64,000 nt of DNA from Oidiodendron maius Zn (Eukaryota > Ascomycota > Leotiomycetes > Myxotrichaceae): positions 1-64,000 of the forward strand of contig KN832891.1 in the NCBI GenBank assembly GCA_000827325.1, written 5' to 3'. Below the pieces are notes generated by a model. It was not told the DNA's origin. It saw only the letters and a list, made by a program, of their open reading frames with translations, and did no database searches. The position numbers were made by a program, and so were the translations under genes. This document shows, piece after piece, positions 1 through 64,000 of this stretch. Position 1 is the stretch's first letter. Each line of letters opens with the position of its first letter.

Positions 1-489
1 TCTGCCAGACTGCCACCCGTAACCCTTTGGTCTTAACGAGTCGTCCTTGGACCTATATAGGGGTTAACAACTTCCATTACACAAGGAGGAACACTTAAGG
101 ATCTTCCAAGCCCTCGAGTCGCGCCAGGGAGTAAACTGCGACCCTGACGCGACTACTCAGAGCCGGACGGTATCGAGGGTGTCCTGTCCCTACTATAGTA
201 CATAGTAGGGTCGGATGGTTATTGTAAGCCATCTCCCTCTTATACAATCAATTGACTAGCAGGTAGTGCGATAGTTCGAGTCGTGGTCGATTCGACGTGT
301 ATATTATGTTGTAGTCACGGTCGCGTACAATTCTTGACCAGAATCACAACAAAACCACGTTTCGCGCCCTCAGCGACCATGCAGCAGGTACACGGTGCTG
401 TAGCCCCTCGGACTCGATAGACTGAAGAGTTAAATATCATATCCTCGATTTTTGCGATGTCCAGCACCCTTTTCAGGGCGATTCCGATG
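1..489. other. Non-coding edge sequence of mixed composition
   Basis: This stretch has ordinary base composition and then gives way abruptly, near 505, to very AT-rich DNA. I see no coding region. It may belong to the 5' part of the neighbouring retroelement fossil or be unrelated intergenic DNA cut by the window edge. Confidence 0.3.
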
Positions 490-2802
490 GCTGTTCACCG
501 GAGAGGTAGTTATTATTATTATTTATTATAGATAATTAATATATATTACTATATATAATTCTAATATATTCCTAATTTATACTATTATATTCTAGTAATA
601 TTATATAAGCTTTATAACTATAAGCTACTAATATTAGCTATAATATACTATTATTATAATCTATAATAAATAGTAGTAATTTAATTCTCTTAAAGTAGAT
701 AATAAGTTATCTAGTATTATTAGCTAGATTATAGTAATCTATATATAATTAACTATCTATATTAATTAATATTCCTTATTATCTATATAGCTATAGTCTA
801 TTACTATATATAGATATTAATATATTCCTTATCTAATACCTTTATATTATAGTTATACTACTAGAATAATATAGATATTTTATCTAGTATTAGTTATATT
901 TATTATATCTATTAAATTTTTTATAATACTAGTAATTGCTTCTTTTTAAATAAGATATAATAGCTACTATTATCTTACTATTTAGTTATTAGTATATTAT
1001 ATTTATTTAATTTCCTATTATCTAAAACTATTATAGCTTCTAAAAATAAAAGCTTTAAAAGAGAGGATTATATTAAATATATATCTATTAGATAGCTATA
1101 TAGTTACTATTTACTATATAGTATAAATTATCTAGATAATTATCTTAGAAAATATATATATATACTAGAGAAAGCCTTTAATTTAAAGAGTAGTAATTAG
1201 TCTTTCTATCTATTTTTATTATTAAATATATTATTATTATTATATTATACTAGTAATCTTCTAATAAAGTTATAGCTATTAACCTAAAGCCTCTATAATA
1301 ACTATTAACTAGCTAACTCTTTTACTTTATATAATAGATATCTAATACTAATAGATAATTATCCTATAAGACTAAGCCTCTAGCTTCTTATAGTTACTTT
1401 TAATTCTAGAATACTTATAGTAGTACCTCTTTATAGACTTTAAGAGTTTCTCTATAGACTAATATAGCTATAATATAATCTTTATAGTTATAGACTAGCT
1501 AAATAAGACCTCTATTATAATCCTTTATTATAAAGTTATAGATATATATATAATAGTCTATATATTTATTAACTAGATATAGAGATATTATAGTCTATTA
1601 GATACTATTGTTTTAGACTATAGTCTTTAGTTTATATCTATTTTCTAGTATAAATTTAACTAGATTCTAGATATAAAGTTAAAGCTTTTAACTATAAACT
1701 ATCTATAAACTAATAGATAGACTAAAATTATAAATTAATATATTAACTAGTATCTCTATCTATTTATAAACTATTATTAAGATAACTAGTCTAAACTACT
1801 TCTAATAATTAATTATACTTAAGCTATACTTTTATAGGATTCTATAGATCTATCTCTAATACTAATTACCTCTAGCTATAAACTATAGACTACTTTTAAC
1901 TAGGAATAATCTATAGAGAACTAGATAGTCTATAAGAAACTCTTCTATAAGGAAATATAAGGATTTATCTAGTAACTTTATAATATCTAGGATTATATCT
2001 ATAAGTCTATTATATAGACCTAGATAGTATAAGTAAAGTAAGTAAATTACTATTACTATATAGTTAATTTTAGACTAGAAGATTTAGTCTATATAACTAG
2101 TAAATATTAGACTATAGACTATCTAAGCTATAAGCTAGACTATTAGAATTATAGACTATTTAAGATTCTTAAATAGATTAGTTACTCTTATAAGCTAGAG
2201 CTTCCCTTATTAATAAAAGTTTATCCTGTTTTCTCCTTAGATTAGTTCTATAAAGACTCAAGAAACCTATTCTATAGATTAAGGATATCTAATATAGGTT
2301 AATAAATAGAATAAATAGAAGATAGAGAAGATCTTAGCCTTATAGATCAACTATAAGATACTTAAATACTATATAAAGTAGATTATATATAACCCTAATC
2401 TATTATAATATCTAATAAGTAATTTTAAAGGTATACTATAAAAGCTATTAGAGTTCTATAACCAAAATCTAAGCTATCTAGAGCCCCTATAAAATCTTGA
2501 TAGTTAGCTATAGTTCTAGACTATAGATAATAAACTGCCTATAAAGTCAGATAATAACCTTCTAGCCTAAAGGTAAGCCTTTTTATAGAGGGGGAGGTAA
2601 TATTATAGACTATATTCTATCTATAGATTATATAATCTTGCTTCCCCTTATTATATAACCCTACAGCAGTATATATAGAGCCCTCTTCTATAGAGTAGAC
2701 TTCTTTTCTCTTTAGCTTAATATTCTTGAATATATAATCTTTTCTTATAGACTGCTAGTATAACCTGTATACTATGCTTATATATCTGTCCAGGCCGTTA
2801 CA
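490..2802 (+). mobile_element. Ty3/gypsy LTR retrotransposon fossil, RIP-degraded, 3' part
   Basis: An extremely AT-rich, TpA-rich block whose decayed text still resembles the integrase part of a Ty3/gypsy pol gene on the + strand at about 1590-1810. A polypurine tract lies near 2588-2597, followed by a probable 3' LTR of about 205 bp (about 2598-2802) that ends in the pattern CCGTTACA. The 5' end is not recognised and may lie outside the window. The copy is broken by a very large number of changes of the type left by repeat-induced point mutation, so it is old and inactive. It forms the left border of the gene cluster. Confidence 0.7.
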
Positions 2803-3065
2803 ATATATCTTTAGAGTATTAATTCTAGAATATTATATATATTTATATAAGCTCTCTTGCTTAAAAATTGATTAGCTTTATAAGCCTGGACTACTAGAGC
2901 AATACAACCCTCTTTTGAGCTAATTGAGCGTTGTATAGTGGAGCTATATTGATTTGAATTAGTGGTGTTGATAAGGAGTGCACCACTTGTATATATATGC
3001 CGCTCGCTTATGAAGTACATTATAAGAAACTTGGATTAGTAACGTTATTAATAGCTACACAAGGG

Positions 3066-3145
3066 TAGGGGTTACGCTCCACTTTCGGCGTTTGCACTGT
3101 ATATTCGGCGTGATGTATACTCACCAGTTCGGCACCATTCGGACT
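3066..3145 (+). promoter_or_regulatory. Cluster-type motif group upstream of the SDR gene
   Basis: Four TTCGG cores lie within 60 bp (about 3084, 3104, 3128 and 3138), the reverse complement of the CCGAA core found in other promoters of the cluster. They sit about 90-150 bp before the SDR start codon. Binding by the cluster regulator is inferred. Confidence 0.45.
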
Positions 3146-3232
3146 CTTTTTCTTGAACCTTTATATAGAACCGCCACTCTTTATACAGCTAGAGAATGAG
3201 AACTCCCATAGTATCAGTTGGCAGCTGTAGCA

Positions 3233-4301
3233 ATGGTTTTGCTTTCTGACATCCAGTCATCCAATGCTCTCATCTCTTCCACCCTCCCACCGAACCTCGT
3301 CGCCGTCTTCGTAGGAGCAACTAGCGGGATTGGTGAAACAACCCTAAAGGAATTCGCAAGAAACGTTCCTCAACCACGTGCTTACTTCGTGGGCAGGTCT
3401 CAAGATGCCGGAGACCGCATTGCTGCTGAGTGCAAGGCTATCAATTCAGCGGGAAAATATACATTTATCAAGGCAGATGTAAGCTTGATATCGGTTGTGG
3501 ACGATGTGTGCAGGGAGGTCAAGGCGAAAGAGGAAGCTCTAAATATACTCTTTCTCAGCGCAGGGGCTCCACACATGAATCGTGCCGGTGTGCATTTCAT
3601 ACTATAGTGCAGAAGATTTCATGCTAACTGTTGCTATCGAAACGTCTGAGAATCTCCACTTGCTGGTCGCTTTAAACTACTACTCTCGCGCTCGATTCAT
3701 CACGAATCTCCTCCCTCTCCTCCAGCGCGCTTCCACCCTTCGCCGCGTCGTCACAGTCGCAGCCGGCGGTCTCGAAGGACCGCTGGATCCCACTGATATC
3801 CCGGCCCGCCATGTTGCTCTGACCGCAATACGCGGTCACCTCAGCACGCTCATAGATCTTGGACTCGAAGCTATAGCGGAAACCGCACCAGAGGTCAGCT
3901 TCGTGCATGACTACCCAGGTATTGTGGACACACCAATCTTTAATCATATGGAAGGTATTTTCGGCCTGGTTATGAGGACAAGTATATACCTTTTTGGCCG
4001 ATGGATATGTGTACCAGTTAAGGAGTCTGGTGAGAGGCACCTATATCTAGCAACAAGTGCCAAGTTCCCCCCCACGACCAGCGGCAGCGGTCGTGGTTTT
4101 AGTATACCGCTGGGAGATGGAATTGATGTGGCGCAGGGGACAACTGGTGTCGTTGGAAGTGGAGTTTATGCTGTTCAGTGGGATTGTGAGAGTGGAGCCC
4201 GCGCTTCGCAGAAGCTTTTGGCTCAATTCCGGGATAATGGGATGGTGGAAGAGATTTGGCGGCACACTGAGAGTGAGTTCAAACGGATCACTGGAGGATA
4301 A
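3233..4301 (+). CDS. Short-chain dehydrogenase/reductase, 338 aa as read, with a non-consensus splice acceptor
   Basis: NAD(P)-dependent oxidoreductase of the fungal SDR group found in many secondary-metabolite clusters. Exon 1 (3233-3587) carries the cofactor motif GATSGIG and the NILFLSAG region. Exon 2 (3640-4301) carries LNYYSRARF, where classical SDRs have YxxxK. The two exons join in frame as NRA-ETSE, as family members read, only if the intron is 3588-3639, which begins GT and has a good GCTAAC branch site but ends in CG instead of AG. Without splicing, exon 1 runs into a stop at about 3605. The ATG at 3233 is chosen because MVLLSDIQ fits the usual start of this family. The gene may be a recent pseudogene or use a rare acceptor. 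A tailoring role in the cluster is inferred from position and promoter motifs. Confidence 0.7.
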
Positions 4302-4621
4302 GGGCTTGTAGGAAGGCTTTGTATCTGTGTAGGAGTAAAGGCTATCTTAGATCATTATATCTTAAATAATAACTATTTTCGCGATACCCTTGACGAAAGC
4401 GGTGGCAAAAGCAATTATAATAAGACGAACAATTGCTTAGCAGATGTTTCAGGTAAAATATAACTCAATAATTGATATAAAGCTGATCTATTAGTATAAA
4501 ATAGTGAGGTAAAAGGCTAATATAAATATATAAAGTAGCATCAATACTAGGTGACTAGTTCAAGCTCGCGAGGCCAGGAATACTGTCTATCAGTAGCTTT
4601 CAGCAAGTCGGCCAAACTGAA
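4302..4621. other. Convergent intergenic gap
   Basis: This gap separates the 3' ends of the SDR (+) and the P5CR gene (-). It is moderately AT-rich. I see no gene in it; it presumably holds both 3' ends of transcription. Confidence 0.4.
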
Positions 4622-5614
4622 CTATCTGCTCTTTGATCCAAGTCTTGATGCTGTTGTCCGGAGAGCTTTGATTACGGTCGCTTTTGCTTTACTTTGCTCC
4701 ATGACCGCCAACCCTACAGCAGTTACGCCGCCAGGCGATGTAACCTTTGCCCTTACCGTCGCAGCATCTTCACCAGACACGACCAGCTCTGCTGCCCCTG
4801 CCATGGTTAAAGCCGCCATTCGCGAAGCCTCTGTCCTATCGATTCCGTCTGCCACAGCACCCTCGATTACGGCCTCAAGGAACCACGCAAAGAATGCAGT
4901 ACCGGAGGCGCATAGGGCCGTGGCCGCAGGCATCTGATCTACAGTCACAAAGGCAATATCTCCGATGCGCCCGAGGACATCCATAGCTAGCTCAAGATCC
5001 TCATCTGGCATGCCGGTAGACTTATCAGCAACAACGGTGATAGATCTCTTCCTCGCCGCAGCTGCGTTAGCAATGGCTTGGACGATGTGGCATGGATGCT
5101 GGCCAGGTGGCGCTCGCCCAGGTGTCACGTATATCGCCTCCTCGAGTGCTGCCACAGACACGCCGCCGAGCATGCTCACCAGCAGTTTTCCGGCGAGCGC
5201 TTCTGGCATGCCCTGCGCTCCGAGGATCTCGCTTGCTTGGTGAGGATGGCATGTAAGAACTATCACGTCAGCTCTGCGTGCAGCGTCGATGTTGTTCCCT
5301 ACGACGAGTTCAAGAGGACATGCTTTGTCTTGGAGATGAACCAGAAACTTCTCCGAGAGGAGCTCGGACTTTTCCCGTGTGCGCACCGAGGCGATGACGA
5401 GCTCGAGTGTACGCGAATTATGTTGTGGTGCCTCGATATCCCGATGGCGGCGAGGTTCCAGTATCCCTTGAATCACCGCGACCCCGAGTTTACCTACATT
5501 TCACGATCAGACCGGGACGATGCCATTACTTGCGCCTTGGAGTTTCGTTTCGAACTCACCACAGCCAATGATAGCCAAAGTGAACCCCGGCGATTGAATA
5601 CTGGTGGGCGTCAT
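4622..5614 (-). CDS. Pyrroline-5-carboxylate reductase (P5CR), 308 aa
   Basis: Reduces pyrroline-5-carboxylate, or a methylated analogue, to the proline with NAD(P)H. The start is the ATG at 5614. A 66-bp intron (5494-5559) splits the dinucleotide-binding motif, and splicing gives IIGCGKLG. The C-terminal half has the ProC signature: CASGTAFFAWFLEAV, the Gly/Ala-rich dimerisation helices and KVTSPGGVT. The length is typical for the family. It is transcribed away from the Diels-Alderase gene across a 430-bp shared promoter that carries GTGACCGAA. A P5CR inside a PKS-NRPS cluster that also has a 2OG oxygenase and a Zn alcohol dehydrogenase suggests methylproline supply (UcsG/GriH-like role, inferred). 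A housekeeping proline gene is the alternative, but the position argues against it. Confidence 0.9.
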
Positions 5615-5764
5615 AATGCAACTAGAGTAGCGAGGGGGATATCTATACAACCAGCGAGCAGGCAGTGCCGAGAGATCACGATGCTTTACAGGATACTTGG
5701 AAACGGGGCAATGTAGGGCTAGGCGAGATTGCTCTAGCTGAGTAATGCGCTCAACGAAACATAA

Positions 5765-5782
5765 GTGACCGAACTGGCCGAA
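5765..5782 (+). promoter_or_regulatory. Tandem cluster motif GTGACCGAA / TGGCCGAA in a divergent promoter
   Basis: GTGACCGAA (5765-5773) is followed after one base by TGGCCGAA (5775-5782). The pair lies between the divergent P5CR and Diels-Alderase genes. The same words recur upstream of many cluster genes, so a shared operator is inferred. Confidence 0.6.
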
Positions 5783-6044
5783 CCTGGGAAGCGATATTCT
5801 AGCTTCGGCTCCTCTCCCCTTGCACCGAAACGGCTTATTCTGACATGACATCGCACATATTAACGATTTTGAGTGTATTGATGGAACGTTTCTGTGTTGC
5901 GGGATGCCTCTGGTGTATTTAGCTAATAAAGCACTCTCCATCCAGTGGCTTGTTCCCTCCTCGGTCTAGGTGATCACACAACCGCTACATGATAGGCTGA
6001 GCCAAACAACACATCTTCCATCAGTCTCGGGTTGGATCAGTAGG

Positions 6045-7330
6045 ATGGCTCGACTCAACCGTCAAACCGCCTACCAGAGAGCGGACGAGATTGACTTCTC
6101 TACGTCTTCTGCAGACCCGTTGGCCGCATGGCGGATTTCGGGAATCAAAGGGCCAGTGTGGGAGCAATGGTATTTTGATAGCGTGGCGGACGATGGCAAG
6201 TCAGGCATTGTCCTCACCCTCGCAAGAGATGCCAGTTATGCCATCCTTGGTCGTGGAGTGCTGCGGGTTGAGCTCGATGTCACCTTCTCCGATGGCTCTC
6301 GCCACAACCATGTGGACTGGATGAGCGAAGCCGTGGTGGAGGACCGGAGTGCTGCAAAAGGCACCGGGACCATTGACGGTGCGTGGACGGCACCGAGTAA
6401 ATCTATCAGGTACCAGATCGCTGCAGACGGCAGCGCTGCCAAGGTGGAAATCGACACGCCAAATGTCCGCGGCCATTTCACCCTCGCGGCCCTGTCCCCT
6501 CCCATGTATCCCAACGGGGAGACGCAGGAAGAACTCAAGGCGTCCGGCAAGACCGCATCGACAGAGCTCCTGCCCAAGATCCATCTCGTTCAGGTCATGC
6601 CCACCGCCACGTTCGAGGGCGACCTCATGGTCAAGGGTCGGTTGCTCCGTTTCCGGGGCATTGGCGGACACATGCACGCATGGGCGCAGGGATCGTGGTT
6701 CGACACAACCCTAGGCTGGCGAGTAGCCAGAGGCGTGGCGGGGCCTTTCAGTGTGACGCTTATGGAGTACACAGATATGGATGGCATCGTTCACTCGAGT
6801 GGTTTCGTCGCCGAAGACGGGAAGAAATGCTTCGGCGGCATGGAGGTGTACACCACGTCGCAGTCATCCGCCGCGTCTCAGCAGGCGCTGAGATACCGAG
6901 ACGGGGATCAGAAGGCAAAGAGGACGGTGCGGTGGACGCCCACGTACAACACCGGCTTCGCTGGCCGATTCAACGACTCGAGTACGGGGGCCATACTGCA
7001 CTTTTCCACAACCGAGTCTGGCGAGGAGTATCAATTTGAGCTGACGCACCGGCGCAAGGCTTTTGAGTTCCTTTTTGGAAGCAGTAGTTGTGGTTTGACG
7101 GCCTTCCTGGGTGAGCTGAAGGGGGGGAAGGTAGGAGGGGAGGTCCATAGAGGAGTTCAGTTTTCCGATGTCTGTGTATTGCCCCGTAAGTGCTATCTCA
7201 GATTTCTCTCATCGTGACGAGCTTCTAACTTTCTATTTTAGAAGGCTTTACGAAAGTCTACTTCTTTATTTGCATGCTGCTCGCTGTGGTCACCTTCGGC
7301 TATGTTAACATCCTGGAGACCACCACTTGA
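6045..7330 (+). CDS. Diels-Alderase-family (lipocalin-like) cyclase, 409 aa, with a C-terminal membrane helix
   Basis: Resembles the fungal decalin-forming cyclases (Fsa2/CghA/UcsH group, beta-barrel fold) that guide an intramolecular [4+2] cyclisation of a polyene intermediate. Supporting features are WRISGIKGPVWEQWYFD near the N-terminus, the GRGVLRVELDVTFSDG strands, the RFRGIGGHMHAW segment and a length close to the family's. The ATG at 6045 is the first in frame. A 56-bp intron (7186-7241) precedes an 89-nt last exon that encodes a hydrophobic stretch (YFFICMLLAVVTFGYV) and then the stop, which predicts a tail anchor. Members I know of lack an obvious tail helix, so this is unusual. It is divergent from P5CR. 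The reaction is inferred from family and context. Confidence 0.85.
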
Positions 7331-7887
7331 AAACCGCTTGGGGGCCACATTATGGATAGTAATGAAGATGGTTATACCCATATCTTGTTCTTCTTTTGCC
7401 CCAGCACACTCTGGCGGTTTGCCACTCATTCATGGAAGTCAATGACCTGACTCAGCAGGCGTGGTAAATGTCGCTCCACTGACTTGGCTGAAATCACAGT
7501 CAAGTGCATTGGAACAGACTGGCTGTATTTATTTATCACTAGATGCGAATATGAAGATCTTCTGGGATAGTTCCTGGGTGCTAACACCACGGTTTTGCTA
7601 CTCTCCCAGCGTGTCTTGTGCCTGTCAAGTTGCCTCCGTAGAAAATAACCCTCAGGCCGGTGTAAATCACCGAAGGAGCTTCTTCAAGCCGAAAGGACTA
7701 GACCGAAGATCATGGAAGGCAAACACCTATTCTTTCCAACTATTTAACTCTTGAAGATTCCATGCTCCAGCCTTCGATCCACCCCTTCCCCCAAAAAGAA
7801 GAGCCGCGCATCCTATTCTATAGGCCTCTACACCAGAGTAACGTACCAATCAAAAGATAAAAACAGCAAATCCGTAAACCAGCCAGA
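7331..7887 (+). promoter_or_regulatory. Intergenic promoter region of the alcohol dehydrogenase with CCGAA cores
   Basis: No gene is seen here. Three CCGAA cores (TCACCGAAG near 7668, AGCCGAAAG near 7687, GACCGAAG near 7701) lie within 40 bp, about 190-220 bp before the ADH start. They fit the core but not the full GTGRCCGAA word. Confidence 0.4.
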
Positions 7888-9332
7888 ATGGGGCACTTGC
7901 CAGATACTATGACCGCTGTTATTTTTGATGGGCCAGGCAAGGTCTCCGTCCAGGAACGGCCCGTCCCAAAAAGTGACCACAGCACCCCGAGAAGCCTAGC
8001 TTCATGTACTGACCTATGGATATCATTCTAGTCCAGCATGATGGAGATATCCTCGTCAAGGTGCATGCCGCTGGCCTCTGTGGTTCGTACGTCTAGCTGC
8101 AATCCATCTTTCTTGGTGACATACTCTGACATGTACCCAGCGACCTCCACCTCTTTCGCGGTCACGAGACAACCAGTGCAACAGGGTTCATCATGGGCCA
8201 CGAGTTCACAGGCACGGTAGTCGCGGCTGGGAAGGGCGTCAAGACGGTGCAGGTCAACGATAAGGTTGTGTCGCCATTCACGGTGTCCTGGTAGGTGGTT
8301 CGATGGTCTCTGAATCCCTCTCCCCTCGCCTCCCCGTTTGCCCCTCGACTGTTCCCTTCTTCAAGCAAAGGCAACTTACCGTCAACGCAGTGGACATTGC
8401 TTCTATTGCAAGAACGGATCCTCGTGCCGATGCGTTCACAGCTTGGTCTTTGGTTCCGAGCGTCTGGACGGGGCTCAGGCCGAGTACATACGCGTTCCGC
8501 TGGCCGACGGGACCGTGGTAAAGGCGCCACCGGAGCTGAGCGACGATGCCCTCGTGCTCATGGCCGATGTGTTTCCCACTGGGTTCTTCGGCACGCGGAA
8601 TGCATTCGCTGGACGGGAAGCACAGGACGCGGCGGACACGACGGCGGTGGTCATCGGCTGCGGTCCGGTGGGACTCTGTGCGCTGGTAGCGGCACTGGAG
8701 TATAAGCCCAAGTATGTCTTTGCCATTGACAGCATCGAGAGCCGGCTCCGGGTTGCGGAGAGCCTGGGTGCTGAGCCGCTCAACATTGATGGTGGCCTGG
8801 AAAGTGTCGTGAACCGCATCAAGGCGGTCACGGAGGGAAGAGGGGCTGATATTGTGATTGAGGTGGTTGGCCAGAGTGCTGCTTTGAGAACGGCCTACGA
8901 TATCGTCCGGCCATTTGGCTCGATCTGCAGTCTGGGGGCTCACCATTCTCCAGTAAGGAGTACTTGTGAAAATACGCCTCTGAAATGAACTGAACTTACT
9001 GCGTTAGATGCCGTTCACTGCCACTGAAGGATACGAGTAAGCGCGAATCACCAAAATTTACCCAAGTCAGGGATTAACTTGCACTATAGCAAGAACGTTA
9101 GGATCCAGATGGGCAGATGCCCAGTGCGTTCCATCTTCCCTGACGCACTGAAGGTTCTAGTCAAGAACCAAGATCTTTTCGGGTGGGTCATCAATAAGAG
9201 AACCTTCTCGTGGCCGTTCTAATGACGAGCTTCAGCTTCATGTTCGACAAGATTATGCCCCTCTCCGAGGCAATAGAAGGCTATGAACTGTTCAGCAGAA
9301 TGCAAGCCCAGAAGGTGATTTTCAAGCCGTGA
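7888..9332 (+). CDS. Zinc-dependent alcohol dehydrogenase (MDR superfamily), 356 aa
   Basis: Oxidises an alcohol or reduces a carbonyl with NAD(P). Seven exons join in frame: 7888-7972, 8032-8086, 8141-8290, 8391-8952, 9008-9036, 9090-9182 and 9236-9332. Spliced, it shows the catalytic-zinc residues (CGSD, GHEF), a structural-zinc loop of closely spaced cysteines (CGHCFYCKNGSSC), and the Rossmann motif GCGPVGLCA. The end FDKIMPLSEAIEGYELF is typical of the family. A Zn-ADH beside a P5CR and with a 2OG oxygenase in the same cluster parallels bacterial methylproline pathways (GriF/NosE-like dehydrogenase oxidising 5-hydroxyleucine), so that role is proposed. A tailoring oxidation of the final scaffold is the alternative. 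Confidence 0.85.
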
Positions 9333-9726
9333 ACAGCGCTTCCGGCCGAGATCAGCAGGTTGGCCGTGGCTTGACCGTACCCATCCATGTCACGTCCTCG
9401 GGGTTTCTTAAACTCTAAGAATATAACTAGCGTTAGTTTGAGAAAGCTGAAATGAGAGGTCTGAATGTGATGTTCCCACGTATTTTCTACCTACTTTCAC
9501 AGATTGAGATTCAAGAGTGGAGGAGAGATAAACTGTTAGCCCGACTTTATAAAACCTAGATATAATATAGCTAATAAAACCAGCTCTTAACAAATCGTAT
9601 GAGTAAACTCAGTATAGGATGAAAAAGACTCTAGGCGTTGGCGTTCTATTGAATTCGCCACAGCGGGCTCGCCCGTAACAGAAGATAGCCAATAGCCGCT
9701 GGGTCTATGAAGGCAAGAGAAGAACC
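9333..9726. other. Intergenic, 3' ends of two convergent genes
   Basis: Lies between the convergent ADH (+) and epimerase-type SDR (-). No gene recognised. Confidence 0.4.
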
Positions 9727-10852
9727 TCAATCCAACAACCCGAGGCTTCTGGCTTCGGCGGTCACGATGGCCTTGATCTCCTCTTGGAGGGAGACACCAC
9801 TGGGACGCCAACCCAGCGCTTGCTTTGCCCGTCTCCCCTCGACCCGACAATTGCATCCCCAAAAGAACTGGCCCATGGTAGCCAGGCTCGCGGCCTCTGT
9901 TGGACCGATCGACACTGCCTCTGCTGGAGTGATGAGACCTCGGGAACTTGCTTCATCCGACACCAAGCGCCCCAGCTCTCCCCAGACATGCTCGCCGTTC
10001 TCCGCAAAGTAGAACCCGTCCGGCCCTCCCCAAACGGGTAGCCCGTCTCCAGCTTCGTTTCCCCCCGCAGCAGCATGCTCAACGAGCTTCAGATACAGGC
10101 CTGAGAGGTCGTGGACATGCACATGACGCCAGGCAGCCTTGCCCTCGCCCACCTGCACTGCGTGGCCGCGCTGCAGCGTGCACCGCACCAGCTGGTGGAT
10201 GGCGGTCGAGCGGTATCTAACAATGCCCCTTCCCAGCCCATAAGCCGAGCCCGTGCTGACCACCGCCGTCCTCACCCGCTCAGGGGCCTGGATGCCGATG
10301 GCTCGCACGGCATTTTCGGCGCCGCGGGCCTGGGCAAAGTCGGGCACGGCCAGCACTTCCGGCAGGCCTTCGACGTCGTTGAAGACCGTTGACGTGCCGT
10401 GTCCGTAACGGTTGTTGACCACGTCGTCGTAGATCATGGTTCCGGAGCCCATGGTATGGATGAGAAACCCCAGCCCCGGAGCAGAGCGGCGTGCAAGCCC
10501 TCGTGCCAACGCCTGCGCCGACGGCTCGTGTGTGGCATGCGCAAAGTCTAAATAAACCAAGCCATCAGCCGCCATCCGCCATCAAATCATGCTTCGATCT
10601 CACAAGGAAGTGGGCGGAGAATCACTCACTGCACACAATGTCGGCCTGGGCAGCTTCTTCTTCTACGAGCTTCAGGTCGTTCAAGTCTCCGTGAACGATG
10701 CGGATCTGTGGATGGGCCGCCGCCACCTTCACGCTCTTGCCCTCATCTCGCACCAGGCACGTAACTTCATACTCTGGGTGCGCCTTCAGGATGGCATAGA
10801 TGGCATCCCCACCTAGATACCCCGTAACACCAGTAGCAAAGATTTTAGTCAT
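9727..10852 (-). CDS. NAD(P)-dependent epimerase/dehydratase-type SDR, 347 aa
   Basis: Extended short-chain dehydrogenase. Exon 1 (10630-10852) has the N-terminal motif TGVTGYLGG and the HGDLNDLK segment typical of extended SDRs. An 82-bp intron (10548-10629) follows, and exon 2 (9727-10547) carries the rest, including VSTGSAYG, HQLV and VHVHDLSGLYLKLVE. The chosen ATG at 10852 gives MTKIFATG, right for this fold. It shares a divergent promoter with the P450. The substrate is unknown; a ketone or alcohol step on the scaffold is a guess. Confidence 0.85.
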
Positions 10853-11049
10853 CTCAGACGGTGACCAATTGTCACGCTTAACGCTTTGTCCTGGGCAGAT
10901 GGTCTCTGGGAAATGATAGCCTGCATTGTCTCCTTTCATGGGCGCCTCGCGGACTTTCTAACCACTGGGTGCCTTCGACCCATGAAAGATGAGTGCCGAT
11001 ATCAGATGGGATCCGCAGTGCCGAGAGGTGGTGCAGCCGGCCCCGAACC

Positions 11050-11080
11050 TTCGGCCACATTTCCAGCCAACTTCGGTGGA
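11050..11080 (-). promoter_or_regulatory. Cluster motif (TTCGGCCAC and CTTCGG) between SDR and P450
   Basis: TTCGGCCAC at 11050-11058 is the exact reverse complement of GTGGCCGAA. A second TTCGG core follows about 14 bp later. They lie between the divergent SDR and P450 genes. Confidence 0.55.
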
Positions 11081-11249
11081 CGGCGCATTCCTGTCCTGCA
11101 TGCTGGATTGATGGCTGTCATGAAACGGATGACAGTCATATAGCCAGTATTGGTGGTCAATTTCAGCCATTATAACATACACCGCACTCGCACGATGCTC
11201 CCGCGATGTGCGCTGTTTGGGCTCGTACGAACCACACGACATATCAGAT

Positions 11250-12888
11250 ATGGATGCCCCAAGCACCTTGAGACTGGCCGGACTGGGCGCTGCTTCTTTC
11301 GGGCTGTATCTCATCGGGCTTTCGATCTATCGACTTCGCTTCCATCGAATCTCTCATATCCCGGGGCCTAGGCTTGCGGCCTTGACCTACTACTACCAAT
11401 CATACTATGACTTTTTCCCGCATCAGGGCCAGTTTCTCTTCAAACTTGAAGAGCTCCATCGAAAGTACGGGCCCATCCTCCGTATTGGGCCGGACGAGAT
11501 TCACGTCAACGATGCCAAATTCTACAAGGAGATGTACGGCTCCTCCGTGCACAAGAGAGATAAGTCCCCCGTGTGGTATTGGATGGATGGCCTGGGGGCC
11601 GTGGGCGACCAGAGTATGTTCATCACGCTCGATCATGATCACCATCGCCTGCGGAAGGCGGGTTTAGGCACCTACTTCAGCAAGCGCAAGGTACAAGATC
11701 TTGAGCCACGGGTGAAGGAGAAAGTTCTCCTGCTACGGCAGCGGCTGCTGGAGCGCACTGGCAACGCCCCCGTCAGCCTGAAGGATGCATTCGGTGGCAT
11801 GGCGCTGGGTAAATGAGCACCACCTTAGTCCTTGACCAAGAGAGAGCCTAACCGTCGTGCCAGACATCATCACGTTATACTGCTTCAATCAGTGCATCGG
11901 AGCGCTGGACCGACCAGACCTTGGCCACGACTGGAACCAGCTGATGGCAACCGGCGTGAAGATCAACCCCTTTGCCCGGACCTTCCCAACCTTTGCACGC
12001 ACGGTGATGCGGCTGCCCAAGTGGGCCCTCAGCTGGAGCGGGATGGTATCGACGACAGGAGAATTCCTCGACCTCGCCGATCGACTGTCCGCGAACGCCC
12101 GCAACGAGGCGATTCAGGATCTGAGCAACGGCAAGTACTCACTAACCGACGACGCCGATTCGAGAACCGTGCTTCACTCGATGATGCGAAGTGACGTCCT
12201 CCCAGTCCACGAGAAGACCGAGAGTCGGCTGCAGGCCGATGGCATGACCCTGATCGCAGCGGGCTTCGACACCACCAGCCGCACTCTGACCGTGATATTC
12301 TACCACCTCCTCACCAAAGCGCACCTGCGTACCCGCGTCCTCGAGGAGCTTCGCACGCTGATGCCGACGCCGGATTCCCCCTTGCCAACCGTCGCTCAGC
12401 TAGAACAGCTCCCTTACCTCACATGCGTCATCCACGAGGGCACACGCCTCGCGCACGGTGTTGCCGGCCGGCTGGTACGCATCGCGCCGGAGGAAGACCT
12501 GGTCTACCACAGCAGCGACGGACGCACCTATGCGATCCCCCGCGGCGCCACCTTCGGCCAGTCCTCCTACCTGGTACACATGGATGAGACGATCTATCCG
12601 AACGCGCACGAGTTCAACCCCGACCGGTACTGGAGCGGCGATGGCAAGACCACCGATGCCGAGCGTTACCTGGTGGCGTTTGGGAAGGGCACGAGGATGT
12701 GTGCGGGGATCAACCTCGCGTTTGCAGAGCTGCGTCTTGCCATCGCCGCGCTCATCGGGACGGTGGATATGCAGATCTCAGTGGGTACCACGGAGCGGGA
12801 TGTCTCGCTCGTGGCGGAGCTGTTCGTGGGTGTGCTTCCCGAGAATCCTGGGGTTCGCGTGAATGTCCTTGGTAGTCTCGCGACCTAG
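11250..12888 (+). CDS. Cytochrome P450 monooxygenase, 527 aa
   Basis: Membrane-anchored haem-thiolate oxygenase. Exon 1 (11250-11808) gives an N-terminal helix (LGAASFGLYLIGLSIY) and a proline hinge (HIPGPRLAALT). After a 55-bp intron, exon 2 (11864-12888) carries the I-helix AAGFDTTSRTL, the ExxR motif (HEGTRLAHG), FNPDRYW and the haem loop FGKGTRMCAG with the ligand Cys near residue 468. An ATG at 11208 is also in frame, but the one at 11250 places the membrane helix correctly. It resembles P450s related to trichodiene oxygenase that tailor fungal polyketides. A likely role is late oxidation of the decalin or pyrrolizidinone core, as UcsK does in UCS1025A biosynthesis (inference). Confidence 0.9.
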
Positions 12889-14800
12889 TAGGGCGGGGTA
12901 CATTCAGTCACGCGTAGAGGGGGGACGAGAAGAGTTGCCAGGCAGCATCGTGCAACCGATAGGATAGAACAGCATACTTGGCAAGCAGAAAGTAATAGAG
13001 ATTGTAAGGGAGTTATACCCCCCTATTATAGGGACTACGCTGCAAAACACCCGAGCCACCATCCGTACGACAGCCTGTGCGCAAGTTCTCTTGCCCTATA
13101 TATTTTCCACTCTCTGTACAGCAATGCATTTTCCGTTTTCAACTAGTCCTCCTTGACCAAAGCCTGTCTACAGCACTTGTTTAATTGCATGTAACCGGTG
13201 ACATGCCGGCATCGAAGGCACAGACGTGGAATTCGGAATTGTTCCGGTGGACCTTGCCTTGGCATATCCACAGTGCTTACTCCGTACGGGGAGCCCGAAC
13301 AGCCGTCTCATCTGCATCTGTGCCGTCGGCAGATAGGTGGATAGTGCGGGACTCCATCGTGGAGGGGATTTACCCATCCGCATATGTGGTGTAACGTTAC
13401 GGACAGAGGGGAAGGATGCTCGGGCAGTAATATATAGGTACTGACGCCCTCGCCAACTCCAGCACTGGGTCAACAAAATGTTTTCGCGGGGACGGCACCT
13501 GTCAATGTGAGATGGGATTTGGTGGGCCAATAGCATGATCAGTGAAGTACTGACAGAAGTTCTCAGCATCGAAGGTCGGCCACATACACGGGTTTGCGAC
13601 CAAGCCAGGTGGCTCTGAGCCTATAGACCCGAGTACTTAGAACATTAGCTACATATCTCTCTGTATAGGGTTATGTATAGAGGGGCCTGTTGAATCTGTA
13701 GCCTAGAATCGTGCAGTGCTTTAAGATGCTAGCGTAGAGTTAATAGGAGATAATTTTACACACTAATTGGCTTGATTGGCTTGCTCGTATCGGAGTGGCG
13801 GTGGCGGTAAAGAGCAGACTAGCCCTCTAGGACCCTCTTCAAACGCTACAAGTATAAAGCTTGAACTATAGGTAGGGTTGCATTAGCTATATAGTAGTAG
13901 ACTAAATTAATTAAAGTGAAGAATTAAGTATTAAGGTTTTCTAGAATAAATCTATAAAGTATAGTATTATAGAAAGGATAAACTTAATTAAAAATAAGCT
14001 TATATTAAGGCTTGCATTATATTTGCAATGGTAGGTGTTAGAATTACTTATATACATTAGCCTTTTAATATTGCAATCTTAATTAATTGCTAATAACTCT
14101 TTCTATTATAACAGTACATAACCTTTAAGGTTAATTCTTCTAAACTCCTTCCCTTAAACCTTTAACTAAAAAGATGCTATATGCCAGGTGACTAGATAGA
14201 GAGTCACGGGCAAGGGACTGGGTCGCACGTGGCTCGGATCAAGGACTGCATTAGTGCGTTTTATGTATATAAAGAGGCAGGCCCTCTTTCCGAGCTTCCA
14301 GCAACCCACTAGCGAGGCTCCTTCAACCCCCCACCGTCCTGCTGCATATCCACCAGCTAGTCGTCCGTCTCACTCAGTACGAAAGGATCCTGACAGTATT
14401 AGATTATCTTTTAGCTTTAATTCAATTCAAATCTCTAACTCAAGGAGAGCTTTATATATAAATTGAAACTCTTAAAAATCTATATTTAAGAGGGTATACT
14501 TGTACTATATACAACACTATATACTAGGTGAGAATATTATAGTGTTGCTTAAATTCTGCTAAAACAGTAGTATTCTAGAGGGTTCTAAGGTAAATAAGCA
14601 GGGGGTCAGTAAAAAGTGGCGAATGTGCATAGTCCTCATCATTGCATTGCGGTGGGGGCTGTGAGTGACAGCACGTGCAGAGTCAGCAACAATGGTGAAT
14701 GGTTCGGAATTGGGGTTGTCCTATTCGATGCCGACTGCCATTCCTCTCCACCTCGACGCCAAATCAGTCAAGGCAAATAAAGTTCGAGATAAGAAAATAA

Positions 14801-14921
14801 CAGGCCCTACGTATTGTCACACCGCCTTTGAGCTCTGCCAAGCAAAATGCCTCTACCGCGTATTCTACAGTGTACTCCAGCGCAACCCCTGCAAAGGCGG
14901 TGTAACAATACTTAGGGCCTG
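14801..14921. repeat. 121-bp inverted-repeat element (MITE-like hairpin)
   Basis: The first 30 bases (14801-14830, starting CAGGCCCTAC) and the last 30 (14892-14921, ending TAGGGCCTG) are reverse complements at 28 of 30 positions, with about 61 bp between. This resembles a small non-autonomous DNA transposon. I see no clear target-site duplication next to the ends, so it could instead be a transcribed hairpin. Confidence 0.55.
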
Positions 14922-15226
14922 CACCTCCGTAAAATAAGTAAAATAAGTCAAAAGGCTATCCGAAAATGCTCCGATGAGCGGCCGCTGTGTTGACATGGAT
15001 ATGGTCTGATGCCGCATGAAAGTTCCATTAGCAACCGAAGACAGTTAGCATCTCTGGGAGGTGAGAGCTAGAGAACGACGGCACGGCAGCGCAACGCATA
15101 CAGCACACTCCCGCGCACTACTGTACAGATGACGACAATACGCTACTTTACACGCCAGAGTGCAGAGCGCAGAGGCCGCGACGAAAAGGCTACTTACTGT
15201 ATTTGCTCAGGCCCCCGCGGCGCAGC

Positions 15227-15233
15227 TCGGTCA
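15227..15233 (-). promoter_or_regulatory. Possible autoregulatory site CTCGGTCAC
   Basis: TCGGTCAC, the reverse complement of GTGACCGA, lies about 330 bp upstream of the AflR-type regulator gene. It matches the cluster motif except for the last base, so autoregulation is possible. Confidence 0.35.
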
Positions 15234-15561
15234 CCGACCACCTTTCCGCGGAGTTAAAGCGGAACAGATGACTCAGCGCATCGCCTAACTTAGAAGTTAC
15301 CTGCGCCACAAGTACTTTTCTCTCCCCACGATCGCATATACCTACCTCTTATGCACTGCACCACCAACTTCAAACACCCTCCACATCTGGCTCCGCCCTA
15401 AGTCATCTGTTCCTAAAGCGGAAAGGTGGTCGGGATATTTACACTAAGTGGTCGGGATTTAGCTGGTCCCCAACATAAAAGTGTGCTGCCCGCAATAATA
15501 CTCGCCCAGCATCGTCTCCCTAACAAGTACCAGTATTACGTACGAAGTACCCTCCGACGAG

Positions 15562-16786
15562 ATGGTTCAACCTCGAGGCCCCCGCCGGGAGCACAGCTTC
15601 TCGGGGACGCGCGACGGCGGCGTGGCCAGGCCGCATCGCCAGACTGCCGCGTGCGACCGCTGCCGGGGCCAGAAGCTGAGGTGTATATGGGATCCTAAGG
15701 AGCCACAGTGCCAGCGATGCCAGAGAGCAGACGCTGTGTGTACCGTCCCCCAACCGCGGCCCATGGGCCGACCACCGCGGAATCACCGCGGCGGCAGCAA
15801 CAGCCGCGATGTTGGTCCGACCGACAACATGTATTGCTGGGACGAGGAGATCAACGCGCCGAGTGTCTCAGGCGATGAGGACCCGGCCATGGCATTGGGT
15901 TACACAGACGCCCTGGCCGACCCCATCGACTTTCTAAATTAGTGATGAGCCGGATTCCCCTTCACCCTCCTGCTTATGAAACTAACTGTAGACCAGTTTT
16001 CGTAACCCAGGTGCGCTCAACGATCTGTTTGTGTCGGGTGGCCCGATAGTGACGACTTCGACGATGCCGACGTCGAGTACGAGTTCCGGGGACAACAGCA
16101 TCTCCTTCAGCCCACCGAACAATTTATTTGCGTCAGCCACGCTTATCGACTACTCCGGCGATAAACAAGGGTTGGACAGTCCCAGGGACTTAGCGGATGA
16201 CACAGTCCCCGCCTTGGAAACGCGAGGCAATGACCATGTGCAGCTGCTGATACGGCTGTGCGAGTTGAATGTGGCGCTCGTCCAACACCCTCTGCACGAA
16301 GAGAAGGACAAGATGCGATCCCAGAAGCTGTTTGCCTCGGAAAGCGTGAATCATGCACCCGTAGGCAATCCAACGGGCGACGCACCGTTGCCCGATCTGA
16401 GCGTCGCCGACCTGGGTATAGGGAAGCTACTCCAGTCGACAACCCAGCTGGGGGATATCGTCACGGGGCTCCGGTCCCTCGAGGATGGGAACCTCCAAAA
16501 GGGGGAGGGGCACGACCGATCAACGACGTTAATGGCTCTGAGTTGCTACACTAGACTAGACACCCTGTACTCACGCACCATCGAGCTTCTGCTGCAGGTC
16601 CGAAACGGAAACCGGCACTTCAAAGACGAGGATCGGCTGAAGTTTGATATGGTGATCGACGGGTTCTCGATAAGCGGGTGCCATAACGTACAGCTTGATT
16701 TCTTGGTGTATCTTTATAAACAAGCGCACGAGCGGATTCATTCGTGCATCCAGAGCGGCGGGAAAGCGGTTCTCACTACTCACTGA
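15562..16786 (+). CDS. Zn2Cys6 AflR-type transcription factor, 389 aa
   Basis: Probable pathway regulator. The N-terminal binuclear zinc cluster begins at residue 31 (CDRCRGQKLRC, then CQRCQRADAVC) and is followed by a basic GRPPRNHRGG tail. Exon 1 (15562-15941) joins exon 2 (15997-16786) across a 55-bp intron with an ACTAAC branch site, giving DFLNYFRNPG. The C-terminal half (LSCYTRLDTLYSRTIELLLQV and the following helices) matches the AflR-like domain. It lies inside the cluster, upstream of the trans-ER, and is the best candidate to bind the recurring GTGRCCGAA motif (inferred). Confidence 0.85.
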
Positions 16787-17778
16787 GGGTGGATGAATGA
16801 ATGCTGGTCACTGAGGAGTCAAGAGACGGGTTAGATTTACACACGGGCAGGCCTGACATTCGGTGAGACCCGGGCGGGTACTCCGCAGTCCAGGGTGGCA
16901 CATTTTATGTGCTTTGAAATGTTACTACTATTCCCCCTGAATAAAGCGTCGTGTACCAAGTTTTGAGGTACAGCAAATCCTACTTCCTCTGAGCCTCCCT
17001 TTGCTCGATTCTGCCAATCTACGTAATCTACCTACTCTTTACCTACTTCTCCTACGCATAGTTCTAATTGGTTTATAGTAGACTAAGGTCTGTTTAGCTA
17101 TAGCTATATTAAAGGTGGTTATCTAAGAGGCATAGGAGGCCATATCCAGGAACTTTTTGATCGCTTTCCAAGACATTGCCAAGCTGGAATCAATACACAA
17201 GGTGGCGTAACCAGGTATTCGAGTCAAGTGCTTAGAATATAAATACTGTACTACGATATCCAGCTAATGCGTCCTGTGTCTCGAAAAGTGGGCAGCTAAG
17301 CTTTATCCAGGGGGGACAGCGGTAGTACAGTACGAAGTTAGGGAGACGGGCCGAGCCATGTTAGGCCTGTAGAAAGATCACGTCATAGTGAACCTAGATG
17401 AGGGGCTCGGTAGATAATCAGATTACTCTGCAGTATCTACAGGACAGGAGCGAGATCCTACTAGCGCAACGCCGACGAGAAGGAAGGCAACTGGGCCAAG
17501 CCGGCTCCGGGCAGAATCCCGCGGGGAAAGTGACCGAAAGCTTCGTTGAGTAAATCCCGACGCACAGAAGCCCCGAAAGCCATCTGACAGTTCCCGCTCT
17601 AATCAGGCTCACCGATGGAGCGTGATCCTGGGCCTGATCAGCGCCCTACAAGAAACCATCTTCTCTTGCCGCTCCCTTCTTCCCATCCTCCTCCTCATCG
17701 CTCGCCAAGATCGAAGTTTCGTTTCGTTTCGTTAGGTGGATCACGCCATCTCCCACAGACAAGACCCCAACGTTGAGG
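16787..17778. promoter_or_regulatory. Intergenic region and trans-ER promoter
   Basis: No gene recognised. GTGACCGAA at 17530-17538, followed by more CCGAAAG words, lies about 240 bp before the enoyl reductase start and fits the cluster motif. Confidence 0.5.
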
Positions 17779-18996
17779 ATGGATCTCCCGTTCCACGCGC
17801 CGCCCACGCAAACTGCCGTCATCACCACCGCCGATGGCGCGCACGCCGTGTCCCACGACCGCCCCGTGCCGCCGTGCGGGCCTAAATCCGTGCTCGTGCG
17901 CGTGCGCGCCGTGGCGCTCAACCCGACTGACCACAAGACGCCCGCGCGTGTGCGTGCCGCGGGGCTGACGGCCGGCTGCGACTTCGCCGGCGAGGTGGTG
18001 GCGGTGGGCGCACACGCCAACGAGGAGCCCGAGACCTGCGTGCGCCCGCGCCGCTGGGCCCCCGGCGACCGTGTCTTTGGCGTCGTGTACGGCAGCAACC
18101 CTGGCGCGCCGACCTGGGGCGCTTTTGCCGATTTCGTCGATGCCGATCCCGTGATGCTGTGCCGCGTGCCGGCCGGCTGGGACTGGGAGACGGCGGCCGC
18201 GGTCGGCGGTAGCGTGCACGGCTCGGTGGCGCTTTGCCTCTTTGGCCGCGGGATGGTCGGCTTGGGCCTGGACATGGGCCGGCTGGAAGGCCCGAGCGGG
18301 ATTGACGGCGCGGAGAATAATAGGAACGGTACGGGTACCCTGCCAAGAGAGGACCATCCGCCGCTGCGCAATGAGGAGCTCACCAAGGTGGTACTGGTGT
18401 ACGGGGGGAGCACGGCCTGTGGCACGATGGCGCTGCAGATGCTTCGCCTGTCCGGGTACGTCCCCATCACGACATGCTCGCCGCGCAACGCGAGCCTCGC
18501 ACGGGCGTACGGCGCAGTGGCGACGTTCGACTACAATACTCCCAGCTGCGCCGACGACATCCGGATGTACACCCGGTCCGCGCTGGGCCTGGTGCTTGAC
18601 TGCATCGGCACCGCGCAGTCGGCGGTGCTGTGCTACGCGGCGCTGGGCCGGGCCGGCGGGCGGTACGTAGCGCTGGAGCGGTTCCCCGACAGCGTGGCCG
18701 CATCGCGCCGCGCCGTCAAGCCCAGCTGGGTCATGGGCCCTGTGATGTTCGGCCGTGCGCTCCAGCTCGGTGATGGCTACAGCCAGCCAGCTGACCCTGC
18801 GGCACGCGCTTTCGCCCGCACCTGGTATCCGTTGGCCGAGGCGCTCGCGAGCGCGCAGAGTCTGAAGAGCCACCCTGTGCGTGTAGTCGAGCCCGGGTTA
18901 GAAGGGGGCTGGCCGATGCGGGTGGTTCGCGGGCTGAACGACTTGCGGGAAGGGAGTATCAGTGGGCAGAAGCTTGTGGTTACCGTAAGCTCATAA
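17779..18996 (+). CDS. Trans-acting enoyl reductase, 405 aa
   Basis: NADPH-dependent MDR-family enoyl reductase of the LovC/CcsC/UcsL kind, working in trans on a PKS-NRPS that has no cis ER. A GroES-like N-terminal half (VALNPTDHKTPAR, CDFAGEVVAVG) is followed by a Rossmann half with VLVYGGSTACGTMALQML, the hallmark cofactor motif of trans-ERs. No intron and no zinc ligands, as in the family. The ATG at 17779 gives MDLPFHAPPTQTA. The gene is markedly GC-richer than the PKS-NRPS it should serve, which creates long spurious frames on the other strand. Its partner is the PKS-NRPS at 28.5-41 kb. Confidence 0.93.
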   Translation: MDLPFHAPPTQTAVITTADGAHAVSHDRPVPPCGPKSVLVRVRAVALNPTDHKTPARVRAAGLTAGCDFAGEVVAVGAHANEEPETCVRPRRWAPGDRVFGVVYGSNPGAPTWGAFADFVDADPVMLCRVPAGWDWETAAAVGGSVHGSVALCLFGRGMVGLGLDMGRLEGPSGIDGAENNRNGTGTLPREDHPPLRNEELTKVVLVYGGSTACGTMALQMLRLSGYVPITTCSPRNASLARAYGAVATFDYNTPSCADDIRMYTRSALGLVLDCIGTAQSAVLCYAALGRAGGRYVALERFPDSVAASRRAVKPSWVMGPVMFGRALQLGDGYSQPADPAARAFARTWYPLAEALASAQSLKSHPVRVVEPGLEGGWPMRVVRGLNDLREGSISGQKLVVTVSS

Positions 18997-19698
18997 GGCA
19001 GAGAGTAAGAGTACTGCCCCCCTGAAACCTTGGGAAATAAGGAGGCGGATAAGTATATCCCCAGAACTGTACATATTTATTACAGTATAGAAAAGGACTG
19101 CCCAATATAGTCGATATCCTTTCATGCTCACCGGAGATTGGACTTCATTTCGCCAGCTTCAGGGGTTTCTCTAGGCCCAGAACAAAGATACTGTACACTG
19201 ATCTTCTACACTAATATTCTAGACTGATATTCTAGAATCGCTCGACACCTGTACAGCATTTCACTGCGTTTCCACGGCTTCATTTGTTATGCAACTCTTC
19301 TCTGGTCCATGCACAATCCAGCCTTGTTGGACACAGAGACGGGTGAGTACATGTTAGTACATGTGTGGAAAGTGAACGACTCGCCTATATGGCCGACTCA
19401 CCTATTAGGGATTTGCCGTGATGAGGTATATGGCGCCAAAAGAACGTGATGAGAACCTGAGAACACGGGGGTACCAGGGGCGGCAGAGACGAACGAAAAA
19501 ATGTCCGAAGTCGGTCTATTTCGGCCAGATGTTTTGTTGTGCACCAGAAGAAAATACATGGACAGCTACTTGATAATATGACGCTGCCACCAGAATCACA
19601 ACCCCATCGTTGCCATCGACACCTTTGAGGATTTACATCCGCGACCTGCGAGCATCCCAGCGAACCTTAAACCGGCAATTCGTCCGGCTTCAGGGCCA
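18997..19698. promoter_or_regulatory. Intergenic region and permease promoter
   Basis: No gene recognised. TTCGGCCA at 19520-19527 (reverse complement of TGGCCGAA), preceded by GTCCGAAG, lies about 170 bp upstream of the permease start and matches the cluster motif. Confidence 0.5.
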
Positions 19699-21889
19699 AT
19701 GGCAGTCATTAGTCCTACATCACCCTCTCACGGCACGGATTCGAGCGATGGCACAGATGGCTCGCTCGCTTTCGTCCAGGAATATGGAGGAAATTTATCC
19801 GGTCCTTCTTATCAGGAAGCATCAGGTGCTCCCGTCGAGAATTTCTCTCCTCTTGGGCTGCACGTGACATGGTTCAGCGCCTTTTTCCTGAACATAGGAG
19901 AGATGATCGGGACAGGAGTTTTCTCAACACGTGTGTTTACACAGTACCCTTGTAGCCTTTTCTTAAGAGAGACAAAAAATTTTCTTTTTGAAAAAACGGT
20001 TGCTGATAAAATGGCACCCGTGTACAGCGGCCTCAATCCTGAAAGGTGTTGGCTCTATCGGATTAAGCCTGATATTCTGGCCACTCGGCCTCCTAATTGC
20101 TGGAGCCCAACTGGCAGTCTATATGGAACTGGCGAGCTATTTTCCCAATCGATCAGGCGCTGAGGTGGTATACCTTGAACAGGCTTATCCACGTCCAAAA
20201 TACCTCTGGCCGACTGCTTTTGCTCTCTTCTCGGTCCTGTTAACCTTTAGCAGTAGTGGTGCGATTGGTATGGCCTGGCCTTGTGTATTTTAAATAGGGG
20301 AGACTCAGCTGAGGTTTTCATAGTGATGGCGCAGTACCTGTTTGCGATTGGAGGATATAACCCAAGTGCGTGGCAGCTCAAAGGCCTTGCGGCGGGTTCC
20401 ATAACGTTCATAATGCTTTGTGAGTAGTTATCATAGTGCTCCCTACTCCTCACAAGACTAACATCACCTGTGAAGTGGTTATTTTCAGCACTAAATGGTC
20501 TCTGAGAATCTCTAATGCGATAGGGGTTATTAAGCTCCTTACATTGTTGTTGTAAGTAGGACTGAGTGCAATTCTTCTTCTTTCATATGTCTATCATAGT
20601 CCTGCTAATATTTTTGCAGCATTAGTATCACTGGCCTTGTTGTCCTGGGGGGCCATACTCGCGTGACAAATCCTAAAGCCAACTTTCACAACTCGTTCAG
20701 TGGTACCTCAAATAACGGTTACGGCTTATCGAATGCCCTCATCAAGATTAACTTCGCATACGCCGGCTATACTAATTCATTTAACTTGATCAATGAAGTT
20801 AAAGTATGTAACCCAACTCTATTTTCCTAATCCGCCCAACTTGTCCATCCACCTTGCCTAATTTATGTGCAGAACCCTATGAAGGTTCTGAAAAGAACCG
20901 CGCCAGCTTCTCTGCTCGTAGTAGCAGTCCTCTACATGCTATGCAATATCGCATACTTTGCAGCGGGTCAGTCTCCTCTTCCCTACTCAAATTCTAAGAT
21001 TATAGACCTCCTCATTGATAAATATCTTCTAGTCCCCAAATCTTCCCTAGAAACCTCAAAGCAACTAGCTGCTTCCCAATTCTTTGCTGCAGTCTTCGGG
21101 TCCACAAAAGCCTCCCGAGCCCTGAACTTCCTGATTGCCCTTTCTTCTCTCGGAAACATCTTGTCTGCGCTCATTGGCGCTTCCCGTATTACTCGTGAAT
21201 GCGGACGCCAAGGCGTGCTTCCTTTCCCACGATTGTGGGCTTCGACCAAACCGTTTGGTACTCCCCTTGCATCATACCTCCTTAAGTGGTTTTTAACTAT
21301 CCTTATGATCCTTGCACCACCAGCAGGAGATGCTTTTAATTTTATCGTGGACCTACAAGTTTATCCTAACAATGTGTTTATGTTTACTATGACCTTTGGA
21401 CTGCTATTGATTCGCCGGAGCCGCAAGAAGGCTGGTATTGTGGGCATTGAGTTTAAGGCTTGGAATGCAGCAATTATATTCTCGCTGGCTGTGAATATCT
21501 TTATCCTAGTGATGCCTTGGTTCCCACCACCTGGCGGAAAATATGGGGGCGATGTCAGTTTTTGGTATGCTACATATTGCGTTGTTGGACTTGCTCTGTA
21601 AGTAATCCACCCAGTCACAGAGGTGTACTACACAAGATCTTAATCTGGCGACAGCCTGGGTCTCTGCGGCATTTATCATGTCCTTTGGGTTCACATCCTT
21701 CCATATTATGGGAAATACCGTATCCGCCAGGAACTCGTGGTATTGGATGATGAAGTCGCCAAGGTCCATCGATTAGTCAAGGTACCGCTTGCCGAGTTAC
21801 AGGAGTGGGATGCGGACCATGACGTGCTTGGCCAAAAGGTAGGTAGCAAATCTGTAGAGAAGATTGAGCTTGATATTGGAGGGAAGTAG
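19699..21889 (+). CDS. Amino-acid permease, MUP1/LAT-like, 595 aa
   Basis: Plasma-membrane amino-acid transporter of the APC superfamily, closest in appearance to high-affinity methionine permeases. Seven exons join in frame: 19699-19930, 20028-20267, 20324-20419, 20476-20551, 20620-20803, 20873-21597 and 21655-21889. The spliced protein shows IGEMIGTGVFST, SILKGVGSIGLSLIFW, ASYFPNRSGAEVVYLEQAYPRP and about 12 hydrophobic segments. It lies between the trans-ER and the peptide transporter and carries the cluster motif in its promoter. It may import the amino acid for the NRPS module or its methylproline precursor. A general uptake role independent of the cluster is possible. Confidence 0.9.
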
Positions 21890-22555
21890 TAGAAAGCAAG
21901 ATATATTGGGGATGGCATCCGTTACCTGCTACGAGTCGGACAATTATTTTTCCACTGAATACTACTGTACTTACCTTTATTTAATTTTGGTAATACATCC
22001 AAGGGTCAACAATTTCTGTCATGTTGAAAAGCAGGCTCTACTCGTCGGCTTACTTACGTGGGTCTGTCTATGTCGCGTTGCTCCTAGTTGGTGCAATCGA
22101 CCCTTCGCCGCCTACAACTACAGGTAATAAACCGACCTCAGGATTATGGCTAAACCAAACAAATCCTCAAATGTGGTTACCCGAATGCAACAGGCCAGAG
22201 GCTTCTTTGGAGAATTTCAAGAGGAGATAATTACGGCTCATCTAAGACCTTTAAACTGCTTCAATCAACACTCAGCCCCACAATTCACTGGCCCTCTTCG
22301 CATAGGAGAGGTGGCGAGAAGGATTCCGATGATTAGCCAGGAGGAAGGCGTGAATCAGTTTATTTGGTCTTATTTAGTCCATGATTTATTACTTAAAAAC
22401 GGTATCATAATGCCTGCGATTGCACACATCCATTCTCTTGACAAGAAGCCTCCAGCCTCGCCCTCCTGGTTCTAGAAGTGGTGGAAAACATAACTATTTC
22501 ATGAGTCCGAATTACTGCACAAAACAATGGTGAGGCTCAGGAGAATCTTATCCCT
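21890..22555. other. Convergent gap with a doubtful small frame
   Basis: A frame at 22146-22475 (+, 109 aa) has no recognisable domain or splice support and is not called as a gene. This gap holds the 3' ends of the convergent permease and peptide transporter. Confidence 0.35.
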
Positions 22556-24558
22556 TTACAATGTCTTCTCATCCACCGCCGTAGTCTTGTCCAAGCTAGC
22601 CTGTTCACTAACTGACCTCACCACAGAACCATCTTCAATATTTTCAATTTCCTCTATCATAAACTCATCGCTATCCAACTGACGATACGCCCAGTGAAAG
22701 TGTACCGTAAGGACAAATAATCCGATTGCAGGTCCAGCCCAAACCCATATAAGATGCGGATCTGCGATTGCGGGAGTAACAGCCTCACCGACCGCGGAAC
22801 TCAGCGCCCTTGTGAATAGAAATAGACTTATGACTAGCCCACGCATGTTCTTCGGAGCTCGAGCATAAGCAAGCTCGTATGCTGTCACATTACACAAGCA
22901 TTCTGAAAGCGCACCAAGAGACACGACCACGACTTGGATCCAGATAGATAGAGGGGAGACACCATTGCCAACGGTACAGCCAGTTGCAGCGTAGCCACAA
23001 GGTGAGGTTTCATAAATTCGCCACTGTATGATAGCGCCGATGATGCCAGAGATCCAGGCCAGTGTAAATCCAGTCGTGATACGAGTGATCCGCCCGAATG
23101 GGATCTTCCATCTACGGAGCAGCGGGTAGATGCCGTAGTTTAGAATAGGGGTGGTAACGACGATGGTCAAGGGGTTGAAGTTGCCTAGTAGATCATTAGG
23201 TGCACCGCCCTTGGTCATAGTTGCTCCTTGTGCAGGGAGAACACTGCCGATGCCGCCGTCGTTAAGATTGTACACGATGAAGTAGAGGAATATCTGGCAG
23301 GCGGAAAAAGTGCGGCGCACATCGTCAACAAGTTTGTCATCCCATGCGATTTCGCCACCCTTGTATGTGGTGATGCCGTTTGCTCTCATGACTGATGGGC
23401 GGGCTGCGTCCCAGAATCCTTTTCGAAAGATGCGCCATCCATTCTTCTTTAGGGCTATCCAGATAATAGCGTTGGCATTGGTGTATGCGGATCCGCTCGG
23501 AGATACTCGGAGAGTTCGTTTATAGAAGATCAATAGGAGAACTGGGAGCAGGAAGTAGATGATGCCTGGAAGTAAATATGCCAGCCAATATCCAACATAT
23601 TTCTCCGCATAGTCAGTGGCTATAGCATAGAACGCCCCCACGTTAATAAGACCATAGAAGATCAGCATCATTCTCTGAATAGTTGTTTCGGGATCTACGA
23701 GAACTTTCTCGCCAGATTTTAGTACCTTGGTGTATTCGCGTTGATGCTGGTACTGGTCAAGCACAATCGGGGCAATGTTTGGCTTGAAGAGACCTATGCA
23801 AAGTAAGCAATCTATTTATATGGTGCATCCCTGGGCATAATATACCAGCACCAATTGCAAGAGCGAAGAATGAAATCAAGAATGGTGCTATTGCATGGCC
23901 GTTTTGAAGGACACTCGGAATAGCGCCAACAATCAAAATGATGTGAGCTATACCACAGACCAGGACACCAATGGCAATTGTCTTATACCGACCAAGTCTT
24001 GTATCTGCAATCCATGCGCCAACAATCGGGATAACGTATGCTAAAAAAGTGAAGAGTAGAACAAAGGCACTGGAGAATTGAAGACCCTTTCCAAGAGCGC
24101 CTGCTGTTTTCTCGGAGCCTCTAGGAGGCGATCCCGCGCCATTGCCACCTGCTGGCAGCGGGAATTGTATGAAATTTGAGAAGACTGTCAAGACACCATA
24201 GTATGAGGCTCGCTCAGCAAACTCTATGATACAGAGTGCATAGGAAACTATTGGCACTGAATCAGCGACCTTGCGAAGTGTTGCCCTCTCCAGCTCAGTT
24301 GGCTGAGGAAAATTGGCGTCATCAAACTGCGCCTCTGTGGTGACGGCTTCAACATCCTTATAACCGCTGATGTCTTTATCGTAAAAAGGATTGCTAATAG
24401 CCTCAATGGGCGCATACAAGCTTCGCCCCTGAGGTTCTGCGACCGTTCCTGAGACGCCGGGCGCATTTACAGATCGATCTAAGGGGTTTGTGCTGTTGCT
24501 GGCTAAATCAATGCTTTAGTCAACTGCATGTATCGTAAGAAGTAAGTTACAAACCCAT
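22556..24558 (-). CDS. PTR2-type proton-coupled peptide transporter, 632 aa
   Basis: Major-facilitator di/tripeptide transporter (POT/PTR). Exons on the minus strand: 24555-24558 (only 4 coding bases, ATGG), 23846-24502 and 22556-23793, which join in frame to start MASNSTNPLDRSV. The protein has EFAERASYYGVL, the PTR hallmark IFYGLINVGAFYA and about 12 membrane helices. The body has no in-frame ATG before residue 50, which supports the micro-exon start. Its promoter holds a perfect inverted pair of the cluster motif. It may feed peptides for nitrogen and precursors, or move the product; neither is shown. Confidence 0.88.
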
Positions 24559-24695
24559 TTTGATGTATTCGGACCTATCTGGCCTAACGAACAGTGACGT
24601 TTGGTAGGCACAGAATAACTAGTCAAAGATCCATACAAATAAATATTCGAATCGTGTTTCTTCTCCGCTGGGAACTGGAATCGCGACTTAAGTAC

Positions 24696-24740
24696 AAGTG
24701 GCCGAAAGTTATTAGGTCACGGGTAAACTTTCGGCCACTT
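24696..24740. promoter_or_regulatory. Perfect 15-bp inverted repeat of the cluster motif
   Basis: AAGTGGCCGAAAGTT (24696-24710) and AACTTTCGGCCACTT (24726-24740) are exact reverse complements separated by 15 bp. Each arm contains the word GTGGCCGAA. The pair lies about 140-180 bp upstream of the peptide transporter start. It looks like a binding site for a dimeric regulator; a terminator hairpin is less likely because no gene ends here. Confidence 0.65.
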
Positions 24741-25864
24741 ACGCCATCTCACAATGCATTGTATCCTTCACGACCAGCGGGACTATATCTTTGATTTAAG
24801 GGGCAATTTATATTTAAGAAAGACTCATTATTTTGAAATATAAACACATTGCTTAGTCTCTACAGGTTTGACGGCGATACCAAAGCCGCTCGCTACCATC
24901 AAGATACTCTTATGCAACCGCTGCTCCCGTGACAACCAACTACAGCGTTGATAGAGAAGCTCTTCTTAGCATGATGCAACAACTCCTGGATCTGGGTCTC
25001 CCCCCCTCCTGGACCTCAATGAGGAGATCGAGGGTATTCCGCTCCCGGGTCTCCCAGGAGATCACCATGATTGGGTCACGCGGGATCAAGGACCAGAACC
25101 TGACAGAGGGTATCCTTAGGTTAAAATGCCACTCATCGTCACTATACAGAGGCCTCTAAATGTGAAGGCGTATTTCGACCGCATTAGAATTGTGAGTGGT
25201 AGTAGCCCTTAAAGGTGGTAATCGAACATCCTGTTCCATACACTGCTATTTTTGTGGAATACAAACGAACGTAACTTTATGGAGACATATACAAAAAAGT
25301 GGAGAGGCACTTGTCTGAAGGCAGATGTCACCACGCTGAATAGGCAGAGATTACTACGGGCGGTTGATACGACTAGAGGAAGAATTCGTCGGAAAGCGTC
25401 TGACAAAAGGAAACACGAGCGGAGGCGAAGACAAAGCAAGGATCCTCGCTATACAGTTCCAGCTCCTGATATATAAGCGAGAGAAAGGGACATATATAAT
25501 GGTTATAAATAGATTCTATGGTACCTTCTATACCTATGGGGTTGTTTTGTTTGGGGGGGGGGGTTAGAAGAGTAAGAGTAGGGGGAAATGAAGTTAGCTT
25601 AGTTTAATTTATTCATGAGGATTTAATATGCTGACTAGCTTTATTATATATATGATAAGTTAATATATTATACTTATTCTCTTAAAAATAAAATTAATTA
25701 TCCGAAAGAGATATATTATAACTACTGTTAGATATACATACTTTAGAAGATATATATAATTAACTTAAAATGTAGAGTAGTAGAAGCAAAACGCCAATAT
25801 CAAATCTTTTATTGATCTATAGACTTCAATATAGACCGTTTCCTCATATCTAGCTATCTAGTAT
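24741..25864. other. Gene-poor region
   Basis: Frames at 24929-25159 and 25252-25567 have no recognised family. A run of about 12 G lies near 25551-25563. From about 25600 the DNA is AT-rich. I see no supportable gene. Confidence 0.4.
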
Positions 25865-27043
25865 CTAGTACGCAGCAAGGAGGCGTGAACGGTGATATTC
25901 GGAGGCGGTCATATCTTTGTATCTAGGTGCATCGCCGATCTGGAAAGTCGAGATGGTACCAACAGGAGCCTGTCGGTCTGCCTTGCATAAATAAGCAATG
26001 CTGTAGCGGCGCGGGACCTCAGCGTTCTCATCACTATTGATTTTCTCTGCTAAATCCTTGGGGATAGAAACCCGGTGTAAGCCAGCCGGCAGTTGGTCAT
26101 CAGTCCAGCGTTGAAGCGTTTCGCTGATGTTCACGATGAGCTCATCTTCGGTCTCCGGCTCCACCGGGATGAATGACTGTGGCCCAGGCGCTTTCCTGTC
26201 CTCCACCTCAAGACCGCCCACCGAGGAAGAGAATAGGAGGGTGATGACTCCCAAGTCGAAGTGAGGCCAAATCCGAGCAACGTTGCCACTGCGGAGCACA
26301 GATGCTGGGACAGGAGGATAGTGGTTCAGGCGGAGCTCGCTGGCGTTTTTCTCGTGGGTTATCAATTTGTTAAAAGTGCCTTCTGGGGAGCCCAGCCCTT
26401 CCTCCAAGCAGCCCAAGATGTCGGCGGTAGCTCTTTCCATCTCAAAATAGAAGGACTCCATCTCCTTTTGAAATCCATTGAGGCTTGCAGGCCATCGGTT
26501 CTTGAACGCTTTGTCAAGCGGGGAGCCACAGTCAAAGTGCTCCTGCTCATACATTAGCAATGGCCAAAGCTAGAGTTTAGATCGTCACGACGGACTTGTA
26601 CATATCTAACTAAGGAATACAATGAATATCGAACAATGAGATAAATGCATACCCTGGCATCTGTTAACTTCTCGTAGCCGTCACGCCCTACTAGCTTGCT
26701 ATGCAGGGCGGCTGTCTTCTCCACTCCGACAGCACTATAACCGCGCTGAGGACTTCCATCCGCGATATTGGCGAAGTCAATCTTGCTCTCAGGGTCGAGA
26801 CTGAATAAGTCACCAGCCTGATCGAGAAGATTAGTTAGCTCCAGACCATAATGATCTTTGCCCATGCCGAATTGTTCGACGCACCATATCAAACATTTGT
26901 TTTACTCTGCCAGCTGGAATTCCATGGTTCTTGATTCGAGTAAAGCCGTAGTCCTGGAAACTGAGAATAAGATCCCGGAGATAGCGCGTTCGTGCCTCGG
27001 GGCCAGCGCGTAGCTGTGATGCGTCTAGTAGTGGAACACCCAT
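25865..27043 (-). CDS. 2-oxoglutarate/Fe(II)-dependent oxygenase (IPNS-like), 333 aa
   Basis: Non-haem iron dioxygenase. Minus-strand exons 26885-27043, 26653-26817 and 25865-26542 are all in phase 0. The N-terminal domain starts MGVPLLDASQL and includes DYGFTRIKNHGIP. The iron ligands are His202 and Asp204 (PHFD) and His264 (LHRVS). The 2OG-binding Arg is near 287, in RRYSIAY. Length and layout fit the enzymes that oxidise the methyl group of leucine or isoleucine to start methylproline formation (EcdK, UcsF). With the P5CR and Zn-ADH it completes that route, which is the proposed role. Direct oxidation of the polyketide scaffold is the alternative. An upstream in-frame ATG at 27145 is judged too long for the family. 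Confidence 0.88.
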
Positions 27044-28542
27044 TCTGTTTGCTGGGAACTTGAGCTTGGAGGTAATGTACACGTTTAATTGACTTGCAAA
27101 TGAGCCGCTAGAACAATTGGCCTTAATAACTTCCAGAGCCCACATCTTTCAACAGCACGCTAACTAATTATTCAGTTGCGAAAGAGTGACAACCTTGACC
27201 GAACGGTAATCGGGAAAGACCCCGAAAGCAAGTATCAAGCTAGATTCGGCATAGCTAACATGTAAGGACAGCAAGCAGACCAAGTACTACCGAAACTAGA
27301 ACGAAGTTAGTGGGGTGAGGTTAAGTTCTTCGGAGCGGCGTATGGCTTCGGGAAGATTTTAGAGCAGGTTCTTAGGCTATTGAAATGGCCTCCCCTGTCG
27401 ATCTTGATGAGCTGAGAAACTATCCGAATAGGATGATCACTCCGACCGAATGTTCAGTGCAGGGGCGGGGCAGGGGATCACCTAGATTAAGTTAAGGTTC
27501 AAAAGCCATGCCAGGTGGAGGTCTTCCTGCATGCCAACTGGAAACAAATAATTTCCTTTGCAGGGGATGTATCGGAGTCTGAAAGGACGGTCAGCTCTTT
27601 GACACAAGCAGCTTGCTTTCTGATGTCTTCTATGCGGACGGAGCCGTCCAATACATTCGAGAGGTTTGAATGATGATTGGACCTTGCACTTTAATGAAAG
27701 ATCGACTCATCTGTCGAAGTAAAGCGGGGGGGCTGTGCCGTACTTTGCCTAGCCCCTGTTTGAATGCTATCCTGATTGCTAGAATCCAGGTTTCTCTATG
27801 GTTGCAAGTGTTTTCAGGCTATAGTGGTTCTCCATTCTCTGGTCTCTTTGAGCTTGTGTTTATAAGCAGAACTTGCAAACAAAAGCTATTTATTAAATGT
27901 TGAACGAGGTTGCCGTCTGGGACGCAGAAAACCTATAACGCAATTGGAAGATATAGGATTTCCTGCTAGTACATATATTTGCAGCATCCATTATGCTGGC
28001 CTAGATAAAGGTCCAAACTGGTGTATCTCAGAAGATTTCAGAGGAATTGGGCTCATCACGGTAAAACGCAATCAAAGTTAGAGTAATAGAGATTGCAGGT
28101 TAAGTTATTGTATAACCAAGGCAACCGGATCAACCTATATACAACAATTCGGGTGGGCGAATAGCGGACCAGATAACGAGTATAATAGCTAGAGATGTAG
28201 CCGTACCTTTAGACAATACAACTAATTACAACCAAACGTTTTTGACCTCATATTGCATATACAGTATCACCGGAGTGATACAAACAATTATTTTATCCGA
28301 GTATGGGCCTACACAAGAGAAAGCGGTTAAATCTTATAAGCAGCGACCTTGTCTGCGGCCCAAGCTCAAAACACATGCGTGGCATCAATTCCAAAGACAC
28401 ATGGATATGGAAACGGGACCAAAATTTTTTTTTAATTTAATTTAAGTCAATTTATTGTTTTTGAATAATATAGATGCGAGGAACGAATGCAAACATAGCA
28501 AAGTAATATATATGCAGAGAAAGGCTAAACGAAAATCCCGTC
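27044..28542. promoter_or_regulatory. Intergenic region and 2OG oxygenase promoter
   Basis: No gene recognised. TGACCGAA at 27196-27203, further CCGAAAG/CCGAAAC words up to about 27300 and GACCGAATG near 27443 lie upstream of the minus-strand oxygenase start, matching the cluster motif. The right part (27.6-28.5 kb) holds nothing I can call and includes the PKS-NRPS 3' end. Confidence 0.5.
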
Positions 28543-31500
28543 TTAGAGCCCCAGCCGAGTTTGTTGCGGACGAAAGCCGTTCAGGGCCCGCGGGAAAGTC
28601 CACTTTGCCCCCTTTCTATCCGCAAGATTGACACCTTTCATGTATTCTACTACTTCATCAGCCATGCCCGCTGCTTTGGCGTGAATAATCCACAAGGCAT
28701 CCGGCGTGACCGTCACCTCCTTGTGAAGCTGTTTGCTAAGATATGGGGCAAGCCCATGGACATCTATCGTGTCATCGCCACGGCCGTTGTGGTTGCGATA
28801 CTGGACCAGTGCGGTTTCAGAGGTTTCTCTGCGGCCAGCAATGACGGTGGAGGCGACTCCGCTTGCTACGTCCTCAACCGGCACAAACTGGAAGCTTCCC
28901 TCCAGCGCGGACATGGAGGGAACAGTTTGCATCTTTCGCGAGTAGTGTAGGATATTAGACATCACATCGAGATGCGGCGCGTTTTCGCCCACGATGGCGG
29001 TCGGGCGGTGGATGGTGACAGGAAGGCCCGTAGCAGCGCTGGCTCGTTCTAGGTAGAGCTCGGCAGCCCACTTAGAGAGTACGTACCCTTCAGGGGAGCT
29101 GGCTGGGGGGAAAATTTCTAGAGACTCTTCATATAGGTCGTGGCCGAGCATCGTGGCAATGCCAGCGGTGGAGACGTAGTGGAAATGTCTGACGTGGTTG
29201 TACTGGAGTGCAAACCGTACAATGTCCTTTGTTGACTCAAGGTTGGTGGAACGAACACTGGAATAAGCCTTCAGGAAGGAGACGTCGGCACCGTTGTGGA
29301 TAACAATGTGACTCGTCTTGAAGACTTGTGCGATAGCCACATCAGTCATGCCCAGCTGAGCCTGCGTTAGGTCCCCTGAGTGGATAACAAGCTTTGACGA
29401 CATTATTTTGGCAAGTTTATTTTGATCGCGTACCGCAAGCGCATGGATCTTCTTGACTTCCGGCAATTGAACCAAGTATCTGATAAGTTCTTGTCCAAGG
29501 AACCCAGAAGCACCAGTCAGAGCTATGACAAGGCCGTGCTTGGGTTGCAGCGACGCTGTAGCGCGTAAATGGGCCAAGGAAGGCTGCAACTTGATCTCGC
29601 GAGTCCAATCTATGCCAGAAGCCCCCTGCACGCTGTCTCGATCTTTTTCTTCTAACAACGAGGCCATTTGTGCCAATGTGCTGCGCTGGAAAAGCTCAGT
29701 TAGAGGCACATCTAGCCCAAATCGTTTCCTGAGGTCGCCCTGTACACGAATCAAAAGAAGTGAGTTGCCTCCCACAAGGAAGAAATCGGAACTTGCGTCG
29801 AGAGCGTGAGCATGCGCAGATTCGCCAAGAATGTCAAGCCATAGGTCCTTCATCTTTCCTTGATTTTTGTCGGCTGGGAGATCAGAGACTGCCTCGACAG
29901 GTTTTTCCTTGGGTTTCTCGACGGATTTGTTCAGTGGCAATTGCGCTACAGCCTTCCTGTCGACCTTGCCATGGTGGTTGAGTGGTAGAGAATCAACAGC
30001 AACCATCATTGCTGGTCGCATGTAGTCTGGAACGCGCAGATCCTCGACGATTTTATGCAGAAAGGTACTTCGTTCAGCGGCGGTGGTAAAGAGCGACTGC
30101 GCCGCTCCAGTCAGCATAACATGCGCCACAAGAAACTCGGAGCTCGTGTTATTCTTCTCCGGCTTCCGGACGTGAACAACTGCATCACTGATATGGGGAT
30201 TAGCCGTCGCTATGATGTTTGCCTCAATATCCAACATGTCTATGCGAAGGCCGCGGAGCTTCACTTGAGTGTCACCATTGATCCGCGCCTGCAGTATAAA
30301 ACTGCCATCAGTTTCACGCAGGTAGCCATAGTCTCCGCTATAGTGAACCAGCCCCCAGCCTTTCCTGATGAAATCCGGGCTAGCGAGGTCATCATTGGGA
30401 AACCTTTCTGCCGTCAAAGTAGGGTTGCCAACATAGCCATTGGCGATCCCAGCTCCTCCAAACAATAACTGGCCTGGGATGCCTGCGGGGACTGGATGAC
30501 CTTGAGCGTCAACGACTCGAGCCGAATAGTTGGGCATCACTCGACCAATTGCAATTGGCATATCGCTTGCTGATACGCTTTGATACAAAACCTCATTGGT
30601 ATTGGGCACCATGGTTTCAGTAGGGCCATAGATGTTGAGGGCCCGTAGGCCAGGTTTGTTCAGAGCTTGCAGATGTTTGATCAGGTTAAGACTGTACGGT
30701 TCCCCACCAGAGGAATGCCACGCCCATGATGATGCCCTCAGAGCAGCTGCATCGCCACTTTGGAGCCATGCAACTGACTCACTGGGGACGGCGAATGTAA
30801 AGGTGACATCTTTTGAGATAATGAGATTGGTCAAAGCCCGCGGATCCCTACGAGCTTCCAGACCAGCAACGACGACGGCTCCCTTTGTGGCAAGGCCAAG
30901 GACCGCGCCCCACCAAGAGACGTCAAAGCTGAGAGGTGTCTGCTGCAGAACAGTCTGTGGTGGCAAGGACCAGTGATGCAAAAAGCTACGAACCGCATTG
31001 ACAACAACGCGGTGGGGGATAGAAATGCCCTATATCAGTGAGTCAAGATAGGCAGAGAGTAGCATTTGTCAAATACCTTAGGAACACCAGTAGAACCGCT
31101 AGTATATAATATCATTGCTTCGTCATTTAAGCTCAGGTTGGAGGTAAGGGATGTGGAGGTAAGGTGCATGAATGCCAACGGAGACACATTGACAAGCTTG
31201 ACCGTATTATTCAAGGCCAACTGGGGAACGAGCGATAAGGTGGCGTCGTGCATGAGCAAAGCACCCAATTGTGCCTCTTTCGCAACATCGGCGAGGCGGC
31301 GTATTCCCTGGGTTATCTCCAAAGGCACGTAGGTGTGCTTTGCCTGCCAGACGCCAAGCATTGAGCAGATCCAGTCCACGTCAGGCTCCTGGAAAACTCC
31401 GATCTTTGAGTGGGCTGGGAGTTTAAGCTTCTCCAGGCTCTGCCCAATGGCAATGCTTTTTGCTCTCATTTCGGACCAAGAGAGATAATTCCCTTGGCTA

Positions 31501-34500
31501 TCCTTAAGAGCAACCGAGGCGGGCTGGGTTGTGGCAGTCTCATCCACCTGGGCCAAGAAGCTTGAGTGCTGAAGCTCTAGGAGCTCACCTATCGAAGAAT
31601 TAGCCATAACTATCAAGCCTCACAAAAGTGGTGTGACGAACCTTTGCCAAGTTCTAAAGCCTTTTTCACCTTGAGAGCGTCATAGATCTGAACTTGTCCT
31701 GCTGTGAGATCATTATCCTTAGTAAATACGTCGAGAAGAGTTGTGAAGCATCCCATAATAGTCTGTGACTCCTCCAGGGTGTATAGACCTTCCTGAGTGA
31801 GTAGCTTAATGGAAGCTTCTCCATTGGGTGTGTCAATCATTTCAACCATGACATCGTATGGCGTCTTGCTGACGATATATCGCTTTCCTTCAAGTTGTCC
31901 CTTCCCAAAAGGCAATTTCTCAGTGACATAGCGGTAGTCGATAAATGCCTGAAAGAGGGGACTGTAGGTTGAGCTTCTTTGCACCTTAATTTTCTCCATA
32001 ATCACATCAAATGGAATGGCCGAGTTTGATAATGCATTCAAAACCTTGTCCTTCGTCTCCCTGAGTAATGACGAAAATGATTTTTGGAGGTTTGTGTGAA
32101 GTCTTAAAGGCAGCAGATTGAGGAAATTCCCAATGCTGTCTGTAGCGCCGACTTCAGTGCGGTTAGCATCTGCCATGCCAATGCAAATGTCATCAGTGGC
32201 AGCCAAACGGGCCAAAGTGATCTGCAGAATCGTGGTATAGAGATGAAACGGCGTAACTCTAACCTTCCGACAGGTAGCCTGGACTTGGCGGGCAACTTTG
32301 TCCGACACTCTGGTTTCGATACTTCGATTTTCGTACGTTGTAAGATTGGGACGTGGCCGGGATGTGTTTGGAGAAACATTGAGGATAGGTAGCGGATCAG
32401 GTAGCCGGGCAAACTCTTTAACCCAGTAGGCGATCTGCGAGTCCCAGCGGCCGTTGCGGAGTCGTTCGAGCTGGTACTGTGCGAAGTCGGAAGACTGGAT
32501 CGGCGGAGGTGGGAGTTTCTGGCCCGCGTAAATCTTGAGCATGTCCGAAATGAAGACGACGAAACTTGACGAGTCCATGTTGATGTGATGATATCCGACC
32601 AGAAGATGATGCTGGGTTCTCGAAGTCGAGACTAGCATGGCTCTCATGGTTGCTCCTTTGCTCAGATCATAGACGGTATTGTGCACCTCTTGGAAGAGTC
32701 GGTCGATATCTGAGATGGATGCAGTAACAGTTTCTAGACGTAAGGGGCTTTCTTTCAAGACGCCTTGCATTGGCTGATGATTGTCTTCGTTGAAGAAGCA
32801 AGTCCGCAGCGCCTCATGTCTGGCACTTACCTTGTCCACTGCACGACTTAAGGCTGGTGTGTCGATTTCCGAGGAGATTTCAACGTCGCACGATATGTTG
32901 AATGCAGTAGGATCTTGAACAATTTGGTGCATTACCCAAAATCGAGATTGACCGAAAGACATTGGTAGGATTTTGTCAATAGCAGGGGCCTTAGGTGGGA
33001 TGATCTGCGATGTCGAGGCTGAAGATGCTTGGGAAGATTTCGGTGTGGTCTGACCGTCGAATTCATCCGCATCAGATGAAACTGATGATAATGAGGCCTT
33101 TGATGTCGGCGCAGCTGTTTGTATCACAGTGGACAGCGTTAGAGGAGCCGGATTTGATGTTGATTTCGAAATAGCCACTGTAGCCGGAGCCGGCGGTGGA
33201 AGTGCAACAGGAGCAGTCGCAGGAGGGTTATCATTCGCTTTTGGCTTTTTTATGAGACTCTCTTCTGTAATGGCATCCTCGGCGCTGGAGTCTAAGTTAG
33301 GCACAAGAGACGCAGGCAGATTCTCGACAGCGAAGTCAACAAGACCCTGAATAGGTGTGTCCGCGAGAATCTTCAGCACAGGAATTTCGACTTCCAGTTC
33401 CCCAAGCATCCAAGTACGAAGCTCGACAGCAAGTAGGGAATCCAGACCAAGAGCACTTGTGCCCTGTTGGAGGAGAGAGTCTGGGTTGCTAATCAGCTCG
33501 TCACTGAGACTCAATATATTCTGAAGCTTGTTCAGAACAGCATCTCGAATGACCCTCACTACATCGCTTGCTGTCTTGGACTTTAGGAGAAGGTCCTGCG
33601 TTGAGTCAATTCGTGCCGAGCCTTCTGACGATGCACCGGACGACCCATCAGTGTTAAGCATCAAGTGAGAGAACCTGGCATTTTCAGCCCAGGTAGGTTG
33701 GAATTTGCCATTCTTGGGATGCAAAGTCAGACCAGTGGTTAGTTCTTCTGACTCCTCGGATTCAACGCGCCCGATCAAAATTCCGTTGGCGAAAGTCTGG
33801 AGGAAATCCCGCCCGGACATTTTGCGGTAGCCATGACTGACGAGGAGACCCATGACATTTTCGGAGACATCACGAGCCATGAGGCCAACCCCCGTGATGG
33901 GACCGATGTTAATGACACTGGCATTCAAACCTCGGGCGCGCCGTTGAGATGCTAGACCCAGCATGTAGATATTCGCTGTATCATAGTTGCTCTGCCCGCT
34001 TCTTCCTAAGACAATGGAGATGGATGAGAATCCTATGAAGAAATCAAGGGGCTCATCGTAGAAAATCTGATCCAGGATCCGGGTGCCTTCCACCTTGGGT
34101 GCAAGGACCTTCTGCATGTCTTGATAAGTCATATCCTCGAAAGCCATGTCGTTCAAGACGTTGGCACCGTTTGCTACTCCACCTATGGGCGGCCAAGAAG
34201 CTTGAATCTCAGCGACCAGGCTTCTTACATCGTCCTCATCGGTGATGTCACTGTGTTGAGAGAATTAGCACGGTTTCTTGAAAAGGAAGGAGCAAAACTT
34301 ACTTAGCAATCATCTTGATCCTGGCCCCCTGGGCTGCATACTCTGCTATAAGTTGCTCATCGACACCGGGTTTTCGGCTGGTCAGAACTATATATCGGGC
34401 TCCGAGACTGACCATGTACTCTGCCAATGGTAGTCCAAGGCCACCTGCTCCAGCGAGACCAAAGAGCAGATAAGTACGATCGCCTCGGAGGATTGGAAGA

Positions 34501-37500
34501 GAATCAGATGGCTTCACCAATACTGAAACGCTGCTGCTGCTCGTCCAGTCTATGATAGTCCCGCTTGGTTGAGAGTTAGCTATGTATGCATCAGCAGATA
34601 CGACGTCGGTCGTCAAGAGGTTAGCCGGAGCCGAGTCCACAGCATCTCCAAATCGTGCCGTCATGGCGATTGAAGAGAAGTTGCGAGGTTGAAAGAACTC
34701 AACGCTCTCCACCCTCACCGCACCGGGCAGGTAGTCCCTAAGTTGCGCAGAAAGGGCGTTGTCCTTGGTGAAGTCGATAATTGATGCAATGCTCGCCGGC
34801 AAGGCTCTTCGTAACGCCCTCCCGCTGGCATGAGGGTGGATAGAGACCACAGGGTACGTTGGCTTGACCAAGAGTCTTGAATAGCAGGTAACCTTCAGGC
34901 CGCTTTCCGTCGCCAGCTTTGTGACCAGCTTGGCAAGCTCCTCCCGAGGCTCCAAGAGGAGCGTGGCAGCATCGGTTACCGCCTCACTGCAAATCGAGAA
35001 TGCCAGCAGGCTTGTGGTGATAGCTTGAAGGCGGGCAGGAGCCTCAGCCAAGGGATGAGCGTACGACACCACCTGCAATCTCGGTACATGGACAATGGAT
35101 GCGATATTCGCCGACAAGGCAACGACAGGCAGTTTAGTAGCAGCATCGACACCAATGGATGCATACAACGCCTCTGACGATGACGTCCGCAGGGGGCGGA
35201 CAGCAGAATACAACACGCGCACCTTGGTAATTTCCTCGTCACCAACAGGGTGGCGGGCTTCAGGTACCTGCACGCGCACGAGAGAGCGGCTCTGTCCATC
35301 ATGAGAGACTTCAATGACCTCCCGAGCAGGGTCAGCTTCCGCCATGAGCTGACGCCGAGATGAGTTGTAGCAGTCGTTGAAGCCACGATGGGGTACGAGT
35401 CTCGGCACCCACTGATGCCCTTCGTCGTCGATTTCCAGCTCCGGCTCTTTGATCCAGACAAAATCACGGCTCGAACGGCCCAGGACTTGGAGCCGGAGTA
35501 GTTCGTCTACCAGCAAGTGGGCATCAAGCCGTGCTTTGACCGCAAAGTCGATGAACTTGACATTGATCTTCGTATGGGAGTGCTCGACCATCATCGCACG
35601 ACCAAGACCAAGCGACTGAATGGCGTGAGGGTTATCGCGTTGCGCACCTCGTGTCGCCCAGAGCACGTTTTGTGCTGTCGTCCACAGTTTTTGCAGTCCT
35701 TCGTGTGCCTCGGGGGTGTATCTGGTGAATACCGGCTCGTCCAGATCGGCGAGGTATAAGACGGTTGGACGACTGGACGAGTCCAGGCCGGTCAGGTCTT
35801 GGACTCTCTGCAGCACCGTGATGTGATCGCTGTGAGGCTCAAGCAGGCGTCTCGTCGTCTCCGCAAGTCGAATAGAAGTGAGCGACTGACCAGAGATAAT
35901 GACGAGATCCTCCACATGAGAATGGGTCGATGGTGTCGAGCTGGGCGCGAGAAGAAGATCGACGTGCTCGCTGGTTGCTCGAGACACCAGGACGCTATAC
36001 GGGCGAGCTAATACATCCAGCTCTGGAGTGCTGGTCTCAACACCAGTGAAGCCTAATTTGGAAAGCAAGGAATGCCATTCAGCGGTAGACAGACTTGTGG
36101 TCAAGGGCTGTTCGCTTTCAGTAGCCAGCCACCAGCTTTCCAAACCGCCCATAATCGCGGGCAGGCGGATGGACTGGTGGGAGGTGATCTCCAGCATGAC
36201 CACATATCCTCCAGGTTTGAGCAGTCTTTGGATATTTCTCAGATATGACTCAGGGTCTTTGGCTGCATGCAAAGCCGATGAACCAATCACCAGATCGTAT
36301 GCGTGCTCTTGAAAGCCTTGTGCTGTGACATCGGCGTCTGGTTGGAAGACCTGGAAAGACATCCGCCCGAGGAGCTTGGGGAACAGACTTCTAGCAGCTT
36401 CAACTGAATCCGACGAGGCATCAGCAAAGGTGTAGTGGCTGAATGCGTTGGATATCTTGCTCAGGATCTTCCTGGTCGCGCCACCAGCACGGCCACCTAC
36501 TTCAAGGACACGCATATGAGGGTTGACATGTGTGATTTGGCCAACCACTTCGGCCAAGAAGCCTGTATACTCACGGAGGCCTAGAGACTGCTCATACCAT
36601 CTATTCAGTAGATCATCCTTTGACATGTGCTCAAGTATATCAGTCTCACCCCGCACGGCATCTACCAGGTGCTCGCCGACACTTTGTAAGAGCTGAACGT
36701 CTATTCGATGGTTGAAAGCATTGATGAGAGGTTTTAGAGACTCGGCGGTATCGCGAGACCATTCTCTCTTGCCAAACCGCTGCCTACCACCGTTCAGGAG
36801 GGCAATCGATTGCCGTGCGAAATCTACCAAGCTCTTATGGTGCCATGTAGCTTGTGCCTCCTCTTCTGGTTTGATGCTATCAACCAGTTTTCGCAGATAA
36901 AAATAGGACATGCGCTCAAGTAGCCAACCCAGCTCAATATCTTCCCGGGTCACCGTGCTGCCGCCAGTGGCAAGCTCTCCATCAGGGTTAGAGATGCCGC
37001 GGGTATTGACGTAAAACATATGCGTATCCTCCGACTCTGAAGCAGCGGCGAAAGGAATGAGGCGGATATTGTCAACCTGGATCATGCCGTGGCCGTCTCC
37101 AGTGAAGATGTCCACGCTGCCAGAAAGACCGATATTTCCGGAGAGCCCATGTGTTGCATTGATGGCCGAGTCGAAGTTCAGGTAGCTGTCAGCATTGGCG
37201 CGACACTGCGTTGCATCGATTCGTATTCTATCAATCGATACGGGAACATGGAGAGACCAAATACGGCCATCGCCCGGGTATGAGTACGCGAGGAACATAG
37301 CCTGGAAAGCCGCATCGAGATATCCTGGATGCACGAGCAGCTGTTTCTCAGACTCGTGCATGTCTGGCACGGGGACTTTCCAAAGACGACCGCGGCCGTG
37401 GTCCAACTTTCGAGTCATTGAGTGCAGAGCCCGGAAAGCCCCTGAGTATTGGTACCCAAGCTGCTGGAGTTCGTTGTAGAACAGTGTCTCATCCACTCCA

Positions 37501-40500
37501 GTCATTGAGGCATGACCTGCTTCCTGGGCTGGCAGTGTCTCCAGCGACTCTATCGCCTCCTCTCTAGCTATTGATACTCGAATTCGCCCGGATGCGTTCA
37601 AGGTGGCATCTAATGCTTCGCCGGTTGAAGACCGTGAGGAGAAGCTTGCCTCAACCACCTGTAGGCCATCCACCTCGGTCATTTTATCGATGTGCAACGA
37701 AAAAAACATCTCAACCCCGGCTTTGGAACTTTCAAAAGCAATGGCTTTCCCGATGTTGAAGTTCTCCAGCTCGATTATGCGAAGGGATCCTGTAGCTGCT
37801 TTTGCGAGATGCTTGGCAGCCTCTACTGTCAGAGCTACGTAGCCTGCAGCAGGGAAAACGGTTTGCCCTTGAAGCTGGTGGCCATTGACCCACGGCAGGT
37901 TGGACAGCCGAAGCACATGATGCCAGCTAATATCGGCGTCGTTTGAGTCGGGACTCAGTATCCCAAGGAGGGGATGGCCAGGTTCAGAGCGCAGACGAAG
38001 AGCCCGTGATCGCCGGGACTCGTTCCAGAACACACGCTTGTTGTCCCACGGATATGATGGAAGATTTCTGAGAGGCAATTGTCCAGCGCCAGTTAAGCCG
38101 CGAGCCGTGATTTGGTACTTATCCAAATCTAGTGCACCTTCTGGTGCGTTAGCCCAGATCTGACCAACGGCAGTGCTGAAGGTGTCGACGCTGTCGGTAT
38201 TCCTGGCGAGACAGCTGATGTAGGCTGGAACTGATCTGCCGTCAGCTTTGATTGTTTCTATGGCTGGCCCCTTTAAGGCCCCGTGTGGCCCAACTTCGAT
38301 CGCAATGGTATATTGCTCCTGCGAATGAGCATTCTCTACGGCAGTGGAGAACAGAACTGTCTGGGCCATGTTGCGAGCCCAATACACAGCGTCAAGTTCC
38401 TCTTCGGCGTCTCCAGTAAGAATTGCACCGTGTACTGAAGAGTACCATCTGCAGCCATTCTGGGGCGTGCCAGCCTTGACACCCGCTCTTCGAAGAGACG
38501 TTACGTACGGTTGAGTGCAAGGCTGCATATGGTGGGAGTGATATGCCTTGTCGACGCGGAGGGTGCGGGCAAATTTCTGCTCGTCCTCAAATACCTCCTT
38601 GACCTCCTCGACTGCATCAGCATCGCCCGACAATGTGACGCTAATCGGTGAGTTCCAAGCTGCAATGCAGAGGCGTCCCTGAAAGCGTGGCAAAGATATA
38701 ACCTCTTCGGCATCCTCGGGGCTAGTTCCAACAGCTAACATGGCTCCAACCTGCCCGTTCTCGCCTTGGGCCAGTTTTGTGTAAACCCCACGGTAATACG
38801 CGACAATAATGGCATCGCGGGCAGAGAGCACCCCCGCTGCATACGCAGCCCCGATTTCGCCGGAACTGTGGCCCACAACGGCGCTAAACTTAATTTTGGC
38901 AGCGCTCAAAAGGTCAACAAGTAGAATTTGCAAAGCCGTACACAATGGTTGAGCATATTCAGCTAGATGAAGCTTGGACCTGGAGCCTTCCGCCACAAGT
39001 TCTGCCCTTAATGACCAAGAGGGCCTATCTCCCGGTGGAAGTGTTGCCAGTGCCATCTCAAGCTCTCGAATGCGGGCTTGAGCAAAAGAAAAGTCTTCAA
39101 GAAGCTGTTTGCCCATTCCCGGCCACTGTGCACCCTGACCCGTGAAAATGCCAAGAATCTTGAGGGGTTGGTTTGATGGATGAGTGACTGCCTGGTTTTC
39201 CCACTCCGGTGAGATAATAGATTCTACTAGACGTTTCTTTAGAGTCTCTAGATTCCTGCCAGAGTAGGCCACTCGGTACGTGAATATGGAGCGACGGGAG
39301 TTGAGGGTATAGGCAAGGTCGCGGGAACTGACGCCTGGCGATTTTTCAAGGAAATCGATGACATCCCTCAAAAACTGTTTCAACGAGGTTTTACTGACTG
39401 CTGAGAAGGTAAATGGCCCTGCGCAAGCGTCCTCAGACCATTCAGTCCGTTCTGCTATCCGTGGTTCATACCTCTCGAGGATGGCATGAGCATTTGTGCC
39501 GCCAAATCCGAAGCTATTAACACTTGCGCGATGAATTGAGCTTTTAGGCCATTCCTGTGGCTCAACCGGGATTTCGAGACCCGTGATGAAAGGCTGGATG
39601 GCAGGGTTAAGCCGATTGAATAGTAAATTGGGCGGGATTACACGATTTTGTAAGGCCAAAGACGCTTTCATCAGAGCAGCAATACCTGCAGTGCCTTCCG
39701 TATGACCAATAACCGTCTTAATGGAACCCACATACAGTTTATCCCCAGTCTGAAGGCGGCTACCGATGGCTCGATGAATGGCTTCCGCTTCCAAAGGATC
39801 GCCCGTTGCGGTACCCGTGCCATGCGCCTCGAAGAATTGTGGTCGGTCAGAGTGCGAGTTCAAGTCCAGACCAGCGCGGCGGTATGTGTCCTCAATCAAT
39901 GCGACTTGCGCATCAGGACTGGGAACTGTGATGCCGTTCGTGCGTCCATCTTGGTTGACACCAGTTTCACGAATTACGCACTCGACCACATCCCCATCAG
40001 CAATAGCTTCGCTGAGTTTCTTGAGCACCACGGCAGCAACACCATCTCCACGTCCGTATCCATCTGCCTCTGCGTCCCACATATGAGACCGGCCGCGAGG
40101 GGACAGCATATGGAATGTGCTCTCTGAAATATAGGGCTCTGGGCCAAGCAGCAAATTTGTTCCAGCCGCAACCGCAACTCGGGAAGCCCCAGATCGAATA
40201 GCTTGCACGCCTTGATGCACAGCCACAAGAGACGACGAGCATGCCGTGTCAATGGTCATGCTCGCTCCGTGCCAGTCAAAGAAGTAGGAAATCCGGTTGG
40301 ATACGATCGACCGGGCTGTTCCAGTTGCGTGATACTAGCGGGCTGCCGTCAGCGGTCGATCAAAATCACCCAAGGTCTCTTCAAACTTACAGTCGGCATC
40401 ATATCCAGCTCTCTTCCCTGGATGCTGCTATATTCCTCCCCCATCAAACCTACATATACAGCCGTATCACTGCCTCGTAGGTCATGTATCCGTTGGCCGC

Positions 40501-40967
40501 CCGCTTCTAGAGCTTCGTAGACGGTTTCCATCAGCAGCCTTTGCTGAGGGTCGATAGCAGCTGCCTCGTTGGCGGAGACCTTGAAAAAATCTGCATCCCA
40601 TGTGCGGATGTCTTCGTCCAGCACGTACGAGTGCAGCACGTTGCTATGGCCACTGGTGTCGCCGACAGCGTTATAGAAGCCATGGGGATCAAACCGCGAG
40701 GGAGGAATCTCAGACAGAACATCACGTGGTTCCGATAAGAGCCTCCAGAGTTTGGATGGGGACGACTGCCACGTCAACAGTTAGCAATCTTGCCCGTTGC
40801 TGCATCAGTTGGTGATATCAGAAGCGCAACTCATGAGTTACTTTCTTTGACCGCGGCTAAGGAGAGCATCAGGGAGCAAATAGAGGATGACTAACCGCGC
40901 TGCCTGGGAAGCGGCATCCAGAGCCAATGACGGCGATTGGCTCATTCTTTCCTATAGCATCAGTCAT
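28543..40967 (-). CDS. Hybrid highly reducing PKS-NRPS, about 4028 aa (KS-AT-DH-cMT-KR-ACP-C-A-T-R)
   Basis: Core synthase. Exons: 40896-40967, 40391-40765, 34303-40334, 31642-34250, 31077-31588 and 28543-31029, all joining in frame. KS: Cys181 (DTACSSS), His320, His360. AT: GHSSG, Ser about 639. DH: His968 (GHQLQG) and Asp about 1156. cMT near 1425-1600 has VLEVGGRAGG, where active enzymes have GxGxG. KR: FSSIS and QSNY near 2235-2250. ACP: LGLDSL, Ser about 2430. C: HHINMDS near 2713-2719. A: YTSGSTG, FDVSWWG, YGPTE, Lys about 3554. T: GGNSL, Ser about 3622. R: LTGASGFLG near 3704 and YVLSK near 3848-3852. There is no ER domain, so the trans-ER is needed. The R domain has its catalytic Tyr and Lys, so reductive release to an aldehyde is expected rather than Dieckmann closure. 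A-domain specificity cannot be read with confidence; I align the pocket roughly as D-V-W-F-H-S-I-V-P. Confidence 0.95.
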
Positions 40968-41839
40968 CTCGTTCTGAACAGCGAATAATGCTCATCCTTT
41001 GAAGTGAGACGGGAGTGGAGGCTGCTGGCTAGATCTTGAGCAACCTGGCTCTTAAATAGTATGTAGATAAACACAGTATAAAATTGTCTATTTGAATCTA
41101 CACTTGCTTCCGCCACCCTTATCCATATACAATAGTCTTATTTTGTGATCTCTAGGCCGGTGAATTTAGATACGCGCACGACATTCGGGCCATTCATCCT
41201 TAAACCAGACGACCCTAGAATATCCTCGAGGATAAGTCTTTGATTGGGAGGGCCTGGTGGAAAGCTGGAGAAATTGGTAATGCATAATAGTCTCGGACGT
41301 ACTGACGTGCTTCAACGCTTGCATGCGAACCTGGACCCGAAGCTGCACTGCGATCTCGGCCATCTCTCGAGTCGGGGGTATACAGGATTGTCAATAAGTG
41401 GCCGGGTGAGTTGACAATACTCGCGGCACAGTTGGGCTAAAGCCTACATTTCTATAATCCTGCGGCTCACTCGCCGATAGTGACCGAATGTGAGATGTTG
41501 TTTGCAGTCTATCTGTTTAATTCACGTGCAGGGAGGAGAAAGGTATGACAAACCTTATGGTCATGGGATATCTTCGAAAAGTAATTGTAAAATCAAATTG
41601 GACCTGTTCTTCATCTAACGACCGTTCTGATGGTTGCTATTCTTCAAACTGAAATTGCTACAAAAACGGCCCCTTTGTCATTTCTATCTCTATGGTAAGG
41701 TCTTGTCATATTTTGCAAGGCTTACAGCCAATTGTGTGAGAGCTGAATTCATTTGTGACCCTAATAATACCACACAAGACTTGTGGTTTGTTTTATCATC
41801 TTTCACATATTTCCCCCTAGATTTGCACGCTGGTTAAAA
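40968..41839. promoter_or_regulatory. Divergent promoter of PKS-NRPS and methyltransferase
   Basis: GTGACCGAA at 41480-41488, and a GTGGCCGGG variant near 41395, lie between the two divergent starts. I see no convincing gene in this 870-bp stretch; the 65-aa frame at 41166-41363 is not supported. Confidence 0.5.
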
Positions 41840-42823
41840 ATGGTGGTTCAAGGTAAATTTCGCTCCTATCCATGACTACTGAAGTGTCACTAAAACTCGG
41901 TGGGATATAGCCGAGGCCGGCGACTGGGAGGCTTTCGCAGAAACTTATAAGCGAATCACGGAGGGTACCAGTAGGAAGCCTGTCCAGGCTATCCTGGAGC
42001 GTCTTGATGCTATCCGGCCATTTAAAGATGCAGTGGGAATTCTGGACAATGGCTGCGGCCCGGGAACAATAATGTCCCAACTTATCAAAGAATATGGTAC
42101 CAGCATCTCGCCGTCTTGCTCTCTGACATGCTCGGACTATGCACCAGCTATGATCGAGCAGGTCAGAAAAGTTCAGAATGAGGCGGTGATTCAGGACCCA
42201 GCGACCATATGGGGTCGTGTGCAAGGGAAGGTACTTGACTCATTGGAACTCAAAGGCATCGATGATGGCTCTCAAAGCCACGTCGCTGCGGGCTTGGTAT
42301 GTATTGACACTCACTCCCGCAAAACGAGAGACGCGAATTTCCAGCACGGTATTGCTTACATGCCCTCACCTACCAGCTGTACAATCTGACGCTGGATCCT
42401 CAAAAATGTCTGGCGGAGTGCAGACGAATACTTCAACCCAAGGGAGTCCTAGCTGTATCAGCATGGGAGGGAAACGACTGGGTAGACATGATGAAGGTCA
42501 TCCCTACCATCAAGCCAGAGCTTAAACATGCGATCTCAGCGAAGTGGACTGATGCATCGGCCATGATGATAGATCTGGAGCAGGCAGGATTTCAAGAGGT
42601 CGAAGTCCAACGTGTCCCAGTTCAGGTCGTTTTCGAGTCGCACGATTTATTCGTCGATACGCTTTTGACTTATCAGCCCCGCATGGTAGCATTGCTCAGA
42701 GAATTCTCAGAAGAGCAGAAAATCACCCTGAAAGAGTTGCTCATGGGTGCAATGAAGGGATATTGTCCAAGGGAACCGGGTGCATTGAACGGCGTGGTAC
42801 TTGTAGGAACATGCCGTAAGTAG
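41840..42823 (+). CDS. Class I SAM-dependent methyltransferase, 281 aa
   Basis: Small-molecule methyltransferase. Exons 41840-41852 (13 nt), 41911-42296 and 42377-42823 join in frame to read MVVQAEAGDWEAFAETYKR and then HVAAGL-LYNLTLDPQKCLAECRRIL. Motif I is ILDNGCGPGT near residue 50, and motif II-like SDYAPAMIEQ and VLAVSAWEG follow. It is divergent from the PKS-NRPS and convergent with the hydrolase. The substrate is unknown; given the degenerate cMT in the synthase, methylation in trans or O-methylation of a late product are both open. Confidence 0.85.
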
Positions 42824-43398
42824 AAGGGGTTGGTGCTTCTAAATCAGAAGTTATCCGACCTTGAGGTTGGGCTGTTTATGTTATTCGTAGTATAAGTCGA
42901 GATTACAACCTCTCATCAGTCATTAAGACTCCATAATCTATCCGGAAGCTGGCCATCTTGCAAGTCATGATTGAGGTATAATGTCTCGTGGATACTCTTC
43001 TATTCGAGCATTCTTGTCAATGCGGGGATGTAGATTTCCCGTCCCGTCCAGAGGCATCTACAAAGTGAAGTCCTACAATTCACCAAGTCATCAAATACTC
43101 AGACGATTGCGAGCGATGATTGTGAGGCTTTTCCTTTTGTCCATTAAGCTGAGATTTCTTTGAGATATCTGAAATAGAGTGAAGAGCCATAGTCTCTGCC
43201 TAGGTGACACTGTTAGGGACTTGATACATCTAATAATCCCCGAATTAGGCTCTGCAACGCACTAACTTAGTGTCATTGAACACTAACTCTTGAGATCTGC
43301 TTCATTTATCTTCTCAAGGGTTGAAGGCGACTTGAAACTTCGGACATGGCCAGATACCTTTCCATAAATGACCGACAACATTGCGACTATCCTAACAG
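42824..43398. other. Convergent intergenic gap
   Basis: A 60-aa frame at 42981-43163 is not supported. No gene or repeat recognised. Confidence 0.4.
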
Positions 43399-44802
43399 TC
43401 AATGAAACCCGTTTGCAAACACGTATCCATGAGCTCCGTTTTCCTGGAGTCTCCTCTCAATGCCAAGCTTCTGGTCTAAAAACTTAAAACACCGATGCTG
43501 CAGAAGAGGCCACGCTCCGGATTTGGCCTGGGCACCGCCCTGAGACCATTCCTTTGGAATCCAAAGCTCCTTCTGCTCTTCTGGGACATTGACTAGATTT
43601 CTCATGATTGCCCCGGTACTCATTTCGGGCAGGAAAAGTTTTGGATCACCCGCAGCACCAGTGACCAGGACCGGACACCTGACCCATTCCAAATAGTCAC
43701 GATTACCATGGCCTTTATTGGCTGTAATGGTCTTGTCCAGACGGAAGGTGTACTGCTTCATGTCGCGGATCATCTGAGCGGGGTTGGAGCTCCCAAACAT
43801 CTGCCCACCCTGCGCAAAGGTATACTTGGTGGCCACGTCCAGTTTGGAGTGCTCGACCACGGCAAAGTCGACAAACCCATCACCCATATAGTTGCGTTTC
43901 CAGGGCCACATAAACCAACCTGGCATACGCGACATGGCGAGGTCATAGAAGTCATATATGGGGTCAACCGCAACACAAGCTTTGATGCGGGGATCTACAG
44001 CGCCCCGGAGAGCTAGGTATCCGCCGAGGGACTGGCCCGTAATGGCGATAGCGTCGAGATCAAGATTGATTTCGGGATATTGGTCTGTGTAAGATTTGAG
44101 GAAGTCTAGAACCGCCTCAACGACAACCTCACCATCTGGCCGGAGGGGCACACAGTCCTCGCGCAACACCAAACCCTGGCCGGGACCGTCGAAGGTCAAG
44201 ACTGCGTAACCCAGGCCAGGTCCTTCAGCAGCGGAGAGAAAGTAAAGCTCCTCCTGTGTCGAGTCTGCGCCGCCGAGGCAGATCAATGTTGGTGTTTTGC
44301 GTCCCTCCAAACGCTGGGACTCGGACGGGAGATGCAGCCAGCCCGGCAGCTGGAGAGGAGCAGCGCGATACTCAGGTGGCTGGAAGGGAATGCGGATCCG
44401 GCGCACCTCGTGCTCCATGAGCTTCGCAGCTTGCTCGAAATTCGAGATGCTGCGGTGGTACAGAGACAGGAAATAGGGCTGTTCCTTCTCGGGCATGACG
44501 GGGAACATGTACTGGGCACAGCGGAAGTAATTGCTGGCGCGCAGATAGGCCCCTTTCGCTGCTGAGCTGTGCCCGCTCTTCTGCATCTGCTCAGCCCAGG
44601 TCTGTGTTCGCTCGGCCAAGGCGAGAAACTTATGAGACCAATCGCTGGCATCATTGGGTTTGAGTGAGGCTACGAGCTCCAGAAACTCAGCCGCATCACA
44701 ACCTCCGTATGGGGCAGCGCCCAGCAGCCGCAACAGCTCAAGATTGTACCATTTGTATTCAAAGTAATGGCGGCTGGGTGAGTACGCGTAAAATGGATAC
44801 AT
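43399..44802 (-). CDS. Alpha/beta hydrolase, 467 aa (Ayg1/CcsE-like)
   Basis: Serine-hydrolase fold with GQSLG around Ser258, the oxyanion-type region CLGGADSTQE, and the acid Asp386 in VLVTGAAGDPKLF. The catalytic His is probably the one in LLQHRCFKFLD (about 436). A helical N-terminal lid of about 150 residues matches the hydrolases conserved in cytochalasin and UCS1025A-type clusters (CcsE, UcsC), where they are linked to closing the amino-aldehyde released by the R domain into a 3-pyrrolin-2-one. Single exon; the start MYPFYAYSPSRHYFEYKW is typical. It shares a divergent promoter with the MFS gene. Confidence 0.9.
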   Translation of the reverse strand: MYPFYAYSPSRHYFEYKWYNLELLRLLGAAPYGGCDAAEFLELVASLKPNDASDWSHKFLALAERTQTWAEQMQKSGHSSAAKGAYLRASNYFRCAQYMFPVMPEKEQPYFLSLYHRSISNFEQAAKLMEHEVRRIRIPFQPPEYRAAPLQLPGWLHLPSESQRLEGRKTPTLICLGGADSTQEELYFLSAAEGPGLGYAVLTFDGPGQGLVLREDCVPLRPDGEVVVEAVLDFLKSYTDQYPEINLDLDAIAITGQSLGGYLALRGAVDPRIKACVAVDPIYDFYDLAMSRMPGWFMWPWKRNYMGDGFVDFAVVEHSKLDVATKYTFAQGGQMFGSSNPAQMIRDMKQYTFRLDKTITANKGHGNRDYLEWVRCPVLVTGAAGDPKLFLPEMSTGAIMRNLVNVPEEQKELWIPKEWSQGGAQAKSGAWPLLQHRCFKFLDQKLGIERRLQENGAHGYVFANGFH

Positions 44803-45043
44803 GGCACAGAGAATTACAGGAAGTGGTGCGAATCAATGGGATGAGTGCTCCATCAGGCGGACGAGGAGGGATTTCAGCGGCTTCAAAAGGGACCAGACGA
44901 AGAGGCTTGCCAGCCAACCAGCATCGCAACACCGAATTACGCCTATCCGTTCACTACCGTAAATGAATGCCACGGTGCTCGACATGCCGACGCATCAGAA
45001 TGCATGAGGCCGAGCTTGACAAACCTAGCTAACACGTGATTAA

Positions 45044-45083
45044 GTGACCGAAAGTGGCCGAACTTGGGCGTGATGTGACCGAA
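45044..45083 (+). promoter_or_regulatory. Triple cluster motif between hydrolase and MFS genes
   Basis: GTGACCGAA (45044-45052), GTGGCCGAA (45054-45062) and GTGACCGAA (45075-45083) lie in the 420-bp divergent promoter. This is the densest set of the motif in the window. The first pair repeats the one-base spacing seen between P5CR and the Diels-Alderase. Confidence 0.65.
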
Positions 45084-45220
45084 ACATACCTTAAGACCAG
45101 CTTTGCACTATCCCTTGAGTACCACCTTCTTTCACCCGATCTTCTTTCCTTAGCTTTCCTACAATTCTCAACCACAAGTCAGCCTTAAATCTTATATTCG
45201 CCAGCCACCTTCAACACGAC

Positions 45221-47143
45221 ATGTCTGGGGCAGATGGGCCAAGCGGCTCACCGCAGGTGGCGGACCTGGAAGAAACCAAAGATTCTACAGCTGAAGGCAG
45301 CGCGACTGCAGCCTCCGAGAAACCAGCTGGGACTGGTACTTCGACCCCCACGGGCTCCTTCCGCTTCTGGGCAATCATTGCGTCTATGGCGTTCACGGCT
45401 CTTTGTTCCTCAATCGAAGGCACCATCATCACCAGTGCCCTACCAAGCATCACCAAAGACCTTGGTGGTGGTAATACCTTCATCTGGGTTCCTAATGCTT
45501 ACTTCCTGGCCACCATTGTCATACTACCGCTCATGGCCCAGGCCAGTAATCTCTTTGGCCGGCGGTGGCTAACCTTGATCTCTGTTGCTCTGTTCGCTTT
45601 GGGTAGCGGTATCTGCGGCGGGGCGTCGAATCAAGCTATGCTCATTGGCGGTCGTGTTGTGTAAGTAATATGATCCCTCCATGTTTATTGGTCAACGCCG
45701 TGGATGATCACTGACTTCTCGGGAACCATCAGTCAAGGTCTTGGTGGCGGCGGGATAGCCCTGATGATCAACATCGTCCTTACAGATCTGGTGCCACTCC
45801 GCGAGCGAGGGAAGTACATGGCCATAGTCCAGATGGTTTCTGCCGTTGGCGCTGCGTTGGGCCCATTTCTTGGTGGCATTCTGACCGAAAGGAGTTCGTG
45901 GCGCTGGGTATTCTACATTAATATCCCAATTGCTGGAAGTAGGTGGCTAGGCTGACGCAGAGTATAAGAAGTAACTGACGTTTGCAAACAGCCTCTCTCT
46001 TTGCCCTCTTCTTTTTCTTGCGTGTGGCCAAACCACCAGGGACAACCTTGCAACACAAAATCTCGCGCATTGACTTTGCTGGCAACGCTATCTTCGTTGT
46101 TTCAACAATTGCGGTCCTCATCGGCATCACCTGGGGAGGCACCGTGTACTCATGGCAATCATACCATGTTCTCGTGCCACTTATACTCGGCTTCTTTGGC
46201 CTCGGTCTCTTCGTCGCATATGAGTGGACACTCGCCAAGAATCCTTCACTTCCAAAGGCTGTCATCATGAACCGCACGGCGGCCGCGGTTCTCGCTCTTA
46301 CATTTTGCCATACCGCCTGCACCTATTGGGCCTTCTATTTCATGCCCATTTACTTCCAGGCCGTCAAGGGAACGACAACGCTCACGTCAGGGGTTGACTC
46401 TCTGCCCCTCTTTGCCGGGATTTTCCCATTCGCTATCATTGGTGGTACACTCCTCTCCAAATGGGGCCGTTATAAGCCACTCCATCTTATCGGCATGGCT
46501 ATTCTCACCATCTCTTTCGGCCTCTTTAGCATTCTCACGCCACACTCAAGCAAAGCCGCCTGGGCTTGTTTTGAACTGATCTTTGCCGTTGGCGCCGGCC
46601 TGATGATCGCCATCCTTCTTCCGGCCATGCAGGCGCCTTTAGACGAAAATCTGGTTGCCCTCTCAACTGGCGTCTGGACCTTTGTCCGCGGCTTCGGTAC
46701 TGTTTGGGGTGTTACCATTCCTGCGGCTATTTTCGATAACGAGTGCCGCACAAAGGCCGACGGCTTGACTGATAAGAACCTGACTTCACTTCTGAGTGGT
46801 GGCAAGGCATATCAGTATGCGACGAGGGAATTTTTAGACACTATTCAGGACCCAGGTTCTCGCGCTCAAGTCGTTGACCTATTCAGCTCCGTAAGTTATC
46901 GCTCACTCTGCACACAGTTGAAGAATCTTGCTCATCTCAAGTCAGTCCATGAAAACGGTTTGGTATGTGGGCATTGCCTTCGCCGGTCTCGGCTGGCTAC
47001 TAGTTTGGCTCGAGAAGGAAGTCACTTTACGATCCAAACTTAACACCAAGTTCGGCCTCGAAGAGAAAAAGAAGCAGCAGCATGACCTTGAGCAGAGTGA
47101 GGGATTAGAGACTGCGATCAAGAAGAACGCTGAGTCTGATTGA
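45221..47143 (+). CDS. MFS drug-efflux-type transporter (DHA, 14 TM), 580 aa
   Basis: Likely product exporter or self-protection pump in the plasma membrane. Exons 45221-45660, 45733-45938, 45992-46890 and 46946-47143 join in frame. It has a hydrophilic N-terminus rich in Ser, Thr and Gly, LCSSIEGTIITSALPSITKDLGGG in TM1, NLFGRRWLTL in the first loop, RVVQGLGGGGI and LRERGKYM, all typical of DHA14 transporters. The last exon ends in a charged tail. It is the rightmost gene with the cluster motif in its promoter. Confidence 0.9.
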
Positions 47144-47829
47144 TTTACCCAAGATGCGCAAGCTATAGAGATTTGCATAAAAACGGTCTGTATTGTAAAG
47201 GAAGATTGAAACTAGATAGTTCGGGAAGTTTATAAAATGATAGTAAGGTTCTTTAGCTTCGGAGGCAGCTAGGAGCGTGGCGAATTTCAAGGACGGCATG
47301 ACTCCAATCGATTTAATGATGAAGCCGAATAATCCAATGCGTGAGCTTTTGATATACAGAACAGTTCTATTAGCTATTATCTGTCTCACAGCGCTGGACA
47401 ATAGTGACGTCTTAGAGTTGGGTATCGGGAATCAAATTGTACCATTTCTCTAAAAGCACTTTTAGCTAATTAGATGGATAGATAGTTATTATTAATTGAA
47501 AGACCACTCCGAGGGTCATTAAAAGGTCATATGGAAGGTGTGGGTAGAACAGTGGTTGTATTGAGTGTTAAGCTAAGTTCCTGTTTCTGCATAAACCCCC
47601 TTATAGCTTCACACAGACCATGTCGTTAAGCTCGCCGGTAGCCCTAATGCTTCAGGCTACAAGTGATTCACTGAACCTCCATTTCTCTTAACAATATTGG
47701 TGGTTGGCCTAGGCTATTGGCCAAATGAATCCATTGGCAATGGATCGGAACATATATATACATTATTTAATAAATCTAGTTTTTAATCTAAAGCGTAAAA
47801 GATAGAAAAATAGCTGTAATCAAGTGTTA
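47144..47829. other. Intergenic, AT-rich right half
   Basis: Lies between convergent genes. No gene recognised; 47735-47830 is AT-rich. Confidence 0.35.
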
Positions 47830-48958
47830 TTAAGAGTTACTATACTGCTCTATTAAAGCTAGAATCAGCTGTCTTAATGCTGTCTTTACGTTTTGATCTA
47901 TACTATTATTCATTTCATTTATAAGCGCTTGCTCCAATGCCATAAAAACCTTTATTCCGGCTTGTATCTCCGCTCTAACTACCGCGTCAATAATTCTTCC
48001 TTGCAGATTGTCGTTTATCTGGAGCCCGCTAATAGTCACAGCTAAAGGCTCTGTCATTATGCGGTCAACAGCGGGCTCTTTGCTATTTTGTGCGATTTCA
48101 GGGGGTGGAATCTGCCTCAATAGTAATTTTTGATAATAAGAGAGAGCTCTATGCATTAATGGTAAGAAGAGCAGCATTCCAGAATTGTCGCGACATGTGT
48201 GACAATTAAGAGTTCGCTCGCACAAAAGGATGCTCTTACGTGCGGTCCAGAGGGATCGGTCTAGATGTATGCTTGACTCATGCCGGTGAGCGTGATCCAG
48301 AACTGAAAACATATATAAGCCATCGGGGCTACAGGCGCACGATGCTTTCACAAGACCTGCTGTGGTAGAATCGGATCGTGATGTGTTTTGGAAGTCTGGT
48401 AAAGTACTGGTCTCTGTCCAAATGTTTTTTGGAGGAGATAGGCTTGGTGTGCTGCCTAGAGGCTCGAAGGGGTAGTTGCTAAATGGATAATTGGAATCAA
48501 AAACATCGTGGACTTGCGACTCTTGTCTAGTGCTACACGCTGAGCTCTTCGTAGCATTAAGACCGGAGCTCCCTCCAGTTATCTGGCTGTTCTTATTTGC
48601 GATATTGCTCGGGGACTGCTTAGTCTGTGACACGTCTAGCGCTATTGCACCTCGAATGTGTTCTATTAGCCAAATCGCCCCTTAGGACCCATGGCGTGGG
48701 CTCACCAGTCTGGTCTTGCTTCTCCTTGCGGGTAATTATCGCTGTCCGCGAATTCTTGTTTTTCCGGCCGCGAGGTTTGCCCATGGGTTTTCCTGTGCTG
48801 AAGGTACAAGGACTCCCCAGATGGCTGCACCGCTCGCAGCAGGGCAATTCCCGGGTACATCGAAGTTTGCATCGATGGCACTGGTCGCATGCCACTCGGG
48901 CAAGTTTTGCATTTTCGGGAGGATTAGATTGTTTGGATGGGCCTGAAGTCTCTGACAT
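47830..48958 (-). CDS. Zn2Cys6 AflR-like transcription factor, 361 aa
   Basis: Exon 1 (48706-48958) starts MSETSGPSKQ and carries the zinc cluster ACDQCHRCKLRC, CCERC, then SPC, with a GKPRGRKNKNSR basic tail. A 43-bp intron (48663-48705) gives DQTEHIRG across the junction. Exon 2 (47830-48662) has the AflR-like C-terminal domain with CSPDGLYMFSVLDHAHRH and CERTLNCHTCRDNSGML. It is a second regulator beside the cluster, but lacks the GTGRCCGAA motif upstream. It may control this cluster, another pathway, or be a relic of a neighbouring one. Confidence 0.82.
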
Positions 48959-50358
48959 TGATAGTAAGGCCTTCGATAAGATAAGCGGAGATACAGTTGA
49001 ACGAAATTTCCGCATATTCATTCTGTTGTTATTAACATTGCGAAATCCACTGCTAACCGCCCTCCATCAGCCTCTCTGCCGCCCAGTTGAGGAATTGCGC
49101 CGAGCCGTGTCTGCAAGATTTCGGGTGCAAGATTTCGGGTACGGAGGCAAACTAGCCGGGGTAAATGCTCCCCTTGGTTGTATTATAGATGCTATTCTGC
49201 GGGTCACCCCACTCTTAAATAAACTTTACAGGGGATATTTAGGGCATTTATTTTGTTCTTTCTAAAGCCACGATGTTGTTTAAGTCCCGTAGATGCTCCT
49301 AGTGATTACAAAGCATATGAACTGTAGCGTATTAGCTCTAAGGTTGTACTAGCCCCATTATAGATCCCCAACTACTTGGGGTAAGAACCCCGGGGATCTG
49401 ACCTGCTGCAGGTATATTTAAGGACCTGCTAAATCTACGTATTTCACTCCTTTACTTCTAAACGCAGCATCACGCCTTCGTTGCTGATACTTGGTACCAG
49501 TTTTACAAGTGTACAGTTGTACAACGATCGGCTGACGTCAGCCGTGTGAGCAAAATCGAGACTTTGGGTGATTTGAACTATATGTTGAGCAGTTGTACCC
49601 CCGCTTTGACACCGAGTTTCCCCTCCCAGGTGCATTACTAGAGAGTTTATTCAAGGTACCAAGTTTCCCGATCACGACTTGCATACATGTGCCTTCCTTC
49701 AGGATCTACGCTACGAGAGTGGAGTATCTTTGTGCAGATGGGCGCACAGATCAAAACACTACTCGGAGGCACCGTCAGATCGGCAGGGAGTGATGGCCGG
49801 TACTTCAAACAGCCTATGTAGGTTGCTCTGTGTAATAAAGGCACCTTCCCCGTCGGCTTTATTCCGGTGGCAACACAGCTTCTGTGTCGTGACCAACCTT
49901 AGCTGGCGGGGGGGGGGGGAGCAGCACGAGGCGACCCCTAAGAAAGACTTCCCCGCCCCTGGTGGCATACGCGATGCCGTAGCTGGGATATTTAGACCTG
50001 CCCGACGCTACTGTACCTCGTATAATGCGTTAGGAAAATCCTGCATAAAGTATACACGATAATCTGGCAATTTATAAACCAATTGAAATTCGCTGAACTC
50101 CGTATTATTAAGAAAGACTTGAAGGACGTACTTTACATGGGGGTTTTGATTTGGTCCTGTACGAGGCAAAGAGTCCGATTGACATGTCGGATATCGTGAC
50201 ACTTGAAATTCAATTGTGAATGCTGTGCCGCCATGTAGCCTCGCCCAGTGATCCTTCTAGAAGTTCCTTTGAATTTCATCCGATTCAAACAGATATTTAG
50301 AATTCCTAGCTATGAACTCACGTCGAGTCTGCCTCTCACACTGCGGCGCGTCACAACC
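48959..50358. other. Intergenic between two AflR-like genes
   Basis: No gene with a recognisable domain. A short tandem ATTTCGGGT-containing repeat lies near 49114-49141, and a run of about 11 G near 49909-49919. I found no zinc-cluster exon in this region that could belong to the next gene. Confidence 0.4.
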
Positions 50359-51159
50359 ATGGACTTGTTCAATCCTTATGATGCGGGTTTGGACACACTG
50401 CGGTATGCGATAATGTGCCCCAACTGCGGTATGCCGGATTGCATTTGCGGAACCCAAACATCCTCCCCCTCTACAGCTGAGTTCAATAACTGTAGCCCTG
50501 CCACTTTGCCCTGGACAGATCACCCGACATCACTCGATGGGTATCAATCTATTTTCCAGAACCCTGCGATGCCACCACCATCCAGTCACCCAGCATCGGC
50601 TTTTGTAGAAAGTCAGACGTCGGCAGGACTGCTAGAAAATTCCGCTCAGAGATCGGATTGTTCTTGCCTCCGTGAGGTACTCCTTATTAGCGAGCGCCTA
50701 GAAAGATATGCAGGGTGTAAGCTTGGGTTTAAAAGCCTCGTCATGCTTTCTCGCAACGTGTTAGAAGCCTGCGAGAAATATCCGAGATGCCAAAACTGTG
50801 AAGAATTTCTCATTACGACCCTATGTATCACAGCTTTACGCCGAACGTCAGCATTCTACAGAAAACTCGCCTCGGCTCCCCAAGGGGGGGCTGCTCTAGA
50901 TGAGCGGACCTTTCAGTGTCGTATTGGTAACTTTGAGTCCGAAACAGTACTGGACGAGGATACGTGTAGGCTGCTATTATGCGCGGAGATAGAGCGGTCC
51001 TTGAGAAGCACGGCAGAGTTCGAGAGGCTTGTAGGGCCAGACAGCAAGGAGGCACGGCGGACGGACAACTTTGCCCTTCAATATTACCAAGATATGATCA
51101 AAAATGTGAAGACCCATTTACAGGAAGCCTTAGACTTGATGCATGTTAAAAATAGTTAG
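50359..51159 (+). CDS. AflR-domain protein without a zinc cluster, 266 aa
   Basis: The C-terminal part (CSCLREVLLISERLERY, NVLEACEKYPRCQNCEEFL, ITALRRTSAFYRKLA) matches the AflR-type regulatory domain and lines up with the neighbouring regulator. The N-terminus has only CPNCGMPDCICG, not a Zn2Cys6 domain. The ATG at 50359 is the best start; 37 upstream codons are open but carry no DNA-binding motif. It is either a truncated paralogue or a co-regulator acting by pairing with a full-length factor. Confidence 0.65.
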   Translation: MDLFNPYDAGLDTLRYAIMCPNCGMPDCICGTQTSSPSTAEFNNCSPATLPWTDHPTSLDGYQSIFQNPAMPPPSSHPASAFVESQTSAGLLENSAQRSDCSCLREVLLISERLERYAGCKLGFKSLVMLSRNVLEACEKYPRCQNCEEFLITTLCITALRRTSAFYRKLASAPQGGAALDERTFQCRIGNFESETVLDEDTCRLLLCAEIERSLRSTAEFERLVGPDSKEARRTDNFALQYYQDMIKNVKTHLQEALDLMHVKNS

Positions 51160-52943
51160 CTTTATGATGAATTGAAATGGTAGTTTCAGCAGGGGAGCCA
51201 ATCGTGCTAGAATGGGTTTAAAAAGACACTGCTTGAAGATTAGTAGAACAGATAACCTGGGTTTAGATCTATTGCTATCCAAAATTGCAGTAGTATAGCC
51301 GTATATTTGTTGACTTGATGTAGGTTAGGTACGAAGGCATTGTCTACCTAATACGAGTCAAGTGGGGAGTCACTGCATGGTGGCAATGCCATGCCACTGT
51401 GTATATGCGGAGAGCTGTTGTCCATATTGGAATAGAAGTCAGTTTAGTCGTAATAATATTCAATACAGAAGGCACAATATGATGCGCATGTTGTAGTTAG
51501 GAATCATGCTGGATTTCGGCCTATTTATCAGGAGTACAACCTATATCCTCTGAATGCCAACTAATACCCTCCCTATATAGCTGAATATTTAGTTATACTG
51601 AGTTATTATTATTAATGTGTGTCTAGAAGAGGATAAATAGTAGGCCTAGTTGTTCAATAGACTTTTCCGTACTTCCGATACAGATGGATTCCGCTTATGA
51701 CTTCAAGCAGCACTATGGTCAGGGAACGACGGTAACGTTGAGGACATTTGACTTCGAAAATCTGATATTTCATTTTGGTCATTTCAATACTGTAGGCGCA
51801 TCACAGCTATGTGACTAGAAGATGGCATAAATAGTGAGCTCGGACATTAACCTCTTCGGATCAATGCATGTATTCAATCACGTTTGAGGATAATGGCAAA
51901 CATCGGAGATTTGTATCATACCTTATTGAAGGCAAAATTCCCGGACCACAAATATACTTCAGTGGAGGGCGTAAACAGGCTCAGATGCGGTGGGCAGAGG
52001 TGTCTTCGACGTGGCTCAAGGGCGGGGTTCACGTAGCCAATTGAGCGGCAATTACGCAATACATGCAATCTATTTGAAGTTGCTCTTTTGCGATGTAACT
52101 GGGAGAATCTGGTCAGCACGGCAGCTATAGCTAAGCTAGGCTCCGAACGGCAAAGAGGAAAGGCACAAGTCCACACATACCTGCGCCAATGCGCTCCCCT
52201 GCCCGACCCTTCACAGGATCAGCGCAGGCAGAAAGTCCGAAGAATTTGTTTTCCCATCACCATCAAGTTTAATCCGTTGCCTGCATGGCCCACGGATATG
52301 CAGCAGATATCGCACGTACAGTACTCTAGAATCTGACCCCACCTTGCGTTTACTCCGGACACTGAACAGAAAATGCGCAACCCCATCGCGACAAGTTTTG
52401 CGATCAGTTTTCGCTATAGATGGATGCGTTGGAGTGGCGGCATCGCTATTCAGTCGACAATATCGAGGCCATTAAGAGGGGGCTGCCATGCAGAATTCCA
52501 TTACAAATCGCCTGCAGGTGGTAGGTTAGTTATCTGACCTGCTCTTTGCTCTTCCTAAATGGTAGAGGACTGCTATTCTTCCTGTTCGTCTTCCTGCTCA
52601 AACTGCCTTATCAGGTTGATGCAACGAGTCAACAATCATCCCACAATCATACATCACTCTACACATCTTCAGTCCTCTGGGCAAAATATAAAATAAGAAA
52701 TTTTCTCGCAGAGTAGTTGAACGTAATCGTGCATATTCAGTAAATGCCGTTGAAGTATTCTAAACGTAAGTACGAATCATCCGGCCCTGATCTTCCCCCA
52801 CTTTCTTTCTCCTACACCGAGACAGGGAAATGTGTCTTCTCTCGACGGGAGAGGCTTCAGGTCAAGCATTGATACTGGTTGTCTGCTTAACAAGATCTTC
52901 TGACGTCGATAACTAGAGTTAGGCTAGAAGAAGGCGTTCAGGC
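51160..52943. other. Intergenic region with a possible degraded LTR
   Basis: About 51465-51600 resembles, weakly, the Ty1/copia LTR seen at 63.3 kb (similar run from CAGAAGGCACAATATG onward). Frames at 51916-52336 overlap each other on opposite strands and show no domain. No supportable gene. Confidence 0.3.
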
Positions 52944-52951
52944 CATTTGGA

Positions 52952-54341
52952 GTGGAGGAGAGCGACATCGTTAGCCTGCTGCACAAATACAAAGATTACG
53001 AGAAGATGAGCGATACCTTGTCGGGTTCGAATAAGACAGAGGATGACGTTGTTCCTGTCTCACTAGAGGGCTCTGAAACGCCTATAGACCTGGCACCGCC
53101 GTTAATTGCGCCTCCGTCGAGATGGATATCCTATCTCTAGGTCCTAGCAGGACATCTAATGATCTTTGATATATTTGGCTACATTGGATCGTGGGGACTC
53201 TTCCAGTTGTATTATCGAGTGGCGCTTAACCGGTCACAATCGGACATCTCTTGGGTTGGCTCCGTCTAGCTCTTCCTTGTCTTCACCATTAGAACCTTCT
53301 CCAGCCGCACTCTCGACACAGGATATCTGCAGACAACCTTGGCTGTTGGATATACCCTCCAGATTATTGGGATCTTCACTACTGCCCAAGCCACAACTTA
53401 CAGGCAGCTCTTTCTTGCCCACGGCGTTTGTATTAGACTCGGCAACAGTCTGACCTTCTGCCCCATGATCTCACTCATCAGTATATATTTCGGTAACAAG
53501 ACTCGAGCATTAGCTGTGTCTTTTGCCGCTACTGGTGCAGCGACCGGCGGAATAGTCTTTCCTGCTATTACAAGGCAGCTCCTTACATCAGTAGGCATAC
53601 AGTGGACCGTCCGCATTATAGGCTTCGTGTTTATTGCCAACTCGGCTATCACTCTCGCCATTGTTAAGCCTCGGGTAGTAGCTTGCAAGACTGGACCCGT
53701 CGTGGAATAGGCGGCTTTCAAGGAACTGCCGTATCTTCTCTTTACAGTAGGCACGTTCCTAGCGCTCTGGAGTCTGTATTTTGCCTACTACTATGTATGA
53801 CTTCTCCCCTCAGAGCTTATTCCACTCTACTAATCAATACCCAGATCTCTATATTTGGATCACAAATTATCCACATCCCATTCAACGAATCCTTCTATCT
53901 TATCATGGCAATTAACGGTATTGGCATTGCAGGCCGTATCTTCCCGCCTGGCTCGTTACTATAGTTGGTGACGTCCTGCTGGTCCTTATTCCCGTCGCCT
54001 TTAGGGCCGGTATGCTACTATATACCTAGGCCTTTATTCGCTCCTATAATAGCCTTCTTGTATAGATCATTGTCTTCGGCTTCTTCGCCAACGCTATGCA
54101 GTCACTCTTTATCGGTGGTGTTAGAAGCCTAACCAAGGACAAGCAGAAGATGGGCGTCCGCGTGGGCATGGTATTTACCGTGGTGAGCTTTGCGTACTTA
54201 ACAGGCCTGCCAATCGCGGGTGCATTAATTGATCTGCGTGGAGGGGACTTTCTGTACGCTCAGATCTTTGGTGGGACGACGATGGTGTGCGGCGCCGTCG
54301 TCCTGGTCGGTGCCGTCATGGCCAAGCGGGATCTGCAGTAG
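52952..54341 (+). pseudogene. MFS monocarboxylate-type transporter pseudogene
   Basis: A host transporter gene that still reads as an MFS protein: FDIFGYIGSWGLFQLYYR, FLAHGVCIRLGNSLTFCPM, SFAATGAATGGIVFPAITRQLL, and a good C-terminal part to 54341. The reading is cut by in-frame TAG stops at 53138, 53267 and 53708, and again around 53960, 54027 and 54063, where glutamine or tryptophan codons would be expected. All fit CpA-to-TpA change (CAG or TGG to TAG), the RIP signature. At least one intron (near 53797-53845) is still visible. The exact 5' end is unclear. Clearly not functional. Confidence 0.75.
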
Positions 54342-55043
54342 GATGTGTCCCAAGGTGGCCCTAACGTGGTAGAAGAAAGATCGAACGATATGTTAAACCT
54401 CAAATGAACCATGCAGAAGAAGAGGGGATGAATATAATAGGAGGCTTTTGGGTCTGTTATTGGGAAAGGAAATGCATTGGACTCTATAAATGGGTTTACA
54501 GCACACATTAGAATAACATTCGAGCGGCTTTCTCATCTGCGACTATAGCAGTGCAACGAACTCAACATAAAATTGGCACCATAATCGTGCATTAGATGAT
54601 GACAGGATGCCCGGGGATTCACCATATGCTGTGGTGAGATGCATTGTCCTCATGCCGGGTTCAAAGGTTAATATCGCTATTCGTGTGAAAATAATATGAG
54701 AATAATTTCACAAAATGACAAGTATTTTAGCAGTGATATCTGTCAGCTACAGAGGGTTATTGCCACTATCTAATAGGGTGGCCTGAAGCAAAGCGGAATG
54801 CTATAACATTTGGTCAGGCCGTGTACTATCAAAGATTCTATTTGCGCTCCAGTGGGGTTTGTATATGCAATACATTTCCATTGGGTCATTCTCAACATGA
54901 TTTAGTCCCAATTCTGACTATCTACAGCCAAACGCAGCCTCTCCTTTGTTCTATCTCGCATGCGTCGTAGGTATATGATGCGCTATGCACTACCTGCAAC
55001 AAGGGCGACCAAAAATCGATAATTGGCCCAATGTGCATTTAAA
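54342..55043. other. Intergenic gap
   Basis: No gene recognised between the pseudogene and the convergent secreted-protein gene. Confidence 0.4.
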
Positions 55044-56090
55044 TTACAGCAGGAAAGTTGCAGTGCCGATGCCGATGCAGATGATGCTGGCGGCACTGAC
55101 GAAGTACTGGACGGTGGCGGAGCTGGTGAGGGCAGAGGGGGTCGGGGTTGAGGCCGCGGCCGACGAGGCGCTGCCAGTTTGCACAGGTTGGCTGCCGTTG
55201 GCCAGCGCAGTCGAGTTGGAGAAGGGATTTGTGCCATTGATCATAACCTCAGGACCGGCATTATCGCAATAGTGAGGAGGGCATTGCGAGCTTCCCTGGC
55301 CGAAGGACAAGGTCCAGTTCGTTGTCATGGGCTCACCCGGCGGGTCACTGGGACACATGGGGTTCTCACGGGCAATGGGACAGTCAGCTCTCTGACAGAT
55401 GGAGCTATTCTGGGGGCCCTGGGACTTGATGAGATCGTACGGGGGTAGGCAGCGGTAGTTGAAGAGCGCATCAAAGGTGGCGTTAGAGATGGCGACATCT
55501 TCCTCCGTGACGCCCATGGACAGCAGAGACAAGCCGATCTGGGTAATGAAGTACCCCACGTCCTCGGGACCGAGATACATGAATTTGTGCACCTCATAGA
55601 TGCTATTGGGACCAATATAGGGCGGAAACCCGTCGTCACCGATCTTGGAGCAGCCAATTACGGTACCAAAATAGGGGTAGACGTGCGTGAGATGTACGTT
55701 CTGCACCAGGTTCGTGCCGTTGGGAGTGAAATGGGGGTAGACGGGTGCGAGGCCAGAGGCATCCGGATTGATGATGCTGATAGCCACCCCGTGCGAGCCC
55801 CCCTGATTCGCCGAGGCCAGGCCTCCGTTGAAGTGAGGCAGAAGGTTGACCGGTTTGCCTTGGTATGTGCCGGGGCTGAGGAAACCCGTGATGTTTTCTC
55901 CGCTCTCCAAGGTGATGCCTCCGAATGCGAAGCGGTTGACCAGCACATTCATGAACGAATGCTGGTTGACGGCGGTGTTCTCGCTCCCAAAGTACAAAGG
56001 CGCGTAGTAGTCGCAAATTGATACGTTGGCCGGGCGCTGAGCCATGACGCGAACCGCGGCGGCGAGCACCACTAGAGACTTCAGCTGCAT
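55044..56090 (-). CDS. Secreted, probably GPI-anchored, cysteine-containing protein, 348 aa
   Basis: The ATG at 56090 gives a signal peptide (MQLKSLVVLAAAVRVMAQ) followed by a mature start RPANVSICDYYAPLYFG. The body has several N-glycosylation sites and ten or so cysteines. It is followed by a Ser/Thr/Ala-rich linker and a hydrophobic C-terminal segment (VSAASIICIGIGTATFLL), the layout of a GPI-anchored cell-surface protein. I recognise the fold type only as a fungal surface protein of unknown function. Single exon. No link to the biosynthetic cluster is seen. Confidence 0.75.
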   Translation of the reverse strand: MQLKSLVVLAAAVRVMAQRPANVSICDYYAPLYFGSENTAVNQHSFMNVLVNRFAFGGITLESGENITGFLSPGTYQGKPVNLLPHFNGGLASANQGGSHGVAISIINPDASGLAPVYPHFTPNGTNLVQNVHLTHVYPYFGTVIGCSKIGDDGFPPYIGPNSIYEVHKFMYLGPEDVGYFITQIGLSLLSMGVTEEDVAISNATFDALFNYRCLPPYDLIKSQGPQNSSICQRADCPIARENPMCPSDPPGEPMTTNWTLSFGQGSSQCPPHYCDNAGPEVMINGTNPFSNSTALANGSQPVQTGSASSAAASTPTPSALTSSATVQYFVSAASIICIGIGTATFLL

Positions 56091-57423
56091 TTTTGCGATG
56101 GAGAGGAGCTCAGTTGAGAGCGAGTCAGAGGGAGGAAACGAGAACCGGTCAACCTGGAGGCCGCGCGAAGGTGTGCTTTTCAAACGCGGGAACAGCGCGA
56201 CATCATTGAAAGCTGATCGAGAAGACGCGCCATATTATAACCCTTTGCAGAGATGGATAATCGACCCGAGGATACGTGAGATTTCCCACTTCCCGCTCCC
56301 TAGAGTCGCCCAAGCCTTCGTTGCTGGGCTCTGCATTAGTTGTCCGGGATGGGAAGAGAGCCTGCGCGCCGCAGGTCAGCGACGATAGCTCCCTTTTCCC
56401 GTGTTGAAGTTATTCCGGAAATCAGGTCATAGAGGACTGGCGCAAAACGGGACGCTGTATGGTCGTGATGTTTGAGCCTCTAATATTGCGGTATGCCGGG
56501 CATAATTAGGCTAAGAACCGCCTTATGAATAAAATAAGTTTTCTTCTCATCTTAGTAATTCCTATAGCGGTATTAAACTTATTGATGGTCAAATGGGATG
56601 AAAATTGATTTAAGCGTCCAGCTCTAATTACAGAGAGAATTTTTAAAATACAACCAATCGTGCATATTGTAAATCAAATTGGTTTTCATTTCAACTTACC
56701 TAAAAGCTTGAGACTTGCATATAACAGGGGCTGGCAGTGAATAAATGCAGCTCAGTGGATACCCTATGTACAGCATCACGTCAATATGTGCTTTAATATT
56801 ACCCCGAAGCATAGCAGGCGCGTTCTGGATCCAGCTCGGCCACCCCGTGGGGGATCCGCAGGAAACATGCGCCCACAGCCTGACCTCGGGCCGCTGGGGG
56901 TCTTGGCGCGGAAACGAAAGGCTATTAATTCTCCGGACTTTTACTAGTCGGCCGCCACATGTTACTCTTGGCCCCTGTTGTCTAGGTATTTGGGCGGGGT
57001 CAAAAGTGCTTTGTCGATGGTGTAACGTGAATAGGCAGAAAAAGGCGGGAGAGTGGGCGGTCGTATTACACTACCGTGATTCGCGCAGGGTGCTTTCTTG
57101 GCTTCATCGGCATGGACATGTCCTACAAACCAATGCTTGTCAGCCAACAACCGCCAGAAAGGGTTGTCCGCAGAGGCATGCCTTCTCCATGCAGCATGTG
57201 TGACAGGAACGAGATGTTACCGGGATCAGTAAGCTCGACATCGAAAGGGATGGGAATCCCGCCAAGCGCAGGTTACTTATTCCCCGCCGCCACAAACCTT
57301 ATAATGTCGCTTCTATCATTCGACAAATCTCCTCTAACCCATTGTCTGCCTTCCGCTCTCCTCCTATACAACGAGGCTTATCACTTGTCTGGCCTCCGCT
57401 CTAGAAGCCCTAACCACTCGACC
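56091..57423. other. Divergent intergenic region
   Basis: Frames at 56745-57203 and on the other strand show no domain. The left part is the promoter of the secreted protein and the right part that of the carbonic anhydrase. The middle (56510-56740) is AT-rich. Confidence 0.4.
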
Positions 57424-58099
57424 ATGGCCACCAAGAAGGTTCAGGATCTCATCAACAAGAATGCGTAAGGAAACCGTCTCAGCTTTTGCTGTTCCCTTCT
57501 ATTTGAAACTTACCTGGGGTGCGCAGGGCCTTCGCTGCCGACAACTATGGCGCCCCACCCGATTTCAAGTTCTTGCTGGGTCTGCCCAGGCACACGGCAG
57601 TGTGTATAATCTCTTGCGCCGACCCGCGTCTCATCCCCGAGCAATACTTCGGCTTCGGCATGGGGGAGATGCCCGTCATCCGTGTAGCTGGTGCACGCGT
57701 CAAGGACTCACTTCGCTCCCTATTGGTCCTCGAGAACGCTCTTGGGCTCGGCGGGGTGGTTATCGTGCATCACACCGGTAGGCTATTCCCGTCTTACCTA
57801 CGCGGGGAACGAAAAGTTCTCGACAAAGCTTCCGCTGACCTCTGTGACCACGTGCAGACTGTGGCATGACCCACCTGACCGATGCCGGGTTGAAAGCAAG
57901 CCTGAAGGAGAAGTGTCCCCAGAATGCGGCCGAGATCGACGCCATGGACTTTGACGAGATCACTGATGCCGACCTGCAGACCAGCGTAAAGAAGGACATC
58001 AAGTTCCTCAAGGAGTCGCCATACTTCAGCCAAGACCTTGTTGTTACTGGCATGATCTTCGACCTCAACGCTGGGAAGGTCATCGAGACTATTAGTTAG
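57424..58099 (+). CDS. Beta-class carbonic anhydrase, short form, 177 aa
   Basis: Interconverts CO2 and bicarbonate. Exons 57424-57464, 57527-57777 and 57858-58099 join in frame. The zinc ligands are visible: Cys and Asp in SCADPR, His in the HHTDCG motif, and the second Cys there. The intron lies inside HHT-DCG. The length is that of the small fungal beta-carbonic anhydrases and there is no evident targeting peptide, so cytosolic. A primary-metabolism gene with no evident cluster link. Confidence 0.9.
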
Positions 58100-59428
58100 C
58101 CTCGCACAAAGGCATAGGACGAATTGGCGATTTTCACGCGAAATATGTTCTACCCCCTTTAACACCATGCATTTAAAACCCTATATCTTAACACCACGCT
58201 GTTATGTATTAGAGATATCTAGTAATATAATTATTTAGACGGAGTCAAGTCTATATTAGTGTTTGTCTAGAAAGTCTCCGTCCACGATGACGCATATGAA
58301 ATTGTTTTTGGCAGCCCCCTGCTCAACCTGTTTCTACCATGCAGCTGCCATTTGGTGTGAATGGGATCTATGATGTAAAAAGGCCTTCAACACAGTCCGT
58401 ATACATACTGTACTTTTTCTCATATCGGACGGCTCAGCACCGTCCCGATCTCACTCGAGACGGGGACCCGCCTAGCCCCGCTACGATATTGTCTAACAGC
58501 ATTCCGTATGCGAAGGGCTTTACCGTTAACAAATGCGGTAAATTTTATCTTGAGCAGAGGTCAGGGAATGCGCAGGTCGTAGTCTCGAATCAAGGTGAAA
58601 CTCAGTGTATTGACTATTGAGTATGGCAGAGACAACTAAAGTCAGAAGTAGGATACAGGAGACCTAGCTTTCTACATAACGCTGCACTCTTAGTTGAGTC
58701 ACTGAATAGGCTCCCACCGAGTCGCCTTATAGGCAGTAGTGGGTAGCCTAGTAGGTATCAGCATCTCATGTACAGTATGTGCCTGAAGCCCTTATACCGG
58801 TCAACATTTTAGGCGACCGAAAGTAAGAAAATACTCTTCTCATTTGGAGCGCCTCGTTTGGCCCCGTAGCTGCTATTGGGAGGCGCTACAGTCGACACCA
58901 GTAGGCTGTAGCAGCGCAGAATAATTAGGAAATCTAAGACTTAGTACTTTTCTTTATTTGTAGACGGCCTAGCAAAGAATTGGAAAGTATTGCTTAAATT
59001 TAATCGTTGCAATAAACTGTATTGCCACTGCGGCGTGTTGACCGGCTACTCATGGTCCAGGTACATTTTACCTCCGAGGTATACTTGCCCCGCACATGCA
59101 GAGCGATGATACGTCCGACTAGTCTCCTCGGTCAGCTCATCCTGTATACAGAAACCGGCGCCGCCGTAAGCCATGATGACCCCCGTGTATGTTGTATCTT
59201 GCCGGAATACATGGCTAAATATTCATCTCTACACACCCTTCGTGCCACAAAAATTCTACACTATTGCAGGGGTATGTGAATTTAAAGGTTTACATGCCGT
59301 AGAACATATATATGTCGGACTTGATTAAACCGAAATCCCTACATTATACTTAAGCCTGCTCAATGCCCCTCTTTGACACAATGCCATATTCTTACCGATA
59401 CCATTACCTTCTCTACTAATCTATCCAC
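58100..59428. other. Intergenic region containing a solo LTR
   Basis: Apart from the LTR remnant at about 58545-58806 I see no gene. The 85-aa frame at 59022-59279 has no domain. Confidence 0.35.
58545..58806 (-). mobile_element. Degenerate solo LTR of a Ty1/copia element
   Basis: About 58549-58640 aligns clearly with 63403-63510 (shared words GCAGGTCGTAGTC, AATCAAGGTGAAACTCAG, GCAGAGACAACTAA). Read on the minus strand the right edge is TGTTGACCGGTATAAGG, a typical LTR start. The left edge is uncertain. Considerable divergence from the 63.3-kb LTR suggests an old insertion. No internal region is present. Confidence 0.55.
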
Positions 59429-60079
59429 ATGGAAGCTCTGACGCAACTGGAACCGGAAGTTTCCGAGTGGACCTTTCGCAGAGCAATGTTTACTCTACAC
59501 GGAGCATTGCTGATAATGGCCTTTATCCTGCTGTATCCAGCTGGCATCATTGCAATACAATCAGGCATGTCAAAGTCTTTCAAATATCACTGGACGATAC
59601 AACTAGCGGCCTCACTCCTCGGCACGGCCGGAATTATCACTGGCTTGGTGCTGAGCCCAGATATCCGAACCGCTCGCCACAAGCAGCTGGGAGTTCTCCT
59701 TGGCTTACTCCTCGGTTTCCAACTCTTCTCTGATTGGCGCCATCATATTATCTTCACGAAGATCCACCGCCGCACGTGGATTTCGAGGGTTCACATTTGG
59801 GTCGGCAGATTTATCATCAGCTTGGGATGGTGCAACCTTATGCTTGGGCTGTCTTTGGGCGGATATGCTGACGGATATATCTATCTCACGGCAGGTGTTG
59901 TGTGTATGGAGGCGATTTCGCTGGTTGTCATGCATTTCAGGTATCAAAGAACCGTTGGCAAGACGAAGTTGGCTCAGATTGCGACAAGGGCGAGAGAAGC
60001 ATCGGACAATCAATTTGAGCTAGGGGAAGATAGCAGCGACGATGACGACAAACTTGAGGAACCCTATCCTCTCTCATGA
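59429..60079 (+). CDS. Cytochrome b561/ferric-reductase-like membrane protein, 216 aa
   Basis: Five or six hydrophobic segments with spaced histidines (LHGALL, YHWTIQ, RHKQLG, WRHHII, VHIWVG) that fit a haem-b b561-type transmembrane electron carrier. No DOMON domain precedes them, so this is the bare membrane module. An acidic C-terminal tail (EDSSDDDDK) ends it. Single exon, ATG at 59429. A role in transmembrane electron transfer is inferred from the family; the substrate is unknown. Confidence 0.7.
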   Translation: MEALTQLEPEVSEWTFRRAMFTLHGALLIMAFILLYPAGIIAIQSGMSKSFKYHWTIQLAASLLGTAGIITGLVLSPDIRTARHKQLGVLLGLLLGFQLFSDWRHHIIFTKIHRRTWISRVHIWVGRFIISLGWCNLMLGLSLGGYADGYIYLTAGVVCMEAISLVVMHFRYQRTVGKTKLAQIATRAREASDNQFELGEDSSDDDDKLEEPYPLS

Positions 60080-61065
60080 TGAGCTCAAAACTCTACATCC
60101 TTCCGAATGTGATCAGTGTATGTAACCAGGCATATCCGGGCTACGATGGGAGGGAATTATAGGGTAATTTGTCTCTGTCTAGCATGCGACGCAAGCAGAA
60201 TGCTAGATAGCACACAACTACCTACACCCAAGAACGCAAAACCGAGCACGGACAGCTTGTATACGAGCAAGAATTTATATACCGGAATCCTCCGTTCTGC
60301 CGGACATTTTTTACCCCACCTACACAAATCGTTTTATGTCCGGACTAACTGGGTTCCCATCTGCCGAACTCGGTTAGGATAATCTGTATGCGAGCAGGGA
60401 TTTATATACCGGAATTCTATGTACACCGTAGCATAGGCCTTCTTTTTTGTTGTCCCTCCTATACCATTTTTTATTTCCGGTACGAAAACGCTCTACTGTA
60501 ATGCGAACCGTCTGCACAGTGCATTTACTTTCATAACCTCGCCAAAATCGCAGGTTCTGCCCCCAGCTCCATTTGGAAATGCATATTATGGGATAAACCC
60601 ATCAGACAAGTACCCTATGTAACGCATTGGGTAGCGCACGCCCGTGATGGCTCTGGAATATGTAAGCAGATCTGGAATTGTGGGTCGCAACACCATATCA
60701 ACGAGGTTCATATAGAACGTTGCGTAGGTGCAATATTGTAGCTAGTTAGTAATCCTGGATCCATTGTTAATGGGCACCAGATACGCATAAATTTGCCTTT
60801 ATTTCTTTGTTACTATGCCTTGTCGATGAACTTAAATACTGAACGTGTATGGGAGCTGTAAGACTTCGGCAGTGTGTTATTAAGCATATATTTTATGCCC
60901 GTTTCCCTGCCTCGTGGTCTCCGTTGCCTGCTCTTTGCCCTCCGGAAGATAAACCCGGCAGCTCCAAGTTAAACAGCTATCCATATTCATTTCTATCGAG
61001 TCACGTAAGATCTTTTTGCTGCACCACAAGACTTCTTTGACCGCATCTTAGTTTTAATACCACCA
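60080..61065. other. Intergenic region with a direct repeat
   Basis: Two 33-bp copies at 60259-60291 and 60386-60418 differ only at four transition positions, including TTTATATACCGGAAT in both. No gene recognised. Confidence 0.45.
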
Positions 61066-63115
61066 ATGTGCTCAATCAATAGTATGACGAATATATGCTC
61101 CTCTTTTGAGTTGGCGGGCGTGATCGAGGCCTCGCATCACTCTATTCACGATCACACACAAACAATAGATCAAGCTCAGGCGCTGGTTGAGGCGAGAGTG
61201 CCATATCTCTCGCCGTCGCCGTCAATATCATCACTCGTAAGTGAGGGGACGAGCGACTCAAGTACTCTGACAGGGGGCGGCGAATTCGCACTATCACGGC
61301 TGGAGTGCAAAGATACCTCATTTTTCATTCTATTGTCGGCTGGTATGGGCGGGTTAGTTAACCAGTGAAAGCAAATGTGAGAATGCACTAATTTATTCCA
61401 TTAATAGACTTCAAATGGTGTACTCGGTATTATACTCAAGTGGCCTGGTTCGTCCCTCCAATCTTCCTTGCACCTTTCGTACTCTCTATGTCCTCTTCCA
61501 CGCAAGCCGTACCTTAACTTATTTTTCTTGACGCTATAGATGCACTTGCGTTCTCTAGGTCTCAGCAAGTCTCAGACCGCAATCACATTTCTGGCGGGAC
61601 CAATCTCAGGCATCTTTGTACAGCCGCTTGTTGGTTTATGGAGTGATAGGTGCCAACTGCCGTGGGGAAAACGAAGACCTTTTATTGCAGTTGGAGGCAT
61701 CATCCTCAATGTGTCCCTACTGGGACTAGCATGGACGAAGTCCCTTGTAGATCTGCTCTTCGGCAACGCATCAGTGCAGCTCGATAAAAGCAATGGGACA
61801 GATACTCATTCATATGCGAAGTGATGGCGAACGCACTCACATTCTGTCTGTATTTTGCCACACAACCAGTGCAGGTAGGCATTCGGGCACTCATCATCGA
61901 CGTCTGTCCACCCCATCAGCAAAAAGATATCAATGCTTGGGTTGTTCGCACTAGCGGCGTAGCTAATGCATTGGGCTATCTTTCAGCCTTTCTAGATTTA
62001 CCTCAGTATCTATGTCTGTTCGATACTCAATTTAAGAATTTGAGTGTCTTAGCATGCCTCAGCCTATCAGCCACTCTCCTGATCTGCTGTGTGTATGTAG
62101 TAGAGGATAATCAATACAGTAATATATCGATAGACTTGGACAAGAGTTATACGACCAGCAAGTCCATTTGGAAGGGTTTCAGACAAACCCGCCGTCTTTT
62201 CAATGAGGTAGTTAACATTCCAAAACAGATTGTGAATATATACATAGTGCATTTCTTTGTTTGGATCGGCTGGTATCCTTACCTTCTCTACGCCACAACG
62301 TAAGTGCTATCAGCCTACAAGCAGTCAAACTACTCTTTAAATATATCATCCTCATCTACTAACTTTTTATTTCATTTATAGGTACATTAGTGAAATTTGT
62401 AAGTAAGGAATGAGCTCCTTGTCGTTTGTAGTGCTAACTGGACTGAACTTTATTAGACATTGTCGAAAAACCGGTCACAACACACTCTATACCCGATATG
62501 ACGCAAGATGCCATGTGGGAACATGCCACCAGAGTGGGATCTCTTGCTCTGCTTATTTCTTCGACCACCTCTCTCCTCGCAGCTATACTGCTTCCATGCC
62601 TTATACAACCGTCGCCGTCAAAATTGGCGTCTGGATACAGGAATGCAGCGGATCGCAGAAATTGGAACGACTTCAATGTTTCTTGGTTATCTATGCGACG
62701 TCTGTGGGTCATATCGAGTCTTCTGTTCGCCATTTCTATGTTTAGCACCATATTTATATCGTCCACCTTCGGTACAATTATCCTCTTCGGAATCGTTGGA
62801 ATTAGTTGGGCAGTTGCGTCATGGATCCCATACACGTTCCTCAGTCTTGAGATATCTAATGGTTACACTTCTCCCCGAATACAGGGCAGGTTATTCAAGC
62901 GCAACGAGGGTCAGGTAGGAGTCATACTTGGTTTGCATAATATTGCAATTTGTGTACCTCAGATCATAATATCACTTGGTAGTAGCTTTCTTTGGAAAAC
63001 ACAAGAAGACAGCCCCCAACCTAACGCAGATACTACTAGCTGGGTATTAAGAATTGGTGGCGCTGGAGCACTTGTAGCTTCTTGGCTAATAATAAAAAAT
63101 ATTCAAGACCCTTGA
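61066..63115 (+). CDS. GPH-type sugar (sucrose/alpha-glucoside) transporter
   Basis: Membrane sugar-proton symporter related to fungal Sut1/SUT transporters. Recognised exons are 61066-61352, 61408-61447, from 61540, about 61808-62299, a 17-nt micro-exon 62382-62398, and 62457-63115. The family motif is LWSDRCQLPWGKRRPFI in the first loop, and GIRALIIDVCPPHQQ in the second quarter. The connection between the third and fourth exons is not resolved: the frame shifts between about 61738 and 61820, and I cannot find a strong donor. So either an odd intron or a frameshift is present. No role in the cluster is indicated. Confidence 0.75.
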
Positions 63116-63282
63116 ATTTAATGAAATTTGTTGAGAGAACAGGCGATCTAGTCAGGGGTTGAAGGGATACCTCACGAAGTATGCTTAGAAGCGCCCTATA
63201 TGTGATATTGAGCTAACCAATGCAGTCGAGCCTAGGGAGATTAAACGATCAAAGAATGTCACTCTATTAGACAAGGCACTAG
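63116..63282. other. Short gap before the copia element
   Basis: Nothing recognised between the transporter stop and the LTR edge. Confidence 0.3.
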
Positions 63283-64000
63283 TGCTATAGACTTCTACTA
63301 GATTTGACCCTGTACCTCAATCCTCGTTTATATACTTTCTATAAACAGTAGTACTTCTACTACTATTTATTTCTTTACTCTTTAGTTTATTCTTTTAGTT
63401 AAGATCTTGAACAGAGGCAATATAGGTGCACAGGTCGTAGTCAGGAATCAAGGTGAAACTCAGTTATATTGGCTATTGTATGATGCAGAGACAACTAAGG
63501 GGTTTAGACTACAGAGCATAACGCTTATTATAAGCCTGCTTATATAGCAGCATGTATAAGCCATTACGACTATGCAGTCGTATGCTATTGTGTATATTGC
63601 CACTGCTTCTGAGACATCGTAATATATATACTTTAAGCCCTAGTCAATACTCCCCTAGCTGAATATATATATTTGAGTAAAAACACCTTGAATACCCTCC
63701 TTATTTGACCTCCTTCACTAGCATCAGGAGTCTTATAAACCTTGTATATGCTAGTGATTTCAGGACCTTAGTTAGGCCATCAGCTGGTATATAGTCTGTA
63801 GGTATATAGGCTAGTTATAGCCTACCCTCTTCGACTTCCTGGTGTATCAGGTGGTATCGGACAGCTATATGCTTGCTTCCGCAATAAAAGGTAGGGTTCT
63901 TAGCTAATAAGAGTATACCCTAGTTGTCCCTATATAGAGTAATAGGGTCTAAGTTCTAACCCTTATATTCTAATCCCTCTAGAAGGTATTGAATCCAGGC
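63283..64000 (-). mobile_element. Ty1/copia LTR retrotransposon, 3' end, running off the window
   Basis: Read on the minus strand. A putative 3' LTR lies at about 63283-63649 (about 367 bp), preceded by a polypurine-type tract (63650-63657). Beyond it, from about 63700 to the window end, is the C-terminal RNase H part of a copia-type pol, recognised around 63720-63790. The 5' LTR and most of the body lie outside the window, so I cannot say whether the copy is whole. Its LTR matches the solo LTR at 58.5 kb. Confidence 0.7.

Follow-up and report, generated by a model that had tools for sequence, protein, structure and literature searches.

The first 64,000 nucleotides of contig 22 of Oidiodendron maius Zn (bases 1-64000), hereafter the window, carry a biosynthetic gene cluster centered on a hybrid polyketide synthase-nonribosomal peptide synthetase (PKS-NRPS) (Table 1). 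The fungal character of the window is evident from its introns and from the PKS-NRPS and Zn2Cys6 genes. Gene models were curated from sequence alone, without transcript evidence and with predicted splice sites; the curated exon choices replaced an automatic gene prediction that had over-split or shortened genes. Families were assigned with Pfam, except for the cytochrome P450 (heme motif and PDB matches) and the MFS transporter (by eye). Sequence comparisons covered the organism's own assembly (45.9 Mb, 58 contigs), the PDB (queried with the oxygenase, P5C reductase, alcohol dehydrogenase, Diels-Alderase, hydrolase, and P450), and bacterial contigs. In the adjoining 64-84 kb stretch of contig 22, the window proteins gave no match.

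Table 1. Genes of the PKS-NRPS cluster, with positions in the window
Feature	Position	Strand	Gene model and evidence
P5C reductase (P5CR), putative UcsG-like role	4622-5614	-	Exons 5560-5614 and 4622-5493; 308 aa
Lipocalin-type Diels-Alderase	6045-7217	+	390 aa; alternative last exon possible; DA_N 1.6e-24, DA_C 1.6e-17, both over cutoff
Medium-chain Zn alcohol dehydrogenase (ADH), probable tailoring enzyme	7888-9332	+	7 exons; 356 aa
NAD-dependent epimerase/NmrA-like oxidoreductase	9727-10852	-	347 aa; Pfam
Cytochrome P450	11250-12888	+	Heme motif FGKGTRMCAG; PDB matches
Zn2Cys6 transcription factor	15562-16786	+	Approximate model; PF00172 E 1.1e-6
ADH-superfamily protein, putative trans-acting enoyl reductase (trans-ER)	17779-18996	+	405 aa; function from family and context
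Amino-acid permease	about 19.6-21.9 kb	+	Pfam
POT peptide transporter	about 22.6-24.5 kb	-	Pfam
2OG-Fe(II) oxygenase, UcsF relative	25865-27043	-	Exons 26885-27043, 26653-26817, and 25865-26542; 333 aa
PKS-NRPS	28543-40967	-	4028 aa; KS-AT-DH-MT-(no ER found)-KR-ACP-C-A-T-R
Stand-alone class I methyltransferase	41840-42823	+	281 aa; first exon uncertain; Pfam
Alpha/beta hydrolase, putative Knoevenagelase	43399-44802	-	467 aa; GQSLG
MFS-type transporter	45221-47143	+	580 aa; assigned by eye
Second Zn2Cys6 transcription factor	47833-49066	-	Approximate model; PF00172 E 1.9e-6 within 48623-49066

The original prediction, a complete methylproline pathway within a PKS-NRPS cluster, located its three central enzymes correctly: the P5CR, the Zn-ADH, and the 2OG-Fe(II) oxygenase all retain intact motifs and lie inside the cluster. 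The accompanying PKS-NRPS, trans-ER, Diels-Alderase, hydrolase, and P450 that it named are likewise present, with the PKS-NRPS and the hydrolase lying beyond the 4622-27043 interval to which it referred.

Recognizable motifs mark the KS (DTACSSS), AT (GHSSGE), ACP (GLDSL), C (HHINMD), and T (GGNSL) domains of the PKS-NRPS, which also carries DH, KR, and A domains; inspection of the A domain by eye against reference positions yielded no substrate assignment. The motif of its methyltransferase domain, LEVGGRAGG, looks degenerate, an observation counted against the UCS1025A-type assignment developed below. No ER family was found in the PKS-NRPS pieces at an E value of 0.001, and a separate ER-like gene elsewhere in the cluster would supply enoyl reduction. 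The end domain is of the reductase type, with GYVLSK supplying a Y...K pair. An alpha/beta hydrolase ("Knoevenagelase") together with reductive release has been linked to pyrrolinone products, and this hydrolase class serves as a marker of the reductive pyrrolinone route (PMC7421883, in excerpt). Because the same source states that its search for residues diagnostic of a Dieckmann-type end domain was unsuccessful, the Y...K pair does not settle the mode of release, and reductive release is putative here. The Diels-Alderase has Fsa2 as its closest solved match (E 2.1e-11), a distant relationship, and this distance from solved enzymes was also counted against a UCS1025A-type cluster.

A proline-type amino acid turns a pyrrolinone into a pyrrolizidinone. 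The best solved match of the oxygenase is UcsF (PDB 9ktp; E 1.2e-170, residues 1-333 of 333), to which it is 74.5% identical over its full length (248/333). The runner-up, a thymine dioxygenase, reaches 29.6% over 314 aligned residues, and no GriE-named entry appears among the 50 PDB matches. An alternative acceptor would give a protein of 335 aa; the 333 aa model was preferred because it agrees with UcsF. Motifs HFD (at 202), LHRV (at 263), and RYS (at 287) are intact, and the Pfam families DIOX_N and 2OG-FeII_Oxy both score over their cutoffs; an NCBIfam scan of the oxygenase found no family. UcsF was the sole ucs protein matched in the PDB searches with the six query proteins. It reportedly converts isoleucine to 3-methylproline in UCS1025A biosynthesis, with the methyl group oxidized later. 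That identity to an enzyme reportedly acting on isoleucine argues against leucine as the substrate of the window oxygenase, which would give a 4-methylproline unit and a pyrrolizidinone other than UCS1025A. EcdK of echinocandin biosynthesis does use leucine (PMC7778625, in excerpt), and the leucine alternative, while unlikely, keeps an appreciable share of our judgment.

The second enzyme, the P5CR, has intact GCGKLG and SPGGVT motifs and matches the Pfam families P5CR_dimer (E 4.3e-27) and F420_oxidored (E 8.7e-11); against the proC model TIGR00112 it scores 180 bits, under the equivalog cutoff of 196.75. Genome-wide, P5CR_dimer matches number four, three of them besides the window copy, which rules out the window P5CR as the only genomic copy. 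ADH_N matches number 137 (counted per exon, PKS ER domains included), so neither enzyme is the genome's only housekeeping representative, a possibility that the original prediction had itself raised. Identity of the window P5CR to the other three declines from 37.9% (contig 1) through 33.1% (contig 35) to 28.5% (contig 18), with the contig 1 and contig 18 models taken without their first exons. The motifs MPNT, SGPAF, and TPGG are typical of P5CR; the contig 1 enzyme retains all three and is likely, on this sequence evidence, to be the housekeeping enzyme, and the window P5CR is without MPNT.

A search of the genome for relatives of the window oxygenase revealed a second oxygenase/P5CR pair. 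The best relative (52% identity, 169/325) lies on contig 35, approximately 360 bp from a P5CR gene in convergent orientation. The surrounding region encodes a highly reducing PKS, two further 2OG oxygenases, an ABC transporter, and an NRPS that has roughly four A domains and terminates in a reductase domain, together resembling a lipopeptide cluster. By an after-the-fact estimate, the chance that the best relative would fall within 1.5 kb of one of the three other P5CRs is about 2e-4. Chance grouping was rejected as an explanation. In a seven-sequence alignment, the window oxygenase, UcsF, the P5CR-adjoining relative on contig 35, and a relative on contig 38 have PH[FY]D[LI]G, ET[LI]QRW, and AGLH in common; the two other contig 35 oxygenases and the thymine dioxygenase have EHTD.G and are without AGLH. 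Two short patterns from a three-oxygenase alignment, scanned against bacterial contigs, returned 42 pattern matches, of which 0 were confirmed.

The contig 38 relative is UcsF-like (41.9% over 217 residues) and sits beside a PKS on a contig with no P5CR match; the pairing of oxygenase and P5CR is therefore not universal. This unpaired gene, along with the general observation that related 2OG enzymes often tailor scaffolds, could be taken to mean that the window oxygenase acts late on the assembled scaffold and that the neighboring P5CR is a stray copy. The relationship to UcsF, the three P5CR matches elsewhere in the assembly, and the recurrence of the pairing on contig 35 all speak against such a role, which we consider highly improbable. 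Grouping with late-scaffold enzymes, which the original prediction had allowed for, was not what emerged: the oxygenase is a relative of UcsF.

The role of the Zn-ADH is a separate matter. The enzyme is complete, with both zinc-site motifs, and GLCGSD, GHE, CGHCFYCKNGSSCRC, and GCGPVG are present. It matches ADH_N at E 6.6e-26, and its best solved match among 192 matched PDB sequences is 4cpd, an alcohol dehydrogenase (E 1.1e-64). Its closest relative in the genome, found by tblastn, is on contig 7 (49% identity). In the ucs cluster, a tailoring role has reportedly been assigned to ucsI, which encodes a medium-chain dehydrogenase.

Dehydrogenases do take part in methylproline formation in bacteria. 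The griselimycin enzymes GriE/GriF/GriH and the nostopeptolide enzymes LdoA/NosE/NosF, which we compare by description, convert leucine to 4-methylproline via an oxygenase, a Zn-dehydrogenase, and a reductase, the same classes found here (PMC5676206, in excerpt). In this route the separate dehydrogenase, NosE or GriF, works with other oxygenases (PMC5676206 and PMC7778625, both in excerpt). GriE shares about 13% identity with LdoA and EcdK, and GriH carries an F420-dependent annotation (excerpt of PMC5676206). The fungal enzyme EcdK alone oxidizes leucine twice to the aldehyde (PMC7778625 and PMC5676206, in excerpt). EcdK and its pneumocandin counterpart GLOXY4, again compared by description, resemble the window oxygenase in its proposed mode of action, iterative 2OG oxidation toward methylproline without a dehydrogenase; their clusters, as portrayed in the excerpted PMC7778625, are without the reductase, whereas the window cluster has a P5CR.

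Two readings of the Zn-ADH follow. The original prediction proposed it as a possibly new methylproline step, in which the oxygenase would hydroxylate once, the Zn-ADH would form the semialdehyde as GriF and NosE do, and the P5CR would reduce the imine. The presence of a complete Zn-type ADH 2.3 kb from the P5CR, the precedent of GriF performing this job in bacteria (PMC5676206, in excerpt), and the merely 5-6 turnovers of EcdK in vitro, which leave room for a helper (PMC7778625, in excerpt), are consistent with such a scheme. Against it, EcdK performs both oxidations unaided (PMC7778625 and PMC5676206, as excerpted), and the contig 35 pair is without a detectable Zn-ADH gene: none was found with the window ADH in 70 kb or in the genome search, and the sole ADH_N match on contig 35 sits inside a PKS frame, all in searches that scored best candidates only. 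In 30 kb around the contig 7 relative, the window proteins gave no PKS, P5CR, or oxygenase match and a weak P450 match only. At 43 bacterial loci with ADH relatives (27-39% identity, flanks of up to 5 kb), 0 matched either of two P5CRs (window and contig 1) or the window oxygenase, a search to which a GriE-type oxygenase would be invisible. We regard the three-enzyme scheme as improbable. Because EcdK needs no dehydrogenase and NosE and GriF serve other oxygenases, we assign the ADH, like the P450 and the epimerase-like enzyme, to tailoring as its more likely role. The candidate methylproline pair on contig 35, near which the searches found no Zn-ADH gene, favors a two-enzyme methylproline module, in which the oxygenase would oxidize twice before the P5CR acts.

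The window can be set beside the ucs cluster, which reportedly also has a P5CR, a trans-ER, a hydrolase, and a P450. The UcsF-type oxygenase is compared by sequence, the other genes by gene class. A PKS-NRPS (UcsA in ucs) and a lipocalin Diels-Alderase (UcsH) are likewise found in both (PMC7421883 and PMC9055775, in excerpt). UCS1025A, the product of the ucs cluster (MIBiG BGC0001449; PMC13042317, in excerpt), is a decalin pyrrolizidinone made by Acremonium sp. KY4917 (PMC7421883 and PMC9055775, in excerpt). In contrast to ucs, the window oxygenase is not identical to UcsF, and genes for a permease and a peptide transporter separate the trans-ER from the oxygenase. This separation, too, was counted against a UCS1025A-type cluster.

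The proposed pathway, whose individual steps, amino-acid substrate, and end product are read from homology, would begin with a branched-chain amino acid, most likely isoleucine and possibly leucine, that the oxygenase hydroxylates on one of its methyl groups and then oxidizes a second time to the aldehyde. The aldehyde would close to a methyl-pyrroline-carboxylate, which the cluster P5CR would reduce to methylproline. The PKS-NRPS and trans-ER would then build a polyene chain, couple it to methylproline, and release the product reductively. The alpha/beta hydrolase is predicted to assist Knoevenagel closure to the pyrrolizidinone, and the Diels-Alderase to form the decalin. The P450, Zn-ADH, and epimerase-like enzyme may tailor the product, for example through methyl oxidation toward a lactone carboxylate. 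Taken together, the locus is very probably a UCS1025A-type cluster, with oxygenase and P5CR supplying methylproline to a PKS-NRPS that makes a decalin-pyrrolizidinone. Of the original prediction, the methylproline pathway in a decalin-pyrrolizidinone cluster thus stands by homology, through the UcsF relative and the expected gene set; the ADH as its third enzyme is not supported.

The cluster appears to be a further example of known chemistry, with its pathway and product class supported by homology. When 884 clusters were surveyed, UcsA was one of just three hybrids in its clade, so that UcsA-like hybrids looked rare (PMC7421883, in excerpt), and the window cluster would add one. With this additional cluster and another oxygenase/P5CR pair in one genome, the enzymes that make the amino-acid unit can be compared with those that tailor the product, and the enzymes of both the window and contig 35 are candidate methylproline biocatalysts. 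More tentatively, the oxygenase/P5CR pair could be a portable fungal methylproline module that this genome uses twice, in a UCS1025A-type and in a lipopeptide-like NRPS cluster, with the two 52%-identical paralogues perhaps making 3- and 4-methylproline, respectively or in the reverse assignment. If so, the paralogous oxygenases would offer a natural pair for reading out the determinants of regiochemistry.

A second locus in the Oidiodendron maius genome that pairs a 2OG-Fe(II) oxygenase with a pyrroline-5-carboxylate reductase (P5CR) lies on contig 35, where the P5CR is accompanied by three 2OG oxygenases, an ABC transporter, a highly reducing PKS, and an NRPS with about four A domains and a reductase domain at its end. 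This locus looks like a lipopeptide cluster. On contig 38, a further UcsF-like oxygenase (41.9% over 217 residues) is encoded beside a PKS, and the genome search for P5CR returned no match on that contig.

Features within the window and at the related loci
Feature	Location	Strand
Short-chain dehydrogenase-like gene	window 3212-4298	+
Amino-acid permease and POT peptide transporter	window 19.6-24.5 kb	
PKS and UcsF-like oxygenase	contig 38, about 50-66 kb	
Second oxygenase/P5CR locus	contig 35, about 27-70 kb	

The first 3000 bases of the window form an AT-rich contig end, with a dinucleotide bias resembling repeat-induced point mutation: TA/AT is 1.28-1.48 versus 0.8 from base 5001 on, and (CA+TG)/(AC+GT) is 0.01-0.57 versus 1.26. 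The short-chain dehydrogenase-like gene changes frame near 3.58-3.62 kb, and inspection by eye revealed no intron preserving both halves, so this could be a gene in decay on the margin of the cluster. The permease and POT transporter separate the putative trans-acting enoyl reductase gene from the window oxygenase; they might provide the amino acid or else be passengers.
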